A DNA stretch of 64,000 nt. Source: Gluconobacter wancherniae NBRC 103581 (GTDB lineage: Bacteria > Pseudomonadota > Alphaproteobacteria > Acetobacterales > Acetobacteraceae). The stretch covers positions 992,001 to 1,056,000 of the forward strand of contig NZ_BJUZ01000001.1 of the NCBI RefSeq assembly GCF_007988885.1. The letters run 5' to 3'. Position 1 is the stretch's first letter. Each line of letters begins with the position of its first letter. Below the pieces are notes generated by a model. It did no database searches. It worked only from the letters and a program-made list of their open reading frames with translations, and was not told where the DNA came from. Shown piece after piece: positions 1 through 64,000 of the stretch. The translations under genes and the position numbers were made by a program.

Positions 1-567
1 AATCATGCTGCGCCTGGCTGCGATGTTTGATTGCCCTAAGAATCTTGAAAAGGCGTGCATGATTGATGCACCAATTTGTACACTCGGGCCCTCACGACCG
101 ATAGAAGCACCGCAGATCAACCCGAGAGAGGTAAGAAGAATTTTCCCAAGGGAAATTCTTAATGATAAGACACGATCTACCATCGAATAATTATCTATGT
201 GTAGAGTAGCTATTGTTTGCGGGATCCCGGAACCCTGAGCCCCTTTGAAAATGGTACGTGTCATCCAAGTGATGAATGCCAGCCCCACCGGTGTCACGAT
301 AAGCATGACCCAAGGGTTCCAGCCTATAATTTCGCTACGTGAATCCGCCGCCCAGTCTCCAATTTTTGCGAATACTACAGAAATGACACCGATCAGCACG
401 GCCCCAATCCAGTACACTACGGCTTTCCGCCATTGAGAGGTGGTAACTTTTGCAGAGCGCCGGAGGTGCAAAATGCGGTCTTTTCGCCGCAGCGCATGAG
501 TCGATCTTACTGTAGGAGACGGCGAATATCCCTGTTCGGAATCACAGGAAGGCGGCGAGGCAGTCAT
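1..567 (-). CDS. ClC-type chloride channel/antiporter, N-terminal part (runs off the window)
   Basis: Translation of the minus strand from the ATG at 567 gives an open frame to the window edge (about 189 residues). It shows the two best-known ClC signatures: GSGIPQ at about residue 111 and GREGPSVQIG at about residue 155, both part of the anion selectivity filter. Hydrophobic helices precede each motif. ClC proteins carry chloride, often in exchange for protons, across the inner membrane. About 50 polar residues come before the first helix. The frame is open upstream to 663 but has no other ATG. The C-terminal half lies outside the window, so intactness cannot be judged. Confidence 0.85.
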   Translation of the reverse strand, partial: MTASPPSCDSEQGYSPSPTVRSTHALRRKDRILHLRRSAKVTTSQWRKAVVYWIGAVLIGVISVVFAKIGDWAADSRSEIIGWNPWVMLIVTPVGLAFITWMTRTIFKGAQGSGIPQTIATLHIDNYSMVDRVLSLRISLGKILLTSLGLICGASIGREGPSVQIGASIMHAFSRFLGQSNIAARRSMI

Positions 568-663
568 CGACAAGAGTCCGGATAAATAGAATTTCGCCCC
601 GGACTGCTCCGTATTTTTAGACTGGTCAAGCTTTCGCGTAGAGTTTTCTTGGATTTCCTTTAA

Positions 664-855
664 CTAGACAGTTGGTCGTAGCATCTCGAACACGCTCTTA
701 TGCAAGACCTCATAATCCTTAGCTTGATTTGCTCTTAAAGTAGGCTCTGCGGCCGTCATATCATATGCACCCTGTTCTGCCGTGTCCGTACGAGCATGGA
801 TGCCGACAAACTCACTCAAGGCCCATCCAGCTTTCAACAGTATCTTCACATGCAT
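664..855 (-). CDS. small hypothetical protein (63 aa)
   Basis: A 63-residue frame with an ATG start that ends about 100 bases upstream of the ClC start on the same strand. The product is mixed and soluble-looking, with no motif I recognise. It could be a small gene cotranscribed with the channel, a remnant of a larger gene, or a chance frame. No clear ribosome binding site is visible. Confidence 0.25.
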   Translation of the reverse strand: MHVKILLKAGWALSEFVGIHARTDTAEQGAYDMTAAEPTLRANQAKDYEVLHKSVFEMLRPTV

Positions 856-1333
856 TGGTCAGTCGCACTAATTAGTTTAGACGGCACTCGAAGTGAACCG
901 GATTTTGGAAATTCGGGGTACTGAAAAGTATTAAAAAATATAAGTGAGAATATTCCTATTTCCTTTTTTATTTAAGGTGGATAATTAACCCAGAAGGGCT
1001 TGATCTAATGATTGAATTAAATGGATTCTACCGCAGACTACAGCTGTTCTGTAATTTTATCTTTTGTGGTGTAAGATCGAAGACATCAATCGGTGGAATG
1101 GGATACACAGTCTCTGTTCGGAACCCTCCTATCATGGCTTCAACATAACCTCGCATAACTGACGTATGCAATAATTCTTCATAAATTAAATTCGTTGAAA
1201 GAAAATAATTCTGAAATTATTTATATTCATCGAAATATCTTTGATTTTATGAGTGAATATTATTCAAACTATAAATAGTTTTCATAGATCAAGCGTCAAC
1301 AAATTTACATTTGTAAACGCTTGATTTCGTATT
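856..1333. other. AT-rich intergenic stretch with a terminator-like hairpin
   Basis: No gene is visible here. The only structure is a near-perfect hairpin at 1288-1325, directly beyond the stop codon of the aldolase gene. The rest is AT-rich and without repeats I can see. Confidence 0.5.
1288..1325 (-). terminator. long hairpin after the aldolase gene
   Basis: The outer arms ATCAAGCGT and ACGCTTGAT and the inner arms ACAAAT and ATTTGT pair around a 4-base loop, leaving a small internal mismatch. It starts 9 bases beyond the aldolase stop codon, which suits transcription termination. There is no clean run of T after the stem on the minus strand, so an operator or another dyad element is possible. 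Confidence 0.45.
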
Positions 1334-2233
1334 TTATTCTACTTTATTCACGGAGGCATCATAAATCTCATTGACGACTTTCTTTAAAATGCCATCAAAT
1401 ACTGTATTGGACTGACTTGCCCGCAGATCTTCCATCAAAGCTCTGGAAAAACTTGCAATCATGTTATGATTTTTCTTGAGCTTAATGCAGGCTTCATCAA
1501 GAGAGTAGCCACCAGAGAGAGCTACAACACGTTGAACTCTTGGATGTTTCGCGAATTCGGCGTAGAGGTCGGCTTTTTCGGGGATGGTGACTTTGAGAAT
1601 AACTTTCCCTTGCCCGGGAAGCTTCTGAAGTCCCTGCGTAAGTTCTTCTAAAAGAATATTTTCTGCCTCGGCTTTTTCAGGACTTTGAACGAGGACTTCA
1701 GGCTCAATGATTGGAACAAGCTGATGAGACAAAACGGTTTCAGCTACTTGATATTGCTGATGAATAATTTCTGAAATGCCATTTTTATCTGCAAGCCGTA
1801 TAACGGAACGTTCCTTGGTGCCATATATCCCAAGTTTTGCTGCTCGTGATAAAAGAGAATTCAGATCAGGAATGGGCTTCATGAGTTGAACGCCGTGTTC
1901 CTCCGCCTCCAAACCTTTATCAATCTTCAGAAACGGAACTATTCCACATTTATCCCAAAGGTAAGAGGGAACTGGCATAGTATCTACAAGCCCATCCATC
2001 GTCTTTTCAAAAAGGATCGCAGCGATAACTTTATGATCACTGAAGGCTGGAGACTTGATGATACGAACGCGCATTTCGTGCATTAATGCGAACATATCCT
2101 GTTCACTGGAATACGCGCCTGGTTCGATGCCATAATGGCCCAGAGCTTTTGGGGTAGAGCCACCACTTTGGTCTAGAGCAGCAATAAATCCAGGCGCCTG
2201 AGACATCTGCTGCGCCATTTTCGTATTCGACAT
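1334..2233 (-). CDS. fba: fructose-bisphosphate aldolase class I
   Basis: The enzyme splits fructose 1,6-bisphosphate into glyceraldehyde 3-phosphate and dihydroxyacetone phosphate through a lysine Schiff base. The protein (299 aa) follows the bacterial class I (FdaB-like) family from end to end: FIAALDQSGGSTPKAL near the N terminus, GVQLMKPIPDL in the middle, VPIIEPEV, the Schiff-base region ILKVTIPEK, VVALSGGYSLDEA and the ending YDASVNK. Length matches the family (about 296 aa). I chose the ATG at 2233 over an upstream TTG at 2260 because AAGGA lies about 10 bases before it. It is monocistronic and ends at a hairpin. Confidence 0.93.
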   Translation of the reverse strand: MSNTKMAQQMSQAPGFIAALDQSGGSTPKALGHYGIEPGAYSSEQDMFALMHEMRVRIIKSPAFSDHKVIAAILFEKTMDGLVDTMPVPSYLWDKCGIVPFLKIDKGLEAEEHGVQLMKPIPDLNSLLSRAAKLGIYGTKERSVIRLADKNGISEIIHQQYQVAETVLSHQLVPIIEPEVLVQSPEKAEAENILLEELTQGLQKLPGQGKVILKVTIPEKADLYAEFAKHPRVQRVVALSGGYSLDEACIKLKKNHNMIASFSRALMEDLRASQSNTVFDGILKKVVNEIYDASVNKVE

Positions 2234-2409
2234 GATGATCATATCCTTAGCCGTTCTCAAGTTCGAACTAACGGTTGAACACTCGGAAAGGTGCTGACGG
2301 GTTTCATCACATTTCGGATGCTTTGCTCATCATATGAACGAGATATTTGAATGAGCGCTGCAGTTTTGTTTCAGTAGCATGATAACAAACTGAGGTGCAC
2401 CTTTTGCAG

Positions 2410-3090
2410 CCTGCGAACATCAAGCGACTTGGCTTTGTCATTTGCTTCAGAAGCATTTAGCGGTTTCTTGCTTTATCCTCTGGTTTATCCGCTCGACCTG
2501 ACCGTTCGTCCACGGATGATTGGTCTTTGTCAGGCAGTGTTCGATCCCGCGGGATTCGAAGATCTGGTTGAAGCGCATGGAACGCGACTAGGTCGTATGA
2601 GGTCGGCTTTTTCGACCGATTGTATGACAGCGAATGTGCCTGTCCGGTCGACGCCAACGAAGAGGTAAGGCTGGCCTTCAGAGGTCTGAATCCCCGCGAT
2701 ATCGAGATAAAAGAACCCAATAGGGTAACGTTTGAAACGCTGTTGTTTGGGCTTGTCTTCCTCCATGTCCGGAAGCCGTGAGATCTCGTTGTGTTGAAAG
2801 CAACGATACAGAGCCGAGCATCTCGGATGAGAAATTCCAATCTGCAATGCATCAAGACAATACCCAGCGGCAGCAACGTATGGCGTCGAACTGCTTCGTT
2901 CGTTCTGCAAAAGAGCATTGGTCGTGACTCTTTAGGGCTAGCTTACTGATCCTCAACCGCCTGACGCTTCAGCCACTGTTTTCGGGTTGATCCCGAACTT
3001 ATCGCTCAGCCCCGAGAGCGAAGCTTGCGATTGTTGTATTGCTGGCTAGCGCAGCCTGCGTGATGGTGGCACTCCCATGACGCCTTTTTT
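2410..3090 (-). pseudogene. IS481-type transposase relic
   Basis: Pieces of an IS481-family transposase can be read on the minus strand in changing frames. In order they are an HTH start (QQSQASLSGLSDKFGINPKT, about 3020), RRHTLLPLG (about 2880), HPRCSALYRCFQHNEISRLP, FYLDIAGIQTSEGQPYLFVG with the first catalytic Asp, then NHPWTNGQVERINQRIKQET (about 2480). At least three frame changes and several stops break it. No terminal repeats were identified, so the element ends are approximate. It cannot encode an active transposase. Confidence 0.85.
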
Positions 3091-3151
3091 CCATAAGACT
3101 TCTTTCTACTCACGTGAAAATATCACATCATCAAACCACGGGACTAAAAAA

Positions 3152-4471
3152 CTAATTTTTACACCATATTATTTTGCGCGCCATGGCAATTAAAAGAAAT
3201 AATATTGCAGTTCCAATACTTGAAATGGCGATTAATCTTTGCTCATCACTAAACATCATAACCAAAAATACAAAGAATATAGCAATAACCACACCAAAAT
3301 TTATCAAAAAATAATTATTTTTAGGTTTCTTCCGTTCGTTTCGTAGATAAAAATGAGCAATCGCGATCATACCATAAACAATGAGTACAACCCCTCCGCT
3401 GCAATTAATAATAAACGAAAACATGATATTTGGAGAAATAATTGAAGAGAATGCAATTATTATTCCAAATATTGCACTAAATACCAAGGCTGCAGTGGGG
3501 GTTCCATAACGGGATTGAGCCATAAGAATTTGCGGCGCGTCTCCTTTTGATGACAGTTCATGCAGGACACGTGAAGTAATATACATTGATGAATTCAGAC
3601 ATGAAAGTATCGCTGCAAGCACAACGCAGTTCATTATGAATGAGGTGCCGGGGATTCCAATAATTTCCAAGGTAGAGACAAACGGTGAATATCCCGACTT
3701 TATTGATTGCCAAGGAACAATGAGAAGAATAAGTAAGAGAGAAGCTAGGTAGAAAATTGAAATTCTTATCCCAATTCCACGAGTCACGCGCGCTATTTCT
3801 TGTTGTGGCGCATCGGATTCTCCGGCAGCTACCGTTCCCAGCTCTGCACCTAGCATGGTAAAAAGCGCAGATGGTATGGCAGCTATGGCAGCAGAAAATC
3901 CCATTGGGAATATTTCAAAATTCGCTGATACCGTTAAATTTGAGGTTGAGTGATAGAATAATTTTACCAAAAGATACCCAGAGCAAACAATAATAAAAAG
4001 AATTATAGATAACACTTTTATCGAAGAAAGCCAAAATTCAACTTCACCAAAAATATGTACCGCTCCCATATTAATAATAAATAGAAAAGAAACAATCAAG
4101 ATCGCAAGAATCCAAATGGGAATTGGAACCCATGCATCCATAATTACTGCACCAGAAATTGCTTCACTTCCTACCACGGAAACCCAGAAAAACCAGTAGA
4201 GCCACCCCGATACGAACGCAGCTTTGTCTCCATTCCCAGCGCGGATATATTCAACAAAAGATCCACGACCAGGTTTCGCAATAACCATTTCCCCCAACAT
4301 GCGCATAACAAGAAATACGAGAATACTTGTTGCCAAAAAAGAAAAAATAACTGCCGGACCGGCCTGAGAAATAGAAGAACTACTTCCGACGAAAAGGCCT
4401 GCGCCAATAGCGCCCCCTAGCCCGATCATTGTAATGTGCCGTGACTTAAGAGGAGAGGTTGGTGTATTCAC
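3152..4471 (-). CDS. APC-family amino-acid permease
   Basis: 439 residues with about 12 hydrophobic segments. The N terminus carries the APC signature: SRHITMIGLGGAIGAGLFVG followed by SISQAGPAVIFSF, and GELGTVAAGES later. These are typical of the GabP/LysP/AroP/ProY group, which import amino acids or GABA with protons through the inner membrane. The substrate cannot be fixed from sequence. The neighbouring LysR, HglS and ALDH genes make lysine, 2-aminoadipate or a related amine plausible. GC is low compared with the chromosomal genes at the right of the window, which suggests acquisition. Confidence 0.88.
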   Translation of the reverse strand: MNTPTSPLKSRHITMIGLGGAIGAGLFVGSSSSISQAGPAVIFSFLATSILVFLVMRMLGEMVIAKPGRGSFVEYIRAGNGDKAAFVSGWLYWFFWVSVVGSEAISGAVIMDAWVPIPIWILAILIVSFLFIINMGAVHIFGEVEFWLSSIKVLSIILFIIVCSGYLLVKLFYHSTSNLTVSANFEIFPMGFSAAIAAIPSALFTMLGAELGTVAAGESDAPQQEIARVTRGIGIRISIFYLASLLLILLIVPWQSIKSGYSPFVSTLEIIGIPGTSFIMNCVVLAAILSCLNSSMYITSRVLHELSSKGDAPQILMAQSRYGTPTAALVFSAIFGIIIAFSSIISPNIMFSFIINCSGGVVLIVYGMIAIAHFYLRNERKKPKNNYFLINFGVVIAIFFVFLVMMFSDEQRLIAISSIGTAILFLLIAMARKIIWCKN

Positions 4472-4620
4472 TGATCATCCTTATAAAGGTATAGAATATG
4501 ACAAATGGAAATTATAAATTTCATCCGATCAATCATATTTATTCGTTATGATGCACGAAATTTCCATACCTCTCAATACTCGGAAATATATTTAAAATAT
4601 CACTTTCATAATTAATAGAA

Positions 4621-5502
4621 CTAATTTGCTAATAGCCATTTTTTAAATATCATAAAAGAGTTGGTTAATCCTCGTGAAGTTGGATTAACTAAATAATAGC
4701 TACCTTCGCTTTCCAGAGGATTCGCAGGTAATTCAAATAGTTGACCATTTCTTAATTCACGCTCTATAAGAATTTGCGGTATTAAAGCCACCCCATCTCC
4801 ATAAAGAGCCGCGCTTACAACAAAGCTGAACTGATCAAACAATGGGCCATGAAGTGACGGACGATAGATTTTCTGAGCTTCAAACCATCGTTCCCAAGCA
4901 TCCGGCCTTGAAACAAGATGTAGTAGCGGTACGGTAGCTAGGTCATTGCATTTAGATGATTTTATTTTTTCGAAAAGGGAAGGTGAACATACTGGAATCA
5001 CGCGATCTTCCATCAAAAATGAGATTTCTGCACCAGGCCATTCAGCCTCTCCGAAGTGAATGGCTGCATCAAGATTTTCGCCCGAAAACTCGAACGGTTG
5101 CAGTCTCGTATAAAGGTTTACTGTGATATTAGGGTGCAGTGTTTTGAAGCCTCCAAGTTTAGGGATAAGCCATTGGGTGCTCAGAGTTGGCAGGACCCCT
5201 AAATTAACGGTACCTCCAATTGGATTAGCTCGAAACGCAAGTGTCGCCGCTGAAATATGATGCAGCGCTTCGCAAATTTCTCGCGCGTAAGCCTCTCCTG
5301 CCTTCGTTAAAAATACTGCCTGCCGATCTCTAACGAATAGTTCGGCTCCTAAATGTACTTCCAAAGCACGAATATGACGACTTACAGCACTTTGCGTTAG
5401 GCAAAGCTCATTTGCGGCGGCTGTAAAACTCTTGTGACGAGCAGATGCCTCGAAAGAACAGAGCAATGTGGTGGATGGGAGGAAACGTCGCGCGATGGCC
5501 AT
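4621..5502 (-). CDS. LysR-family transcriptional regulator (GcvA-like)
   Basis: 293 residues. The N-terminal winged helix-turn-helix (residues about 10-70) reads SFEASARHKSFTAAANELCL and TQSAVSRHIRALE, standard for LysR proteins. The effector-binding domain follows, with LGVLPTLSTQWLIPKLGGF as in GcvA-like members. It lies between the permease (same strand) and hglS (divergent), so it probably controls one or both. An inverted repeat at 5519-5561, just before its start, is a candidate binding site and suggests autoregulation. Confidence 0.9.
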   Translation of the reverse strand: MAIARRFLPSTTLLCSFEASARHKSFTAAANELCLTQSAVSRHIRALEVHLGAELFVRDRQAVFLTKAGEAYAREICEALHHISAATLAFRANPIGGTVNLGVLPTLSTQWLIPKLGGFKTLHPNITVNLYTRLQPFEFSGENLDAAIHFGEAEWPGAEISFLMEDRVIPVCSPSLFEKIKSSKCNDLATVPLLHLVSRPDAWERWFEAQKIYRPSLHGPLFDQFSFVVSAALYGDGVALIPQILIERELRNGQLFELPANPLESEGSYYLVNPTSRGLTNSFMIFKKWLLAN

Positions 5503-5518
5503 GGAAACTTTCGTTAAA

Positions 5519-5561
5519 CCTATAACGGAAGATGCTCTTATGACTGATCATTCGTTATAGG
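5519..5561. promoter_or_regulatory. inverted repeat upstream of the LysR gene (candidate operator)
   Basis: Perfect 9-base arms CCTATAACG (5519-5527) and CGTTATAGG (5553-5561) are separated by 25 bases. They lie 17 bases upstream of the LysR start and 145 bases upstream of hglS. The divergent layout fits a LysR activator/autorepressor site. The spacing is longer than the usual T-N11-A box, so it may hold two subsites. Confidence 0.5.
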
Positions 5562-5705
5562 TCATTCCAAAATGGACTGATGTCAGACACCATTATCGTT
5601 TGAAGCTTGGTATGTTCCCGCTAAAATCTTCAAGTCGGCAGCGATCGGCTGCTTGAACGCAAGTTGTGATGCACGGCAGCACTCAGGGTGAGGTCTTTTG
5701 TTATT

Positions 5706-7103
5706 ATGGTGAGTGGCCACGTATCTTCCGACGAGATCAGGTCTCGCTTTTCGTCCGCTATGTCGAAAATGTATCGCCACGAGGTGCCTCAATACGACAC
5801 GCTACTCGGTATTGTAGAAGATGTAAATAGCGATATTTTAAATAACAATACAGAAATAAAAGAAAAATTACAAAATGATGGAAGTATAAACCGTCTTAAT
5901 GTCGAAAGGCACGGTGCAATAAGGCTGGGAAGTCCATCGGAATTGAATAATTGTAGGCGCCTTTTCGCCATTATGGGCATGAGGCCCGTTGGGTACTACG
6001 ATTTGTCTGTAGCAGGGGTTCCAGTTCACTCCACTGCCTTTCGACCCACCAATGCAGTGGCATTGGAACGCAACCCTTTCCGTATATTCACATCTTTGTT
6101 GCGCATTGAACTTATCGAAGACCCATCTTTAAGGCTAAAGGTAGAGAAAATTTTAAATTTAAGAAGTATTTTTAGTAAAAAATTAATAAACATGATAGAT
6201 TCATTCGAAAAATTTAATAAATTAACCTCCGATGAGGCTGATTTATTCGTTGAAGAATCTATTAATGCTTTTCGTTGGCATCAAGATACACCTGTTAGCC
6301 GAGATATGTACGAGGAGCTTCATAGAGAGCATCCACTGATCGCTGACGTTGTATGTTTCCGTGGTCCTCACATAAATCATTTAACACCAAGAACTTTAGA
6401 TATCGATCGAGTTCAAAATGTAATGCAACAGCACGGGATCACCCCCAAGGCGATCATTGAAGGGCCGCCAAAACGAAAGGTACCTATACTTTTAAGGCAA
6501 ACCAGTTTCGTAGCCTTAAACGAAGAAATTACATTCATGGGAGGAGGCGAGGGTACAGTAGGAACTCACACCGCCCGCTTTGGAGAAATCGAGCAGCGTG
6601 GAGTAGCACTAACACCCAAAGGACGAGATTTGTATGATAGCCTCATAGAAAAAGCAAAAAGTGGGAAGGGAGACGAATATTCGTCAATTCTAAAAGATTT
6701 ATTCAAAAAATTTCCCGATGACGAAGTAATTTTGAGGCGTGAAGGATTATCTTTTTCCCAATATAAAATTATTGATAATAAAAAAATAAAAAAATTCACT
6801 GATAGTCTGCAGGAATTAATTGATACAGGGGCCGTGGAAGCAATACCCATTACATATGAAGATTTTTTACCCATTAGTGCGGCTGGAATTTTTCATTCTA
6901 ATCTCAATGATCAGCCTGCACAAACTTACTCAACTGGCTCGGCTCGTGATGCTTTCGAGAAAGCCCTAGGGTGTGGAGTGCTGGACGAAATGGTTCTTTA
7001 TGAGAAAATACAGAATAATTCTATTGAAAGTATTGAAAAATTATTGGGTAGGCGTTTGATAGATATACCCCCCACAACAAAGCTGCCCGATGTTGAAAGT
7101 TGA
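5706..7103 (+). CDS. hglS: 2-oxoadipate dioxygenase/decarboxylase (HglS/YdcJ, DUF1338)
   Basis: This non-haem iron enzyme converts 2-oxoadipate to D-2-hydroxyglutarate with O2 in lysine catabolism. The 465-residue product follows the E. coli YdcJ family along its length: MYRHEVPQYDTLL, LNVERHGAIRLGSPSEL (metal His), VPVHSTAFRP, ADVVCFRGPHINHLTPRTLD (second His), ARFGEIEQRGVALTPKGR (metal Glu region) and PITYEDFLPISAAGIF. I chose the ATG at 5706 with GGGTGAGG upstream; an in-frame GTG at 5688 is less likely. It probably forms a unit with the ALDH gene 106 bases downstream. Its codon use is AT-rich in patches. Confidence 0.9.
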   Translation: MVSGHVSSDEIRSRFSSAMSKMYRHEVPQYDTLLGIVEDVNSDILNNNTEIKEKLQNDGSINRLNVERHGAIRLGSPSELNNCRRLFAIMGMRPVGYYDLSVAGVPVHSTAFRPTNAVALERNPFRIFTSLLRIELIEDPSLRLKVEKILNLRSIFSKKLINMIDSFEKFNKLTSDEADLFVEESINAFRWHQDTPVSRDMYEELHREHPLIADVVCFRGPHINHLTPRTLDIDRVQNVMQQHGITPKAIIEGPPKRKVPILLRQTSFVALNEEITFMGGGEGTVGTHTARFGEIEQRGVALTPKGRDLYDSLIEKAKSGKGDEYSSILKDLFKKFPDDEVILRREGLSFSQYKIIDNKKIKKFTDSLQELIDTGAVEAIPITYEDFLPISAAGIFHSNLNDQPAQTYSTGSARDAFEKALGCGVLDEMVLYEKIQNNSIESIEKLLGRRLIDIPPTTKLPDVES

Positions 7104-7209
7104 AATTTCTGGCGTCAACATTGTCATAGATGAATGCCAGAAGTCGGTTTTAGAAGAAGATACGGATGGGTTGTTCCGCGTTTTCTGTTACCCTTGTTAG
7201 GAATTAAAA

Positions 7210-8733
7210 ATGTCTTTTCACCTCGACGTCGAAATCAAAGCTCTACTTCAAGGCATGGGCGTAGCAGAAAGCGAGTTTTCTGGCGGAACTCTCATTGTAC
7301 GCTCTCCACTTACGGGGGATGTCCTTGCCAAGGTTCCAGAAATTTCCTCTGAAAAAGCCATTGCGGCAATTTCCTCATCTTCTGAAGCTTTCAATGAATG
7401 GCGTAAGATTCCCGCTCCACGTCGTGGGGAACTCGTTCGGCTGCTGGGTGAAGAACTCCGCGCCAACAAGGAAGCTCTAGGGCGGCTTGTTACTCTTGAA
7501 GTGGGCAAGGTACCCTCCGAAGGCCTCGGAGAGGTGCAGGAAATGATCGATATCTGTGATTTTGCTGTAGGTCTATCCCGGCAGCTTTATGGTCTCACCA
7601 TTCAGTCAGAGCGTCCTGATCACCGATTGACCGAACAATGGCATCCTGCAGGCGTCGTCGGCATCATCTCGGCATTTAACTTTCCTGTTGCTGTCTGGGC
7701 ATGGAATGCGGCGCTGGCTTTGGTTTGTGGCAACACAGTCATCTGGAAGCCATCAGAAAAAACCCCGTTGACCGCTATAGCGACACAGGCTCTGTTCCTC
7801 AAAGCCGCAGCTCGCTTTGGCGCAGAGGCACCAAAAGCTCTTAGCACTCTCCTTGTGGGCGGGCGGGAGATCGGAGCACTGCTAGTGGAAGATCAGCGCG
7901 TACCAGTAGTTTCTGCTACGGGATCCACCCGGATGGGTCGTGATGTGGGTGAACGCGTGGCCCGCAGGTTTGGGCGCTCTATTCTTGAGTTGGGTGGGAA
8001 CAATGCATCTATCGTAACACCATCAGCTGATCTGGATCTCACGCTACGCGCGGTAGCTTTTGGAGCCATGGGGACGGCTGGGCAGCGCTGCACTACGCTC
8101 CGTCGCCTTATTGTGCATAGCAGTGTGTATGAAACTCTCATTCCAAAACTTGTAGGCGTTTATAACGCGATCAAAGTAGGCAATCCCGTTGAAAGTGACG
8201 CGCTTGTAGGCCCACTGATTGATCAACTGTCTTTTGAGGCAATGCAGTCAAGCCTCAAGGCGGCCAGAGAAGCTGGGGGAACAGTTCATGGTGGTCAGCG
8301 CGTCAACATAAATGGCGATGCTTCATTCTACGTTCGTCCGGCACTCGTCGAAATGCCATCACAGACTGGTCCGGTTCTTGAGGAGACCTTTGCGCCAATT
8401 CTCTACGTCATGAAGTATGAAACTCTTGATGAAGCAATTTCACTTCAAAATAGCGTGGTGCAGGGACTTTCGTCGTCCATTTTTGCAACAGATATTCGAG
8501 AAGTAGAGCTGTTTCTTTCGGCTCAGGGCTCTGATTGCGGCATTGCCAATGTGAACATGGGGCCATCAGGCGCCGAGATCGGGGGAGCATTTGGTGGCGA
8601 AAAAGAAACTGGCGGCGGCCGGGAATCTGGATCAGACGCGTGGAAAGCCTACATGCGACGCCAGACAAATGCAGTTAATTACGGGCGCACGTTACCACTC
8701 GCCCAAGGCGTAAAGTTCGATGTGGGCGGCTGA
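7210..8733 (+). CDS. ALDH7-type aldehyde dehydrogenase (aminoadipate semialdehyde dehydrogenase-like)
   Basis: 507 residues of the NAD(P)-dependent aldehyde dehydrogenase superfamily. It shows the NAD-site segment WKPSEKTPLTA, the general base in LELGGNN, the catalytic Cys in GTAGQRCTTLRR and the ALDH7-typical tail GGAFGGEKETGGGRESGSDA. ALDH7/AmaB enzymes oxidise 2-aminoadipate 6-semialdehyde (in equilibrium with piperideine-6-carboxylate) to 2-aminoadipate. The next keto acid in that route is the substrate of the upstream hglS product, so the pairing supports this role. The start has AGGA 7 bases upstream. An aminotransferase for the step between the two enzymes is not in the window. Confidence 0.85.
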   Translation: MSFHLDVEIKALLQGMGVAESEFSGGTLIVRSPLTGDVLAKVPEISSEKAIAAISSSSEAFNEWRKIPAPRRGELVRLLGEELRANKEALGRLVTLEVGKVPSEGLGEVQEMIDICDFAVGLSRQLYGLTIQSERPDHRLTEQWHPAGVVGIISAFNFPVAVWAWNAALALVCGNTVIWKPSEKTPLTAIATQALFLKAAARFGAEAPKALSTLLVGGREIGALLVEDQRVPVVSATGSTRMGRDVGERVARRFGRSILELGGNNASIVTPSADLDLTLRAVAFGAMGTAGQRCTTLRRLIVHSSVYETLIPKLVGVYNAIKVGNPVESDALVGPLIDQLSFEAMQSSLKAAREAGGTVHGGQRVNINGDASFYVRPALVEMPSQTGPVLEETFAPILYVMKYETLDEAISLQNSVVQGLSSSIFATDIREVELFLSAQGSDCGIANVNMGPSGAEIGGAFGGEKETGGGRESGSDAWKAYMRRQTNAVNYGRTLPLAQGVKFDVGG

Positions 8734-8919
8734 CAGTTTTTATAGGGCCTAATCGTATCCCACCGCGTCGGGTGTTGTTGGTTGTACCAAACATCGCGCC
8801 ATTAACACTCGGCTTCGCTTTCATGTGAATACGTTCCCTACTTGACACTTAAGCTCTTCATGTAACGATCCAGCCTACACCGAGCTGATGAATGTTTTTT
8901 TAAACGGGCTGGATCGATT

Positions 8920-9660
8920 ATGTTGATACGCACAGATGAGGTAGTGGACCTGGAAACACCGTCTGGTCCCATGCGGGTTCATGTTTCCATCCCTTTAAAT
9001 GAGGGAACGTACCCCGCGATTATTCTTTACTCTGAAATCTACCAGGTGACTGCACCGATCCAGAGGCTTGCTGCCATGATTGCAGGGCAGGGATACATGG
9101 TGGTAACTCCCGAAATCTATCACGAATACGAACCTGCTGGCCGTGTTTTGCCTTATGACAAGGATGGGACTGATAGAGGCAACGAATTAAAATATACAAA
9201 AACAATTCAGAGCTTCGACGATGATACGGAATCTCTTCTTGAATGGCTGGACAACAATCCAAACTGTTCAGGCAGTATTGGTTCCTTTGGAGTTTGTCTC
9301 GGAGGGCACTTATCTTATAGGGCCGCATTGTTTTCCAAGGTTAAATCTGCTGTGTGTTTCTACGCCACAGACATTCATTCGGCGACATTAGGATTTGGAA
9401 AAAATGATAACTCTTTGGAGAGAGCATCTGATCTCAAAGGAGAACTCATGATGGTCTGGGGCAGATCAGACCCACACGTCCCTTATGCTGGACGTCGAAA
9501 GATACGAGATGCACTGGAAGAGGCTGGAGCACGGGTGGAATGGCACGAAGTTGATGGCCAGCATGCGTTTTTAAGAGACAGTGCGCCTCGTTTCGATGCC
9601 GCATTATTCCTTAACTATATGGCCCTTACAAATTCATTTTTCCAAAAAACGCTTAGATGA
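8920..9660 (+). CDS. dienelactone hydrolase family protein
   Basis: 246 residues of alpha/beta-hydrolase fold. The nucleophile motif GVCLGG (Cys), an acid in WGRSDPHVPY and a His in VDGQHAF give the Cys-Asp-His triad typical of carboxymethylenebutenolidases. IILYSEIYQ near the start and VVTPEIYHEY fit the same family. The physiological substrate is unknown, as members also act on other esters and lactones. It sits 186 bases after the ALDH gene in the same direction and may be part of the same catabolic unit. Confidence 0.85.
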   Translation: MLIRTDEVVDLETPSGPMRVHVSIPLNEGTYPAIILYSEIYQVTAPIQRLAAMIAGQGYMVVTPEIYHEYEPAGRVLPYDKDGTDRGNELKYTKTIQSFDDDTESLLEWLDNNPNCSGSIGSFGVCLGGHLSYRAALFSKVKSAVCFYATDIHSATLGFGKNDNSLERASDLKGELMMVWGRSDPHVPYAGRRKIRDALEEAGARVEWHEVDGQHAFLRDSAPRFDAALFLNYMALTNSFFQKTLR

Positions 9661-10171
9661 AATCACATATTGATGACTTGAAGGGGAGTTTGGCCGCTAA
9701 TCGTTGGAGGGAGTGAAACTCTATCGTTAGCAAAAGTCTATGATCATCTTACTTTCAATGAAAAATGCATGTCGGAAAGCGGATAACAGTGAAATCAAAA
9801 TCTCTCCTTGATCCCAATTTGCGATATTCCATAATTTATTTGGAGATAAATCTGCATTAGAAAATATCATGAAGAACTAATTTTTCATAGATATTATAAA
9901 AATAAAAAATAATAGATAACTATATTTAATAAATTAATCACAAACCAACATATTTGATTTATTTTTTTATTTTATTATTTTAACAAAATATGTATTTACA
10001 AATTATATTTTAAATAATCATATCACCAGAATATTACTTTCTTATACTTATCTACACTCCTAAACTTTATTCAGATGTTCAATCACAACAATGTCATGTT
10101 TTAAACAAATATTCGGATATCCCGGGTATTTCCTGACTGACCCACTCATGTAAAGGGGGGCTTAAAGACCT
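9661..10171. other. intergenic region, very AT-rich in its second half
   Basis: About 510 bases without a supported gene. Positions 9880-10080 are extremely AT-rich with runs of A and T, suggesting a UP-element-rich promoter region for the downstream dehydrogenase or silenced foreign DNA. I see no repeat array or clear hairpin. Confidence 0.5.
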
Positions 10172-11464
10172 ATGATATCCAAACCCGAAATACTTATTGT
10201 TGGCGGAGGGGTGGCTGGGTTGTCGCTCGCCACACGTCTTGGAAAATCCATGGGCAAACACGGAAAAGCCCGCATCACACTTATCGACAAGAGCTTTTCT
10301 CATGTTTGGAAACCGATGCTACATTGTTTTGCATCAGGGACCATGCAAAACGAAAATGATCGCATCAACTTCATTTCACAGGCAAGCGGTCATAATTTTG
10401 AGTTCTGGCCGGGGGAAGTTGTTTCAATAGACCGTGTGAGACAAGAAGTTGTTCTAAGCCCGCTTTGTGCTGCTGATGGTACCGTAGTCTTAGAAAGCCG
10501 AACAATAAAATATGATACGATTGTTATAGCGATTGGAAGTTGCGCAAACGATTTTGGCACACCAGGAGTTAGAGAGAACTGTCTTTCAATTGATAATCTA
10601 GTAGAAGCAAACGCATTTAACGAAAAATTCCGAATGGAGCTTCTGCGCGCTTTTGCCAACAACTCGGAACTCGACATCGCGATTGTTGGGGGAGGGGCGA
10701 CAGGGACGCAACTTGCAGCAGAGCTTCATAAAGCTCTTGAAATAGTGGGGCCCTTTAACCTGCATGCATTCGGTAAGCCGCCACCGAAGCTCCGCGTTAC
10801 CTTGCTTCAGTCTGGTCCAAGGATACTGCCAGCTTTTCCTGAGTCGGTTTCTGCGGCCGCGCAAACGGAACTGGAGCGCATTGGCGTTACAGTTCGCACG
10901 TCTGCCAGAGTTGCAGGAGCGAATGCTACCGGGTTTACGCTAAAAGACGGCACTCGCGTTTCAGCCAAACTTCGCGTCTGGGCTGCGGGGGTGAAAGCGC
11001 CAGAGGTTACGACAACTTATGGAGGGTTGGCTCTCAACAACACGGGGCAAATCCTCGTGAAGGCCAATCTTTCAGCGATAGGTGATGAGCATATTTTTGC
11101 CCTTGGTGATTGCTCCTATATTGATGGTGATCCCATGCCCGCAACAGCTCAGGTTGCACAACAACAGGCCCGTCATCTTGCGCGCTATCTTCCTGCCTGG
11201 ATTGAAAAGGGCCAAAAAATCCCTCCATGTGTTTTCCACAACAAAGGAGCAATCGTAGCCTTGGGAAAATATAATGGCTGGGCAGCTCTGCCTGGAGGAA
11301 CAGTTTGGGGGGGCGGTTTCTCTCATGGTCTTTCCGCCCGTATCGCGCATTTACTTCTATATCGTCAGCATCAAATGGAACTGTATGGATTTTATAGAGG
11401 GTTGATGTCTTGTTTTTCGGATTGGGTAGATACTTTTATCAGACCATCAATTCGCCTTGATTAA
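10172..11464 (+). CDS. type II NADH dehydrogenase (NDH-2-like)
   Basis: 430 residues of a two-dinucleotide-fold flavoprotein. The FAD motif VGGGVAGLSLATRLG is at the N terminus, a second fold VGGGATGTQLAAEL near residue 170, and HIFALGDCSYIDGDPMPATA near residue 310. SHVWKPMLHCFASG resembles the early substrate-channel segment of Ndh. NDH-2 enzymes pass electrons from NADH to quinone at the membrane without pumping protons. The C-terminal segment contains aromatic and basic residues suited to peripheral membrane binding. It could recycle NADH made by the upstream ALDH, but it has its own leader region. Confidence 0.88.
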   Translation: MISKPEILIVGGGVAGLSLATRLGKSMGKHGKARITLIDKSFSHVWKPMLHCFASGTMQNENDRINFISQASGHNFEFWPGEVVSIDRVRQEVVLSPLCAADGTVVLESRTIKYDTIVIAIGSCANDFGTPGVRENCLSIDNLVEANAFNEKFRMELLRAFANNSELDIAIVGGGATGTQLAAELHKALEIVGPFNLHAFGKPPPKLRVTLLQSGPRILPAFPESVSAAAQTELERIGVTVRTSARVAGANATGFTLKDGTRVSAKLRVWAAGVKAPEVTTTYGGLALNNTGQILVKANLSAIGDEHIFALGDCSYIDGDPMPATAQVAQQQARHLARYLPAWIEKGQKIPPCVFHNKGAIVALGKYNGWAALPGGTVWGGGFSHGLSARIAHLLLYRQHQMELYGFYRGLMSCFSDWVDTFIRPSIRLD

Positions 11465-11524
11465 TGTTTATGAAATTAATGAATTATAATTCATAATATT
11501 AAAAACAGATTTGGTATACTAGTG

Positions 11525-11690
11525 GGATGACAAGCGTCGCGGTGCCATGCTCCCGAGACGCTTGTAGAAACTTTCGGCAAACCCGTTGTCGCTGACAATC
11601 ACCAGCAATTTGACACAGCGTTCCACCAGAATCGTTAATTCCCTTGCCACACGTCTGGAACTAAACCGCGACAAGTCCAATTGGTAAGTG
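11525..11690 (-). pseudogene. IS3-type transposase fragment
   Basis: The minus strand encodes LDLSRFSSRRVARELTIL followed by VIVSDNG and then FAESFYKRLG. These are the DDE integrase landmarks of IS3-family OrfB, but the stretch between VSDNG and the NGF-ESF block is deleted. No terminal repeats or OrfA remain. Confidence 0.7.
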
Positions 11691-11808
11691 CTGTTTTATG
11701 ATGCCGCCCCCTCTCGCACTTGCAATTCTGCGTCAATTTCAGAACGGTTTATCTGGGTCGTAGTGGCATTGCCGCTGATCGGATCATATTGTGAAAAAGG
11801 TAGAGCAA

Positions 11809-12207
11809 ATGGATCAGGCTTCAGGCAATATCTTAGGGTTCCACCATGTCGCCATAATAGCGTCCAATTATCAGCGCTCTCGGCATTTTTACGTTGATGT
11901 ACTGGGTTTTGTTGTCATCGCTGAAAATTTTCGTGCCGAGCGTAACTCTTGGAAGTGCGATCTAAAGATCGGGGAGGCGCAAATCGAACTTTTTTCCTTT
12001 CCGGAAGCTCCACCTCGGGTATCACGTCCAGAAGCTTGCGGCCTACGGCACTTGGCGTTTTGCGTTAAGGACATATCCGCAACGATAGAGCATCTTAAGG
12101 GCTATGGAGTAGAATCAGAACCCGTTCGAATAGATCCGTATACAGGCCGACTCTTCACTTTTTTCTCAGATCCAGATGACCTTCCTCTAGAACTTTATCA
12201 GGTTTGA
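11809..12207 (+). CDS. VOC (glyoxalase/bleomycin-resistance fold) protein
   Basis: 132 residues forming one VOC unit with two beta-alpha-beta-beta-beta modules: GFHHVAIIASNYQRSRHFYV at the start and GLRHLAFCVKDI in the second module, ending LPLELYQV. The His and Glu positions fit metal ligands of SMU1112c-like dioxygenase/glyoxalase relatives. The substrate is unknown. I used the ATG at 11809 with AAGGTAGAG upstream; an in-frame GTG lies at 11791. It is followed closely by a small lipoprotein gene. Confidence 0.8.
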   Translation: MDQASGNILGFHHVAIIASNYQRSRHFYVDVLGFVVIAENFRAERNSWKCDLKIGEAQIELFSFPEAPPRVSRPEACGLRHLAFCVKDISATIEHLKGYGVESEPVRIDPYTGRLFTFFSDPDDLPLELYQV

Positions 12208-12216
12208 GAAGTGTTT

Positions 12217-12396
12217 ATGCGCCTAGCTGCTATGGTTCCACTCGTTTTTATTCTGAGTGCCTGTGCCAACGGTTCATACAAGCCACCAAAGGATGAAACG
12301 GCAGCTTGTATGAATTACAGATCCATGATGACCGCACCGATGCCGCCAGACGCGATGAAGCAACTTCAAAAAAAATGTGCGGTCTCAAGGCGATAA
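12217..12396 (+). CDS. small lipoprotein (59 aa)
   Basis: A short signal peptide ends in the lipobox LSAC, so the mature protein should be lipid-anchored by Cys about 16 residues in. The remaining 40 residues are polar with two more Cys (ACMNY, KKCAV), perhaps a disulfide. GAGAA lies 6 bases upstream of the ATG. It starts 9 bases beyond the VOC stop codon, so the two are probably cotranscribed. Function unknown. Confidence 0.7.
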   Translation: MRLAAMVPLVFILSACANGSYKPPKDETAACMNYRSMMTAPMPPDAMKQLQKKCAVSRR

Positions 12397-12408
12397 CGCG
12401 AGAGGGGC

Positions 12409-12834
12409 TTACCAGCCCCAACCTGGACCAAATCCGTAGCCCGGGCCGAAGCCACCGCCCCAGGGACCCCACTCTCCCCAGTTCCACTGAGCGTCCTGAT
12501 AATCCTGTGCAGCCATTTGCTGTTCGTCAGCGATATTCTGTTGCTGCTGATAGGCCCGATATCGTCCATATGCGGTCTGGTCGCCAACATACAGGCAGCC
12601 ACAGACCGTTGGATCAGCGTAAATGTAGCTCACTGTGTCACCATGGATACGGCGGACAAAATGATGTGCAGGCAGCTTCTTAAGCATGGCAATCCGCTGT
12701 GGGGTGGAGGCGGGCTTCAGCTGAAAGCCTGCAGCAGCAAGATGATCTTCTTTCTGAGCGACCATCTGCTGGGGCGTTTCACAAGCAGACAGAGCGGTGA
12801 CGCAAATGAGAGATGCTAGAAAAGCTTTTTTCAT
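12409..12834 (-). CDS. lipoprotein with aromatic/glycine-rich tail
   Basis: 141 residues. The N-terminal signal peptide ends in LSAC (lipobox). The middle contains HHFVRRIHGDTVSYIYADPT and VCGCLYVGD, and the last 25 residues are rich in Gly, Trp, Phe and Pro (WNWGEWGPWGGGFGPG). It is probably an outer-membrane or periplasmic lipoprotein of unknown role. I chose the ATG at 12834, preceded by GGAGG. It is convergent with the small lipoprotein gene; the stops are 12 bases apart. Confidence 0.75.
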   Translation of the reverse strand: MKKAFLASLICVTALSACETPQQMVAQKEDHLAAAGFQLKPASTPQRIAMLKKLPAHHFVRRIHGDTVSYIYADPTVCGCLYVGDQTAYGRYRAYQQQQNIADEQQMAAQDYQDAQWNWGEWGPWGGGFGPGYGFGPGWGW

Positions 12835-12849
12835 ATTGAGACCCTCCAA

Positions 12850-13318
12850 TAAAGGTACAATGGCAGCACTTGCCTCAGAGAATAATCACATGCTTTGTCA
12901 GCTCAGGCCTACGAAAAGATATTGAAAAAACTTTTTATCAAAAAACCATCCCGTAGGGCGACTTCTCTGTTAGGCGCCGAGCTTTACGCCGATGCGCTCA
13001 CTTTTAACGCTCGAAAGCATTGGCGGAAAATGATGATGCGCGCTGCAAGCCCGGTGGATGCTGCAACACGAGCTCTCGAAATATGATTATCCAAACCACG
13101 ATTGAGGAAAGAAGCTCAATTATGACTAAGAGAGATCCATATCGTGAGGCTTTTGGCCAAGAAGAGCGAGTCAGCAGAACCTGCCACGTAGGAAAATGCA
13201 CGCGGCAAACGCCATGATCTGTGGGTGGAAGTGCAGTGGTCGACATAAGGGGCAAGAAAACTGCTCTGGACATTAAACCCTATTAGGGCGCAGTGTTTGG
13301 TTTCCCTTGGAGGCTAAT
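12850..13318. other. region with only weak small frames
   Basis: Between two supported small genes I see only short frames. One is a TTG-initiated 63-residue basic frame (12895-13086). The other is a 31-residue frame with AGGAAAG before its ATG (13122-13217). Neither resembles a known protein, and neither is convincing enough to call. No RNA gene or repeat was recognised. Confidence 0.4.
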
Positions 13319-13504
13319 ATGTCATACCGTGTAAACTACGACGAAGACGGTATTAAATCAGAGATCCGTCAATTAGTCTCCGAACTCCAGCATGACGCTG
13401 AGCGGTTGAATATTACGGTCGATAAGTCAGGAACCGCCATTGAAATCAAACATATGGTGGCAGTTTTGGCCGATAAAATTGATGGACTTGCGTCATTGAT
13501 ATGA
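13319..13504 (+). CDS. small hypothetical protein (61 aa)
   Basis: An acidic 61-residue protein starting MSYRVNYDEDG, predicted mostly helical (EIRQLVSELQHDAERL). A strong GGAGG lies 7 bases before the ATG at 13319, which decides the start and supports translation. It has no recognised domain. Its end abuts the IS5 relic, so the original C terminus could have been cut. Confidence 0.6.
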   Translation: MSYRVNYDEDGIKSEIRQLVSELQHDAERLNITVDKSGTAIEIKHMVAVLADKIDGLASLI

Positions 13505-13519
13505 TGCACATTTGGATTG

Positions 13520-14310
13520 ACCCACATCCCCTCTGGGCTCAGGCTGCGTAGCCAGAAGATGACGTTCAGACATCTACCATAGCGTGCTGCAACCCACTGC
13601 CAATCCTTGAGGCAACCAAGCATGATCTCGATACGGTTGCGGCGTTTATATTTTCTCTTGTCGTACGCGACTGGTTTTCCACAGGATCTTCTCGCCGGAA
13701 TGCAGGGCCTGATCCCTTTTTCCTTCGGGGCGCCGCCTCTGAACCAGTCCGCGCCATACCCACGATCTCCCAGCAATCATTGTGAAGCAGGAAGACGGTC
13801 AAGCAGGGTAGCGGCCCCGGTGTAATCACTGATCCGTCCGGCTGTCATGAAGAAGCTCAGCGGTCGTCTATTTTGATTGGTGTTCGTATTGCAGCTGCGT
13901 GTTCATACCGCCTCTGATGCGACCAATCAGACGCCCTGGACCCCCTTTTTTAACCGTAAACTTGAAGTCGTAAGGTGTGCTTTGAGATGGGGCGCGTCAA
14001 TCATGATGGATGGCTCGACTTTCGTAGCAGACAGGCCATCCATCATCCGCATCAAAATGCCCATGTCGCTCCAATGCTTCTGCAATCAGCTTTTCAGGAT
14101 TCATTCAATCGGGAACACCGCACCCGTGCAATAGGACATAGGTCGCACCCCAGCGCCGCGTCTACTTCTTGTCAGCGGTCCTTGGGAACAAGGAACGCAC
14201 GAAATACGCGCCGTTGCGAAGAGTAAGATTGGCCATATCCATGCACAGCCTTCTCACCGGGGAGAGTGGCGGTCGATCTGGCCATCTATCTGTCTATTAT
14301 AAAACGGATA
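13520..14310 (-). pseudogene. IS5-type transposase relic
   Basis: The minus strand holds an IS5-family transposase in pieces: IDAPHLKAHLT (about 14000), KGGPGRLIGRIRGGMNTQLQ, a broken segment, LGDRGYGADWFRGG and KEKGIRPCIPARRS (about 13700), KYKRRNRIEIMLGCLKDWQW and a shortened end VIFWL. Several stops and frame changes interrupt it, and the usual stretch before VIFWL is deleted. I did not identify terminal inverted repeats. It separates the small-gene cluster from the LysE gene. Confidence 0.85.
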
Positions 14311-14562
14311 TTTCGCTCCGTGCTTGAGAAAGCGCCCCCAACGGTACCCCCAAAATAAATTGCTTCGGTTTGTTTCCGCGCTCATCCAGCGAATTCAGAG
14401 ATAGCAAGGTCATTTCTCTGAGCATGCATGCGTCTGACCACGCCAGTCTGAAATTTCAAAAGAACGACTGAATTTTGTGCACTGTGTTTCAGGTATGAAT
14501 ATGGATATGCTGATAATCAAGAAGGTTTTGCTCGGCATTCTTGAATAGGGAGAAATGTTATT

Positions 14563-15192
14563 ATGACACTTCATACGTGGTGGCTTTTTGTAGTCGCCGT
14601 TTTCCTGCTTTCAGGGACGCCCGGACCCAACATGCTGCATATTCTGCCGCGTAGCGTCGATTTTGGGATGAAGCGAAGCATCGCTGCAATGGCTGGATGC
14701 CTCACGGCACTTGTAACCGTTTTGACAGCGTCTGCGGCAGGATTAACCGCGGTGCTCACAGCGCTGCCGGGTGTATTTGAAATTCTAAGATATGTCGGCG
14801 TCGCCTATCTGCTTTATCTCGGCATCAAGGCGTGGCGGAGTGAAGTTGCCCCTTTGGACGTCGGTGAAGACCATCTTTCTGCTTCACTCTCATCGGGCGC
14901 TTTATATCGTGGTGGCTTTCTAATCGGCATTAGTAATCCTAAGCTTATTCTATTTGCTGCTGCTTTTCTCCCTCAATTCGTGAGTCCCGCCGCTGCACAG
15001 ACCCCTCAGTTTGTGATTCTTGTTGCGAGCTTCGCTGCCGTCGAATGTTTTTGGTACGTGATCTATGCGGCAGGCGGTCGTTCGTTGTCCCATTATTTGA
15101 TCCGCCCTTCCGTCAAACGCATCTTCAACCGCGTTACAGGAGCAATTTTCGTTGGGTTCGCAGCTCTTCTCCTGAAAACACGGCCCGCCTAA
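14563..15192 (+). CDS. LysE/RhtB-family amino-acid exporter
   Basis: 209 residues with about six hydrophobic segments. The N terminus LFVVAVFLLSGTPGPNMLHI is the LysE-family signature, and GGFLIGISNPKLILFAAAFLP is the second conserved block. These proteins export amino acids or related metabolites across the inner membrane; the substrate is not predictable. GGGAGA lies upstream of the ATG. It lies just left of the prophage lysis genes, and no left attachment site was found, so it may be host DNA or prophage cargo. Confidence 0.87.
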   Translation: MTLHTWWLFVVAVFLLSGTPGPNMLHILPRSVDFGMKRSIAAMAGCLTALVTVLTASAAGLTAVLTALPGVFEILRYVGVAYLLYLGIKAWRSEVAPLDVGEDHLSASLSSGALYRGGFLIGISNPKLILFAAAFLPQFVSPAAAQTPQFVILVASFAAVECFWYVIYAAGGRSLSHYLIRPSVKRIFNRVTGAIFVGFAALLLKTRPA

Positions 15193-15252
15193 TTTTTTAC
15201 GCCGCAACACAGACATCGAGCAGAGTCATGGGCGTTATGAAGCGAGGTCTGG

Positions 15253-15456
15253 TTACTTCTTAGAACACGCCCGGACCTGATCACGCAGGCCGATGTAATC
15301 CCCGAGCCAGCGTATGGTCTGAGATTGTGGCCGCGCTCTGATCTCCGTGGCCAGAGCTTTCTGATCAGCAGCCGAGTAAGTCACCAGAGTAGGGCAGGGC
15401 ACATAGCGTACCTAGGTGCAGCCCGTGAGGGCGAGCGCCAGGACGAGCCACCTCAC
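15253..15456 (-). pseudogene. outer-membrane spanin (Rz1-like) with a premature amber codon
   Basis: From a GTG at 15456 the frame encodes a very short signal peptide with lipobox (LVLALALTGC), then hits TAG at 15412-15414 (codon 15). The same frame continues after the stop for 53 codons: VRYVPCPTLVTYSAADQKAL and on to GLRDQVRACSKK. A single base change would explain the stop. The start overlaps the stop of the upstream gene (GTGA), as in coupled spanin pairs. With the stop only a 14-residue lipopeptide would be made. Confidence 0.65.
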
Positions 15457-15686
15457 GCCGAACCCTCATCAAGCCGAGCCAGTACCGCGCTTTCAGTCTC
15501 GGGCTTATCAGCCTGAGCCTGTGCCATCGCTTCGGCTTTGGTCGTGATTGCTGTTGCGCTATCGGTCGCGGCTTGAGCCGTCGTGACAGATGCGTTGTTC
15601 TTTCCGGCCCGGTACGAGAACCAGATCAGCCAGGCGACAAAGGCGAGGGCAATCACGCCCCCGCCGATGTAAACGTACTGGCTCAA
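15453..15686 (-). CDS. probable inner-membrane spanin (Rz-like)
   Basis: 77 residues with one N-terminal membrane helix (GGGVIALAFVAWLIWFSYRAG) and an Ala/Gln-rich helical periplasmic part. This is the layout of an i-spanin, which joins an outer-membrane lipoprotein partner to fuse the membranes at the last step of lysis. The start is TTG overlapping the upstream stop (TTGA), and its own stop overlaps the lipoprotein start (GTGA). Assignment rests on topology and context, not on a sequence family. Confidence 0.55.
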   Translation of the reverse strand: MSQYVYIGGGVIALAFVAWLIWFSYRAGKNNASVTTAQAATDSATAITTKAEAMAQAQADKPETESAVLARLDEGSA

Positions 15687-15889
15687 GCAGCCGCAGCCGC
15701 TTCAGTCGTGGTCGTTTTCGTTTCCAGCGCCGTGACGAGGGAAGCGATATTACCCGCCAAACCAGCAAGAGCTGCCTTAGCCGCTACCGTGTCGCAGTTC
15801 GGATCCAGCTTCTCAATGATAAAGCCGCCGAGAACTGGCAGCAGTTCCTGGCCGAGTGCGCCAGCTTCCTGAATTACAGAGTCGGTCAT
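15683..15889 (-). CDS. small phage protein of the lysis region (68 aa)
   Basis: A 68-residue, Ala/Thr-rich protein with a weakly hydrophobic middle (ELLPVLGGFIIEKL). It overlaps the next gene by four bases. It lies between the holin-like and spanin-like genes, so a role in lysis is possible. I do not recognise a family. Confidence 0.5.
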   Translation of the reverse strand: MTDSVIQEAGALGQELLPVLGGFIIEKLDPNCDTVAAKAALAGLAGNIASLVTALETKTTTTEAAAAA

Positions 15890-15925
15890 ATGAGCGTTTC
15901 CTTTGTTGCTCGGGGTGTCCCGCAG

Positions 15926-16201
15926 TCACGTCGGCGCTTTAGGCTCGTCAGTGGATGCAGTGGCGGAAGGCGTACCCAGAAGCGGGTGCTTTCCGATCTC
16001 AGTGATCGCTGCTCCGGCTGCGATGGATGCAGCCTTTTGCAGCGGAGATTTTTCGGGGATCAGCAGAAAGATGGCGGTTGAGGCCATGACGGACGGCACG
16101 CCGCCATTAACGCCCAGCCAAGCAGCCATCATCGCGCCGGACAGAAGGCCCAGTCCCTGCAAGGTCGTTGGTTCGCGGGCCCAGTCGAGGAACTTGCTCA
16201 T
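15926..16201 (-). CDS. putative holin
   Basis: 91 residues with two to three hydrophobic stretches (LGLLSGAMMAAWLGVNGG, VMASTAIFLLIP, AASIAAGAAI) and a polar Pro/Ser/Thr-rich tail. Its ATG overlaps the stop of the endolysin-like gene (ATGA). Size, topology and position fit a holin, which would form the membrane holes that release the endolysin. No family motif proves it. Confidence 0.5.
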   Translation of the reverse strand: MSKFLDWAREPTTLQGLGLLSGAMMAAWLGVNGGVPSVMASTAIFLLIPEKSPLQKAASIAAGAAITEIGKHPLLGTPSATASTDEPKAPT

Positions 16202-16677
16202 GCTGCGATAGCCTCCGCAAAGAAGGCGACATTCGCAGCTGGATCAGCCGCGCCCTGTGCTGTGTTGTAATGAACCTTGTGATAGGCGCTCAGTCCGGCT
16301 GCATCGGTGGAGGCCGGAAGAGCCTCACGCACGCGGTAGAACCGGATCCGCGCCATTGCACAGGCGTAGCGGAAGTTCGTGACCAGCTGTGCTGTCGCAG
16401 CAAGATCAGGAGCGCGCATACGCGTGCATACTGTCGCAAGGTGAGATTGCGCCGGGAAGTTGAGGAAGTTCGTCCAGCAGTCGTCATGTGTTGCTGGCTC
16501 CATCTGCCAGAGGCCAAGTGCCGGACCACCGCCAATTTGCCGGACATAGGCAGCACGCGTCTCTGCCAGCGCCGTTCCTGTCACCAGATTGATGGCGGCA
16601 GGACTGGCAAGGTGGAGCGCCTGGAGCGTCGGGGTGACGATCAGCGTTTTGAGCTGACGCGTATCGAGGCCGATCAT
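16198..16677 (-). CDS. putative phage endolysin (glycosidase-like)
   Basis: 159 residues. The core GTALAETRAAYVRQIGGG followed by ALGLWQMEPATHDDCW resembles a group of phage proteins with a lysozyme-like active-site Glu (here in AETRA) and a conserved GLWQMEPATH block. It is placed between a membrane protein gene and the holin-like gene, with four-base overlaps on both sides. I chose the ATG at 16677 because it overlaps the upstream stop. No signal peptide is visible, so a holin would be needed for export. Confidence 0.55.
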   Translation of the reverse strand: MIGLDTRQLKTLIVTPTLQALHLASPAAINLVTGTALAETRAAYVRQIGGGPALGLWQMEPATHDDCWTNFLNFPAQSHLATVCTRMRAPDLAATAQLVTNFRYACAMARIRFYRVREALPASTDAAGLSAYHKVHYNTAQGAADPAANVAFFAEAIAA

Positions 16678-16976
16678 CGCACACCAACAAGATGCGACGT
16701 GATTTGCACAACGCCAGTGCTTGTCACGATCACCAGAACCCAACCGATCCACTGACGAACCGACTGAAGGTTATCAAGCTTCTTGTCCTGCGCATCCTGA
16801 TTGGCGAGGATCTGCGTGAGCTGTCCGCCCTGAGTGCTCAGAACAGTCTGGGTTTCTACCATTTCGCGCTGAAGGAGCTTGACGTCCTGCTGAACGCCGC
16901 CGATGCGATCAGAGAACTCGCCACGGGTGATGAATTCGCCAGCATCGGGGGCGAGGATGGGCGCCGCATCCCCCAT
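16674..16976 (-). CDS. small phage membrane protein with coiled coil
   Basis: 100 residues. The first two-thirds are helical and heptad-like (RIGGVQQDVKLLQREMVETQ, LTQILANQDAQDKKLDNLQ). One C-terminal membrane segment follows (IGWVLVIVTSTGVVQI). Such proteins are common next to phage endolysins. The ATG at 16976 overlaps the tail-fibre stop as TGATG. Role unknown, perhaps a lysis accessory. Confidence 0.55.
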   Translation of the reverse strand: MGDAAPILAPDAGEFITRGEFSDRIGGVQQDVKLLQREMVETQTVLSTQGGQLTQILANQDAQDKKLDNLQSVRQWIGWVLVIVTSTGVVQITSHLVGVR

Positions 16977-17767
16977 CACTGGCAAGCCGTCGAGCTGCGA
17001 TAGACCTGACCGTTGCTATTGAAACAGGCGAAAGCATTGCCGCTGCCTGTTGCGCCAGATAAAATAGCCTCCCCAGATATCGAGACGTCGCCGTTGATAT
17101 TGGCACCTCTGGAAAACGACACTCCAGCGCCGCTGATCGTCATGAGTACGTTGTTTTTGCATCCAGCAGCCGTAGTGCCGGTGCAGAAGCTAAACCCTCC
17201 GCTTCCCAAACCTTGAAGATTATAAAAATCCGTTTCTCCGAATGAACCTGACCCTCCTACGCCTGTAAGGCTATTCCACGCCATCGCAGACCCCTGAACC
17301 AGATTTGTATCAGGCGCATTGAACTGACCCTCAAAGACATACGGCGAGAGATAGTACCCCGCTTGGCTGCCCTGGAGGTTACCGGCAGAAATTGCTCCTG
17401 ACATTGTCCCACCGCTCCGCGACAGATACGCGCTCTGTGCCTCAGAGGTGGTCAGATAAGCGGAGAGCGTCGAGGTCAGGCTGATCTGGGTAACGTAGGC
17501 GTCCAGGGCATTTCCCAGATTGACGTAAATCGGGTTCGACTGCGTACCGACACGGCGTCCGTAGCTGAACATCTCAACCGGCATAGCGGCCTGAGTGGGC
17601 CCGGCCTGAGCAGACGGGACGACAGAAGACAGCACCGCGACAAGCGGGTTCTTAGCCGTGCCAACGCGAACGCCATACGAGAATGGCTCAACCGGATTAG
17701 CGGCAGTTGTCTGCGCTTGGGCGCAAATCGGAATCAGAAGGGGAACGACAAGCAATAAGCAGCGCAT
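16976..17767 (-). CDS. tail-fibre-like protein with N-terminal signal sequence
   Basis: 263 residues. The first 20 (MRCLLLVVPLLIPICAQAQ) look exactly like a Sec signal peptide with an AQA cleavage site. Two copies of an EPFSYG-RVGT / EMFSYGRRVGT repeat follow, then YLSRSGGTMSGAIS, a motif typical of phage tail-fibre shafts. Gly/Ser-rich sequence fills the rest. It is the first gene of the lysis-region operon on the minus strand. A signal peptide on a virion protein is odd (see findings). Confidence 0.6.
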   Translation of the reverse strand: MRCLLLVVPLLIPICAQAQTTAANPVEPFSYGVRVGTAKNPLVAVLSSVVPSAQAGPTQAAMPVEMFSYGRRVGTQSNPIYVNLGNALDAYVTQISLTSTLSAYLTTSEAQSAYLSRSGGTMSGAISAGNLQGSQAGYYLSPYVFEGQFNAPDTNLVQGSAMAWNSLTGVGGSGSFGETDFYNLQGLGSGGFSFCTGTTAAGCKNNVLMTISGAGVSFSRGANINGDVSISGEAILSGATGSGNAFACFNSNGQVYRSSTACQ

Positions 17768-18035
17768 GGGCAACATTTCGGGATACGAATTGTGCCGCCA
17801 GCGCGAAGCATGCCGTGACGAGATTCTAGGACAAAACGAGCCTAGAAATCAACGCTATAAAAGACCGTAATGCGGCAATTTGAGAATAAGATATATTGCG
17901 CCGTTACCTTGCTTAATCTCAGTAAAATTTTTCTCTTAGTTTCCCTAAAATTTTGAAATATATATTTACCTTAATAGCGTTTCGGCGGCTCCTCAATAAT
18001 AAAATTGGAGAGTCTTGAAAGTAAGTGAGAGAAAA

Positions 18036-18707
18036 ATGAAAAATACAACAGAATATCAAAAAGAGACAGAAGAATTGTGCAGTTTCAATAGAAAAAAATT
18101 CAAAATTGAAGAAAATAAAAAATACATCGAATCAATTGCAGAGCATTTCAGAGACTATTCACAATACCTTATAGCGATAATGATATTTATTTCATTAATT
18201 CTTAGGGTATTCATTAGATTTAGCTTTTATAATGGACCAAGTACAAGTCAAATAAGAGAAAGGTTTTATGAAAAAATGGGATCATTTGATCTATTTAAAT
18301 ATAACGTTGAGTGGTTTTTATCTCAGAACACATTATCTATTATTGGCGATGGACTGGCACTGTCAGCCGGAATTGATCTTGCTTACATGTTATTCACACC
18401 TGGACCAGATGAAGTTATAGCTCCACTACTAACTGCATTGTCAGCAACAATAGTACTTATTATATCCAACGATGAAAGGCTTAATCTGAGTTTGATATTT
18501 GGTGTTTTTATACTCATAATTGGTATGATTTTATTAATGATTTCAGGGTATTTGACGGGTCTTATTGCAGTTCCTGAGGGTAGTGAGGATAAAAACTTTC
18601 TACTTCTATTGGTCAAAAGGAAAGTCGGTAAAGGTTTATATATAGAAAGCGAAAAAACCAAGGACGAAGCCACCCCGAAGGGCGGCTCCATAGTCAAGCA
18701 GCAATAA
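18036..18707 (+). CDS. AT-rich membrane protein, likely prophage cargo (moron)
   Basis: 223 residues with about four membrane segments: YLIAIMIFISLILRVFI, LSIIGDGLALSAGIDLAYML, LTALSATIVLIIS and LIFGVFILIIGMILLMISGY. Both ends are charged and soluble. The gene is far richer in A and T than the phage genes around it and is read against them, as expected for independently acquired cargo expressed from a lysogen. I chose the ATG at 18036 with GAGAG before it (an in-frame TTG lies at 18015). I recognise no family. Confidence 0.65.
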   Translation: MKNTTEYQKETEELCSFNRKKFKIEENKKYIESIAEHFRDYSQYLIAIMIFISLILRVFIRFSFYNGPSTSQIRERFYEKMGSFDLFKYNVEWFLSQNTLSIIGDGLALSAGIDLAYMLFTPGPDEVIAPLLTALSATIVLIISNDERLNLSLIFGVFILIIGMILLMISGYLTGLIAVPEGSEDKNFLLLLVKRKVGKGLYIESEKTKDEATPKGGSIVKQQ

Positions 18708-18966
18708 CGCTCCACTTGAGCGCGACGTATGGGAACAGGCTCATAAACAGGGTTTTTCTCTCTCGTCCGATGGAAGACCGAGGCGCATAGGCCTCGATCT
18801 CGTACCAGCGATCTGCCGCAATCTGGTCGGCAGGAACGCCATTCCAGCGCAACGCCTCCCAACGGTTCATCTCACTGATCAGAATTTCGTCTGACGTGAT
18901 AAACCGCTCTCCCGTGTTCTCCCGCTGGCGCTGGCGTTCCGCCGTATCCAGCGGGATGTACGTCAT
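18694..18966 (-). CDS. phage hypothetical protein (90 aa)
   Basis: Starts at the ATG overlapping the stop of the Rha-like gene (ATGA) and encodes a soluble protein beginning MTYIPLDTAERQRQRENTGE. It ends 14 bases inside the convergent moron gene. The segment ISEMNRWEALRWNGVPADQI could be helical. Function unknown. Confidence 0.55.
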   Translation of the reverse strand: MTYIPLDTAERQRQRENTGERFITSDEILISEMNRWEALRWNGVPADQIAADRWYEIEAYAPRSSIGRERKTLFMSLFPYVALKWSVIAA

Positions 18967-19760
18967 GACGCCAATTCCGGCTTCCTGGCGAAAGGGCGCA
19001 GGATCGCCACCATGCGAGGCGACCATTTGAGTTGCTGCTGAGAGCCTTTGCCATGACGGCGGGTCGTATCGAAAAAGCGACTGACTTCCTTACCCTTCTC
19101 AGTCGGCTCGTAATCGCTGCCAACCGCCGAGCTTGGCACCTTCACCTGATAGCCCTGCTGGATCAGCGTCACGTTCACTGCCCTGGCACTCATCCCGATC
19201 TGCTCGCCGATTTGCGTCGGGGTCAGATAGTTCTCCGCATCAGGTGCCGCGATGGACGTTGCGCCCAGTAGTTCGAGTGGATTGATACCCGTCAGTTCAT
19301 GGGTTCCACGAGCTGCCATCAGGCAACGCTGGTTCTCATCAACATTGGGAAGAGTGGACGCCACGGAGAGAAGGCGGCGATAAGCCACGTCGAAGGCCGG
19401 TTTGCGCTTACGGGAAGGAGTGGTGATTTTCACCATACCCTTCTCAAGCTCCATCCAGCGGCGGACGACCTTGAGGCGGCGCGCAGCGTCGTAGCCGAGA
19501 ATGAGATTATAGGTCAGGTCTTGGGTCAGATTGTAGCAGCGGTATTCCTGACCATTCTGCTCGTTTCGGTAGGTGTCCTCAAAATTGAGGAGACCCTCTC
19601 CAACGTCTTTCAGCATCTTTTCGATGTCACGAACGACATTGTCACGAACGACATTGTCGTGACGCTTTCCAGTCAGTTCCGCGATCTCACGGCTAGACAT
19701 GGTCGGAGCGCCGCTTGAGAGAGCGGTGGAAATTGTGATGGCTTGTGTGTTATTCGTCAC
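18963..19760 (-). CDS. Rha-family phage regulatory protein
   Basis: 265 residues. The N-terminal domain matches Rha/pRha proteins: TMSSREIAELTGKRHDNV, then EYRCYNLTQDLTYNLILGYD and RRLKVVRRWMELE. The second half contains a winged-helix-like LTPTQIGEQIGMSARAVNVT, as in phage antirepressor C-terminal domains. Rha proteins affect phage development in hosts lacking IHF. I chose the GTG at 19760 (AAGGA 8 bases upstream). A 15-base tandem duplication at 19626-19655 adds DNVVR after HDNVVR. Confidence 0.8.
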   Translation of the reverse strand: MTNNTQAITISTALSSGAPTMSSREIAELTGKRHDNVVRDNVVRDIEKMLKDVGEGLLNFEDTYRNEQNGQEYRCYNLTQDLTYNLILGYDAARRLKVVRRWMELEKGMVKITTPSRKRKPAFDVAYRRLLSVASTLPNVDENQRCLMAARGTHELTGINPLELLGATSIAAPDAENYLTPTQIGEQIGMSARAVNVTLIQQGYQVKVPSSAVGSDYEPTEKGKEVSRFFDTTRRHGKGSQQQLKWSPRMVAILRPFARKPELAS

Positions 19761-19779
19761 TTTCGTGTTCCTTCTTGGT

Positions 19780-19965
19780 TCACTCGGAGACGGAAGAGGT
19801 TTGGCCTGCAAGCATGGCCTCTTCCGTCTTTTTTGTTTTCAGAACTTCCTTCAAAATTGCCGAAAGTTCGCCATTGGCAGAGCGATCATTCATTATCGCT
19901 CTAATTTTGAGCGCTCGCAGCAGATCGCTGTCTATTCTCAAAGTTAGGGATGATGTTTGTTTCAT
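19780..19965 (-). CDS. Arc-type ribbon-helix-helix regulator (leftward)
   Basis: 61 residues. SSLTLRIDSDLLRALKIRA followed by RSANGELSAILKE forms a beta strand and two helices, as in Arc/CopG repressors. The start is set by AGGAG 5 bases before the ATG at 19965. It is divergent from a second RHH gene, with an operator-like repeat cluster between them. It may repress one or both promoters. Confidence 0.75.
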   Translation of the reverse strand: MKQTSSLTLRIDSDLLRALKIRAIMNDRSANGELSAILKEVLKTKKTEEAMLAGQTSSVSE

Positions 19966-19976
19966 AAAGACTCCTT

Positions 19977-20044
19977 TTGCACTCACGAGTGCAAATAAAC
20001 CTTATGAGTGCATATTTATGAGTGCAAGACTTTTTTTCGCACTC
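19977..20044. promoter_or_regulatory. cluster of five GAGTGC half-sites between divergent RHH genes
   Basis: Half-sites GCACTC/GAGTGC lie at 19979, 19987, 20006, 20020 and 20039. The first two form an 18-base dyad (TTGCACTC-AC-GAGTGCAA, 19977-19994). The next two are direct repeats of TTATGAGTGCA 14 bases apart. This fits cooperative binding of ribbon-helix-helix dimers across a divergent promoter. Confidence 0.7.
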
Positions 20045-20060
20045 GCGCTAATTTTCAGGA

Positions 20061-20471
20061 ATGTCAGATTCACCAACACGCTCCATCACTATTCGACTTG
20101 ATGCCGAGATATTCCAAGCTGTGCGGGAAGCTGCCGCCGAAAATTCGCGCTCAATGAATGCAGAGATATCTGCGCGTCTAGTGATCAGTCTCAATCAAGA
20201 TGCTTTTCCCAAAAGGAGTGAAAGGTACTGGATTGAGGATGGCAAACTGACGCGCGAGCCTCCTGTTCCTCATTCAGAGCGTGTTAAGCGATTACACCAG
20301 CGTATGGATATCGTGATGAAAGAGTGGACTGCTCTTTCAGATGGCCTTAGCGGCCTCTCTGATGTGATGAAGGGAACAATCATTCGCCGCTTGAGCGAGT
20401 TGGAACAAGAGCGGAGCAAATTAGACAGCGAGCTTCGCCTTGTTGATCCAGACTACAGGAACAATCATTGA
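20061..20471 (+). CDS. Arc-family ribbon-helix-helix DNA-binding protein (rightward)
   Basis: 136 residues. The N-terminal 45 residues hold an Arc/Mnt fold: TRSITIRLDAEIFQAVREAA then NSRSMNAEISARLV, very close to the Arc helix A/B pattern (MNAEI). The C-terminal half is helical and charged and could mediate oligomerisation. CAGGA precedes the ATG. It faces the smaller RHH gene, so the pair resembles a second immunity-type switch such as immI of P22. Confidence 0.8.
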   Translation: MSDSPTRSITIRLDAEIFQAVREAAAENSRSMNAEISARLVISLNQDAFPKRSERYWIEDGKLTREPPVPHSERVKRLHQRMDIVMKEWTALSDGLSGLSDVMKGTIIRRLSELEQERSKLDSELRLVDPDYRNNH

Positions 20472-20498
20472 CCCGAATACTCTCTGTCGGGGAAGGTG

Positions 20499-20873
20499 AT
20501 GGAGGAGTTTGACTCGAATCGATACAATAAACGAATAGTAACCCTCCAAATGACGGAGAGTATCGTGATTTATCAGATTCTACTTCAGGCCGCGAAAGAG
20601 AAAGTCTGCGTAAGCTTTGATTACGGGGACCACTTTCGAAAGTGGTCCCCTCATGTAATCGGGAATTCTCCGCGAGGGGAAATGGTTCTAGCATACCAGT
20701 ACGGAGGAACCAGCTCTCGAGGGGCAGTGCCACAATGGAAATGCTTTGAAGTCGCTCTTATTACTAATATCAAAATTGAGACCAATGACGAATGGCAGTA
20801 CGCCCCCACAAAAGGGAATACTCAGCATTGCGTCAAAACAATTGAATACCGTGTGATAAATAAAGAAAATTAG
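20499..20873 (+). CDS. hypothetical protein, possibly WYL-like
   Basis: 124 residues in the same direction as the RHH gene, 27 bases further on. The middle VCVSFDYGDHFRKWSPHVIG and EMVLAYQYGG resemble the small WYL-type ligand or nucleic-acid-sensing fold (reactive basic residues, PHVIG-turn). A 26-base perfect palindrome lies inside the coding sequence at 20625-20650. The start is uncertain: the ATG at 20499 or 20550. Confidence 0.5.
   Translation: MEEFDSNRYNKRIVTLQMTESIVIYQILLQAAKEKVCVSFDYGDHFRKWSPHVIGNSPRGEMVLAYQYGGTSSRGAVPQWKCFEVALITNIKIETNDEWQYAPTKGNTQHCVKTIEYRVINKEN
20625..20650. repeat. 26-base perfect palindrome inside a coding region
   Basis: Arms GGGGACCACTTTC and GAAAGTGGTCCCC meet with no spacer, so the 26 bases are identical on both strands. 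No T-run follows. It encodes GDHFRKWSP in the host frame. Confidence 0.9.
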
Positions 20874-21055
20874 GCTGGGGGGCCGTCATATCGCCACGCG
20901 GCGTATTCCTTTGCCCGTTGCTCAGCATCGGGTCCATGGAACGTGGCGCTTTCAATATCTTCGCCCCGTATCTGTTCGACTAGCCAATGATGGGTCTGCG
21001 CGATGCAGTGACGGATAATATGCCGTTCTTCAGTGTTTTTCATAACTTTTTCCAT
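20870..21055 (-). CDS. small hypothetical protein, candidate leaderless gene
   Basis: 61 residues, rich in His and acidic residues (ERHIIRHCIAQTHHWLVEQI). The ATG at 21055 lies 8 bases beyond a good -10 box (TAGAAT) of the promoter at 21063-21092, so the mRNA would start at or near the start codon. The next in-frame ATG is at 21043. Function unknown. Confidence 0.5.
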   Translation of the reverse strand: MEKVMKNTEERHIIRHCIAQTHHWLVEQIRGEDIESATFHGPDAEQRAKEYAAWRYDGPPA

Positions 21056-21062
21056 ACTCCCG

Positions 21063-21092
21063 ATTCTAGTTTTGTTCCGCGCGTCAGTACAA
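21063..21092 (-). promoter_or_regulatory. promoter with GCTTGTACTGA -35 element (small gene)
   Basis: On the minus strand TTGTAC (21087-21092) and TAGAAT (21063-21068) are 18 bases apart. The 11-base context GCTTGTACTGA (21084-21094) is the same as at the portal and terminase promoters. The start codon at 21055 follows the -10 by 7-8 bases. Confidence 0.6.
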
Positions 21093-21138
21093 GCAAAAAA
21101 CGTTGCTCAAACCGCAGCAAACTGAGATAATTTCTGCC

Positions 21139-21411
21139 ATGATCCTCCTCTATCTCGTCGTGGCTGCGGCCTGGTGCTTCTTCTGGGTGAAGGGGAGGCT
21201 TTGGGCGGCGCTTCCGGTGCCGGCCTTCTTTGCAGTGATGGTGCTTTCTTCACTCAATGAGCCGGGACCAATCACCAATCAGCCAGAATACGATTACACA
21301 CTGGCCCTTGTGTTGATTGGCCTATCATTCGCCCCTTACGCCATCCGCCGATACCGCGCGGAGAAAGTGGACCGGCTTCTGAATGGTGTCCGGTTCAATT
21401 ACCGCGACTGA
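21139..21411 (+). CDS. small membrane protein (90 aa)
   Basis: Three hydrophobic segments (ILLYLVVAAAWCFFWV, LWAALPVPAFFAVMVLSSL, LALVLIGLSFAPYAI) and a basic C-terminal tail. It is read against the flanking phage genes and overlaps the 3' end of the transglycosylase gene by 13 bases. I used the ATG at 21139; an in-frame TTG lies at 21103. It could be another lysogen-expressed cargo gene. No family recognised. Confidence 0.5.
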   Translation: MILLYLVVAAAWCFFWVKGRLWAALPVPAFFAVMVLSSLNEPGPITNQPEYDYTLALVLIGLSFAPYAIRRYRAEKVDRLLNGVRFNYRD

Positions 21412-23768
21412 CCCAGCAGGTGATTGATAACAGCCTGGTCCGTCTGCTCCATCTTGGTCAGGCGTCGATTAGCAAGGGCATGCCCGATCAGCGCATTGCC
21501 CGCATGAAGCGCCGCGCCAGTGACACCGCCCGTCATCAAGCCGCCCTCCTGCGCTCCAAGTAGGCCGCCGAGAGTGCTGGCCACGCCACCGAAATGGCCG
21601 CCCCGGATTTCCTTCTGACGCTGCTGCATCGCGTTCTTGAACGTATTCGACCCGTTGGACCGGGCGGCATCGCGCATTGTCCGTTCTGCCATCATGTCGC
21701 GGTAGACAGTTCGAAGGCGCGCTTCCTGCTCTGGTGTGACTGCATCTGTCCCCTTGGTGGGGACCGAAACCTCATTCTTGTCGATCTGCTTGATCAGGTT
21801 TTTCAGCGCCGTGTAATTCACGCTCTCGCCTGTCGGGGCGTTCGTGGACGGCTGGGTCAGGCCTCGCGACTGGAGAAAGCGCAGGCTGTCGATATTGCCG
21901 GATCGACGCGAATATCCCCCGAGGTAATCGTGAAATCCGGGAGCGCCCTGGTCGATGTGGTTGGCGAGATCATCCATGAATGGCGTAAGACGGGCGCTGG
22001 CTGCACGCATATAGCCGTTCTCACTGGCTGCTGCCTGCTTCAGGCCATATCCGATGGCCTTGCGGACGTTCCAGAGGTTTGAGGGAAGCGCCGTTCCATC
22101 TTCGTCCGTGACGTCTGCGATCGCATCCTTCGCCTTCTGGATCGCCTGTTTGACAGAGGCGTTCCCGCAATTGGCCTCAATGTGCTGATCTAGAGTGTGG
22201 TGAAGTTCTTCCGTTGAAATAGGCTGCTCATTCTCGAACGCATTGGTCCGCTGCGCCTCTTCGAACGCGGAGCGCTCTGCCTCAAGATTGTAGATCTGTT
22301 CCGGCGTGCCAATCGTCTCCCGCAGGTGCTGCGTGTAGGCGTGGTCATTCGCACTATCGAGCGTGCGGAAGGCATCCGGATAGAGATCCCGCAGGTTGTT
22401 CTCAAGTCCGGCCATCTTCGGGTCCTGCGTCCGGACAGCGGTCGTATGGAAAACGCCTGGTGTCTGGGCTTCATACAGGCGCGTTCCATCTTTACTGGTA
22501 AATGCCTTCACGATCGACTGAGCGGCCTTCTCCGGATCACTAAACGCACCGACTTTCGAGATGGCCTTGATCTGGGCTTTCTCTTTGGCCTTCTGGGCAG
22601 ACGTACTGATCGGGGCCGGTCCAGCCGGCGCCCGCACCTCTGGCGCTGCCTCCGAAGCGTCCCGCGTGGTCGCGCCTTCTGGGTCCAGATAATCGACGGC
22701 GCGTCGCATGCCTGCCGAAAGCCGGTCGGTTACTGGTGACAGGACTTTCCCGCCGAGCTTCCCGGCCGCGCCAAGGCCCAGAGCGAGTGCTGCGGCATCC
22801 TTGACATCCCCACCTGCCAAGCCGGTCTGCGTTCCTGCCGCCAGCGCGTTGTTGGCCCAACGGGTCGCGCCCGGCCCTTCACCGGTCAGGACGTTGGCCG
22901 CAATGCGACCGGCCCGCGACCCATCAAGCGCCGCAGCTGCAGGACGAACAATCCGACCGCCCAGACCGGTTGCCAGTCCGGCGCCGAGCATCGTTCCCGC
23001 TGCGTCAGTATAGAGCGCGCCATAGTCATCCTTACGCGATGCCTCGTCTGCATCTTCTTTCGAGGCGACCCAATCACCGGCCTTCTGAGCAGCCTCGGAA
23101 ACTGGATTGTCTACGTGATGTCCGAGAGAGGTAGCCCAGCTCACAAGGTGAGGGACGCCAACACCGAACGTCCGGTCGATTTCCCGGCCTGCCGAGTTCA
23201 CTGTGTCATTGACGAGGGTCCAGGCCTTTTCGGCGCGAGAAAGTGCCGGTTTTTTTGGTGCCGTGCTTTCGCCGTCCTCATGCCCGAACATGGCGTCGAA
23301 GGAATTCCCTGAACTCGGCTTGTCCGGTGCGGGAGAGCTGTCCCCAAGGCTGCCCTCGAACGTTGAGGCAAAGGCGTCCGGGGCATCTGGCGCGTTCTGC
23401 TGCTTCTGGGGTGGCTGATAGCTAGCCGCGACCTTGCCGGGATATGCCATGGTTTCGGAGTTTCCCCATTTGGTGCGGTCAGTCCCGCCATTGTAGGCCC
23501 GGAGCGCGTCCGGGAGATTGCCGTATCGCTTCAGGTTCTCGTCCAGTAACCGGGCCGCGCCATAGATCGACTGGACTGGATCGGTCGGGTCGATGCCGAG
23601 GCTGCGGGCCGTTTCCGGCATGAACTGCATGTGGCCTATGGCGCCAGCCCGCGACCGGGCCTTCGGATCGTTCTTCGGATCTTCCACCTGATGCACGGCA
23701 CGAAGGACGTTCGGGTCTACGTTCCAGTATTTCCCGGCATCCTCATAGGTCTGATCAACGCTCGCCAC
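21399..23768 (-). CDS. virion lytic transglycosylase / ejection protein
   Basis: 789 residues. The N-terminal SLT domain (residues about 10-115) shows RAVHQVEDPKNDPKARSRAG, AIGHMQFMPETARSLGIDP and LRAYNGGTDRTKW, the Glu and GxMQ patterns of Slt-type transglycosylases. A long Ala/Gly-rich helical remainder follows, with possible membrane-active parts around residues 270-330. Such proteins are ejected with the DNA and cut peptidoglycan for genome entry. It starts with GTG, overlapping the upstream ejection-gene stop by 14 bases. Confidence 0.8.
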   Translation of the reverse strand: MASVDQTYEDAGKYWNVDPNVLRAVHQVEDPKNDPKARSRAGAIGHMQFMPETARSLGIDPTDPVQSIYGAARLLDENLKRYGNLPDALRAYNGGTDRTKWGNSETMAYPGKVAASYQPPQKQQNAPDAPDAFASTFEGSLGDSSPAPDKPSSGNSFDAMFGHEDGESTAPKKPALSRAEKAWTLVNDTVNSAGREIDRTFGVGVPHLVSWATSLGHHVDNPVSEAAQKAGDWVASKEDADEASRKDDYGALYTDAAGTMLGAGLATGLGGRIVRPAAAALDGSRAGRIAANVLTGEGPGATRWANNALAAGTQTGLAGGDVKDAAALALGLGAAGKLGGKVLSPVTDRLSAGMRRAVDYLDPEGATTRDASEAAPEVRAPAGPAPISTSAQKAKEKAQIKAISKVGAFSDPEKAAQSIVKAFTSKDGTRLYEAQTPGVFHTTAVRTQDPKMAGLENNLRDLYPDAFRTLDSANDHAYTQHLRETIGTPEQIYNLEAERSAFEEAQRTNAFENEQPISTEELHHTLDQHIEANCGNASVKQAIQKAKDAIADVTDEDGTALPSNLWNVRKAIGYGLKQAAASENGYMRAASARLTPFMDDLANHIDQGAPGFHDYLGGYSRRSGNIDSLRFLQSRGLTQPSTNAPTGESVNYTALKNLIKQIDKNEVSVPTKGTDAVTPEQEARLRTVYRDMMAERTMRDAARSNGSNTFKNAMQQRQKEIRGGHFGGVASTLGGLLGAQEGGLMTGGVTGAALHAGNALIGHALANRRLTKMEQTDQAVINHLLGQSR

Positions 23769-25218
23769 TTGGCACCAGCCCGGCAGCAGCCATCGCGTTG
23801 TAGTTCTTCTTGAATTCTTCGATCTGGCCTGACTTCTTCATGCCCTGAAAGACCGTCTTGCGCTCGTCTGGCGTCATCCGAAGAAGCTGATAGGCGCGCG
23901 GGTCGAAGCTCTGGCTGAACTGCTGGTTCCACTGCTGGAACTGCGCAGGCTGCAATCCGGCCTTCTGCCAGGCCTGTGCCTTTGCATTGATGGCGTCCTC
24001 ATTACCCATGAGCTGATGGATCATCAGGCGGTTCGTGGAACCCTGAAGCGCGCTGTTCGGGCTCGCATGCACGGCGGCCGCAAGTTTGCTGTCAGTGCCA
24101 GTCCCGAGGGCCTGGCACTGCGCATTGGCGAGGTTCTGAGCCCACTTGTTGAAGGACTGGGCGCTTTCGATTTCGCTGCTTTTCCAATTGCCTCCCGTCC
24201 AATTGTCGAAGACCGAGGCAAAATGTCGGATGCGCTCACTGCCGGGGCCGGACGTGAACCCTTCCAGATCGGAAGACATATTGCCGAGTGCTGCCATCCG
24301 GTCATTGCGGTTTGCAGAGGCTTGCATCAGAGCGTTCGCCCCCTGCGCTCCAGCTTGTGCCGTTTCGGTCAGAGCTGCTGTTTGTCATGCTGCGGGAGCC
24401 GACTGATATCCCGGATTGGCGGGCTGCTGCGTCGGATAGCGGCCTGAGCCCATCGCCTCGGGCGGAACGGTCGGCTTTGCGCCACCAACCACCTGATCGC
24501 GCCTGACATAGCTACGGGAACCGTCTGGGTTGATGACCTCCATCGGGGTAGAATTGGTATCCGGGGAGGTCTGCTGCTGAACCGTGGTTGTCGGCTGAAA
24601 CTGCCCGCCATTCATAGCGCTCTGCTGCGTTCCAATGATGGTCTGCTGCCCGTTATTTACGGTCGCGCCCGGTGTGCCATACACGTTGGCTTCCTGCTGG
24701 CCCGGAGCCTGCATGGAGTTCGTCAGTTGCGCTACTCCGCCCGCAATGCCGTCAGGATGCTGCGCAATCTGATTAACGATCGCGTCAACGGGCTGGCCGG
24801 GGAAAATCGCTTTCGCCATGCGCTTCGCTGCAAAGAGGTGCGCCTGATCCGGGTTCGATCCCACGTAGGACAGAATGGCCCCGACGGCGTTTTTCCCAGC
24901 TTGCGTGTTGGCAAGATCATCCGCACGCGCCGCGTTCTGTTCGCGCACGGCCTGCGCTGCCCCATAGGCAGCTTTCGGATCACGAGCCATTGTTGCGCGC
25001 GCTTTGGCGTAGTCAGTGCGTCCGGTATCGTCGGTGGCGCCAAGCAAAGCGTTGCCACCGGCCATCCGGGCATCATACTCAGCTTGCTGGATCTTATTTC
25101 CCAACAGCGCATTTCGGATGTTTAGTGCTTGTGCGAGGTGATCCGATGGATTTGTTGGCCGAATAGTATTTTGGCCAATACCGAGCAACGCATTGGCGCC
25201 TGTATCAAACCCCGCCAT
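23755..25218 (-). pseudogene. ejection (internal virion) protein gene split by an in-frame TGA
   Basis: The frame opening at 25218 runs 277 codons to TGA at 24385-24387. It then continues in the same frame without another stop to 23755, giving 488 codons in all. The joining residues are GYQSAPAA-stop-QTAALTETAQAGAQ, with the same composition (Gln/Ala/Gly-rich) on both sides, so this looks like one gene with one nonsense change. It lies between two other ejection-type genes, where P22-like phages keep DNA-injection proteins. The part after the stop has an internal ATG at 24327, from which a C-terminal half could be made. Confidence 0.7.
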
Positions 25219-25958
25219 TAGCTTGCGCCTCCGTTGAGGAGGTTTTTGTAGGTCAGATAGTTACTGCCATAGCTGGACGCCTGATTTCCCAAATTGGTCA
25301 ATCCGTTGGTCAGGCTATTCGCCATAGAAGCAGTACCTGCCATATTTGCACCCACGCCCGCGAGCGCCGCCTGAGCGGAAAGGCTGGCGGTGTTCGTGGC
25401 GTTGTTGGCGCTGGCCGAAGCGGCGTTTGATCCGTAACCAAGTAGTGCATTCTGGCGGTTGAACGTGTTGGTTAGGTTGCTCTGAGCAGCACTATTCGCA
25501 GAGAGCTGGTCATTGAACTGGTTCTGATAAGTGCTGTCAGCCAAACCAGAGGCATAGGTGGACGCGCCCTTAAGCGCTGCGCCACTGTTCGCCAGTCCAC
25601 GCGCCGCCGCGCTATTCGTCGCGGCCTGCTCTCCCTGTGACAGGTTCCACTCATAGCCGGGCGTCTGCTCAAGCGTCGTCTGGTTCAGTGCGTTGGTCGC
25701 ATTGTTGATATAGCTGTCATCGGTCGAGTTGTACGCATTGTTGTCGTACATGCTGCCGATCAGCTTATTACCGACCGATACGTAAGGATTCAGATAGTCC
25801 TGAGCGGCAGTTCCTGATGCAGAAATGGCCTGCGCTTGGCCTGCCCCAGTCTTGGCGGCCTTGTCCATGGCGCTCTTTTCGAGCGCCATCTGAGCCGCAG
25901 TCGTCGCCGCGGTCGTAGCAGCCTGTGTAGCTTGTCCAACGCCAAACGTATCGCTCAC
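25218..25958 (-). CDS. putative DNA ejection protein
   Basis: 246 residues, almost entirely Ala, Ser, Asn, Gln, Thr and Gly, predicted helical with low complexity (FGVGQATQAATTAATTAAQM; ANNATNTASLSAQAALAGVG). This is typical of P22-type injected virion proteins and the family annotated as phage DNA-transfer proteins. It overlaps both neighbours by 1-4 bases, so it is part of a tightly packed operon. Confidence 0.6.
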   Translation of the reverse strand: MSDTFGVGQATQAATTAATTAAQMALEKSAMDKAAKTGAGQAQAISASGTAAQDYLNPYVSVGNKLIGSMYDNNAYNSTDDSYINNATNALNQTTLEQTPGYEWNLSQGEQAATNSAAARGLANSGAALKGASTYASGLADSTYQNQFNDQLSANSAAQSNLTNTFNRQNALLGYGSNAASASANNATNTASLSAQAALAGVGANMAGTASMANSLTNGLTNLGNQASSYGSNYLTYKNLLNGGAS

Positions 25959-26362
25959 TTTGGACGCTCCATTTTGTAGGTGACGTGATGACGCACAATC
26001 CCATCAGGGCAGGGCGCGTCGATTTCGCCCCAACGGACAAAGCCGAGGGCATGCATTGTGAATCGGGCAGACTTCTTGTCGTCTGGAATGGCGGCGATCA
26101 TCAGGTCAGACGGCTGTGTCGTCCACCACCAGTCCCGGATTTGGCGCATTGCCGCGATGGCTTGTTTGCCGCGCATTTCGGGAATGACAGCCTGATGGCA
26201 TTCATGCACACGCTCCCGAACGGCGCGGAAACCGACAACAATACCTGGCACATCCACGATCTGGGCCTCTTCGCCATAGACACCCGGATGTGTGATGACG
26301 GCATTGATGGCGTTGATGTCGTTGACGGCCGCCCCAGAGATTGATGGTGCTGCGAAAATCAC
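25955..26362 (-). CDS. GNAT-like phage protein (possibly head-assembly type)
   Basis: 135 residues. The pattern VPGIVVGFRAVRERVHECHQ, GKQAIAAMRQIRDWWWTT and FTMHALGFVRWGEI is like a small acetyltransferase fold. P22-like phages have such a GNAT-like protein (gp14 type) in the same place near the ejection genes. Enzymatic activity is doubtful. It overlaps the flanking genes by four bases each. Confidence 0.5.
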   Translation of the reverse strand: MIFAAPSISGAAVNDINAINAVITHPGVYGEEAQIVDVPGIVVGFRAVRERVHECHQAVIPEMRGKQAIAAMRQIRDWWWTTQPSDLMIAAIPDDKKSARFTMHALGFVRWGEIDAPCPDGIVRHHVTYKMERPK

Positions 26363-26673
26363 GACAGCATGTATCCATCAACGATCAGGTTCAGGCCATT
26401 GCCGGACGCAATGATCACATCCCCAGCAGTGAGAACTCGTCCAAGCTCAGGGGCCAGATCTGTTCCACCGGCCGCGATTGCGTGGGCAGGGATGATTTCA
26501 AATGCAGTCCCGCCAGCGCGCTGAATTGAGACGGTTAGAGCAACGGCAGCATTTGTCGGATTGGCGATCACCGCGCCACTGACAACAGTCGTGCCAGCGC
26601 CAGCAGTGTAAACGGAAGAGCTGTCACCAGTGAGTGTGATGCCTTTTACGAGGGATTGTGCGACGACGGCCAA
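26359..26673 (-). CDS. small virion-region protein (104 aa)
   Basis: Predicted all-beta (LTGDSSSVYTAGAGTTVVSG; LTVSIQRAGGTAFEIIPAHA), like small phage decoration or fibre-associated proteins. Its start lies 28 bases inside the upstream gene. No family assignment is possible. Confidence 0.5.
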   Translation of the reverse strand: MAVVAQSLVKGITLTGDSSSVYTAGAGTTVVSGAVIANPTNAAVALTVSIQRAGGTAFEIIPAHAIAAGGTDLAPELGRVLTAGDVIIASGNGLNLIVDGYMLS

Positions 26674-27131
26674 GGGCGGTTCATGACTGAAAACGTCATG
26701 CTCTCATTTCGAGATTGTGCCGCCTGTGCCTCACAGCTCGCCGTGGTGAGAAGTATAGTCAATTCCTGCGCCGTTTCCAAGGTTTTTAACGCTCGCTGTT
26801 CGCACGCACGAGCTTGCAGCAAGGCTATGTTTGCCGCCTCAAGAGCTGCCCGTGCTATAGTAAGAGCGCAACGGTTTTCCGAAGCCCCATCCAGAAGAGC
26901 AATCAGTACCTCGGAGTCAGCGGCATTGGCTGTCATCTGGGCATCTTCGGCAGTTTTCCGAACATCGGCAATGCTGTCCGCGACATCCGATATCGAAACC
27001 CCAGGAGCATATCCAGTCCGGTTCATGAGGGCACGAATAACTGCGCTGGCAAGCGGGGTAAGATTGCCCGTGGCATCGCACCAGCGACCCGAAAAATATG
27101 GTGCGTTCAGGGCATTGCCGGGAACGCTCAT
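26646..27131 (-). CDS. phage hypothetical protein (161 aa)
   Basis: Starts MSVPGNALNAPYFSGRWCDA, with a structured N terminus of about 40 residues. A long helical, Ala/Glu-rich remainder follows (ADVRKTAEDAQMTANAADSE; LEAANIALLQARACEQRALK) that should form a coiled coil. This is the layout of a tail-tip or fibre-adaptor protein. I chose the ATG at 27131; the longer frame to 27194 overlaps nothing useful and lacks family-like sequence. Confidence 0.5.
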   Translation of the reverse strand: MSVPGNALNAPYFSGRWCDATGNLTPLASAVIRALMNRTGYAPGVSISDVADSIADVRKTAEDAQMTANAADSEVLIALLDGASENRCALTIARAALEAANIALLQARACEQRALKTLETAQELTILLTTASCEAQAAQSRNESMTFSVMNRPWPSSHNPS

Positions 27132-27202
27132 GACTGCACCGCATCGATATCGATAAATGCCCCCATGAGCGCCGTGGCGCCGGGATCCGTCCATGTCAGG
27201 CG

Positions 27203-28582
27203 CTAGACTCGGTCGCGGGCCATTCCAAGCCGCCAGAGAGTAGGCCAGAAGTTGCCCGTTTCTCCTAAGGCGAGCGGGCGTATCGCGCCAAAAGTGGCGC
27301 CCCGGTCATCAGACCAGTCCACATTGATGGTCACCCTTGAGGACTGCTGCATATCCAGCATGAATCTACGATGGATGCCGCGCGTTCCAGCCGTTAGCAG
27401 GTGAGGGAAAGCGCGCTGGCGCTTGATCGGCGTCCCTGCGTCATCCAGAGCGTTCATCGTCACCTGATAGATGGCGCCATTCTCACGGTCACACGCCCAT
27501 GTCTTGCCATAAGCCTGCGTCCAGAACAGCGGACGCACCTGAGCTTCATTGCCAACAGCATCCAAAGCGCATCGCTCATGCCAGAGTTCAGTAGACACGT
27601 CGAACACCCAGGATGAAGATTGCCCCGGAACCGTCAGGACGTAGAAGACATGCCCGTCCTGCTGGTACACTGAGGCAACGGAAGCGGAGAGATCGCCCAT
27701 GGCCTGCAGCGCCCCATCCACCGGGAATGTGGATACAGGCACCGCAGATGTCTGCTGGCCAAGATAGACACGAGCCAACCCGCTCCGGTCCTGGCCAAGC
27801 CACATTATGGCACCATTCGGAGTGTTCGCGGTCGTGGGGATGCGAGCGATTGTGTAGGGCGCGATGCAGCCCGCTTCAACAGTTACGCCTTGAACGCGCT
27901 GGAATGGAAAATCAGAGGCGCCACTGTCATACCAGAACTCAACCTGCCATCTGCTGAACAGCCAGATGTACTGGCCAATGACCTCAATGCCGATGATCGT
28001 GGCGAGACTGGTTTCGTCGCTTGCAACATAGAGGCTGTCGAATGGCATCGTGGCTTCGTCAGAGAATTGCGCCGGCGACGTGTACCAGTTGGTCGTATCT
28101 GGGTTCACGAAAAGAAAAAAAGTATCGAGGATCGCAATCGTGGGACTGCCATAGAAAGCGTCATCAACGATTTGGGTGAGTGCCCCGAAGGAGCCTTGGC
28201 CAGCCTTTGACGGCATGGAACAATACCATCCGGCCGCCGCTGTCCCATCCACAATGAATAGCGTGGTCCCATTATCCGCCATACGGACCGGGCCATTGCC
28301 AGTGTTGATCTCTCCTATCTTCGTAACTGCCCCCTCGCTGTTCAAGCGGAGTACAGCGTTCCCCATGACAAAGATCGCATCACCCTGTGTAGTCTGATAT
28401 GCGCATCGCCCTTTGCCACCGGGCTGCGAAGCTGTGCGCAATCCCGGAGTGGGGTAATAAGCGAACTGTATCGGTTCACCTTCTTCCTGAGGTATCGGCT
28501 CAGGGTACAGGTTCAGGACGCGTTGAGCGGCAACAGAAGCACACCTGGCATCATATGAGCCTCCCGAGAGATTAACGCGCAT
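27203..28582 (-). CDS. packaged-DNA stabilisation protein (P22 gp10-like)
   Basis: 459 residues, mainly beta strands. The start GGSYDARCASVAAQRVLNLY followed by FAYYPTPGLRTASQPGGKGR is characteristic of the gp10 family, which plugs the portal after packaging as part of the tail hub. Later parts (TTLFIVDGTAAAGWYCS; GSWVFD-like repeats) fit its beta architecture. AAGGA lies 8 bases before the ATG at 28582. It follows the tailspike gene on the same transcript. Confidence 0.75.
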   Translation of the reverse strand: MRVNLSGGSYDARCASVAAQRVLNLYPEPIPQEEGEPIQFAYYPTPGLRTASQPGGKGRCAYQTTQGDAIFVMGNAVLRLNSEGAVTKIGEINTGNGPVRMADNGTTLFIVDGTAAAGWYCSMPSKAGQGSFGALTQIVDDAFYGSPTIAILDTFFLFVNPDTTNWYTSPAQFSDEATMPFDSLYVASDETSLATIIGIEVIGQYIWLFSRWQVEFWYDSGASDFPFQRVQGVTVEAGCIAPYTIARIPTTANTPNGAIMWLGQDRSGLARVYLGQQTSAVPVSTFPVDGALQAMGDLSASVASVYQQDGHVFYVLTVPGQSSSWVFDVSTELWHERCALDAVGNEAQVRPLFWTQAYGKTWACDRENGAIYQVTMNALDDAGTPIKRQRAFPHLLTAGTRGIHRRFMLDMQQSSRVTINVDWSDDRGATFGAIRPLALGETGNFWPTLWRLGMARDRV

Positions 28583-28593
28583 GGGTGAAATCC

Positions 28594-30291
28594 TTATGAC
28601 GGCGCATTATTGCCGCCAGACAGGTTTAGATGCGCCGACGTATTGCCGGTTGCGATTGAATAAAGCTGCCCGCATCCACGCCCGTTGCTCCCGCTGAGCG
28701 TCACCCAATCTGTTTTCGTATCAAGACGCAGCCCGGTCATAGCGTTGGGATTCCCGGCCGTATCTCCGGCTCCCACTGTACAGAATGACATATTGGAAAT
28801 CTGTGCGCCGTTACCGTCCAGAGAGCTATTGCCAGGATTGAGAAGCTGGATTGCATCTGCGCTGTCTGCTGCCGTCAATCCACATCCAGCAATGGTGCCC
28901 CCGACATAAGTCAGATCACTGATGTAGCTGACTATGCAAGCCTGATTGGCTCCTTGCATCTTTCCACCGAAGAACTTGACCATGCCGCTTTGAAAGCGTG
29001 TCTGGTTGAGCACGACCAGGTTGTTTGTCGGTACTGATCCATAAAACTGTGGACTGACGAATTCCAACTCGGAGAAATTGTCAGCATCCAGCGCGCCAGG
29101 TGGAACTCCGTTCTGGTTGGTTGCGTTACTTTCGACCTCGACCCGGTTCCCATAGATAAATCCGGGACATGTACCGATCGTCGAGGAGTTCGGGCAGTTG
29201 ATCTTAACGCCGGTGCTAACCTGCTCAAGCACAACGCCATCCATCCAGACAGTTGCCATGAAGTCATGGATATAGACCCCGATGGCGGGCGGCGTGTTGA
29301 TGCTTGAATTGAGAGACGCTGTGACATCAGTATTTATGATTTTAAAAACATCGGATCGAGTTGCGCAGTTCTGTAGCGCGCTGGTGCTCCCCGTGCATCC
29401 TGTGTCTGATCCATATGTCTCCAGCCCAATGCCACCCAGAAGCATCTGGTGAAACTGAGAGTTATAAACAGAATTGCTATTGCCAGCGTAATTCTGAACC
29501 CCCTGGAAGACAAAAAACGTCCGCACATCATGCGCACTGCATCCACGGCAATGCGCAAATCGGAAGGCGACTCCAGTCTGCTTGCCGTTATTCGCGCCAT
29601 AGACTGACAGGTGATCAATTTCGCCACCGTAGAAATACATCCCGCTATCGGTCGGGGCGGCATTAAAATTGAAAACTGCGGCAGAGCCCGCGCCGGTGAG
29701 ATAGAACTTTGTGCCTTCCACGCCAGCGCCATAAAGGTGCAGACCCGGACATGCCATCGACACGCTGTTTGTGGCTGAAATCGCATATGATCCAGCGGGG
29801 ACAAAAATGCTTCCCCCGCCGTTGGCGCACACAGATGTTACTGCAAGCTGAAGCGCAGGGATGTTGTCCGTTCCCGATCCGGACGCGGAATTGTAATCAC
29901 TGACCGCCCCGAAATCTTTGGCAGATACAGTGTCCTCAAGGCGCAGCAAAAGCGTCCGCTCGACAGACTGTGCCCATCCGGGGCTGTACTGGATCAAAGA
30001 CGAGACGACGCATGCCGCTGCGTTCTGGCAGGTGAACGAAGTAGTGGAGAGGCTGACCCCGGTTAAATCCGCATTGGATACAGAGCCCCCATTTATGGAT
30101 GCTCCGGAGATATTTGGTGTGGTAAGTGTCGCATTCGATAGCTTGCCATTGCTTACATCCGCCTTTGTGGAAAGCGCCCAGTTCAGCCCGGTTGGACCAC
30201 TGAGTGTGACACGCCGATCCATCTGAGGGATGGATTGCGCCCACGACATAACGGGCAACATGAACGCAAGGGCGAGGATGAGGCGCTTCAT
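28594..30291 (-). CDS. tailspike-like protein (beta-helix) with signal sequence
   Basis: 565 residues. The ATG at 30291 overlaps the gp4-like stop (ATGA). The first 20 residues (MKRLILALAFMLPVMSWAQS) look like a signal peptide. A linker with repeated short strands (NATLTTPNISGASINGGSVS) follows, then a pectate-lyase-like beta-helix domain from about residue 125 (VSAKDFGAVSDYNSASGSG, GGGSIFVPAGSYAISATNSV). KDFGAV-GT-NI-A-Q is the standard entry motif of phage tailspike depolymerases, which bind or cut surface polysaccharide. The catalytic residues cannot be identified. Confidence 0.72.
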   Translation of the reverse strand: MKRLILALAFMLPVMSWAQSIPQMDRRVTLSGPTGLNWALSTKADVSNGKLSNATLTTPNISGASINGGSVSNADLTGVSLSTTSFTCQNAAACVVSSLIQYSPGWAQSVERTLLLRLEDTVSAKDFGAVSDYNSASGSGTDNIPALQLAVTSVCANGGGSIFVPAGSYAISATNSVSMACPGLHLYGAGVEGTKFYLTGAGSAAVFNFNAAPTDSGMYFYGGEIDHLSVYGANNGKQTGVAFRFAHCRGCSAHDVRTFFVFQGVQNYAGNSNSVYNSQFHQMLLGGIGLETYGSDTGCTGSTSALQNCATRSDVFKIINTDVTASLNSSINTPPAIGVYIHDFMATVWMDGVVLEQVSTGVKINCPNSSTIGTCPGFIYGNRVEVESNATNQNGVPPGALDADNFSELEFVSPQFYGSVPTNNLVVLNQTRFQSGMVKFFGGKMQGANQACIVSYISDLTYVGGTIAGCGLTAADSADAIQLLNPGNSSLDGNGAQISNMSFCTVGAGDTAGNPNAMTGLRLDTKTDWVTLSGSNGRGCGQLYSIATGNTSAHLNLSGGNNAPS

Positions 30292-31142
30292 AGCTTCTGG
30301 ATCTCCAGACCCGGCCAATAGAACGGGTTGCTGATGGGAGTAAGGATGGCGGGCATGGCAAGGGTAGGTGCGCGGAAACTGACTGTACGGATTGTAGACA
30401 AGGACGCACGTGCAAACGTCGCCACGGTTGCTGAGACTTCCTGTCCATAGGACGGGGCAAGACGAGCGGCCAGACACCACATCACAGCATCCCAATATTC
30501 CGGGGGCAGGTTCAGAGGTGTATCCGCCTTAAGATTGCCCTGAAGGGGCTGAGCTATGAGCAGATGTAACTGCCACGTGTTACCGCCTGCTGGGATCGGC
30601 CATGGCCTGAACTCACCCAGAGGGAAGGCGGGATTGTAAAAGTAGAAGCTGGGCCATGTCTTCAGTCCCTTGAGGCCAAGAGCGGCATAGTCCTGATAGG
30701 AGGGAATTTCAGCCAGGTGATAATCAATGGGATTGGCGGAAGAAAGCCCGTCATCATTATCGACGAAATCACTTGGATCGAAATCGTTCGCAGAGAAATC
30801 TCCCTCGACCGCTGCCCCTCCGTTGAACAGAAGCCGGGCATAGGCCCCCATTACCTGAGCAGGACGCACAGAAATGTCGATATCTCCACCGGGACCGACA
30901 TAGTAGACCGACTTCCCAGTCGCCATACAGAATACATCGGTGAGATTCGGAACGAGCCATTCACGGCGCTGCCACTGGGCCAGCATCATGTTCAGATGCA
31001 TGACGCCCGAGGCCAAGCCTTGCGGATCTGTATTCTGACCACCGACACCGACGCCAAGCTGCTCGAGCGCCAAGCCGACGAGATCGGAGACAAGGTACCC
31101 TGTCGTGACGTTTGGAGTGCCGCCGTTATTGGTTTCGGACAT
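30288..31142 (-). CDS. P22 gp4-like tail accessory / head-completion protein
   Basis: 284 residues. GYLVSDLVGLALEQLGV with MLAQWQRREWLVPNL near the N terminus and GGNTWQLHLLIAQPL near the C terminus resemble the gp4-type head-completion proteins that bind under the portal. It lies between the coat and tail genes, where P22 has gene 4. The C terminus ends with YWPGLEIQKL. The assignment rests on moderate similarity and position. Confidence 0.6.
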   Translation of the reverse strand: MSETNNGGTPNVTTGYLVSDLVGLALEQLGVGVGGQNTDPQGLASGVMHLNMMLAQWQRREWLVPNLTDVFCMATGKSVYYVGPGGDIDISVRPAQVMGAYARLLFNGGAAVEGDFSANDFDPSDFVDNDDGLSSANPIDYHLAEIPSYQDYAALGLKGLKTWPSFYFYNPAFPLGEFRPWPIPAGGNTWQLHLLIAQPLQGNLKADTPLNLPPEYWDAVMWCLAARLAPSYGQEVSATVATFARASLSTIRTVSFRAPTLAMPAILTPISNPFYWPGLEIQKL

Positions 31143-31317
31143 TTGGGGTGCGCCCCTTGCGCCTCATAACAGGCTTGAGCGGCGTGTCCCGGCCCGAAGG
31201 CTCAGGACGGCCAGACATACGGGCTCGCACCCGCTCTTCTTCTACCTCATCCCGAACGGTTACGGTTTCGTAGCCATTCGGGTGGTGCAGCGTTTTGGGA
31301 TACCCCTTCACCAGCAT
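31126..31317 (-). CDS. small head-region protein (63 aa)
   Basis: Starts with the ATG that overlaps the coat stop (TGATG) and encodes MLVKGYPKTLHHPNGYETVT followed by a charged stretch. The overlaps on both sides and the conserved-looking N terminus support expression. Role unknown; it could be a small head-tail component. Confidence 0.6.
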   Translation of the reverse strand: MLVKGYPKTLHHPNGYETVTVRDEVEEERVRARMSGRPEPSGRDTPLKPVMRRKGRTPNVRNQ

Positions 31318-32609
31318 CAGCCAGCGTCAACGATATCCGGCACGATGCAGAGCCATTCAGGGCGAAGTACACCGATGCCGAACAACACGTCGAGACGCGT
31401 GCCAAGCGTATCGTCAGTGCCGTTGTAGTAGGTGAGGGTACGCATGGAGATGCCGTCGAGGTTCGCCATGCCGCAATCTACAACGCCTTTGTTGACCTCC
31501 ATCAGATCGACAGTGACGAGGGTCATGGCCTTCTTGTTGAACAGAAGGTTGCGGCGGATCGTCTCGCCCTGCTTGCCCACAAGAGTGATCTTGGCATCAG
31601 CAACGGGCAGCGCATCGACGGTCTGATACTGGTTCTGCGATCCATCAGCAGCAGGGCCGACAAGGGCAGGCGAGACCACGATGGACGTGGCGCCGCTCGC
31701 AACAGCCTGCGTGACCACGAACTGCATCGGTGTGCCGTAGGACCGCTTGGTCACGCGATTGACCTGATTGACGCCTGCGATGGTGATGACATCACCTGCG
31801 TTAATGCCACCATTCAGGGCAGACGTGGCAATGACCGAGTTCTGCGGGTACGCCGTGGAACTAATCTGGCCCGGAATCGCATTGCCCGCATTGCTGAGCG
31901 TCGTGACTGATCCGGTCGCCGTGGCAGCGCTATCGTAAGAGCCGGTCGTGGTAACGAGACAGGTCTGGTCGTTGATCCACTCGCGGACACCAAGGAGAGG
32001 TGCTTCCATCGCGCCCGTCTTGGTCTGCTGACCGATCTGTGCGGAGGGATTGAACAGCCCCATGAGACCGGAAACTGTGCTGGCATCCGTATCCGGATCG
32101 AGAACAGCGAAACGGTCAGCCGTCGGGGCGTGCTGCTTCGTCAACTTGGCCTTGGCCTGAAGCCATGTCTCGGATGTTGGGGCGATCGTATTGCCGTTGC
32201 CATCCACGTTGCGCACCATGTTCGCGGCACCAAGAGCAAGCGTCATGGCGATATCGGCAACAGAACCGGTCAGGTTGTTGACGGATGGCTCGATGTAACG
32301 ACCGCTGAAGTCATCAACATTCAGGGTACGTTCCTGCGTATCGAAGCCAAGAGAGACGTGCTTGCGATAAGCCACCGTCAGAGGGACGGAGCGCTCTGCA
32401 ATGGACTGCGGGCTGACAACCGGGCCGTCACCAACAACCGGGTCGTTTGGCAGGCGAACATTCACGGAAGCGCCGATCTTAGCGCCGGACTTACCAAAGT
32501 AGCTGTCATAAGAACGGTCGATGTTCTTGATGAAGCCGTTAGTGTCACGAAACAGCGGCAGCGCGCGCTTCGTGATGATCATGTCGTTAATCAGATTATT
32601 CGTAGCCAC
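31317..32609 (-). CDS. major capsid (coat) protein, P22 type
   Basis: 430 residues, the size of P22 gp5 (430). The start NNLINDMIITKRALPLFRDT, then YDSYFGKSGAKIGASVNVRL, and the immunoglobulin-like insertion region (GDVITIAGVNQVNRVTKRSY) match P22-type coat proteins. The scaffold and portal genes are directly upstream. It starts with GTG; 140 bases separate it from the scaffold gene. Confidence 0.8.
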   Translation of the reverse strand: MATNNLINDMIITKRALPLFRDTNGFIKNIDRSYDSYFGKSGAKIGASVNVRLPNDPVVGDGPVVSPQSIAERSVPLTVAYRKHVSLGFDTQERTLNVDDFSGRYIEPSVNNLTGSVADIAMTLALGAANMVRNVDGNGNTIAPTSETWLQAKAKLTKQHAPTADRFAVLDPDTDASTVSGLMGLFNPSAQIGQQTKTGAMEAPLLGVREWINDQTCLVTTTGSYDSAATATGSVTTLSNAGNAIPGQISSTAYPQNSVIATSALNGGINAGDVITIAGVNQVNRVTKRSYGTPMQFVVTQAVASGATSIVVSPALVGPAADGSQNQYQTVDALPVADAKITLVGKQGETIRRNLLFNKKAMTLVTVDLMEVNKGVVDCGMANLDGISMRTLTYYNGTDDTLGTRLDVLFGIGVLRPEWLCIVPDIVDAG

Positions 32610-32748
32610 GGGTTCGGCTCACAATACATGGCGCCACTGCGCCTATCGTGCCGCTCTCGCCAAAGGCAGAACGTGTGCCGGTTAGGGAACCGAAAACAGC
32701 CGGGTTAAAGCCCCCGTGGCTTATGCGGAGAGACTGCTCCGCGACAGG

Positions 32749-33561
32749 TTACGACCGAACGCCAGCCTTCCAGAGGCGGTCAAATTCAACAGCGGAAACA
32801 TTTGGGTCGTAGATCGACTTCTTTCCCGCAGGTGCCGCACCGGATGGAGCCGAGACGGGAGGCGGGGCCTTCGAAACTGCTGGCGCTGCGGGCGTTTCTG
32901 CCTGCGCTGCCGGAGCTTTCTGACCTACCTTCGCCGCGAACTGTGTCAGAAGCGCATACTGGCGACGCGGTGAGGCGTCGAGGATGTCGCTTGCTGCATC
33001 CGGGTCGTGAGCGAGAGCATAATACACGTCGCCACTGTTCGGCAACTCCGATATGTCGGAGATCAACTCACGGTGTGACTTGTTAGAGAAATCCAGTCCT
33101 GCACGCTCGGACAGGAGCTGCGTGGCCTGACTGACCGCTGCATCCCCATGAGTACCAGCAACAGCTTTGGCGATAGCTTCGGTCTGGGATGAGAACTTCT
33201 GGATCGACTGCTGCTCTGCCTGCTGGCTCTCAATCCGCTGACGCTCCTGCTGCCGGATCTGGTCTGGCGTCAGGCTCTCTTCCTGCTGCTCTTCACCACG
33301 AGAAGCAGCCAGCGCGCGGCGCATGTTCTCCAGCTCTTCCTGATTGGCCTGCTCCCGCCGCTCAGCTTCACGACGCTCAAACGTCAGCTTATCGATCTTA
33401 CGCTGAAGCCATGCGGGCGTCTTCTCGGGCTGCGGGGCCGGATCAGGTTGTGCCTGGCCCTCTGGTGCACCCTCGGTCTGCGTCTCGATTGCTGGCGTGT
33501 TCGCAGCGTCTGGCGTTGTCAGCGCGCCGTCGAGGATAGGGGTTTCGAGTGTCTCGCTCAT
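32749..33561 (-). CDS. capsid scaffolding protein
   Basis: 270 residues. It has a Pro/Gln/Glu-rich disordered N terminus, a long charged helix (WLQRKIDKLTFERREAERRE, then QANQEELENMRRALAASRGE) and a basic-hydrophobic C-terminal end (SAVEFDRLWKAGVRS) suited to contact the coat protein. It lies between portal and coat genes, the invariant place of scaffold genes, and its ATG overlaps the portal stop (ATGA). Confidence 0.8.
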   Translation of the reverse strand: MSETLETPILDGALTTPDAANTPAIETQTEGAPEGQAQPDPAPQPEKTPAWLQRKIDKLTFERREAERREQANQEELENMRRALAASRGEEQQEESLTPDQIRQQERQRIESQQAEQQSIQKFSSQTEAIAKAVAGTHGDAAVSQATQLLSERAGLDFSNKSHRELISDISELPNSGDVYYALAHDPDAASDILDASPRRQYALLTQFAAKVGQKAPAAQAETPAAPAVSKAPPPVSAPSGAAPAGKKSIYDPNVSAVEFDRLWKAGVRS

Positions 33562-35753
33562 GCCTCAACGGCTCCTGTCACTGGATTGGCAGCATGAATT
33601 TTGCCGCCTGGGGGATTAGAAGAAGGAAGACGCGGAAGTGGTCCGGGCGGGCCATCCTGCATGGCAGGCGTTGCCCCACTTGAGGGAGGGGACCCATTCC
33701 GCAGCGCCTCGGAAACAAGCTGGTGGACCAGCACACGAAATGCCTCTGGATCGGTCGAGCCAATCGCAGCCATGCGGTCGGTTTCGGCCTTGTACTGGTT
33801 CGTGTCCGCAGCCATCGCGTCTTTGACGACGGTGTGCTGCTGCTCGGCCTGCTTATCCTTGAGCTGCTGCATAGCCTGCTGAAGCTGCGCCTGTAGCTGC
33901 TGGATCGTCTGTTGAGCCTGTTCGAGGCGAGGATCATCGGACGCGGGCTTGAGCCGATCGGCAATCTCGTCAGCAAGCGGGAAGTCCGCGCTCTGAAATA
34001 CGAGATCTCCGATCTGCCCCATGAGATTAGGGGCGGCCTGAATAACCTGCGTCAGCGCGTTGAACGCATCCTGTTTCCGCGTCGCAAAAGCAGGGCCCAC
34101 ATCAGCCTCAACATCGAAGCGGCCAATCGTCGGGTTGATCGCGAGAATTGCGCCATCGATCTGGCGCTGTTTCTCAAGCGAGATCCCTTGCGGTGGCTGC
34201 TGCGGCTGCCCATCGGGACCAGGAGGAAAAGCCACCTGTGCCGACGTCTGCATGTTCGGATCAACGACAACACCCGTCTGTGTGCCATCCATCCCAAGCG
34301 ACTGCACGGCGCGTTGCGTATCGTACACGCGGGGAATGGCATCAATCAGCAAGCGCCCGAGATAACGAAGCGCCATGCCCTGATTGTCAGTGTAGTGATA
34401 GTTCGCCGTGTCTGACTGGCGCTGACGCTGCTGGATCGCAACACCGGACTTCTCGTTACCGGGCGCGCCCATCTCAGCCTGATATTGGCCGGTGACCATC
34501 TGCATCCACTGATCGGCGGACTGCATGCCCTGCATGTGGCCAGTCGAGCCGGATGGCGGCTCAATACGGGTTGGGATCGGAATTGGCTGCCCATCATCGC
34601 TAATGGCATTGTAAGGCAGCACAGCAGCATTGCTGGTGTTGGCCTGCGACCACTCGTTCGTATAGCCCTCGATCGCCTCAGCTGAGGCGAGCCAGGGCGC
34701 TTTAGTTTGGAGGGCAACGCTCTCGACATAAGCGCTGGCCGTGTAGTTAAACATGCGCTGCGGATCGATTAGAGCCCGCACAAGCCCCGCATAATCCGCG
34801 TCGTTGCCGTCAGTCGCACGCGTCTCAATGCCAACCATTGGGATCAGCGGAATAAGCGAGAACACGGTCTCGCCCTGAGCCACAACAGTATTACCCGCGA
34901 TGACGTACTTATCGACCATGTGCGATGTGATCGGCCGCGACGAGGCTTTCATCGTGCGAAAGACCTCAACCATCTCGGGAGGCATTTCACTCTGACGCAT
35001 CGACCCCGTAGGCGTGGCCCAAAGCGTGTCTTTCTTTTCGCTGCGGCGATAATACGTCGCCACGCGAACCGTGCTGTCGCTCACCCAGTCACTGTCTGAT
35101 TGCAGACCTTAAATCGGGTCACGTGATACGTCTGCGTGACCCGGATAGAGCTTGTCGAACTCGACCCGGTCCATTTCCTCAACGATCATTGCCCAGTTCT
35201 GATCCGAATGATCGGGCTCACGGGCCGCTGGATCGAAATAGACAGAGAGGCCATTTGGAACGGACTTGATGAAGAAGTCCTGATCGAACGTGTCCACACC
35301 TGGAACATAATCCGTCACGACATGGAACCAGCCCAGACCGGTGCGAACCTGCCCCTGAATGGCACAGGCATAGGCGTTCTGCTGAGCGTTCGACTGATAC
35401 TCGATATGGCGGATAATGCCTTCAATGGCATCCGCAGCCTCAGCCATGGAACCAAAGCCAGTCGCATTGACCTTTACGCCCATTTGCGACTGCCGCGCCT
35501 CGTTCTCCACCTGGAAGACGTGCTGCGCAGTTTTGTTGATCGTCAGGCAAGGGCGAGGGGAGCCGCCGAACGTTCCGGCACGTGCCTGATAGACCGCATC
35601 ATCCCATTGCGCATGATTGTACGCGTCAGCATGGAAAAACTGCAGATCATCGCGTGCGCGACCGCGCCACTGGCTCGTATGGCCAGACGCTTCTTCATAG
35701 CGTTTCTGGACCTCGGAGATGATATCGGCTGTGTCGGAAGCACTCTCGCTCAT
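33558..35753 (-). pseudogene. P22-type portal protein gene split by an in-frame TAA
   Basis: From the ATG at 35753 the frame runs to TAA at 35109-35111, then continues in the same frame to 33558. Without the stop the product is about 731 residues, the size of P22 portal (725). The first part holds SGHTSQWRGRARDDLQFFHA and SPRPCLTINKTAQHVFQVEN, the usual start of P22-type portals. The second holds MFNYTASAYVESVALQTKAP, the VMDEI-like central part and a Gln-rich coiled C-terminal barrel region. The interrupted junction reads VSRDPI-stop-GLQSDSDW. A full-length portal cannot be made unless the stop is read through. Confidence 0.85.
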
Positions 35754-35761
35754 GAGGTATT

Positions 35762-35791
35762 TAAATACCACACTGAAACTTGTCAGTACAA
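35762..35791 (-). promoter_or_regulatory. promoter with GCTTGTACTGA -35 element (portal gene)
   Basis: On the minus strand TTGTAC (35786-35791) and TATTTA (35762-35767) are 18 bases apart. The portal ATG at 35753 comes 9 bases after the -10 box and has no Shine-Dalgarno sequence, so the message may be leaderless or nearly so. Confidence 0.55.
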
Positions 35792-35814
35792 GCGAAAACG
35801 ACAATCAGGACCGA

Positions 35815-37092
35815 TTACAAACCCATCCACCCAGAGGTTGAGCCTGTTAGCGAAACGCGAGGGCGTTTGGCGCTCTCAGCCTTCGACTTCGGATCATTAA
35901 TCGCTACTGCCAGCATCCGGAAAGCATCCGCACCATGTGAGGCATCATCGTGCAGCGGCTTCTTGCTGAACTGTCCCGTCTGCTGGTCCACATCGTAGCG
36001 ATACCGTCGCAGCGCGTTCATGCCGTCCGCCGTCGCCTGCTCATCAAACCACACCCGAGGAAACAGGGTACGAGCCGCACTGATCCCCGCCACAATGGGT
36101 AACTGAGGCAGGACCGAGATTGGCATCGACCGTGCCCGCAACTGTGCAGCAATCGTTTTGCCGCCCGCTGATAACTGGCCCTGATTGGCATCATGCGGAA
36201 GGAAATGGCGCTCGTACCGATAGCCGCGCCGCTCCAGAAGGCCAACGTAATGATCAAGGCCCTCCATGCGGTTCTGATAAAAATCGATCACACGGATATC
36301 GAAGCCGATCTTCTGCCAGAACCAGATGCTGGTCATGTCTGACCAACCCAGATCCCAAGCCGTAAACACAGGCGCAGACGGATCATATTCCACATGGCAG
36401 ATGCGCTGCTCGTCTGTGGCCTGCCGTATCTCGTTCGCGTAGATCGCGCCCTCAAGAACCTGCTTTGGGTTGCCCTGCCAGACGTTCAGCCACGCGTCGT
36501 AATCCGTGGCTTTGAGTTGCTCCATTTCCTCGCGCAGGACAACAGGAAAGAACGGGTTCTGATCCCAGTTCACCTTTCGAACAATCGCATTGCGCGGCGG
36601 CCTCAAAACGAACCGACGATAGACCTCATCCTCAGCAAGCTCCGGATTAAAGCCAAGCCAGATCTCCGACCCTTCCTTACGGATCGTCGGAATGAGCACG
36701 TCGAGACTGCCCTTGGTGATCGTCTGCGCCTCTTCGATCCAGCAGCGGTCTATGCCTTCAATCGATTTGATCGACGCAATGTTGTGCCGCAGACCCGCAA
36801 AGATGAACTCGGTCCCGTTGCGACCAAGGATCGTCGTGTTTTGGACCGTGTAGAAACTGGCCAGAGCAGGGTTTCGCGCAATATGGTCTGCCAGAAGTGA
36901 GTGAACAGAGTCAGAAATGGACTTCTGAAATTCACGCGCGCACAAAACGCGGATCGGCTTCTCGGCGCCCTGTATCAGCAGAGCAAGCGCCATTCCCCAG
37001 GACTTGCCCGATCCTCGTCCACCATACGCAACCTTGTAGCGTGCAGGCTCAAACAAGAAGGCGAGGCTCTCAGGAAACTGAACCTCACTCAC
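35815..37092 (-). CDS. terL: terminase large subunit
   Basis: 425 residues. The ATPase half has Walker A (YGGRGSGKSWGMALA, about residue 25), Walker B with catalytic acids (DRCWIEEAQTI, about residue 120) and GFNPELAEDEVYRRF. The C-terminal nuclease half has FTAWDLGWSDMTSIWFW (first metal Asp) and DDASHGADAFRMLA (last acids). The set is typical of PBSX-type large terminases, which cut and pump the genome into proheads. The gene looks intact. Its start overlaps the small-subunit stop by 8 bases. Confidence 0.92.
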   Translation of the reverse strand: MSEVQFPESLAFLFEPARYKVAYGGRGSGKSWGMALALLIQGAEKPIRVLCAREFQKSISDSVHSLLADHIARNPALASFYTVQNTTILGRNGTEFIFAGLRHNIASIKSIEGIDRCWIEEAQTITKGSLDVLIPTIRKEGSEIWLGFNPELAEDEVYRRFVLRPPRNAIVRKVNWDQNPFFPVVLREEMEQLKATDYDAWLNVWQGNPKQVLEGAIYANEIRQATDEQRICHVEYDPSAPVFTAWDLGWSDMTSIWFWQKIGFDIRVIDFYQNRMEGLDHYVGLLERRGYRYERHFLPHDANQGQLSAGGKTIAAQLRARSMPISVLPQLPIVAGISAARTLFPRVWFDEQATADGMNALRRYRYDVDQQTGQFSKKPLHDDASHGADAFRMLAVAINDPKSKAESAKRPRVSLTGSTSGWMGL

Positions 37093-37411
37093 TCGGACGA
37101 ACCACGGTCACGACAAGGCCGAGCGGGGCGCCATCCTGTCCGCTGATCTCCACAGTCTCTTTGGCTTTACCCCATGCACGATCGAGCAGTGCATTCGCTG
37201 CGGAAACGCGAGCGCTTTCAGGAGAGACCGGACTGCCAGCAATTTCCGCAAGGGCTGTAATAGCTGTGACCGTGTGCGAGCGGGCGAGGGCTATGACTTC
37301 TCGAATATCTTTTGGAAGGCCTGAAGGATTGCCGCTTTGGCCTTTCTGAAACGGCCGACCAACCGGCATTTTCTTCCGCTGCTTACCGCTGTTGGCAGGG
37401 GGTTCTTTCAT
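37085..37411 (-). CDS. terS: terminase small subunit-like protein
   Basis: 108 residues. A basic N terminus with GRPFQKGQSGNPSGLPK (the DUF5681-like element often seen at the start of small terminases) is followed by a helical region (EVIALARSHTVTAITALAEI). It lies immediately upstream of terL on the same strand, overlapping by 8 bases. The ATG at 37411 lies 7 bases beyond a -10 box and has no ribosome binding site; an alternative ATG further in (MPVGRPF) is preceded by GGAAG. Confidence 0.7.
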   Translation of the reverse strand: MKEPPANSGKQRKKMPVGRPFQKGQSGNPSGLPKDIREVIALARSHTVTAITALAEIAGSPVSPESARVSAANALLDRAWGKAKETVEISGQDGAPLGLVVTVVRPSE

Positions 37412-37417
37412 AGGCCC

Positions 37418-37446
37418 AACCTATCATCAGACCCCGATCAGTACAA
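37418..37446 (-). promoter_or_regulatory. promoter with GCTTGTACTGA -35 element (terminase operon)
   Basis: TTGTAC (37441-37446) and TAGGTT (37418-37423) are 17 bases apart on the minus strand. This is the third copy of the GCTTGTACTGA context. The terS ATG at 37411 is 7 bases from the -10 box, matching the expected transcription start. Confidence 0.55.
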
Positions 37447-37528
37447 GCGGAAACCGGTAACATGATACCTCAAAACTCCCTTCGCCAGCCGTACCGGTGT
37501 TGGAGAATTATCCTCCGCTCAAGCAACG

Positions 37529-37672
37529 ATGAAGGGCGGTTTTGAAGCCGATTATGGCGTGGAAAGTCTGCGGATCGTATCGCCGAGTCCGGCGCGGAAT
37601 TTAGCGGGCGGACTGCACCAGATGGCCGATGCACTCCGGAAGAAGAAAACGCGGCAGGTCGAAGCCGCCTGA
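37529..37672 (+). CDS. possible small protein (47 aa) before a terminator
   Basis: A rightward frame starting MKGGFEADYGVESLRIVSPS and ending KKKTRQVEAA, directly before a strong terminator on the same strand. The composition is protein-like and basic at the end. No ribosome binding site is clear. It could instead be the untranslated body of a small RNA that ends at the terminator. Confidence 0.35.
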   Translation: MKGGFEADYGVESLRIVSPSPARNLAGGLHQMADALRKKKTRQVEAA

Positions 37673-37678
37673 CTATGG

Positions 37679-37701
37679 AGCCGCCCCCTAGGGCGGCTTT
37701 T
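37679..37701 (+). terminator. intrinsic terminator
   Basis: Arms AGCCGCCC and GGGCGGCT enclose a CCTA loop and are followed by TTTT on the plus strand. It separates the late (terminase) and early minus-strand regions and could also act in reverse on leftward transcripts. Confidence 0.8.
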
Positions 37702-37711
37702 GTAGTCTCCG

Positions 37712-38080
37712 TCAGTTTGGATACTGGCTCGGTCCCTCGAATTTTCCTGAAGAGCTTTCCGGCGGTGGCGGTGGGCGGCATCCATCTGGCGGAGGTAGCA
37801 GTCTACCATTGCTATCCATAGGCGGCGGCGGTGGCCGGTCCCGATCATTACCCATTCCTTGTGGTGGCTTGTGACCAAATCCACCTGGAGGCGGCCCGCA
37901 TCTGTGGTGGGCCTTGTCGCCTCCACGACGCTCATTTTTGTCTGTATCGGTGTATGCGGGGCTTGCGTTACTAAGGGTTGTATAAGTCTGGCCGTTATAA
38001 ACGGTCGTGCTCTGAGCCAAGAGTGGCAAAGGCGTGAAACTGACAGCCAAAATGGTTAAAGCTACAATGCGGTGGCTCAT
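37712..38080 (-). CDS. secreted proline-rich protein (122 aa)
   Basis: A Sec signal peptide (SHRIVALTILAVSFTPLPLLAQS) is followed by a short strand region (TTVYNGQTYTTLSN) and a long Pro/Gly/Asp-rich tail with PPPPP runs. Signal peptide and low complexity point to a periplasmic or secreted protein. I chose the ATG at 38080 because GGGAAG lies 6 bases upstream. It is boxed between a terminator and the early operon, so it is probably a lysogen-expressed cargo gene. Confidence 0.6.
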   Translation of the reverse strand: MSHRIVALTILAVSFTPLPLLAQSTTVYNGQTYTTLSNASPAYTDTDKNERRGGDKAHHRCGPPPGGFGHKPPQGMGNDRDRPPPPPMDSNGRLLPPPDGCRPPPPPESSSGKFEGPSQYPN

Positions 38081-38278
38081 AGACATCTTCCCAAGGTATG
38101 ATGCCTCACTCTTGAAATGCACTCTCTTGAATTGCCAGTAAGAAATGGCAACGGTGTGTTTCCTCTGCGGGTGTCGCTTCGCTGCGCGCTCGAACCCGCA
38201 ACCGCTGCACGTCCGCTCAAGGGTTCAAGAGCGAGTGGGTCATGGGTTCATCGCCAAAATAGCAATTTCCCACGGGCT

Positions 38279-38873
38279 TCAACCGAGTTCCTCCGCCCCG
38301 TTCGACAGCGCCTGTCTGGCCATCCGTGCAGAGCGAACAACAGCGGCGATTTCGGCATCGGTCGGCTTGGTGCGCTCGCGCTGCTCAGGGGGCGCTTCGA
38401 TCATCGCGAGCATGGCCTTGAGCGCGGAAACTTCGTCCCTGATCCGCTCGGCAAAGGGACGCAGGTGGGTGTACAGCTCTCCCGGCGCTGGCCAACGTGA
38501 TCCAACCGGGTAGCCATTCCGGTCCGACTGACGTGTCCAAACGGCTCTCCGGGTTCCATGCTCCGGCCGGAATGTCACCGCAGACCTCGAAAATCGCCTC
38601 GGTGAGTTCTCGGGACAGGTCAGCCGGGGCATTCGTGACCAGCTTCGTGAGTTTCATCAGCCACGAGGCCACAACAACCAGGTTCGGGGGCAGGCAAGCC
38701 CGCTCCGCATCGGCGAGCTGCTTGCGAACGGCCTGAACACGATCCGGCGTCAGATCGGACCGCCAGAGATACCCCTCGCGCTTGGCCTCGATCAGGACTT
38801 TGAGATCCCCGGAAGCTGGCGAGAAAGTTGGGGCGATGACGACGGCTGAGGGGCGTTGGGTTGCGATGCTCAT
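38279..38873 (-). pseudogene. early phage gene with a frameshift
   Basis: The frame from 38873 begins SIATQRPSAVVIAPTFSPAS and reads well to EVCGDIPAGAWNPESRLDT (about 38540). From about 38520 the plausible protein continues in another frame (WPAPGELYTHLRPFAERIRD, then EVSALKAMLAMIEA and MARQALSNGAEELG) to the stop at 38279. The first frame instead runs into low-quality sequence (SLCRADQGRSFRAQG). A one-base indel near 38500-38530 would explain this. Function unknown; it sits downstream of the replication gene. Confidence 0.5.
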
Positions 38874-38876
38874 GGC

Positions 38877-39692
38877 TCAAACTCCCTCGATGTCGGGCAC
38901 ACCAGCCCATGCGGCGTTGACGGCAATTCGGCGGTCAGAATGCGCAGTCCGCTGCGGGATTGGCTGCATGCCGTCCTCACGCCGAACCCAGTTCCGCCAG
39001 GTCGCGTTCCAGTCAGCTTTGCGGCCCTTAGGGTCAGGAACACCAACCCAATAATCCCGGAAAACTGCCGCCGTTCGCTCAGGATCGACGCCGTTGGACC
39101 GGGCAAACTCAGCCATCTCCGGCGATGGTCGCCAGTCAGCGGGGAGGCGACAGGCCCGTTTTGATTTTTCCGATTTCGGATTTTGCGCGCGCTCACTCGA
39201 ACGAAGTGAGAGTGTTCTTTCTGTATCTGCTTCTGCTTCTGTTTCTTGGTGTTTAAGGGGAGGGGTTGCGTTTGCGTTAAGGGAGGGGGTTAACCCCTCT
39301 GCGTCTTCACCCTTAACCTTGCGCTTTACCTTTCCGGTAATGTTGGGATTACCCCCTTTCTTACCGTTGGCAGCAGCTTCATCGCTGATGGCCTTATCCC
39401 TGACCATGCGGCGACTATAGATCGTACCATCGTCTGAGCGGCTGAAAACTCCGTTTTCTTCGAGTTCGGAGACGAGCTTCGATGCCTCTCGTTCAGAGCA
39501 TCCGAGCACAGCGGAGAGATGCCGCATGTTCGGCGAACGTCCATTCACCAGCAGGTGCCCGACCGGATCAGCGTCTGCCATCAGGCACAGCATTTCGATC
39601 CATGCGCCGCGTACTGCGAGCGAGCACATCCGCAGCGCCGGATCGCGTTGCCAGTCCTGCCACCAAAATTTTGCCCATCTGCGCGCACTCAT
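38877..39692 (-). CDS. phage replication protein (DUF1376/O-like)
   Basis: 271 residues. The N terminus has KFWWQDWQRDPALRMCSLAV followed by WIEMLCLMADADPVGHLLVN and a winged-helix segment (NMRHLSAVLGCSEREASKLV), as in phage replication-initiation proteins. A basic linker (GKVKRKVKGED) follows. The C terminus ends with RDYWVGVPDPKGRKADWNAT, typical of this family. Order in the early operon (after Cro and the resolvase) supports a role in DNA replication. Confidence 0.75.
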   Translation of the reverse strand: MSARRWAKFWWQDWQRDPALRMCSLAVRGAWIEMLCLMADADPVGHLLVNGRSPNMRHLSAVLGCSEREASKLVSELEENGVFSRSDDGTIYSRRMVRDKAISDEAAANGKKGGNPNITGKVKRKVKGEDAEGLTPSLNANATPPLKHQETEAEADTERTLSLRSSERAQNPKSEKSKRACRLPADWRPSPEMAEFARSNGVDPERTAAVFRDYWVGVPDPKGRKADWNATWRNWVRREDGMQPIPQRTAHSDRRIAVNAAWAGVPDIEGV

Positions 39693-40129
39693 GCCGCCAC
39701 CTCTGCACTCATAATTTCAGTGATCGTCACGACCGTCTTTTGCTCACACAGACGGCACTTCACGCCCCGCACTTCGAGCGTGAGATGCCTGGGTGCATCG
39801 TCCACGATGAATCCCAGACCGCGCTTGTTCTTCGTGCGCTGGCGAGCACCTTCCTTGCGGACATTGAGCAGTGCGGGCGTCGTCAGGCAATCCAGCAGAC
39901 GCTTGGCAGAACCCCACAGATTGTCCGTGTCTGGCGTGCCGACCGAGTGTCGTTCGATCAGGACATGCGCCCGCTCAAAGGGCAAAGACGGGCGCAGATG
40001 GTACGCTGCTGCAGCCACCTGTCTCTGCATCTGGTTCTTCTGACGAGCTGCCGTGAAATGACTGTAGCCGGTTGTGCGGTTCACGAGCGGGAACGGCGCG
40101 GGAAGGGTGAAGGAGATTGTCCGGGTCAT
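39689..40129 (-). CDS. RusA-like Holliday-junction resolvase
   Basis: 146 residues. The acidic metal-binding pattern of RusA is present: TPDTDNLWGSAKRLLDCLT around residue 75 (Asp, Asp and Lys) and GFIVDDAPRHLTLEV near residue 115 (two Asp). The start TISFTLPAPFPLVNRTTGYS also fits. RusA cuts four-way junctions during phage recombination and replication. A CxxC pair near the end (CRLCEQ) is extra. The ATG at 40129 follows the upstream stop directly. Confidence 0.75.
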   Translation of the reverse strand: MTRTISFTLPAPFPLVNRTTGYSHFTAARQKNQMQRQVAAAAYHLRPSLPFERAHVLIERHSVGTPDTDNLWGSAKRLLDCLTTPALLNVRKEGARQRTKNKRGLGFIVDDAPRHLTLEVRGVKCRLCEQKTVVTITEIMSAEVAA

Positions 40130-40130
40130 C

Positions 40131-40376
40131 TCACATCCCCAACGCACGGCGGTAGATATCAAGCAGCGTTTCCTGCTTGCGAAGGTGGATGATCTGCTTG
40201 ATGACTTTCACGTCGAAACCCGCAGATTTTGCTTCTGAGAAAATGTCCTTGATGTCCCCTGAGAGGGCCTTGCGCTCTTCCTCCAGGCGCTCAACCCGCT
40301 CGATGATGGAACGTAGACGATCCGCCGCGATGCCGCCCGTTGCGGCGCTGTTGTGGCCTGTCATGTCTTGGGTCAT
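40131..40376 (-). CDS. DUF2312 / GapR-like DNA-binding protein
   Basis: 81 residues. ADRLRSIIERVERLEEERKA and DIFSEAKSAGFDVKVIKQII are the hallmark of DUF2312, the alphaproteobacterial GapR family that binds overtwisted DNA and aids topoisomerases ahead of forks. Its place in the phage early operon between resolvase and methylase genes suggests help in phage replication. It overlaps the upstream gene by four bases. Confidence 0.85.
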   Translation of the reverse strand: MTQDMTGHNSAATGGIAADRLRSIIERVERLEEERKALSGDIKDIFSEAKSAGFDVKVIKQIIHLRKQETLLDIYRRALGM

Positions 40377-40981
40377 AGCGCCATCTCCGAAATGCAGGTT
40401 GCAGGGGCATGAACACGGCCGCCGATCTGTTCAGCGAGAGCATCAGCGATGCCCTGATACGTCGTACTTCTGAGTTTCCAGCGGTCTTCCGATGGGGGCA
40501 GGAGATGCACCCGCGCTACACGCCCTTCCACGACGTCAGTCGGAACCAGCGGAGCAACATTTTCCAGCCAGAGGCATGTTGCCTTCGTCTCGCCGTGGCC
40601 GAACATCCACGGCTGAATGATCTGGTCGGGCTTGCGCCACATAGTGGACATGATGCTCACCGGATTTTCGATGACCTTTTTTGGAATGGAGCATCGCGCC
40701 AGCATCATGAAGAATGACACCGAAGCCTGCTGCCGCCCATCAAGACGCTTCGCAGCAAAGTGTCGTGCCCCACTGACAGACAGATCGGTGCAAGGCGGAT
40801 GCGCGATCAACAGATCCCACGGGTAATCCAGAACGTCCCGCACATCGCCCTTGTAATGAGGTCCAGGCTTCTCGGTAGGGAGCAGGTCACAGGACATCGC
40901 GTCATGTCCGCGCTCGAGAAATGCATCCCTGACAACGCCACTGTATTCACAGGCAACCAGGACACTGAGTTTCCGCGTCAT
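40373..40981 (-). CDS. DNA cytosine methyltransferase-like protein
   Basis: 202 residues. The start LSVLVACEYSGVVRDAFLER resembles the SAM-binding first motif of C5-methylases, and LLIAHPPCTDLSVSGARHF carries the PPC catalytic loop. FGHGETKATCLWLENVAPL follows as in phage DNA-cytosine-methylase-like proteins. It is shorter than full C5 enzymes and has no clear target-recognition domain, so it may be a stand-alone phage variant or act with a partner. No cognate nuclease is nearby. Confidence 0.65.
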   Translation of the reverse strand: MTRKLSVLVACEYSGVVRDAFLERGHDAMSCDLLPTEKPGPHYKGDVRDVLDYPWDLLIAHPPCTDLSVSGARHFAAKRLDGRQQASVSFFMMLARCSIPKKVIENPVSIMSTMWRKPDQIIQPWMFGHGETKATCLWLENVAPLVPTDVVEGRVARVHLLPPSEDRWKLRSTTYQGIADALAEQIGGRVHAPATCISEMAL

Positions 40982-41196
40982 CGGTTCTGTCCCTTCATCG
41001 GGCGGATCGTTTCAATCACCGCATATCCGAGGGCATTCAGCACCCGATTGCGTGAATCTGTGCGGCCATTATTTACGGCCTGGGAAATGTCAGACTGGTT
41101 GATGCGGAGATTACGGGCGAGGGCATGCTGACCCCCCGCCATCTCGACCGCATCTGCAACGATTGATTTCGCTTCTGTAATCGGCAGGTCGCTCAT
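40978..41196 (-). CDS. small HTH protein (YdaS/Cro-like)
   Basis: 72 residues. The segment EMAGGQHALARNLRINQSDI followed by SQAVNNGR fits the helix-turn-helix of YdaS-type regulators. The rest ends in IRPMKGQNR. It is in the middle of the early operon, so it may tune early or late gene expression. It overlaps the methylase gene by four bases. Confidence 0.65.
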   Translation of the reverse strand: MSDLPITEAKSIVADAVEMAGGQHALARNLRINQSDISQAVNNGRTDSRNRVLNALGYAVIETIRPMKGQNR

Positions 41197-41215
41197 CGCC
41201 CGTCTCCCATTTCCG

Positions 41216-41644
41216 CTATGCGGCGTTCGAGCCGGTCCGCGACGGCTGTGAACCGGTCGGCAAGGCGCTTAAGGGCAATGGCGGCACGGATCGCATATTC
41301 TGCTCTCCATCGGAGGCAGTGGATGCGCAGGCGCAGGTATCCTGTGCGCATAATTCATCCCATTCATGGCTTAGGGCGCGATAGACGGCGGCTTTGTGCT
41401 CTGCCTGTCTCGCTGCGCGCTCCAGATTGCTTCGATATGCCTCGACCAGCCGCAGATATACGTAGGCCGGAATACGCTCCCACTCGCCGTAAAACAGGCT
41501 CTTCGCCTGACGTTCAGTGAGCTTAAGAAGGCGCGCAAGGCGATGAGTTGTCTCTTTGACGCCAAGGCCTTGGCCGAACGTCTCAGAGATGGTTCGGGCC
41601 ATAGACTGGGCGCTATGCGTCACACTCTCAGGTGAGGGCATCAT
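41216..41644 (-). CDS. phage hypothetical protein (142 aa)
   Basis: Starts MMPSPESVTHSAQSMARTIS. A helical middle RLARLLKLTERQAKSLFYGE looks like a degenerate helix-turn-helix. The C-terminal third is Ser/Thr/Pro-rich and disordered. The ATG at 41644 fits the early-operon direction. No function known. Confidence 0.55.
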   Translation of the reverse strand: MMPSPESVTHSAQSMARTISETFGQGLGVKETTHRLARLLKLTERQAKSLFYGEWERIPAYVYLRLVEAYRSNLERAARQAEHKAAVYRALSHEWDELCAQDTCACASTASDGEQNMRSVPPLPLSALPTGSQPSRTGSNAA

Positions 41645-41739
41645 GCACTTTTCCAATCTGGCGGAATTCTTTCCAAAAATTTTGGACACGGCTGACTCCA
41701 TTCTTCGTCATGTCACTGAGCGAAGAACGGAGAACAGCG

Positions 41740-41919
41740 ATGGAGGATATGTCGCCCCAGACACCACAGCTTGAACAAGACCTGGACGACCCGGTACTGG
41801 CCCGCGGCCTGATCCTGCAGGCGCGGATATGGGCAACTCTGCATCGTGGCATGTGCCAGGAGGTGAGGGACCACATCGCGCTTCGCGTTGCTGAGGAACT
41901 GGGGGCGAGCATCGGGTGA
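41740..41919 (+). CDS. possible small protein (59 aa) inside the early region
   Basis: A rightward frame beginning MEDMSPQTPQLEQDLDDPVL and rich in helix-forming residues (IWATLHRGMCQEVRDHIALR). GGAGA lies just upstream of the ATG at 41740. It lies in a 275-base gap between two leftward genes and is read against them, which lowers confidence. Confidence 0.45.
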   Translation: MEDMSPQTPQLEQDLDDPVLARGLILQARIWATLHRGMCQEVRDHIALRVAEELGASIG

Positions 41920-42240
41920 CTACCGAAGATGCGCCGGGAACGGGGTGCTTCCCATGAATGCGCCCCACGTCACGGAATGACCGACCGGCTTCACCTCCGC
42001 AGAAAGTTGAGATTTCTGACGAGCAGATATGGTCGTATGACTGTTTTGCGCCCCGCGAATGCGCGCGCCCTGATCCCGGTCGGATTTCAGGGTGTAGCGT
42101 GCAATTGCGCTCTGAATGACGGTCAGGGCCGTATCAGCAGGCAGCCCCAGCTTTACCGATAGATCTGAGCGGGGAACGCCGGAACGGACAAGCATTTTGA
42201 GTTTGGCTTGGCGTTCGGATGTCCAGAGAACTCCACCCAT
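41920..42240 (-). CDS. phage protein with HTH-like N terminus (106 aa)
   Basis: WTSERQAKLKMLVRSGVPRS followed by DLSVKLGLPADTALTV has the look of a GcrA-like or resolvase-type helix-turn-helix. The C-terminal half is basic and unstructured. Its ATG overlaps the stop of the upstream 58-residue gene (TGATG). Confidence 0.6.
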   Translation of the reverse strand: MGGVLWTSERQAKLKMLVRSGVPRSDLSVKLGLPADTALTVIQSAIARYTLKSDRDQGARIRGAQNSHTTISARQKSQLSAEVKPVGHSVTWGAFMGSTPFPAHLR

Positions 42241-42416
42241 CACTTGGCCCTCACTTGCATGACCTTACGGCCTGAAATGGACATCTCGCGCGTCTGCAAG
42301 TCATCAGAAAGTGCAGCGCGTGTAAGCGAGATCCTCGCACCCGGAGCAGGGACGTATTTGCCCTCTGCGTCCGAATACAGTGCAATTGTTGTCCATGTTT
42401 TGGGGAGGTTAGGCAT
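42240..42416 (-). CDS. small phage protein (58 aa)
   Basis: Translation gives MPNLPKTWTTIALYSDAEGK and ends SISGRKVMQVRAK. GGGAGG lies 8 bases before the ATG, and both ends overlap neighbouring genes (the start overlaps the upstream stop region, the stop overlaps the next ATG), which strongly supports expression. Predicted beta-rich. Function unknown. Confidence 0.6.
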   Translation of the reverse strand: MPNLPKTWTTIALYSDAEGKYVPAPGARISLTRAALSDDLQTREMSISGRKVMQVRAK

Positions 42417-42942
42417 CGCCGCTTCCTCCCTTCACGGAAGTATCGGCGCTATCGTCATTGCGGGGGTCGGCGGCAACCGAGTCCCCGCTTTCACCATCTG
42501 CCACTACAGAGGATGAACTGGAATGAGCGAAATTAGCCCCGACAGAGCCCTGAGAGATATCGCTGCAGGCATTGACGAGATCAGAGCCAGCGAAGCCCCG
42601 GTCATCTTCGCTGACCTCGTTATAGGTCAAGGTCAGGGAGCAGACGGCATTGTGAATGTGACTGTGGGCCAGTCGGTATATCTTCCCGCCGACGGGAATA
42701 CTGCTCGGCACATAGGAAAGGCTGCCGCCCACCTCCGGCTCACTCCGACCGCTGCGAGAAACCTGATCAATGCTCTCAAGTCCGTCTTGGCTCTCAAAGA
42801 GAGGGGAAGCGCCCCGACCCACTAAGTAGTCTTCAATCTCTTTCGCCATGGAGATGACTTCAGATGCGGCCGTGAAACCGGTCAGCCGGCCAGAAAGCTC
42901 CATGGCAGTAGATAGTGCGTAGCGGCGAGTTTCCTCAGACAT
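42409..42942 (-). CDS. early phage protein (177 aa)
   Basis: An N-terminal helical part (EETRRYALSTAMELSGRLTG) is followed by a long acidic, Ser/Asp-rich tail (SSSSVVADGESGDSVAADPR). It is the first gene after cro. The strongly acidic tail recalls DNA-mimic or protein-binding phage factors, but this is speculation. It overlaps cro by eight bases. Confidence 0.55.
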   Translation of the reverse strand: MSEETRRYALSTAMELSGRLTGFTAASEVISMAKEIEDYLVGRGASPLFESQDGLESIDQVSRSGRSEPEVGGSLSYVPSSIPVGGKIYRLAHSHIHNAVCSLTLTYNEVSEDDRGFAGSDLVNACSDISQGSVGANFAHSSSSSVVADGESGDSVAADPRNDDSADTSVKGGSGDA

Positions 42943-43165
42943 GAGCCGCCTCCTTCCGCTTGGTGCGGGTGGGGAGGGGCGGAAGGCAGGCCTTCAGCAG
43001 CTCATCAAGAGAGATGCCTGTGACATCTGCGATTGCAGGAACCCGGCTTGCCGGGATGCTTCCCTTGCGCTTCCACGATTGAACAGTGGAGGGCGAAAGG
43101 CCGAGCTTGCGAGCGAGTGGGCGTGTGCCCCCATGCTCCTCGATGAGGACGAGCGCTTTGGTCAT
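42935..43165 (-). CDS. Cro-like repressor
   Basis: 76 residues. TKALVLIEEHGGTRPLARKL then GLSPSTVQSWKRKGSIPASR form a clear helix-turn-helix of the Cro/YdaS kind, ending ISLDELLKA. It is divergent from the CI-like gene, and its start codon lies on the edge of an operator half-site. It should start the lytic programme of the leftward early operon. Confidence 0.8.
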   Translation of the reverse strand: MTKALVLIEEHGGTRPLARKLGLSPSTVQSWKRKGSIPASRVPAIADVTGISLDELLKACLPPLPTRTKRKEAAHV

Positions 43166-43238
43166 GTGCGATATGTGCGACGTATTCACACAAAAAACAA
43201 CGACTATTTCGCACATACATGTGCGTGCTTTTCGCACA
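43165..43238. promoter_or_regulatory. CI/Cro operator region
   Basis: Five TGTGCGA-type half-sites occur: TGTGCGA at 43165 and 43174, TCGCACA at 43209, TGTGCGT at 43220 and TCGCACA at 43232. The 43209-43226 pair makes a dyad (CGCACAT-AC-ATGTGCG). They occupy the divergent promoter between cro and the repressor gene. The same half-site reappears before the antirepressor gene at 45389-45459. Confidence 0.75.
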
Positions 43239-43248
43239 TAGTAACGGA

Positions 43249-43998
43249 ATGACAGATTTGCCGGTAAGAGAACGCCTGAAATCCCTACGCTCGCGAGCCG
43301 GATATACGGTCAGAGAGTTTGCGCAGGCTCTTGGATATGAAGAGCGTTATTCGACGTATGCCTCTTACGAAGGGAAATATAAAAAGCCCTTCTTGCCTGT
43401 CGACCTGGTCAAGGGAATGCTCCCCTTACTCATTGACCGAGGCGATCCGCCAATTACGCCATCAGAGGTGTGGAATTTGGCTGGCGTAGCGCCAGGCTCA
43501 GAAGGAATTGCGGATAGCATCCAGCGAGCGGAGCGCGCAGAAAGAGCCAAGAAGCCAAACCACGGCGAAGTAGTCATCAATGAATTTGATGTCTCGCCAC
43601 AGGCTGGTGGTGGCGCACTCGTTCCCGAGAATGGCGGGGATGGAGATATGCACGTCTCACTCGCCACATGGACGCTGCCGAAGGCATTCCTTGAGAACTA
43701 CGTCCCAGATAGTTCCGGCCTTGCTGTAGTGCGCGTAATTGGCAATTCGATGGAGCCTGACTTCATGCCGGGTGACCGGGTTCTTGTGGACACGCACCAC
43801 AAGATCCTGAGCCATGATGGTATGTATGTGCTTTGGAATGGCCACGGTGTGGTTATCAAGCAGCTTCAACTCGTCGCAATGAGTGAACCGCCGCGCGTCC
43901 GTATCATCAGCGTGAATAAGACATACGACACAGACACGGTTCTGCTTTCGGATATCGAGATCAACGGCCGCGTCGTTGGGAAGTGGACTTGGAAGTGA
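43249..43998 (+). CDS. CI-like prophage repressor, S24 peptidase family
   Basis: 249 residues. The N-terminal HTH contains ERLKSLRSRAGYTVREFAQA then LGYEERYSTYASYEG. The C-terminal S24 domain has the nucleophile Ser in VIGNSMEPDFMPGDRVLVD and the general base Lys in GVVIKQLQL, so RecA-stimulated self-cleavage is possible. It should hold lysogeny by binding the TGTGCGA sites. The ATG at 43249 has only a weak ribosome binding site, as for lambda cI from PRM. Confidence 0.88.
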   Translation: MTDLPVRERLKSLRSRAGYTVREFAQALGYEERYSTYASYEGKYKKPFLPVDLVKGMLPLLIDRGDPPITPSEVWNLAGVAPGSEGIADSIQRAERAERAKKPNHGEVVINEFDVSPQAGGGALVPENGGDGDMHVSLATWTLPKAFLENYVPDSSGLAVVRVIGNSMEPDFMPGDRVLVDTHHKILSHDGMYVLWNGHGVVIKQLQLVAMSEPPRVRIISVNKTYDTDTVLLSDIEINGRVVGKWTWK

Positions 43999-44005
43999 GG
44001 GTAGA

Positions 44006-45031
44006 ATGAGTAAGCAATCAGGGCGCGTTGAAGACAAGTTCCAAAACGAACTTGTGCTAGCTCAGTATAAGACACCCGAATGTGAGATAAATTTTGGTCT
44101 CTCGGGCGACGGTGAGACGATCTGGGCCACCCAGGCACAAATCGCAGAGGCATTTGACGTCACCACCGCCACTATCAATCACCATCTGAAAAATGTGTTT
44201 GAAGAGGGTGAGCTTGATGAGAAAGCAGTTATTAGAAAATATCTAATAACTGCTAAGGACGGTAAGAACTACAACACGTTACATTATAATCTGGATGCGA
44301 TTTTAAGTGTTGGCTACCGGGTAAGTAGTGCGAAGGCGACAAAATTTCGTCAGTGGGCTAATCGCACTTTGTCAGCCTTCGTTCAGCAAGGTTATGTTCT
44401 CAATGAAACAGTTCTTCGGGCATCTCCAGAAAAGCTAAATGCACTCGCAGCGAGGGTAAGAGCCCTACGCTCAGAGGAGCGTAGCGTCTATGAGAAAGTC
44501 AGAGAGTGCTTCAAGGTTAGTGCATCGGATTACGAGCCGTCTGCGCCAGAAGTTCGCAGATTCTACGCTCTCCTCCAAGATAAATTCCACCACGCCGTCA
44601 CGCAGATGACCGGATCGAAATTAATCTTGGACCGGGCGGATCATACGGCCGAGAATATGGGAATGGTTTCTTTTGACGGCTCGGTACCAACCGCACGCGA
44701 AGTGAAGATTGGTAAGAATTATCTACGTCCCGAGGAATTATATCAGCTACACCTTCTCTCGGAGCAGTTCCTGTTGTTTGCTGAGAGCACTGCGCTTCGC
44801 GGCCAAAAAATGTCCATGGCTAGCCTCGGAGATCAGCTAGATCGATTACTTACCCTTAACAATTATCCAGTTTTTGAAGGGTACAAAGACTACTTGAAAG
44901 ACGTGGCGATAGATCACGCTGTTGCAGAATTAAAAAACTATCGCGTGCGCCTAAAAATTGAGGGGGCCGGCCTCACATATGACCCTGAAGGGGTGGCGCT
45001 AGGCGAATACGACGACATTTTGAAGAACTAA
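44006..45031 (+). CDS. rhuM: RhuM-family protein
   Basis: 341 residues. GETIWATQAQIAEAFDVTTA (HTH-like), then INHHLKNVFEEGELDEKAVI, YNLDAILSVGYRVSSAKATKF and FRQWANRTLSAFVQQGYVLN are the RhuM/SPI-3 signature. A C-terminal Fic-associated helical region follows. The family is common on genomic islands and prophages; its biochemical role is unclear. It starts 8 bases after the repressor gene (GAGGGT before the ATG) and ends at a terminator, so it is probably expressed in the lysogen together with CI. Confidence 0.87.
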   Translation: MSKQSGRVEDKFQNELVLAQYKTPECEINFGLSGDGETIWATQAQIAEAFDVTTATINHHLKNVFEEGELDEKAVIRKYLITAKDGKNYNTLHYNLDAILSVGYRVSSAKATKFRQWANRTLSAFVQQGYVLNETVLRASPEKLNALAARVRALRSEERSVYEKVRECFKVSASDYEPSAPEVRRFYALLQDKFHHAVTQMTGSKLILDRADHTAENMGMVSFDGSVPTAREVKIGKNYLRPEELYQLHLLSEQFLLFAESTALRGQKMSMASLGDQLDRLLTLNNYPVFEGYKDYLKDVAIDHAVAELKNYRVRLKIEGAGLTYDPEGVALGEYDDILKN

Positions 45032-45035
45032 CGAC

Positions 45036-45061
45036 ACCCGGCTCAGGCCGGGTTTCTTTTT
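45036..45061 (+). terminator. intrinsic terminator after rhuM
   Basis: Stem ACCCGGC / GCCGGGT with a TCAG loop, followed by TTCTTTTT. It lies 5 bases beyond the rhuM stop codon and should end the lysogenic repressor-rhuM message. Confidence 0.9.
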
Positions 45062-45122
45062 GTTTCATACTCGCCATGATCTTGCACAAGAAACCCTGCG
45101 TTATGAGGCGCAGGAGGTTCCT

Positions 45123-45356
45123 ATGAACAAGATTGCAAAGATCGGTACGGCCATTGGCTTGGCTCTCGCGCTCTCCGCATGCTGGGGGCCCGGACCAGAT
45201 GGTATGGGGGGTCCTGGAAATGGCGGTGGCCCCGGTGGAGGAGGTCAAGGCGGTCCCGGTGGCGGCTATAGCCAAGAGGGACCGGGCGGCGGAGGCGGCG
45301 GCAATATGGGCGACATGGGTGGCGGTGGCGGTGGCGGCCCAGGCAGCGGAATGTAA
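45123..45356 (+). CDS. glycine-rich lipoprotein
   Basis: 77 residues. The signal peptide (IAKIGTAIGLALALSAC) ends in a lipobox. The mature part is almost only Gly with Pro, Met, Asp and Ser. AGGAGG lies just before the ATG at 45123. It is enclosed by two terminators (45036-45061 and 45364-45389), so it forms its own transcription unit. This fits a lysogenic-conversion gene that alters the cell envelope. No family recognised. Confidence 0.7.
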   Translation: MNKIAKIGTAIGLALALSACWGPGPDGMGGPGNGGGPGGGGQGGPGGGYSQEGPGGGGGGNMGDMGGGGGGGPGSGM

Positions 45357-45363
45357 GATTGGG

Positions 45364-45389
45364 ACCCAGCTTCGGCTGGGTTTCTTTTT
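45364..45389 (+). terminator. intrinsic terminator after the glycine-rich lipoprotein
   Basis: Stem ACCCAGC / GCTGGGT with a TTCG tetraloop, followed by TTCTTTTT. The loop and T-run are classical. It lies directly after the lipoprotein stop and before the satellite operator. Confidence 0.92.
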
Positions 45390-45459
45390 GTGCGATGAAA
45401 TCGATAAAATCATACATGTGCGATTTTATCGCTTGATATTTGTGTGAAAGTGTCGCACA
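45389..45459. promoter_or_regulatory. satellite repressor sites before the antirepressor gene
   Basis: Three half-sites matching the CI/Cro operator occur: TGTGCGA at 45389 and 45417, and TCGCACA at 45453. They lie in the leader of the antirepressor gene (start 45497), so the same repressor should silence this promoter in the lysogen. Confidence 0.65.
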
Positions 45460-45496
45460 TATAGCCCCACGCCAGAACGGCGAGGGAGAAACGCTC

Positions 45497-46264
45497 GTGA
45501 CAGAGATCACACTTTTCCGATTTGAAGATTTCGATGTGCTGGCTGCGATCCTCGACGGCGAGCCGCAGTTCGCCGCATCGCAGGTTGCCGCAGCGCTGGG
45601 GTATGCCGACACCGATCAGGCAGTTCGCAAGCACTGCAAGGCCGCAAAAACCTACCCCGTCGAAATGACGGGTCAGGTTCGCAACGTGAAGATGATCCCA
45701 GAACGGGACGTTTATCGCTTGGTTCTTCGCTCCAAGAAACCTTCAACCGAAGCATTCGAAGAAAAGGTCGTTGGAGAAATCCTTCCAGCCATCCGCAAAA
45801 CAGGGGCCTATTCGGTTCAAGCTCCAGTCGTCCTGACTGAACGCGAAATCGTGGCGCAGGCACTCCAGATTACCACCCGACAGGTCGCGGAGCTGACGGC
45901 AGAGATTTCCACTCTCCGACCACAGGCCGAGGCATTCCAGATCATAGGTGAGGCAGAGGGAGAGCTTGGCGTCCGCGATGTCGGGCGCGAAGTGAAGTTG
46001 GGGCAGGCGTGGGTGACGGAAACGCTGCTTGCTCGAAAGTGGGCCTGCAAACAGGGTGGAAAGCTTCGTCCCGCACATTATGGCCTTGAGCACGATTACG
46101 TCTGTCTGCGTGCGAGTTCGTACAAATGCGGCATCACGGGCGAAACCAAGGTGCGCGATGATTTCAAGGTTACGCGCAAGGGCATCAATCGACTGGCGCA
46201 GATTATCGCCAACATCCGTGCTGCAACGCAGGCATCAGCCTCCCGCGAAATGGAGATGCACTAA
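45497..46264 (+). CDS. phage antirepressor (BRO-N plus KilAC domains)
   Basis: 255 residues. The BRO-N domain reads FRFEDFDVLAAILDGEPQFA followed by VAAALGYADTDQAVRKHC. A coiled linker follows, then the KilAC domain (LRPQAEAFQIIGEAEGELGV and DVGREVKLGQAWVTETLLAR). Such proteins bind repressors and promote induction. The GTG at 45497, with GAGGGAGAAA upstream, is taken as the start. It is the first gene of the rightward recombination operon and appears to be under CI control. Confidence 0.82.
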   Translation: MTEITLFRFEDFDVLAAILDGEPQFAASQVAAALGYADTDQAVRKHCKAAKTYPVEMTGQVRNVKMIPERDVYRLVLRSKKPSTEAFEEKVVGEILPAIRKTGAYSVQAPVVLTEREIVAQALQITTRQVAELTAEISTLRPQAEAFQIIGEAEGELGVRDVGREVKLGQAWVTETLLARKWACKQGGKLRPAHYGLEHDYVCLRASSYKCGITGETKVRDDFKVTRKGINRLAQIIANIRAATQASASREMEMH

Positions 46265-46581
46265 TGCCGAGCCAGTCCGAACGCATAGACGACGCGATCA
46301 ATCCGATTGCAGACGTTATGAGCCGATCCGACGTGGGTGAGTATGAGGCCCTGAACGGCTTGTACGAGTTCTACGAAAAGAATGCGAAGAGCCTGCAGGA
46401 GCTACGCCAAGACAGCCGGATCGCGGGAAGTCTCTCGGGGGAAGTGCTTGGACTGATTCAGGCCTTCGAGGAAGAGGGCGAAAAAATCGTCAAAGAAATC
46501 GAAGCACTGGCTGACAAATATCGACCATCTAACATTACCGCTGAGCGCGCGGATTACATGAGAGACCTGGCAGCGGCCTGA
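46264..46581 (+). CDS. phage hypothetical protein (105 aa)
   Basis: Acidic and helical (LNGLYEFYEKNAKSLQELRQ; LIQAFEEEGEKIVKEIEALA), starting directly at the antirepressor stop. Probably a coiled-coil protein of the recombination operon. No family recognised. Confidence 0.6.
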   Translation: MPSQSERIDDAINPIADVMSRSDVGEYEALNGLYEFYEKNAKSLQELRQDSRIAGSLSGEVLGLIQAFEEEGEKIVKEIEALADKYRPSNITAERADYMRDLAAA

Positions 46582-46607
46582 TCTCCGTCAAATAAACAAC
46601 GGGAATT

Positions 46608-46904
46608 ATGAAAATGCGTGAAACAGCAAACGGGAGAGGTGTGTCCAGAACGGATGCACGACAGCAGGCTGTCATCAACGAACTGACAGACCTCGTGACG
46701 GAATTCCTGCGTCTCTCAGACGAAATGACGACGCGCGGAGAGTTCACGTCAGCACAGGTTTATGCAGCTCGCGCCTCAGATGCCCGCATGAACCGGGATC
46801 AGCTCATTCTGGAAATGCAGGACCACAACCGGGGCGTTACCTACGCCCATGGATGCTGGAACCCTCCTGTTCGTTCTGGCTGGGTGCGGGAGTTGTTCTC
46901 ATGA
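46608..46904 (+). CDS. phage hypothetical protein (98 aa)
   Basis: Helical, charged protein (ARQQAVINELTDLVTEFLRL then SDEMTTRGEFTSAQVYAARA). GGGAATT precedes the ATG, and its stop overlaps the next start (ATGA). Unknown function in the bet operon. Confidence 0.6.
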   Translation: MKMRETANGRGVSRTDARQQAVINELTDLVTEFLRLSDEMTTRGEFTSAQVYAARASDARMNRDQLILEMQDHNRGVTYAHGCWNPPVRSGWVRELFS

Positions 46905-47371
46905 GTGAGGCACTCACACGCGAAACCCGTGACCTGCGGGACGTGGCGAACGCAGAATATGCCCAGTTCCTGAAGGGCGCGATGGTTGGCTTCAATGCAG
47001 CGTTTACGGCAATCCGCGCTGCAAATGATCCAGACAGCGCGGGCCTTAACCTGCTGTGCGCTTCTGAAGAACTTGAGCGTCAACTCAAAGCCTTCAGCGG
47101 AAAAATGCGGGCGACACTATTCAGCGAAATGCAGAGTACGGGTCAATTTCAGGTCGAAGGCGATGGTGTTGTGGCCGAACTTCGCGCTGGAGCCACGCGT
47201 GGAGCCGTGACTGACGCGAAGGTGCTTCAGGCCGCAATGCCGGAACTGTTCGTGCCACAGCCCGGCAAGGTGGACGCTGCCTGCCTTACAAAAATGCTCA
47301 AGGCCGGAATGACCGTCCCCGGCGCGGAGCTCACAACCGGCGCTCCGACGCTGGCAATCCGGAGGATCTGA
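46901..47371 (+). CDS. phage hypothetical protein upstream of bet (156 aa)
   Basis: The N-terminal half is helical and acidic (EALTRETRDLRDVANAEYAQ; LLCASEELERQLKAFSGKMR). The C-terminal half has short strands and ends TGAPTLAIRRI. The ATG at 46901 overlaps the upstream stop. Its place directly before the single-strand annealing protein suggests a recombination accessory role, which is inference. Confidence 0.6.
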   Translation: MSEALTRETRDLRDVANAEYAQFLKGAMVGFNAAFTAIRAANDPDSAGLNLLCASEELERQLKAFSGKMRATLFSEMQSTGQFQVEGDGVVAELRAGATRGAVTDAKVLQAAMPELFVPQPGKVDAACLTKMLKAGMTVPGAELTTGAPTLAIRRI

Positions 47372-47373
47372 AC

Positions 47374-48255
47374 ATGAACGCAGTAGCAAAAACGAGCCAG
47401 CAGATGGCGTCCGTTACCGAACGCGACCTCATGGATACGTTGAAGAACAGCCTCTATCCCGGCGCATCTGACGCAGCGGTGCATATGGTTATCGCGTACT
47501 GCCGCGCGGCTGGCCTCGACGTCATGAAGAAGCCCGTCCACATCGTCCCGATCTGGAATAAAGCGGCCGGTGGCATGATCGATACAGTCATGCCAGGGAT
47601 TGCGCTGTATCGCATCGAAGCATCGCGGACAGATCAATATTTAGGAAAGAGTGAGCCCGAGTTCGGCCCGGTAAGAACAATGAAGCTGGGCGGTAGAGAC
47701 GTCAGGTTTCCTGAGTGGTGCAAAGTTGTCGTGAAGCGTCTTGTTTCCGGACATCTCTGCGAATTTCCAGCAATGGAATTTTGGCTTGAGAATTACGCGA
47801 CAGCCAAAAAAGATACAGATGCGCCCAATGCCATGTGGGCCAAGCGGGCGTTTGGGCAGCTTGCGAAATGCGCAGAGGCGCAAGCTCTGCGAATGGCATT
47901 TCCAGAACTCACCGGCGGTACGAACACGAATGACGAAATGGAAGGCAAGACTTTTGCCGAACCCGTCGACGTGACACCCAAACCCACGCAGATCAGAGAA
48001 GAACCCCCGGTAAATCACGCTGAATGGTTCCGATCACGTCTCGCAAATTGCTCTGACACGGATTGCGTGATCGCCCTTCAGAAGAAATGGGGCGAAACAG
48101 TCGAGAAAGCGCAAAGCGTCGGGCGCCCAATCAGCGACGAAGTGCTGGACGCTGTCATGGAACTGATCGCGGACCGCTATCAGGTGCTGCACGAACAAGC
48201 TGAAGCACGCCGTACCGATGAGCAGAACGTCGAGATTGAAGGGGTTCCAGCATGA
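47374..48255 (+). CDS. bet: single-strand annealing recombinase (Bet/RecT-like)
   Basis: 293 residues. AVHMVIAYCRAAGLDVMKKP, VHIVPIWNKAAGGMIDTVMP and GIALYRIEASRTDQYLGKSE are the Red-beta family core. TDAPNAMWAKRAFGQLAKCA and EAQALRMAFPELTGGTNTND complete it. The protein anneals complementary single strands during phage recombination. No 5'-3' exonuclease of the Exo/YqaJ type is encoded next to it, which is unusual. Confidence 0.9.
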   Translation: MNAVAKTSQQMASVTERDLMDTLKNSLYPGASDAAVHMVIAYCRAAGLDVMKKPVHIVPIWNKAAGGMIDTVMPGIALYRIEASRTDQYLGKSEPEFGPVRTMKLGGRDVRFPEWCKVVVKRLVSGHLCEFPAMEFWLENYATAKKDTDAPNAMWAKRAFGQLAKCAEAQALRMAFPELTGGTNTNDEMEGKTFAEPVDVTPKPTQIREEPPVNHAEWFRSRLANCSDTDCVIALQKKWGETVEKAQSVGRPISDEVLDAVMELIADRYQVLHEQAEARRTDEQNVEIEGVPA

Positions 48256-48425
48256 CCCGCGACCTGGACCAGAACATGAGCGCCGCGATCTGGGTGCAGC
48301 ATATGGCCGAGACCCTGCGCGAGCTGGCGCGGGAGAACCGAGACAAACGCTGGGGTAGGGCGCTCGCGACTGACGATGTGCGCATGATGCGGCTCCAAGG
48401 GCGCTTTATCGGGGGTGAGACGTGA
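48252..48425 (+). CDS. small phage protein (57 aa)
   Basis: MTRDLDQNMSAAIWVQHMAE is followed by a basic helix (TLRELARENRDKRWGRALAT). The ATG overlaps the bet stop (ATGA), and its stop overlaps the next GTG, which supports translational coupling. Function unknown. Confidence 0.55.
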   Translation: MTRDLDQNMSAAIWVQHMAETLRELARENRDKRWGRALATDDVRMMRLQGRFIGGET

Positions 48426-48526
48426 CCCCGCACCCGATCCTAACCTTGGTCAATCACGCACTACGCTCTCTGTCCGTGTGGTTCCACGATGGAATCAGCG
48501 GGCATGGCTGGAGGTGGCGCCGGTGA
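48422..48526 (+). CDS. possible very small phage protein (34 aa)
   Basis: GTG start overlapping the previous stop (GTGA), reading TPHPILTLVNHALRSLSVWF, and ending in a Trp/Arg-rich tail. The only support is the chain of four-base overlaps; it may be chance. Confidence 0.3.
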   Translation: MTPHPILTLVNHALRSLSVWFHDGISGHGWRWRR

Positions 48527-48609
48527 CTGACCTTCCAACAATCTGCGAGGCGCTGTGCCTCGTAATCCTGCTGATTATTGTGTCCGGCACTGAGCCGGGG
48601 AGTGTTTGA
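48523..48609 (+). CDS. possible very small membrane peptide (28 aa)
   Basis: GTG start overlapping the previous stop (GTGA). The peptide is mostly one hydrophobic stretch (CEALCLVILLIIVSG). It ends one base before the AlpA gene. Evidence is limited to position and overlap. Confidence 0.3.
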   Translation: MTDLPTICEALCLVILLIIVSGTEPGSV

Positions 48610-48610
48610 G

Positions 48611-48829
48611 ATGAGTGAAACGCTGGATCAACTTCTTACAGCGCAAGAGGTGGCCGGCAAGCTACGGACCACGCAGAGCAACCTCTACCGCAAGATCAAG
48701 GCAGGGCGTTTCCCGGCCCCGATCCAGCTGAGCGTCCGATGCGTGCGATGGCGCGAAAGCGACGTGGTCCGTTGGCTCAATAGCTTGCCGACCTCCGCAC
48801 CGTCTGAAGCAGACCTTGAGACGGCATAG
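48611..48829 (+). CDS. AlpA-type excisionase/regulator
   Basis: 72 residues. LLTAQEVAGKLRTTQSNLYR and KIKAGRFPAPIQLSVRCVRW fit the MerR-like winged helix of AlpA proteins, with WRESDVVRWLNSL at the end. AlpA proteins act as excisionases or integrase activators for P4-type elements. GGGAG lies before the ATG. Its 3' end overlaps the convergent integrase gene by 53 bases. Confidence 0.82.
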   Translation: MSETLDQLLTAQEVAGKLRTTQSNLYRKIKAGRFPAPIQLSVRCVRWRESDVVRWLNSLPTSAPSEADLETA

Positions 48830-49598
48830 CGTCCTTCAGGAGCAGATCGGCCCAATCCTGACTGATCTGCTTTCTGCGCTCCATATGCTGCGCCCGGTTG
48901 TATGCAGCCTCAACCGCGTCCTTGGGCACATGGGCCAACATCAAATCGATGATCGCCCTGTTCTCAGGTCGCCTTTCGTTCATTATGGACGAGAATGAAG
49001 CCCGGAACCCATGCGGAACATGCTGACCCGCATACCCGGCCCGGTTTATCAGACGGACACGCCGTGCGGTCTCACCAGCCTGCCTCTTCTCGATGGAATG
49101 GACCACGTCCAGTGCTATAGGAGGCGTGATGGCATCGAGGGACAAACCTCCGATCTTTGGGAATGCAAAGCGTTCCAATGTGCTTTGGACCTCGGACCGA
49201 TGTTGAGGGGTCCACTGTTTGCCGTGTGCTGCGATCCACGCAAGCGCCACTGTGCGGAACTGGTTGTCTGTCCGGACAGCCTCGGCGCGTTTTTGTTGGC
49301 GGGTGAGGGACGGGTCCTGCCCATTACGTAGTTCTTCGCGAGCGCTTTCACGCGCGCGCCTGGCATTGATGAGACTGACCTCAGGGTAGGCACCAAAGGA
49401 CAGAGCCTTTTCCTTGCCACCGAAGCGATATTTTAGGCGCCACAGCTTCGTCCCATTCGGCTTCACCAGCAGGTAGAGACCCTGCGAGTCACTGAGCTTA
49501 TACGGCGATTCCTTGGGTGCGGCTTTGCGCACAGCTACGTCTGTCAGCACCGATACCCCCAGATCAAAAACGATACCCCCATTCGCATTGAGGTTCAT
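48777..49598 (-). pseudogene. int: P4-type tyrosine integrase with internal deletion
   Basis: The 273-residue frame holds the N-terminal arm-binding domain (VLTDVAVRKAAPKESPYKLS, GLYLLVKPNGTKLWRLKYRF) and the SAM-like core (AWIAAHGKQWTPQHRSEVQS). At about 49050 it jumps from GETARRVR straight to LINRAGYAGQHVPHGFRASF, so about 110-120 residues are missing. These normally contain the first catalytic Arg and the Lys hairpin. The HGFR box, LMLAH and the Tyr (EAAYNRAQ) remain. The family is about 390-400 residues. The frame is open, but the protein should be inactive. Confidence 0.85.
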
Positions 49599-49695
49599 GG
49601 TTTGTTCTCGTCATCAATGGACACAAACCAGATGGACGAAAAGGGCAGAAATGGCTGCTCTTGGTCAATAACAGTCACTAATGGTGGGGGTATCG
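49551..49695. repeat. three CGATACCCCCA repeats at the attachment site
   Basis: Direct copies of CGATACCCCCA lie at 49551-49561 and 49571-49581, and an inverted copy (TGGGGGTATCG) at 49685-49695, one base from the tRNA 3' end. They flank the integrase start and are candidate arm-type binding sites for integrase or AlpA. A near copy (CGGTACCCCCA) is at 14342-14352. Confidence 0.6.
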
Positions 49696-49696
49696 C

Positions 49697-49787
49697 TGGC
49701 GGAGAGAGTGGGATTCGAACCCACGGTACGCTATTAACGTACACACGCTTTCCAAGCGTGCGCCTTAAGCCGCTCGGCCATCTCTCC
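49697..49787 (-). tRNA. tRNA-Ser (anticodon GGA)
   Basis: A 91-base tRNA with a 7-base acceptor stem (GGAGAGA / TCTCTCC), D-arm GGCCGAGCGGCTTAAGGC, anticodon arm ACGCTTGGAAAGCGT reading UCC/UCU codons, a long variable arm (GTGTACGTTAATAGCGTAC) typical of class II, T-arm GTGGGTTCGAATCCCAC and encoded CCA. Its 3' end faces the integrase and is the likely prophage attachment site. Confidence 0.95.
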
Positions 49788-49826
49788 TGTCGAGCGAGGC
49801 GGAACATATCAGTGTTTCTTGGAGAA

Positions 49827-50462
49827 TCAACCCCTTTGGAAGGCTTTTTCTACAAATTTTTCGATCAGGCTATGTGATTTTACGCCGCGATCTTCTTCAA
49901 CGCCTGAGGAAACATCCACTGCAGAAGCATTACTCATATCAATCGCTTGCAACACGTTGCTAGGAGTCAGCCCTCCAGCCAGAAGCCAGGGGGTGGGAGC
50001 AGTCCAATCTGACGTCAATGTCCAGTCAAATATCTTACCCAAACCACCGGGACGCGTATCTTCTTTGTCATGCGGGGCCTCAATCACATATCGGTTGGCA
50101 TTTGCTTTCACGGGTAAATCTTTTTGCGAACGAATTCCCTTAGCTATCCACACTGGAACATCGAAATTCTGGCTTATGTGCTGGCCTTCTTCCTCACTGC
50201 AGTACACCTGAAGTGCGTCGAGAGGGACGATTTGCAGTGTCTTAGCAATAAGCTCCAGATTCGGTTTTACAAACAAACCTACTCTTTCTGGCCCCCCTGA
50301 GGCAGCTGAAGGCACAACTTCATTAATGCGGGCGGCCTCCAGAGCAGTAATAAATCGAGGTGAGGGCGGGTAGAATACGAACCCGACCCACTTAACACCG
50401 AGGCGCGAACATAAACGCATGGTGTCTGCGTCGCGCAACCCACAGATCTTTACATCCGTCAC
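49827..50462 (-). CDS. trpF: phosphoribosylanthranilate isomerase
   Basis: 211 residues. TDVKICGLRDADTMRLCSRL carries the catalytic Cys (KICG), VGFVFYPPSPRFI follows, and PWLLAGGLTPSNV and ASAVDVSSGVE are the phosphate-binding and second catalytic (Asp) segments. It catalyses the third step of tryptophan synthesis from chorismate. The GTG at 50462 overlaps the pyrF stop (GTGA), so the two genes are coupled. Confidence 0.93.
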   Translation of the reverse strand: MTDVKICGLRDADTMRLCSRLGVKWVGFVFYPPSPRFITALEAARINEVVPSAASGGPERVGLFVKPNLELIAKTLQIVPLDALQVYCSEEEGQHISQNFDVPVWIAKGIRSQKDLPVKANANRYVIEAPHDKEDTRPGGLGKIFDWTLTSDWTAPTPWLLAGGLTPSNVLQAIDMSNASAVDVSSGVEEDRGVKSHSLIEKFVEKAFQRG

Positions 50463-51169
50463 GCGGTGGCCAGTTCTTCCATGATTGCTCTGGCGGCATG
50501 GACAGGGTTCGCAGCGCGCGTAATGGGCCGCCCCACGACAATCCAATCAGCTCCGGCTTGAGCTGCTTCTGTGGGCGTCATTATACGCTTCTGATCGTCT
50601 GAAGCACTTCCAGCGGGGCGAATGCCTGGGACAACGAGTTCGGGGGCGTCCCCCAATGCATCGCGCAACGGAGCGATTTCTTTGGCTGAGCAAACAAGGC
50701 CATCTGCACCAGCCCGAATTGCCAACTTTCCAAGACGCAGAACCTGCTCTTGAGGAGACGCCGATACGCCGATTTCAGAAAGGCCCGCAGCATCCATGCT
50801 GGTCAGAACTGTTACGGCCAAAAGCTTTGGTCGACGCAGGGCATCTGGAAAAGCCTCCTGGAGAGCTTCCTTGGCCCGGGAAATCATCTCGGTACCGCCT
50901 GCAGCATGAATAGTGGTTAAGGCAGGCTGCACGTGTGCCAAGGATTTCAATCCATGAGCAACAGTGTTGGGAATGTCATGCAGCTTCAGGTCGAGGAAAA
51001 GTGTGCGCCCTGCAGACACCGTTTTAACCGCGTCAAAACCGCATGAATATGTAAACTCAAGCCCTAGCTTGATAGCATCCACATCAGATCCAAAAGCTGA
51101 TACCCATGCCTCTGCCTGATCACGGCTCTGAGTATCAAGGGCAGCTATCAAGCGGGTACGTCTAGTCAT
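50459..51169 (-). CDS. pyrF: orotidine 5'-phosphate decarboxylase
   Basis: 236 residues. LIAALDTQSRDQAEAWVSAF at the start, the catalytic DxKxxD array in LFLDLKLHDIPNTVAHGLKS, and VPGIRPAGSASDDQKRIMTP with GADWIVVGRPITRA at the end cover the whole family. It makes UMP, the last step of de novo pyrimidine synthesis. It lies in a row with trpF and a LapA-type gene. Confidence 0.95.
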   Translation of the reverse strand: MTRRTRLIAALDTQSRDQAEAWVSAFGSDVDAIKLGLEFTYSCGFDAVKTVSAGRTLFLDLKLHDIPNTVAHGLKSLAHVQPALTTIHAAGGTEMISRAKEALQEAFPDALRRPKLLAVTVLTSMDAAGLSEIGVSASPQEQVLRLGKLAIRAGADGLVCSAKEIAPLRDALGDAPELVVPGIRPAGSASDDQKRIMTPTEAAQAGADWIVVGRPITRAANPVHAARAIMEELATA

Positions 51170-51176
51170 CGAACAA

Positions 51177-51503
51177 TCAGATCCGTTTTTCGGGGATATT
51201 TGCCGTTGGGGCGGCAGGGGTGTTTTGCAGGCGGTCCAGACGCTGATGCAGGTCGACCATCTGGGTCTCTAGCGTGCGGATATGGCTCTCTGCACGACGA
51301 GCTCTACTACGCTGACGTAGTTCTCCAATCCAGCCCGTGACCGTTCCGAAAAGGAGCCCGGCAACGCCCACGCCGAGTGCGAGGGTTCCAATTGAGAGGT
51401 GCCAGCCGAAGGAAATCAGCCAGATTGGTTCCAGGTCAGTATTGCTAAGAGCAAAAACAATAAGAACCGCAAGGAATATAACAATGATCAAAAGTCGCAG
51501 CAT
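51177..51503 (-). CDS. LapA-domain inner-membrane protein
   Basis: 108 residues with two membrane helices (LRLLIIVIFLAVLIVFALSN and IGTLALGVGVAGLLFGTVTG). NTDLEPIWLISF between them and a C-terminal coiled coil (SHIRTLETQMVDLHQRLDRL) follow. This is the LapA/YciS-type layout (lipopolysaccharide assembly protein A domain). The ATG at 51503 is chosen because the first helix follows directly. Only 7 bases separate it from pyrF. Confidence 0.8.
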   Translation of the reverse strand: MLRLLIIVIFLAVLIVFALSNTDLEPIWLISFGWHLSIGTLALGVGVAGLLFGTVTGWIGELRQRSRARRAESHIRTLETQMVDLHQRLDRLQNTPAAPTANIPEKRI

Positions 51504-52079
51504 GGGTCCTGTCCTATAGCGCCAGATGGATCGCGGCAAGATTCGTAGGTCAGCAGAAACGAAATGAAGCCTGGCAAGCCAGGTATCAACACAAAGTACG
51601 CTGGCAGAATATAACAGTTAAAGCGTAGGGTCGTTTCAGGCCTTTCTGCAGGGCCGGTTAACAATCTGAAAATAAGCAAAGGGGCCGATTGTAGCCGACG
51701 GCGCTCCAAGATGCCCTTTCCCCATCTTATGAAGGAATTGAGAAAGGCTCTTGGTGCAGGATTTTGTTATCAATATCCAAACGATTATCTTGTGCCTCAC
51801 ACAGCATTCGCGAAAAAAATTGTATGCTTTCCAAACTTTTTATCATTTACTGAATAATAAGAAATTTTTCTCACTGACTAGAACGTCTATAGCCCTGAAT
51901 AATTCATGAAACGCTAAGTTAGACGTCGTCATGGGAGAAAAATTTGAGGTCTTTATTATATTTCCCGCCACGAAATAGCATGTCTGGCCAAATTGCTGGC
52001 AGCGTGAGAAAAGCAACACAGGATATCGTCCGTCCGGCCTGAGAAGGGGCGGTCACTCATACAGTGTCTGAAGGGTAGA
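51504..52079. other. intergenic region before secB
   Basis: Nearly 580 bases without a supported gene. A 73-residue leftward frame (51488-51709) has hydrophobic stretches but no family-like features or ribosome binding site. The part at 51770-51950 is AT-rich and probably contains promoters for secB and the leftward operon. Confidence 0.5.
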
Positions 52080-52607
52080 ATGAACGAGCACGATCACGCT
52101 GATACGCTTGGAGGAGCTTCCAGCTCCAATAATGCTGTCAAACCTGCCAATGGCACACCCTCGCTTGTCATCGGCTCTCAGTACCTTCGTTCCATCTCGA
52201 TGGACGTGCAAAATACTCCGGACGTTTTCCGCGACATCCCATCTCAGCCCCATCTTGCAATGGCACTCGACGTAACGGGAAGACAGCTTGCAGACGGACA
52301 GATGAGCTTTGAAGTGTGCGTTGTCGTGCGGGCACATGGTCTCGCGGCAGCTCCGACACAAGAAGAACCCAACCCACGCGTCCTTTACGATCTCAATGTC
52401 TCGTATGCTGGTCTTTTTGCCCTCAAGGACATTACTGCTCAGGATCAGGTTGAACCACTTCTTCTCGTTGAAGCTCCAACATATATTTTCCCAGCCCTTC
52501 GTGGGGCGCTCTTGAATACAATAAGAGAAGCAGGATTTCCGACGTCCAATATTCAGCCCGTCGACTTTGAGGCGCTATGGCATACACGTCGGGCGCAACA
52601 GGCCTGA
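52080..52607 (+). CDS. secB: protein-export chaperone SecB
   Basis: 175 residues. SLVIGSQYLRSISMDVQNTP, VTGRQLADGQMSFEVCVVV, LYDLNVSYAGLFAL and VEAPTYIFPALRGALLNTIR are the successive SecB blocks. It keeps preproteins unfolded and passes them to SecA. A low-complexity N-terminal extension of about 20 residues precedes the core. AAGGGT precedes the ATG. Confidence 0.95.
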   Translation: MNEHDHADTLGGASSSNNAVKPANGTPSLVIGSQYLRSISMDVQNTPDVFRDIPSQPHLAMALDVTGRQLADGQMSFEVCVVVRAHGLAAAPTQEEPNPRVLYDLNVSYAGLFALKDITAQDQVEPLLLVEAPTYIFPALRGALLNTIREAGFPTSNIQPVDFEALWHTRRAQQA

Positions 52608-52644
52608 AAACCCGCAATTTTTACAGGATCGGGGTTTTGCTCTG

Positions 52645-55600
52645 ATGAAAGACTATATCCTCACGTCTCCTGCATTCTCGGGCCCCAATCCCCCTCTTTG
52701 GGGGATATTCGATCCCGGATGGTACCGCGAACATTATGGACGCCGACTGCAGCAGGAGATCAATGAGAGAGGAGAGGCCGATCCTGAAATATTAGAACTA
52801 AATGATTTGTGGCTTGAGCAGCACTGGAGCAATACCGGGGCCGCTGAAGGCTTTTCACCTAACCGTTTCTTCGACGAGGGGTGGTATCTTCGTGAGAATA
52901 TTGATGTTCGCAATGGAGTAAAACGCGACGGGATTTTTGACGCCGGATTTCTACATTATTGTGAAAGCGGCTTTCGTGGCCGAACACCACACTGGCTCTT
53001 TTCGGAAGATAACTATTTTCGTGAAAACCCGGATCTCAGTCCACATGCACTGATTTCGCAGGGATATTGCAATGGCTACGACCATTATTTAAGGGTCGGA
53101 GACCTCGAGAAACGCATTTCTCACATTTTTTTTGATCCTGCCGTTTTTCAGGCTGAGTGTTTCAAATCCAATATTGTTTTTGATTTTACCAGAAGCGCAT
53201 TTGGCCAGTTTCTAGAAGACGAACAACGTTCCTCTCTTCGTTGCTCGTGGTACTTTGATCCTCAGTGGTATCTTGAGAAGTATCCTGAAGTCAGAAAATC
53301 TATTGAAACCGGTCAATTCTCGGGGCCACTCCATCACTACCTAACTAATACTTCACCCGGAGATTTTGATCCCAATCCATGTTTCAGTGAAGCACATTAT
53401 CGCGCCACATCGGCTGATGTGGCGGCAATTGTCGCGAATGGTGGTTTCCGCAATGGCTATGCACATTTCGTTGCTTTCGGCGCGAAAGAACTGCGCTCTC
53501 CACACCCAGACCTTGATCTTGCTGCTTTCTCACGCAAGCCCGAAACGACAAGAGCACTGCTTGAAGGGAAAGCAGCAGACGCATTTGCACTATGGATATC
53601 TGGGCAGATAAGTACCGAGACAGCACTTGAGACTGAAACTGCAACTCCAGGTCAGTATCGGGCTTTGGATTTTATGCGTGCTGATAGCCTTCTGCCGGGC
53701 GCAGTCCGTGCACCGATGGATTTCCGATGCTTGCATAGTCCAAAAACGAGTATCATTATCTGTGTAAAGAATGCTTTTCACGCACTTATGGCCTCATTAG
53801 GCGCTCTGCAAAGCAACACTCACAGCGATCTCCAGGTTATTGTTATTGATACGGGCTCTACAGATCAGACCCGTAATCTTGAGCGCTTTGCACGCGGTCT
53901 TGTCATACTACGCCCTCAAGATAGAATGAAGCATTCCCAATTACTTGCATTAGCTCTTGAAGAGACATCTTCAAAAAATATTCTATTGATGGAAGCTGGA
54001 GTTCAGCCGTTCCCAGGTGCCATCTCTGCTGCGCGCTTAGCTTTGCAAGATACAGATATCTCCGTTCTTGGGGGGCAGATCCTCAATCTTGATGGATCTG
54101 TAGCCGAAGCGGGCGCTATTCTGTGGAGGAATGGAAACCTGACCCGTTATGGCCAAGGGATGAAAGCTGGCGCCCCAGAAATTGCATTCCGCAGGGACGT
54201 GAGCACTTTCACGTCTGGAATGATTTTTTGCGATGCGAGCCGACTGGCAGAATGCGCGCCCAATGCGGATAAATTCCGCACATCAGATGCGAGGTACGCT
54301 GCCCTGTGTCTGATGATGGCGGGAAATGAAGGGCGCATCGTATACGATCCATCCGTTCTAGCGCGATCTCCCGTCCAATCGGCATCTGACGAGTTCAAGA
54401 AAAGTGAGGATCGTGCGGTTATTCGCCAGATGTTCGCTGGGTCGCTCTCACGTCAGCCTTTGACAAACACGCCACTCATGAAAGCCCGGGATGTCTCAGG
54501 ACGACCAACCGTCCTGATCCTTTGTGAGGATATCCCACGTTTAGAACGTGGTGGGCAGGCACAGCGTGCGCTTTCTCTTATCACGGCACTGGACTCTGAT
54601 GGCTACCAGGTCACGGTATTCCCCTTGAATGGCGGGGACGGGGACCGAATACTCAACGCGTTGGATTTTCCGCCAACAGTTGAAATCATGTCGCACTCTA
54701 ATCTCGGTACGCTGGGAAGCTTTCTGGAAGATCGACCCAGCTGTTTCTCGTCGGTCTGGATCCTCGGCACCCGCACACTTCAGCGCTCATCTCCCCTGCT
54801 GGAGCAGTACGCCGCATGCCTCCCTGAGCGTGGCATCATCCTAGATACAAACCAGCTTCATTCGCTCGAAGAGCATCACCGCAGATTGGTCGGCTGCAAT
54901 AATGACGAAGTCAAACTGCTGGCCGATACGGCAGGCGAGCTCTCTGCCGCATGGATATGCCAGTCTATCGTCGCCAGCAACGATGAAGAAGCGGATGTTC
55001 TGCGGAGACTGGGCTACACTCATGTACATGTACTCGGTCACTCTTTGCCAGAAGCCACTATAGAAATTCCGGACTTCGATCGGCGGAAAGGTCTTCTATT
55101 TGCCTTTCCCGTTTTGAATTCCGGGGACGCTGTGCACGATGGGCTCGACTGGTTCATGCAAAACGTCATGCGCAAGCTTGATCGGCTTTTACCGCCTGAC
55201 GCTACGATGTTGATTGCCGGCTATCGAGGGGAAAGGGTTGATTTCACTCCGTATGGACGCTTCAGACGTATTGAGGCTCTTGAAGACCCCTCACATCTCA
55301 AAGATGCCTATCGTGATCGGCGGGTTCTCATTGCCCCAACCCGGGTTACCGGTGGCAAACCCTATGAAGTGTTGGCCGCTGCATCGGCAGGACTGCCGGG
55401 GGTACTAGGCAATAATATTTTTCAGCAGTTGAACTGGGCTGAAGGCGAATCTGCGCTGAATGGTGGCACGAGCGATGCAGATCGTTTCGCGCAGTCGGTA
55501 GCAAGCCTGTATGCTGATAAAGAACTGTGGACGCGCCTCAGTGCACATGCGCGAATTCAGGCTACGACTGATGCTTCAGCAGAGGGGTTCCGTTTAAAGA

Positions 55601-55815
55601 TCTGCAGCATCATGGCAGATGCAATGCAGGAAAACGCCGTGCAGGGCTATGTTTTTGCGAAAAAAGAAGCCGCCCAAATCCCTTACATCCTGAACCCAGC
55701 TCCGCTAAATCTGGAACCACAGAAGCGTCCGGAGCCTGATACAGAGATACCTGAATCAGACGAAAGCCCGGACACACAAACGTTTTCACCCCGTCTGGGT
55801 ATCTCCTTTACCTGA
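52645..55815 (+). CDS. large multidomain glycosyltransferase (GT2 plus GT4-like)
   Basis: 1056 residues. The first 330 residues contain several repeats of the FDPGWY / FDEGWYLREN / FDPQWYLEKYPEV / FSEAHY type, seen in surface-polysaccharide glycosyltransferases. A GT2 domain starts near residue 366 (TSIIICVKNAFHALMASLGA with VIVIDTGSTDQT). A GT4-like region starts near 620 (VLILCEDIPRLERGGQAQRA), and its acceptor/donor end RVLIAPTRVTGGKPYEVLAA lies near residue 890. It probably builds surface glycan. I chose the ATG at 52645, 37 bases after secB. Confidence 0.82.
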   Translation: MKDYILTSPAFSGPNPPLWGIFDPGWYREHYGRRLQQEINERGEADPEILELNDLWLEQHWSNTGAAEGFSPNRFFDEGWYLRENIDVRNGVKRDGIFDAGFLHYCESGFRGRTPHWLFSEDNYFRENPDLSPHALISQGYCNGYDHYLRVGDLEKRISHIFFDPAVFQAECFKSNIVFDFTRSAFGQFLEDEQRSSLRCSWYFDPQWYLEKYPEVRKSIETGQFSGPLHHYLTNTSPGDFDPNPCFSEAHYRATSADVAAIVANGGFRNGYAHFVAFGAKELRSPHPDLDLAAFSRKPETTRALLEGKAADAFALWISGQISTETALETETATPGQYRALDFMRADSLLPGAVRAPMDFRCLHSPKTSIIICVKNAFHALMASLGALQSNTHSDLQVIVIDTGSTDQTRNLERFARGLVILRPQDRMKHSQLLALALEETSSKNILLMEAGVQPFPGAISAARLALQDTDISVLGGQILNLDGSVAEAGAILWRNGNLTRYGQGMKAGAPEIAFRRDVSTFTSGMIFCDASRLAECAPNADKFRTSDARYAALCLMMAGNEGRIVYDPSVLARSPVQSASDEFKKSEDRAVIRQMFAGSLSRQPLTNTPLMKARDVSGRPTVLILCEDIPRLERGGQAQRALSLITALDSDGYQVTVFPLNGGDGDRILNALDFPPTVEIMSHSNLGTLGSFLEDRPSCFSSVWILGTRTLQRSSPLLEQYAACLPERGIILDTNQLHSLEEHHRRLVGCNNDEVKLLADTAGELSAAWICQSIVASNDEEADVLRRLGYTHVHVLGHSLPEATIEIPDFDRRKGLLFAFPVLNSGDAVHDGLDWFMQNVMRKLDRLLPPDATMLIAGYRGERVDFTPYGRFRRIEALEDPSHLKDAYRDRRVLIAPTRVTGGKPYEVLAAASAGLPGVLGNNIFQQLNWAEGESALNGGTSDADRFAQSVASLYADKELWTRLSAHARIQATTDASAEGFRLKICSIMADAMQENAVQGYVFAKKEAAQIPYILNPAPLNLEPQKRPEPDTEIPESDESPDTQTFSPRLGISFT

Positions 55816-55831
55816 GCTACAGAGATTTTTT

Positions 55832-57244
55832 ATGACCGCACCAGCACCCTCGGCACTTGATGCTGTTCTGAACCATATTGATGCGGATAGTGAGAATGCG
55901 GTTGGGCGCCTCTTCGAGCTCCTGCGCATTCCAAGCATTTCGACACAACCCGCACATGCCGCAGATTGTCGCGCAGCAGCCGAGTGGTTCCGCAAAGACC
56001 TTGCAAGCCTCGGTTTCTCCTCATCCACACGTGAAGTGAAATGGGCGGCGCCAGGGCATCCAATGGTCGTAGCGCATGGAGAGGGCGAGGGAACGCATGT
56101 CCTGTTCTATGGTCATTACGACGTCCAGCCGACCGATCCGGAAAACCTCTGGCGGGCTCCGGCTTTTGAGCCTCAGCTTGTTACCGATGCGTCGGGACGC
56201 AAAGTCATCGTTGCACGTGGCGCGAGTGACGACAAAGGGCAGGTAATGACCTTCCTGGAAGCCTGTCGTGCATGGAAAGAGGTCCATGGCAGCCTTCCAG
56301 TCCGCGTCAGTGTGCTCCTTGAAGGTGAAGAGGAATGTGGGGGCTCCAACCTTCTGCCGTTCCTTAAGGAAAATGCGGCAGAACTGAAAGCCGATGTTGT
56401 TCTTGTCTGTGACACGGCTATGGCAGATCGCAGAACACCCGGGATCACGACATCCCTGCGAGGGATGATGGCCGATGAGGTTCTCATTGAATGCGCATCC
56501 CATGATCTGCATTCCGGGGTTTACGGCAACGCGGCGGCTAATCCCATTGCGGTGCTATGCAATGTTCTCGCGACACTGCGTGATTCCGATGGTCGCGTGA
56601 CGCTGCCGGGGTTTTATGATGGCGTAAAAGTCCCAGACGATGCAACACGTGCCCAGTGGCGTGAACTCTTCCCCGATGATAGCGCTTTGCTTGAGGAAGC
56701 TGGTCTTTCCATCGCTGCCGGCGAAAAGGGCTTCACGGCGGTAGAACAGACCTGGTGCCGTCCGAGCTGTGAAATAAACGGTATTTCGGGTGGTTATGAA
56801 GGCGAAGGCTTCAAGACCGTTCTTCCTGCTAAAGCCATGGCGAAGGTCTCGTTCCGCCTGGTCCCCGGGCAAAATCCTGACCTCATACGTGAGGCATTCC
56901 GCGCCCATGTACGAGCCCTCCTTCCAGCTGATGCCACTGTCACTTTCACACCACATGGTGGCTCACCGGGCTTCGAAGTTTCCAATGGCAGCGCCTATCT
57001 TTCTCCAGCACTCAATGCATTGGGAGATGAGTGGGGTGTACCAGCCGTAACAATGGGATGCGGTGGATCCATTCCCGTGGCTGGGGAGGTCCGCGAAGCA
57101 CTGGGACTTGATGCTCTTATGGTTGGTTTTGCTCAGGCAGATGATCGGATCCACTCTCCTAACGAACAGTATGGTCTGGATTCATTCCACAAGGGCACAC
57201 GCTCATGGGCGCGCATCCTCGCTGCTCTGGCGGACGTGAAGTAA
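55832..57244 (+). CDS. M20-family dipeptidase
   Basis: 470 residues. [20 protein letters not shown] holds the first metal His and Asp; GEEECGGSN holds the catalytic/metal Glu pair; [16 protein letters not shown], then [12 protein letters not shown] (dimerisation-domain His), and [20 protein letters not shown] (last His) follow. This set is typical of the CNDP/ArgE-like di-zinc dipeptidases of about 460 residues. The substrate is not predictable beyond small peptides or N-acyl amino acids. It starts 16 bases after the glycosyltransferase. Confidence 0.9.
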
Positions 57245-57245
57245 G

Positions 57246-58250
57246 ATGATCAACCGGCTGCCCATTGCTCTAACGCTCGGAGATCCTGCTGGTATCGGGC
57301 CAGAGCTGGCTGCCGCTGCATGGCGTGAACTCCGCTCCACAAACCAGATCTTCTTCTGGATTGGCCCGGCATCGCTGATTGAAGGCGGGGTCCCTGTAAA
57401 TCGGATCAGCGCACCAGCAGAAGCAGATTCTGTCTTTGCCCATGCGCTGCCCGTCATCGACATGCCATGCCATGCTCCTGTCGTCCCAGGAAAACCAGAT
57501 CCGCTAAATGCCGTAACGACCGTCGCCAGTATCGAACTCGCCGTGCAGTTTGCATTAAGTGGTGAAGCGGGGGGTGTGGTCACCAACCCTATTGCCAAAC
57601 ATGTTCTGGCTCAGGCGGGTTTTCCATATCCAGGGCACACAGAGTTCCTTGCGGCCCTTTGCAGGGTGCCGGGCAGGGAAGTCATGATGCTAGCATCACC
57701 CGAACTCAAGGTTGTGCCCGTCACGATCCATGTTTCCCTGCGACACGCACTGGACAGCCTGACAAGCGAACGGATCGAGACAGTTACCCGACTCACAAAC
57801 GCGGCATTGAAACGCGATTTTGGCATTGCCAGTCCGAGACTGGCAATGGCCGGACTCAATCCTCATGCTGGAGAGCATGGCATGATGGGCACGGAAGAAC
57901 AGACAATCATTATGCCTGCCGTTGAACGGCTCCGAAGTCTGGGAGTGAATGTATCAGACCCCATGCCACCCGATACGATGTTCAGCGCAACGGCTCGCCC
58001 TCATTATGATGCCGCCATCTGCATGTATCATGACCAGGCTCTGATACCGCTCAAGACTCTCGATATGGCGCAGGGCGTCAACATCACGCTTGGTCTTCCG
58101 ATCGTCCGCACCTCGCCTGATCATGGTACTGCTTTTGACATTGCTTCCTCGGTGACAAGTACTGCCGGAAGAGCGAGTGCAAGCAGCCTCCTCGCCGCAA
58201 TCCGGATTGCAATCGAAATGTCGCAGCATAGACTGGGAGCAAAAAAATGA
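57246..58250 (+). CDS. pdxA: 4-hydroxythreonine-4-phosphate dehydrogenase
   Basis: 334 residues. [18 protein letters not shown] at the start, [14 protein letters not shown] (metal His), [20 protein letters not shown] and [19 protein letters not shown] (further His ligands), and [13 protein letters not shown] at the end are the PdxA blocks. It oxidises 4-phosphohydroxy-threonine in pyridoxal phosphate synthesis. Its stop overlaps the pdxJ start by four bases. Confidence 0.96.
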
Positions 58251-58948
58251 TCCGCCTTGGTGTGAACATTGACCATGTGGCCACTCTTAGGAACGCTCGC
58301 GGTGGTTCTGCCCCTGACCCCGTGGCAGCGGCCAGACTGGCGCTGACATCAGGTGCAGACGGCATAACGGCTCATCTGCGTGAAGACAGGCGACACATCC
58401 GCGACGCAGATATGCCCCGCCTGAAAGCACTGGATGCGCCTCTTAATTTCGAGATGGCCGCAACGGACGAGATGATCCGCATTGCATGTGCGCTTGGACC
58501 TCATGCCTGTTGTTTGGTCCCAGAGCGTCGGGAAGAAGTGACAACAGAGGGTGGCTTGGATGTAGCAGGGCAGAAGGGTACGCTCGCTGCAAAAATCAGC
58601 CTTCTGAAAGCGGCCGGAATTCGGGTGTCGCTCTTCATCGACCCCGACCGCAAACAGATTGAAACCGCAGCTTCACTTGGGGCGCCCGTTATCGAACTGC
58701 ACACTGGAGCTTACGCGCATGGCGGAGCAGGGGAACTTGAGCGCCTTCAGAAGGCAGCGCTAGTTGCCGCGGATTGCGGACTGGAACTTCATGCAGGTCA
58801 TGGCCTGAATTATGAAAACGTTGGCCCCATAGCGAAACTGCAAGGTCTGGCAGAGCTGAATATTGGCCACTTCCTGATTGGTCAGGCCATTTTCGATGGG
58901 CTCGGACCCGTAGTCAGCAAAATGAAGAGTCTGATTTCACAGAAATAG
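58247..58948 (+). CDS. pdxJ: pyridoxine 5'-phosphate synthase
   Basis: 233 residues. [18 protein letters not shown] is the PdxJ signature, with [35 protein letters not shown] and [14 protein letters not shown] also conserved. It joins the PdxA product with deoxyxylulose phosphate to form pyridoxine phosphate, so pdxA-pdxJ form one functional and translational unit. Confidence 0.96.
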
Positions 58949-58962
58949 AGTTTGCGTAACAT

Positions 58963-58987
58963 GAGCGGAGGGAAATTCCCTCCGCTC
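58963..58987. terminator. inverted repeat between convergent genes
   Basis: Arms GAGCGGAGGGAA and TTCCCTCCGCTC meet around a single A, giving a 25-base hairpin just after pdxJ and just before the convergent lipoprotein stop. No T-run is present, but the position suits a bidirectional terminator. Confidence 0.65.
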
Positions 58988-58994
58988 AGCCCTG

Positions 58995-59591
58995 TTACTT
59001 CCCCGCAGGCTGAATGACTGATTTCTTCGGATCACCACTGAAATCAGGAACATACTGTCCCGACTGCGTAGAATACGTTGCACTGGTACTCTGGGCAGGG
59101 GTTGCAGGCGGATGGAAGGCGGACACCGGGCCGAATATGCCGCCCGCAGAGTGCATCGTCGCTTCGCGCTGACGTGCACAGCCACGTGTGATGATGGAGC
59201 AAATGCCATCTTCACCGACGTATTCGTCATCATTACCGCTGTAATGCACTTCAGAAACGCGATCATGATCCATACGCACGATCATGCGGCAGGCAGTACC
59301 ACCACCCCCAATCGCAGACTGATAGATACTGACGAACGACTGAACGGGAATCAGGGTTGAGTCTGGCACGGCAGGAAGCGGCATGCTGCCGTCATACTGC
59401 CAGATCTCGGTCGTATCGTTGAGTTTCTTCGTGGAGCCGGGAGTACCGGCACATGCCTGAAGGTCATATCCGGTCATTCCGACCATCTCGAACTGTGCCC
59501 TGTGGGCGCTCCGGGATTCGAAATACCCACACCCGCTCAGGGCTGCTGAGGCAGAGATTGCTGCAACAGCACGCAGAAAAAAGGGACGCAT
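58995..59591 (-). CDS. lipoprotein of unknown function (198 aa)
   Basis: The signal peptide RPFFLRAVAAISASAALSGC ends in a lipobox. The next part (FEMVGMTGYDLQACAGTPGS, TTEIWQYDG) resembles small outer-membrane lipoproteins of the SmpA/OsmE type in pattern only. Four further Cys residues (CRMIV, GICSIITRGC) may form disulfides. The C-terminal 50 residues are Ser/Thr/Pro-rich. AGGAGA precedes the ATG pair; I used the second. Confidence 0.75.
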   Translation of the reverse strand: MRPFFLRAVAAISASAALSGCGYFESRSAHRAQFEMVGMTGYDLQACAGTPGSTKKLNDTTEIWQYDGSMPLPAVPDSTLIPVQSFVSIYQSAIGGGGTACRMIVRMDHDRVSEVHYSGNDDEYVGEDGICSIITRGCARQREATMHSAGGIFGPVSAFHPPATPAQSTSATYSTQSGQYVPDFSGDPKKSVIQPAGK

Positions 59592-59780
59592 CATGTCTCC
59601 TGTGAGAGAGGCACCGTCTATGCTGCCAGTGAACTGACTTGTTATGAAACGGCATGGAAAGGTGGAACGGATTACCTTTCCCTACAGGAGAAAGAACGTC
59701 TGGGGTAGGGTAAACGGGTTTCGCAGTTGTAAGCGATAGGTTACACGGCGGTACTGATTTTCATACAGGAGTGCCATTCC

Positions 59781-60005
59781 ATGGCCGATATTACCCCTTC
59801 CGAGGTCAAGCGTCTCCAGACAACCCTGCAGCGCCTGCTGGGTTCACCCAAGCTCACTGTCACCGCTCCGACCCGTAAGGGCATGAGCGTTGAAATCGCA
59901 GTAGCGGGCGAGCTTATTGGCACGGTGCACCGTGATGAAGACGAAGGCGAAGTCTCCTACGCAGTCCACATCACGGTTCTGGAAGAAGACCTTCCCGCTG
60001 CCTGA
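59781..60005 (+). CDS. DUF3126 family protein
   Basis: 74 residues. TPSEVKRLQTTLQRLLGSPK followed by VEIAVAGELIGTVHRDEDEG and EVSYAVHITVLEEDLPA matches the small alphaproteobacterial DUF3126 family over its full length. CAGGAG lies upstream of the ATG. No function is established. Confidence 0.88.
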   Translation: MADITPSEVKRLQTTLQRLLGSPKLTVTAPTRKGMSVEIAVAGELIGTVHRDEDEGEVSYAVHITVLEEDLPAA

Positions 60006-60009
60006 TTGA

Positions 60010-60534
60010 TCAGCTGTGCTGAACGGACCCCGGCATTTCAAAGCGCGTGATTTTCCAGCTCCAGTGCTCGAACTTCATGTGCAGGACGAAAGGGGTCCGG
60101 CCAGGCTGATCAACCTGGGCTTCAAATTTCCCTAGACTGACAAAATGAGCATGAATGCTACCAAGATCCGGTAGCACAGCCCCAGTTGCTCCACCTTGGG
60201 GAATCATCTGGCGGGCTGTCGAGAGAAGCGTCGCCGGAGACAGTTGCACATCAATCGCATGAGACACTGCCGCCCCAGCAAATGAGCTTCCGAATCCTGG
60301 AAGATCATCATCAGCCACAGGGGCCGGCGGAAGAATTTCTTCCTTTAGGGAATGCGTCAGAGAGCTCCAGTCCACATGAGGTGCGAGCATTCCCGGATTA
60401 TTGCCATTCAGGGCACGGTCAATATCCCAGAGGGCAAGATAGGGCGAAACCGCATAAGCCGCGATGGCTGCACCCACGCTAACGCCAAAACCGTTACGCA
60501 CCTTTGGGCTGATTTTTCGAAACCCGTACTGCAT
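60010..60534 (-). CDS. DUF2939-like protein
   Basis: 174 residues. One N-terminal hydrophobic anchor (VSVGAAIAAYAVSPYLALWD) is followed by LWDIDRALNGNNPGMLAPHV, DWSSLTHSLKEEI and a beta-rich end (FVLHMKFEHWSWKITRFEMP), the typical DUF2939 pattern. Probably a periplasmic or membrane-anchored protein. The stop is 5 bases from the convergent DUF3126 stop. Confidence 0.75.
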   Translation of the reverse strand: MQYGFRKISPKVRNGFGVSVGAAIAAYAVSPYLALWDIDRALNGNNPGMLAPHVDWSSLTHSLKEEILPPAPVADDDLPGFGSSFAGAAVSHAIDVQLSPATLLSTARQMIPQGGATGAVLPDLGSIHAHFVSLGKFEAQVDQPGRTPFVLHMKFEHWSWKITRFEMPGSVQHS

Positions 60535-60630
60535 TATCCTGAGTGCTCCGCTCGGTCCCACACGGGGAAGGGGTGGATTATGCGAATCTAACGTCTATGC
60601 GGGGGCAAAGTCAGCAATTATCTTCATCAG

Positions 60631-61395
60631 ATGATGCTAGATTTTACAGACCACGAACTGGAGCGATATTCGCGGCATATTCTTCTGCCAGAAGTGGGGG
60701 CGACAGGGCAGGGAAAGCTGCGATCTGCCTCGGTTCTCGTAATAGGAGCAGGCGGACTCGGAGCGCCGCTTCTGCAGCAGCTTGCAGCTTCCGGAATCGG
60801 GCGCATCGGTATTATCGATCATGATGTCCTCGAAGCCAGCAACCTTCAAAGGCAGGTCCTGTACGATACAGTCGATATCGGCCGGTACAAGGCCGATGTC
60901 GCCGCCGAACATTTGCGCAGGCTCAACCCGCTACTGAATATTGAGGCGTGGACAGAACGGGCCGGGCAGGCGCTGCTGGATCGCCTTCTCCCCGGCTATG
61001 ACCTCATCTGTGACGGCACAGACAATTTCCAAACGCGGGTTCTTATTTCCGATGCGAGTGTGAAGCACGACAAAACCCTGGTGTCTGGCGCAGTACAGGG
61101 CTTCTCTGGCCAACTCGCTGTCTTCAGGCCTCAGAGGGGCGGCCCATGCTATCGGTGCCTGTTCCCAGAGGCAGAAACCACTGAGGCCCCAACCTGCGGA
61201 AATGCAGGTGTGCTCGGTGCTGCAACAGGTGTCATTGGGAGTTTGATGGCTGTGGAAGTCATGAGGGAAATCATGGAGCTTGAAGGGCGCGATCAGACAA
61301 AACTCATGATCTGGGATGCGCTTTCTGGCACCACGCGCTCGTTTGTCGTCACCAGAGACCCAGCCTGCACGGCTCACCTGCCCGAAGGTCACTGA
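60631..61395 (+). CDS. moeB: molybdopterin-synthase adenylyltransferase (MoeB/ThiF family)
   Basis: 254 residues. The E1-like ATP site VLVIGAGGLGAPLLQQLAAS, DHDVLEASNLQRQVLYDTVD (Arg finger), DLICDGTDNFQTRVLISDA, and the zinc pair CYRC with a later DPAC are present. PTCGNAGVLGAATGVIGSLM completes the family. It adenylates the C terminus of MoaD (or ThiS). MoeB is a better fit than ThiF, but the two cannot be separated with certainty. Confidence 0.9.
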   Translation: MMLDFTDHELERYSRHILLPEVGATGQGKLRSASVLVIGAGGLGAPLLQQLAASGIGRIGIIDHDVLEASNLQRQVLYDTVDIGRYKADVAAEHLRRLNPLLNIEAWTERAGQALLDRLLPGYDLICDGTDNFQTRVLISDASVKHDKTLVSGAVQGFSGQLAVFRPQRGGPCYRCLFPEAETTEAPTCGNAGVLGAATGVIGSLMAVEVMREIMELEGRDQTKLMIWDALSGTTRSFVVTRDPACTAHLPEGH

Positions 61396-61396
61396 A

Positions 61397-61777
61397 ATGT
61401 CTGGAGCACCGATGTATCTCACCCTGGCGGACGATTCCTGGCAACGGGCACATTATGCACTGGTCATTGCGGCAGGGGCACTTTCGCTGGGCCGGGACGT
61501 TGTTCTCTTTGCAGGAGGGCGAAGTGTGCATGCTCTTGCGAAAGATTGGTCTGCACTCAACGACATCACGTCCGATATTGAGCTTTCCGAACGTGGTATT
61601 GCCGGTTTCGATGACCTCCGTAGGGCGTTACAGGAGCTTGGGTGCAGATTTTTTGCATGTGAAGCGGGCATGAAAATGGCGAGACTTGCCCCAGACAATC
61701 TCATTGATGGTGTAGAAATCCGTGGGATCGTCTCTTTTCTCGAGTTGGTCGGACAGGAAAAGATCGTTGCGATCTAA
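61397..61777 (+). CDS. DsrE/DsrF-like protein
   Basis: 126 residues. MYLTLADDSWQRAHYALVIA, LGRDVVLFAGGRSVHAL and FFACEAGMKMARLAPD are the DsrE-like fold, with a Cys at the site used for sulfur transfer in relatives. It begins one base after moeB, so a link to sulfur-carrier chemistry is plausible. The exact role is unknown. Confidence 0.78.
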   Translation: MSGAPMYLTLADDSWQRAHYALVIAAGALSLGRDVVLFAGGRSVHALAKDWSALNDITSDIELSERGIAGFDDLRRALQELGCRFFACEAGMKMARLAPDNLIDGVEIRGIVSFLELVGQEKIVAI

Positions 61778-61853
61778 GCGACCCAGAAGGATTAAGTGGA
61801 ATTTGCGATTTGATCACTTGCCGAAACCTCCGCCACTTGGCAGGGATGCTGCC

Positions 61854-62789
61854 ATGAAAACGTCTGTGTCCTTTTCCCGTATCCTATGTTGCGGTCTGGT
61901 GCTCCCGATAGCAGCCGGTTCCCTACTGGCTGCATCTCCCGCTAAGGCAACCCCTCATCACAAGCACACCCATCACGATGCAGCGATTGCCGGTGCAGCC
62001 AAAAAGGCTACGCACCCATCACCGCATGGAAAAGAGAAACAGCCCGCACACGGGGCCCCTAAACCACATCACGCATCCCCGCACCATCATGCAGTCAGCG
62101 GGCGCCACGCGGCGGTTGCAGGCGCGGCTGTTGCTGGAGCAGCGGCGGCAGGTGCAGCGGCCGCTCCAGCAACATCGGATGTGCCTGCAACACCTGCATT
62201 ACCCCCTGAAGCGGCTCCCACCGATAAAGGGACGAATACGGGCCTGCCTCTGCCACGATATGCAGCCCTGCGCGCTGACAAGGTCTACATGCGGCGCGGA
62301 CCGGGAGATCGTTATCCGATCGACTGGGTCTATCATCGCCGTGGCCTGCCTGTAGAAATTGAGCGGGAATTTGATGTCTGGCGCCTTGTGGAAGACTCTG
62401 ATGGCCAGAAAGGCTGGGTCCATCAGGCAACACTGTATGGTAGTCGCACATTCGTGATTCCGGGCCTCCCACCAGAGGGAGCTACCGCCCAGAATGGCGA
62501 AGCCTCCGCGCAGGCCGGAGACCACATTGGCCGTGCAGATGCACGGGTTCTCGGCACCGTGGCGACACAGGACGAAGCGCGCGCAAAAAAAAATATGGTC
62601 CTTCTGATGAGCCATCCGGAAGACGACAGCAGCGTTGTTGCGGTGCTTGAACCTGGTACGGTTGGTAACATCAAGTTGTGCCCGCAGGCTTCGCAGTGGT
62701 GTCATGTGGTCGTGAAGGGCTATGACGGGTGGCTACCACGACGTCTCTTCTGGGGCCTGCTTCCAGGCGAGACCATTCAACCCAACTGA
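61854..62789 (+). CDS. secreted SH3-domain protein with His/Ala-rich spacer
   Basis: 311 residues. A signal peptide of about 33 residues (ILCCGLVLPIAAGSLLAASP) is followed by a His/Lys/Pro-rich stretch (HHKHTHHDA; PHHASPHHHAVSGR) and an Ala-rich block. Two bacterial SH3 units then follow: YMRRGPGDRYPIDWVYHRRG with GWVHQATLYG, and VVAVLEPGTVGNIKL with GYDGWLPRRLFWGLLPGE. Such proteins bind the cell wall or envelope partners. The His-rich segment could bind metal. CAGGGA precedes the ATG. Confidence 0.82.
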   Translation: MKTSVSFSRILCCGLVLPIAAGSLLAASPAKATPHHKHTHHDAAIAGAAKKATHPSPHGKEKQPAHGAPKPHHASPHHHAVSGRHAAVAGAAVAGAAAAGAAAAPATSDVPATPALPPEAAPTDKGTNTGLPLPRYAALRADKVYMRRGPGDRYPIDWVYHRRGLPVEIEREFDVWRLVEDSDGQKGWVHQATLYGSRTFVIPGLPPEGATAQNGEASAQAGDHIGRADARVLGTVATQDEARAKKNMVLLMSHPEDDSSVVAVLEPGTVGNIKLCPQASQWCHVVVKGYDGWLPRRLFWGLLPGETIQPN

Positions 62790-62802
62790 TCCGAGGACAT
62801 TC

Positions 62803-64000
62803 ATGACATCCAGCCTTCATCATCGCCGCACCCGGATTGTCGCCACCCTCGGGCCTGCCTCCTCTTCCCGTGAAGTCATCCTGTCGCTTGCTGAAGCAGG
62901 CGTGAATGTCTTTCGCTTGAACTTTTCCCACGGTTCTCACGAAGATCATGCAGACCGCCATGCTGCCATCCGCGAGGCTGAGGCGCGCGTCGGGCGCCCA
63001 CTGGGCATTCTGGCGGATCTGCAGGGCCCGAAACTTCGCGTTGGCGTTTTCGAAAATGGTCCGGTGTTTCTGAAGGAAGGCCAGTCCTTCCGCATGGATC
63101 TCGACCGCACACCGGGCAACGAAACCCGCGTGTGCCTGCCACACCCTGAAATCATTTCAGCCGCGCAGCCCGGCAGCCACCTGCTTCTCGACGACGGCAA
63201 GATGAAGCTGCGTGTCGTTGCAGTCAGCGAAGGTGTCCTCGATACCAAGGTGGTCGTGGGTGGCAAGCTATCAGAGAGAAAAGGTGTCAACGTCCCTGAC
63301 GTGACGCTGCCTATTCCCGCACTGACCGAGAAAGATCGTCGCGATTTTGATTTCGCGCTCTCCCTGGGCGTCGATTTTGTGGCGCTGTCTTTCGTTCAGC
63401 GCCCCGAGGATGTGCAGGAAGCACGCGACATCGCTGATGGTCGTGCCTGGATCGTAACCAAGCTTGAAAAACCACAGGCTATGGAGGCTCTTGAGCCCAT
63501 CGTTCGTCTGTCTGATGCGATCATGGTAGCCCGAGGGGATCTTGGTGTTGAACTTCCTCCCGAGGAAGTTCCAGTGGCACAGAAGCGGGCGATTGCCGAG
63601 GCTCGCCGTCAGTGCAAACCGGTAATCGTGGCGACACAGATGCTTGAAAGCATGATCGAGAGCCCCACGCCGACACGCGCAGAAGTCTCCGACGTATCGA
63701 ATGCTGTTTATGATGGCGCTGATGCTGTCATGCTTTCAGCAGAGAGTGCGGCTGGCCGCTACCCGCTTGAATCCGTTGAAATCATGGCCCGTATTGCGGC
63801 ACGTGTGGAACAGGATGACGAATGGCGGGCGCGTATGGACAAAGTCCGTTTCACGCCAGAAGACACCATTCAGGACGCAATCGCGCAGGCTGCATGGCAG
63901 GTGAGCTGTACATTGCAAGCCAAAGCGATTGCTGCTCACACCAAGGGTGGACGCGGAGCGCTGCTTATGGCTCGCGAACGTCCACATTGCCCTATCCTGG
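62803..64000 (+). CDS. pyk: pyruvate kinase (runs off the window)
   Basis: 399 residues are visible. TRIVATLGPASSSREVILSL, FRLNFSHGSHEDHADRHAAI, ILADLQGPKLRVGVFENG, WIVTKLEKPQAMEAL (catalytic Lys), IMVARGDLGVELPPEEVP (metal/phosphate loop) and TQMLESMIESPTPTRAEVSD cover the barrel, with the C-terminal domain begun. It makes pyruvate and ATP from phosphoenolpyruvate. It starts 13 bases after the SH3-domain gene with GAGGA upstream. The last part lies outside the window. Confidence 0.96.
   Translation, partial: MTSSLHHRRTRIVATLGPASSSREVILSLAEAGVNVFRLNFSHGSHEDHADRHAAIREAEARVGRPLGILADLQGPKLRVGVFENGPVFLKEGQSFRMDLDRTPGNETRVCLPHPEIISAAQPGSHLLLDDGKMKLRVVAVSEGVLDTKVVVGGKLSERKGVNVPDVTLPIPALTEKDRRDFDFALSLGVDFVALSFVQRPEDVQEARDIADGRAWIVTKLEKPQAMEALEPIVRLSDAIMVARGDLGVELPPEEVPVAQKRAIAEARRQCKPVIVATQMLESMIESPTPTRAEVSDVSNAVYDGADAVMLSAESAAGRYPLESVEIMARIAARVEQDDEWRARMDKVRFTPEDTIQDAIAQAAWQVSCTLQAKAIAAHTKGGRGALLMARERPHCPIL

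Follow-up and report, generated by a model that had tools for sequence, protein, structure and literature searches.

An 11-base sequence, GCTTGTACTGA, lies upstream of three minus-strand genes in the stretch of Gluconobacter wancherniae NBRC 103581 DNA considered here (64,000 nucleotides, referred to as the window), which raises the question of whether its copies are promoters and, if so, where the resulting messages begin. A preliminary description located the box at 21084-21094, 35783-35793 and 37438-37448, read its TTGTAC as a -35 element followed 17-18 bases on by a -10-like hexamer with an ATG close behind, and suggested that these promoters are placed to give leaderless mRNAs. All three copies are confirmed, as is the geometry, both by eye and by script. 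They precede terS (so named here for the small-subunit position, directly 5' of the terminase large subunit gene), the portal gene and a 61-codon open reading frame (ORF) in a variable gene slot, and the site before the latter is termed the cargo promoter. The layouts are TTGTAC-N17-TAGGTT-N6-ATG at terS (ATG at 37411), TTGTAC-N18-TATTTA-N8-ATG at the portal gene (35753), and TTGTAC-N18-TAGAAT-N7-ATG at the 61-codon ORF (21055), with an extended -10 directly 5' of the hexamer at terS (TGA) and portal (TGG) and none at the 61-codon ORF. The features, in window coordinates, are as follows.

37456..37469, minus strand: palindrome GGTATCATGTTACC (GGTA-N6-TACC), candidate regulator site, 9 bp 5' of the terS -35; from relatives
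37441..37446, minus strand: -35-like hexamer TTGTAC of the putative terS promoter; from the sequence, with the same spacing in relatives
37418..37426, minus strand: putative extended -10, TGA-TAGGTT, of the terS promoter, 6 nt 5' of the ATG; from the sequence and relatives
37085..37411, minus strand: terS gene from the promoter-borne ATG; Pfam match DUF5681, and the phiAX1 homologue is annotated from the same ATG
35786..35791, minus strand: -35-like hexamer TTGTAC of the putative portal promoter; from the sequence and relatives
35762..35770, minus strand: putative extended -10, TGG-TATTTA, of the portal promoter, 8 nt 5' of the ATG; from the sequence and relatives
35756..35769, minus strand: palindrome GGTATTTAAATACC (GGTA-N6-TACC) over the portal -10, centred at -9.5; from the sequence and relatives
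35109..35753, minus strand: first part of the portal gene, from the promoter-borne ATG; open reading frame
21087..21092, minus strand: -35-like hexamer TTGTAC of the putative cargo promoter; from the sequence, and kept in relatives
21063..21068, minus strand: putative -10, TAGAAT, of the cargo promoter, 7 nt 5' of the ATG, without TGN; from the sequence and relatives
20870..21055, minus strand: 61-codon ORF behind the cargo promoter, without convincing relatives; from homology searches

With the A of the ATG taken as +1 the terS palindrome is centred at -51.5, and the portal gene of this genome has an in-frame stop at codon 215. The exact box is rare: dinucleotide shuffles of the window contain a mean of 0.02 copies, and none of 100 attained the observed three. 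Many random copies throughout the genome would have spoken against a specific role, and a search for them in the 2.78 Mb genome found five copies in total, the two beyond the window both lying inside long ORFs of 364 and 311 codons, the latter of which we take to resemble the GTPase Era. When up to two mismatches are allowed the window holds 17 matches compared to 12.8 expected, which is the chance level, and thus only the exact box is notable inside the window and near matches were left unused.

The same arrangement recurs in related phages and prophages. A portal-type promoter is present at 28 of the 36 assessable portal loci (window and phiAX1 counted); the eight without it (L062, L063, L066, L067 and L069-L072) were counted as misses, while L065 and L068 were dropped as they have no upstream sequence. 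All ten bacterial-genome loci that have a portal relative, which come from seven named genera, carry it. The terS sites (n = 15) were gathered because they display the layout. Outside the 41-site set are the duplicates L048, L049, L051, L052 and L054 and also the G314 portal, though it fits the layout. A 3.2 kb query of flanking genes matched Gluconobacter genomes over part of its length at just 69-71%, but genome G425, of the same genus, has both sites of L045 (Gluconobacter roseus) letter for letter. Across the 39 distinct sites the -35 position holds TTGTAC, CTGTAC or a variant, the spacer is 17-19 nt in 38 and 20 in one, and TGN is found 5' of the -10 in 34, compared to 14% of shuffles, with all three cargo promoters lacking it. 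The end of the -10 is 6, 7 or 8 nt from the ATG in 39/39, which is partly by selection, with the scorer allowing 4-9. The base at -1 is a pyrimidine in 38/39, and the A of the ATG is the first purine at least 5 nt beyond the -10 in 34/39; the patterns required an ATG, so that its universal occurrence among the sites is not a result. The family thus has the form of sigma-70 extended -10 promoters, namely TGN with a -35 located 16-19 nt upstream. TTGTAC most likely acts as a degenerate -35, and the drift of the box is of the kind expected of one; at phiAX1 terS the geometry is kept with other letters (TTGAGG-N17-TAAATT-N6-ATG). TTGTAC is a poor match to TTGACA, and the spacer in the CTGTAC clade is mostly 19, beyond the usual sigma-70 optimum.

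The promoter fit score averages 10.5 at real sites and 6.5 in shuffles, although it rewards TA and TG by design, such that the weakest real score is attained by 15.5% of shuffles and the median by 0.4%. Among the 63 CDS starts of phiAX1 that were scored (65 are listed), portal ranks first and terS third, tied with the second; the p of the rank test is not an independent probability, as the terS sites were gathered by their layout, the score rewards TA and TG and the sequences are related. The pattern TGTAC-N16-19-TA-N9-12-ATG gives 29 matches in 16 phage records versus five for the reversed control; 28 of the 29 are on the late strand and 25, by manual tally, are at the starts of terS, cargo, or portal (or a gene inserted before portal). 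The box was rejected as a general host promoter, as the same pattern gives 17 matches in the host genome versus 32 for the reversed control. With TTGAC in this layout the counts are 17 versus 28, and a narrower pattern gave 58 matches in 21 genomes versus 50 for the control (a manual sum that includes known phage sites). The sole carrier of the exact terS pattern among 397 family genomes is the window's own genome; the pattern is found in eight stretches in viral contigs, where the cargo promoter pattern has two matches.

The three starts had been described as having no convincing Shine-Dalgarno sequence, and the comparison bears this out. A strong one, defined by a duplex energy of -6 kcal/mol or lower, is found at -20 to -4 in 0 of 39 distinct sites compared to 33 of 61 other phiAX1 CDS. 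There is a caveat at the cargo ORF, where GGGAG is situated 1 nt 5' of the ATG (duplex -6.6 kcal/mol over the last 22 nt); this is too near for a normal Shine-Dalgarno, yet it is not nothing. Taken by itself, a missing Shine-Dalgarno says little, because a strong one is also absent in 28 of the 61 other phiAX1 genes, and the terminase large subunit and major head protein genes of the window are likewise without one. Over the last 22 nt, 10 of the 24 starts in the window's minus-strand cluster are at -6 or lower, the 61-codon ORF included. Natural controls are provided by relatives in which terS has no promoter, most of which carry a strong Shine-Dalgarno instead: when 12 promoterless terS-position loci were scored at every in-frame start and the best was taken per locus, ten had a start pairing at -7.0 to -11.3, while the two without a strong Shine-Dalgarno (L046 and L062) have ORFs that are not clearly terS. 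The promoterless portals of L062 and L063 show pairing at -6.0.

Genes also differ behind one promoter. In nine pairs with different genes behind it, identity is 80-95% upstream of the ATG and 17-35% downstream, and it seems that unrelated genes have replaced one another precisely at the promoter's ATG. The variants comprise two terS types, three cargo ORFs and three extra pre-portal genes. In the last case (L046, L056 and L059) an additional small ORF before portal begins at the promoter's ATG, with a stop that overlaps the portal ATG in two of the three loci (L056 and L059). The cargo promoter is kept in two other prophages with unrelated ORFs behind it. The 61-codon protein has no match in phage records or, in a search for close relatives, in viral contigs, 299 family genomes contained only the protein itself and three weak partial matches, and it corresponds to no PHROG (E 0.001) or Pfam family (E 0.01). 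We do not claim this ORF as a gene, and it is the weakest of the three cases despite its conserved promoter.

The proposal of leaderless mRNAs is therefore supported by comparison, specifically by the spacing, the lack of a strong Shine-Dalgarno, its presence at most promoterless terS-position loci and the break in homology at the ATG, and very probably the messages of key packaging genes begin at the first codon, without a ribosome-binding leader. In our view a family of temperate phages of acetic acid bacteria is likely to use these sites as sigma-70-type promoters, mostly with an extended -10, placed for leaderless terS, portal and cargo mRNAs. RNA polymerase would initiate no more than about two bases from the A of the ATG at all three genes, and the host ribosome would read the resulting mRNAs without a Shine-Dalgarno. 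The promoters are presumed to be late because of the genes that they serve. Read-through from upstream genes could also provide leadered mRNA.

A dimeric regulator probably binds a separate element, the palindrome GGTA-N6-TACC. The half-sites of the palindrome match 28 times with the N6 spacing, versus 1-4 times with any single spacing in N3-5 or N7-9. The terS and portal promoters account for 26 of the 28 matches, which lie just 5' of the -35 at terS and across the -10 at portal; in 18 records, 21 of 23 occurrences are at these promoters (manual assignment), and none was seen at the three cargo promoters. Hence, as in activator-dependent late promoters, what looks like one regulator site is shared by several late promoters. 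The preliminary description had also remarked that the box might be the target of a late activator, which is unsupported as worded, since the box varies like a -35 and the palindrome is the likelier regulator site. When ORFs were compared across parts of 19 phage records, with queries from four, a small protein (~69 residues) was found in 9 of 11 GGTA-site records and 0 of 5 without the site. It has no Pfam match and is missing from the site-bearing G314 and G315 (the latter covered in part), and so it is not put forward as the binder.

What else might the conserved letters represent? The box could be the binding site of a late activator rather than a -35, the sites then being extended -10 promoters that depend on it, and the 9-11 recurring bases (TTGTACTGA) do exceed the need of a -35. 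The CTGTAC form drops the first T and retains TGTAC. A TGN extension can substitute for a -35, and it is present in 34 of the 39 sites. We nevertheless regard this as rather unlikely, as the TGA 3' of the box is not retained in the CTGTAC clade, the box at terS takes on the forms TTGTAA, TTGTGC, TTGTGA and TTGAGG at unchanged spacing, and the ORF comparison yielded no activator gene, just the one small Pfam-less family. It seems improbable that the conserved block is the operator of a repressor or bifunctional regulator, with the -10-like letters at portal being the mere middle of a palindrome. The palindrome is indeed strongly spacing-specific, concentrated at terS and portal promoters and overlaps the portal -10, yet only one of the nine CTGTAC-type portal sites (L057) has it while five read TATAA at the -10 place, and at terS it is upstream with the -10 by itself, so that the promoter stands without the palindrome.

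Likewise improbable is the reading that these genes are served by ordinary leadered mRNA from upstream promoters, the sites being auxiliary internal promoters or relics. The close packing of the late genes would suit this, as would the Shine-Dalgarno-like sequences at many other starts of the minus-strand cluster, but terS and portal have none, in contrast to most genes at the terS position that lack the promoter, and the distances to the ATG are kept while the letters of the spacer drift. If the promoters are instead placed for leaderless mRNAs, as we propose, it is possible, although we suggest this tentatively, that promoter and ATG together are a docking module for gene exchange and that one GGTA-N6-TACC regulator switches terS on and portal down. 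Genes would be exchangeable behind the promoter at an exact codon because the mRNA begins at the ATG, and an ORF landing there would be co-transcribed with the late genes and would need no Shine-Dalgarno of its own for translation. By binding 5' of the -35 at terS and across the -10 at portal, the regulator would set the order of the head and packaging genes.

To our knowledge, the leaderless phage genes described so far are single genes, such as cI of lambda, or are found in jumbo phages that encode polymerases of their own. The phage family described here is temperate and presumably read by the host polymerase, and it would retain leaderless starts at core genes for packaging and the head across several host genera, which raises the questions of why leaderless translation should be used for terS and portal and whether such promoters aid the uptake of new genes. 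When these phages are annotated, start codons can also be assigned from the promoter geometry, and the defined palindrome is a handle for seeking the late regulator. Leaderless mRNAs themselves are known, but a conserved phage promoter family with leaderless geometry is apparently new. A search of the open-access PMC literature gave no report of leaderless late promoters in acetic acid bacterial phages. In the main texts of two papers on these phages the term 'leaderless' is absent, while 'promoter' occurs three times in one, the two recognized mentions concerning a plasmid and an integrase, and not at all in the other.

The leaderless mRNA of lambda cI, with the start codon at its 5' end, comes from one promoter of a lysogeny gene, whereas here the packaging and head genes of a phage family have a common promoter form. 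Phage late promoters that depend on an activator, such as Mu C or P2 Ogr, have a palindromic site common to several of them, but the palindrome described herein is upstream at terS and over the -10 at portal, and the ORF comparison of phage records yielded no activator gene. A phage moron is a variable small gene near the late genes with its own promoter and terminator, whereas the promoter here is a property of the phage family and it is the genes behind it that differ, the change falling precisely at the ATG. In the host genus, a study of G. oxydans 621H gives 62 of 1344 mRNAs as leaderless, 57 with ATG, with transcription starting no more than 3 nt from the start codon, and promoter motifs ttGnnn (-35) and Tatnnn (-10) (PMC5756330). 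The phage sites resemble these in the predominance of ATG and in similar -35/-10 motifs, but the G. oxydans set consists of mapped genes of one strain, while the phage sites share one box and are predicted from sequence, and the exact phage pattern shows no enrichment in the searched host genome. The late promoters of phiKZ have a T-3ATG+1 element that overlaps the transcription start, with no other conserved element, and are used by a phage-encoded multisubunit RNA polymerase (PMC7598289). The sites described here are alike in having a conserved element that reads ATG at the predicted start, but they differ from promoters in which TATG alone is conserved in that the -35 and -10 are kept and the portal sites mostly read CATG.

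The promoters of this prophage lie so close to the ATG that the predicted mRNAs would be leaderless, and they were recognized by an 11-mer, GCTTGTACTGA, described as repeated upstream of three genes. The repeat is borne out, with three minus-strand copies in the window (G000:C1:992001-1056000, in a genome of 2.78 Mb) against 0.02 in shuffles. Nor is it scattered at random through the genome, which holds five copies, the two outside the window set lying within ORFs of 311 and 364 codons. The three sites, with the spacer from the -35-like TTGTAC to the -10 and the distance from the -10 to the ATG, are:

Box site 1, minus strand: before terS (named for its small-subunit position), upstream of the terminase large subunit gene; Pfam match DUF5681; spacer 17, distance 6
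Box site 2, minus strand: before the portal gene (phrog_156); spacer 18, distance 8
Box site 3, minus strand: before a 61-codon ORF, a putative gene; spacer 18, distance 7

The Acetobacter phage phiAX1 is related to the window prophage (63% of a 5 kb query covered at 90% identity); its portal box is letter-identical with a -10 differing by one base, and its terS promoter keeps the layout with different letters. The window portal has an in-frame stop at 35109-35111 (minus strand), codon 215 from the ATG at 35753, where phiAX1 is intact; in many relatives the portal frame stays open for more than 700 codons. The stop could mean either that the prophage in the window is defective or that the assembly is wrong at this point.

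Portal relatives were collected from 10 bacterial-genome loci (seven named genera) and 26 viral-contig loci, giving 38 with the window and phiAX1, of which two have no upstream sequence. The promoter precedes the first ATG of the predicted portal transcript in 28 of the 36 assessable loci and is absent in eight; four of the 28 (L037, its copy L049, L041, and L064) fall outside the strict pattern and were assigned by eye and with the placement scorer. One portal clade has TTGTAC-N18-TGG-TA; in the other, CTGTAC-N19 predominates and 5/9 sites have TGC-TATAA. Among 26 loci inspected at the terS start, 14 have a promoter of the same layout and 12 have none, so that with the window the terS set numbers 15. 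A loose pattern matched 29 times in 16 whole phage records, compared with five for its mirror image, and by our tally 15 matches are at the portal or a gene inserted before it, eight at terS, two at the cargo promoter (the third window site, with variable ORFs behind it), and four elsewhere. The layout also occurs at the start of a phrog_16492 gene (L174:1598-2218), before an ORF of 30 codons whose N-terminus is similar (L040 6117-6243), and before an 85-codon ORF (L064:5671-5928).

Among 39 distinct sites, the gap between the -10 and the ATG is 6 nt in 16, 7 nt in 7, and 8 nt in 16. TGN precedes the -10 in 34, a pyrimidine directly precedes the ATG in 38, and in 34 no purine stands at an acceptable distance ahead of the A of the ATG. 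Because the placement score favors TA and TG, shuffles were scored identically; the means were 10.5 for real sites and 6.5 for shuffles (14% with TGN), and the score of the weakest real site was attained by 15.5% of shuffles, that of the median site by 0.4%. When the 63 phiAX1 CDS starts are ranked by this score, portal is first and terS third, tied with second.

The preliminary description saw no convincing Shine-Dalgarno sequence at these starts, and this extends to the whole set, as strong pairing at -20 to -4 was found in 0/39 promoter-borne starts vs. 33/61 other phiAX1 CDS; because the promoter sites are related, the rank-test p (3e-7) exaggerates their independence. The remaining 28 of those 61 CDS also lack a strong Shine-Dalgarno, and no such promoter is claimed for them. 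At the window cargo site, GGGAG lies 1 nt from the ATG (pairing of -6.6 across the final 22 nt), which is too close for normal use. Natural controls come from the 12 promoterless terS-position loci, in which all in-frame starts preceding the conserved core were scored and the best per ORF taken, a generous procedure. Pairing reaches -9.3 to -11.3 in nine (L037, L038, L039, L043, L044, L050, L051, L060, and L064, with L051 duplicating L039), and the best in L069 is -7.0. No in-frame start shows a strong Shine-Dalgarno in L046 or L062, where it is not clear that the ORF is terS. Hence, a strong Shine-Dalgarno is usual at promoterless starts and absent where the promoter adjoins the ATG. The promoterless portals of L062 and L063 show pairing of -6.0. 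In L046, L056, and L059 a small additional ORF precedes portal and its ATG, not that of portal, is at the promoter; the stop of this ORF overlaps the portal ATG in the latter two loci.

Loci with one promoter but different genes behind it share 80-95% identity in the 60 nt upstream and 17-35% in the 60 nt past the ATG. The nine pairs compared overlap in membership; they cover three cargo ORFs (window, L096, and L097), two types of terS, and genes inserted upstream of portal. In L096 (genome G309), the ORF that starts at the cargo promoter's ATG has 5 codons, and its stop overlaps the ATG at which a longer ORF begins, an arrangement that would resemble translational coupling to a short leader peptide.

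The box reads TTGTAC at 23 of the 39 sites and CTGTAC at 10, with TTGTAG, GTGTAC, TTGTAA, TTGTGC, TTGTGA, and TTGAGG at one each, and its spacing is nearly constant. G. oxydans promoters contain ttGnnn (PMC5756330), and the simplest reading is that TTGTAC is a degenerate -35. The promoter pattern shows no excess across the host genome, and thus its exact form seems to be a feature of the phages. A candidate regulator site separate from the box is the palindrome GGTA-N6-TACC. The 39 fetched sequences, which total 639 kb with duplicates counted, contain 28 copies, 26 of them in terS or portal promoters, vs. 1 to 4 copies for each of six other spacings. In 18 whole records, 21/23 are at these promoters by our assignment, and the backward-read pattern occurs seven times. 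Its center is near -51 at terS and near -9.5 at portal, covering the -10; it is absent from cargo promoters and from the terS promoters of phiAX1, L042, and L045. Another palindrome, AGGAA(T)...(A)TTCCT, lies ~44-59 nt upstream of the first ATG in the portal region of L037, L046, and L057, in the same -51 place that GGTA-N6-TACC occupies at terS, as if a second regulator used this position. Such placement would fit a dimer bound upstream. A small conserved protein encoded antisense to early genes (window 41632-41919, plus strand), which has no Pfam match, belongs to a family present in 9/11 phages with the GGTA site and 0/5 without. A third window copy of GGTA-N6-TACC (37794-37807) is 12 nt upstream of a 103-codon ORF with no family matches. 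In phiAX1 (~37815-37890), three TACCA-N3-TGGTA palindromes separate two divergent genes that carry the annotation of Arc-type repressors, and are perhaps the operators of these genes.

The word "leaderless" is absent from the main texts of the phiAX1 paper (PMC8566455) and an Acetobacter prophage survey (PMC9379143), and phage transcripts are said in a passing remark to be often leaderless (PMC5312081). The 1344 mRNAs of G. oxydans 621H include 62 leaderless ones, 57 of them with an ATG start, and a purine is preferred at +1 (PMC5756330). The late promoters of phiKZ, as given in a jumbo-phage review (PMC7598289), consist of TATG at the start site and are read by a phage polymerase.
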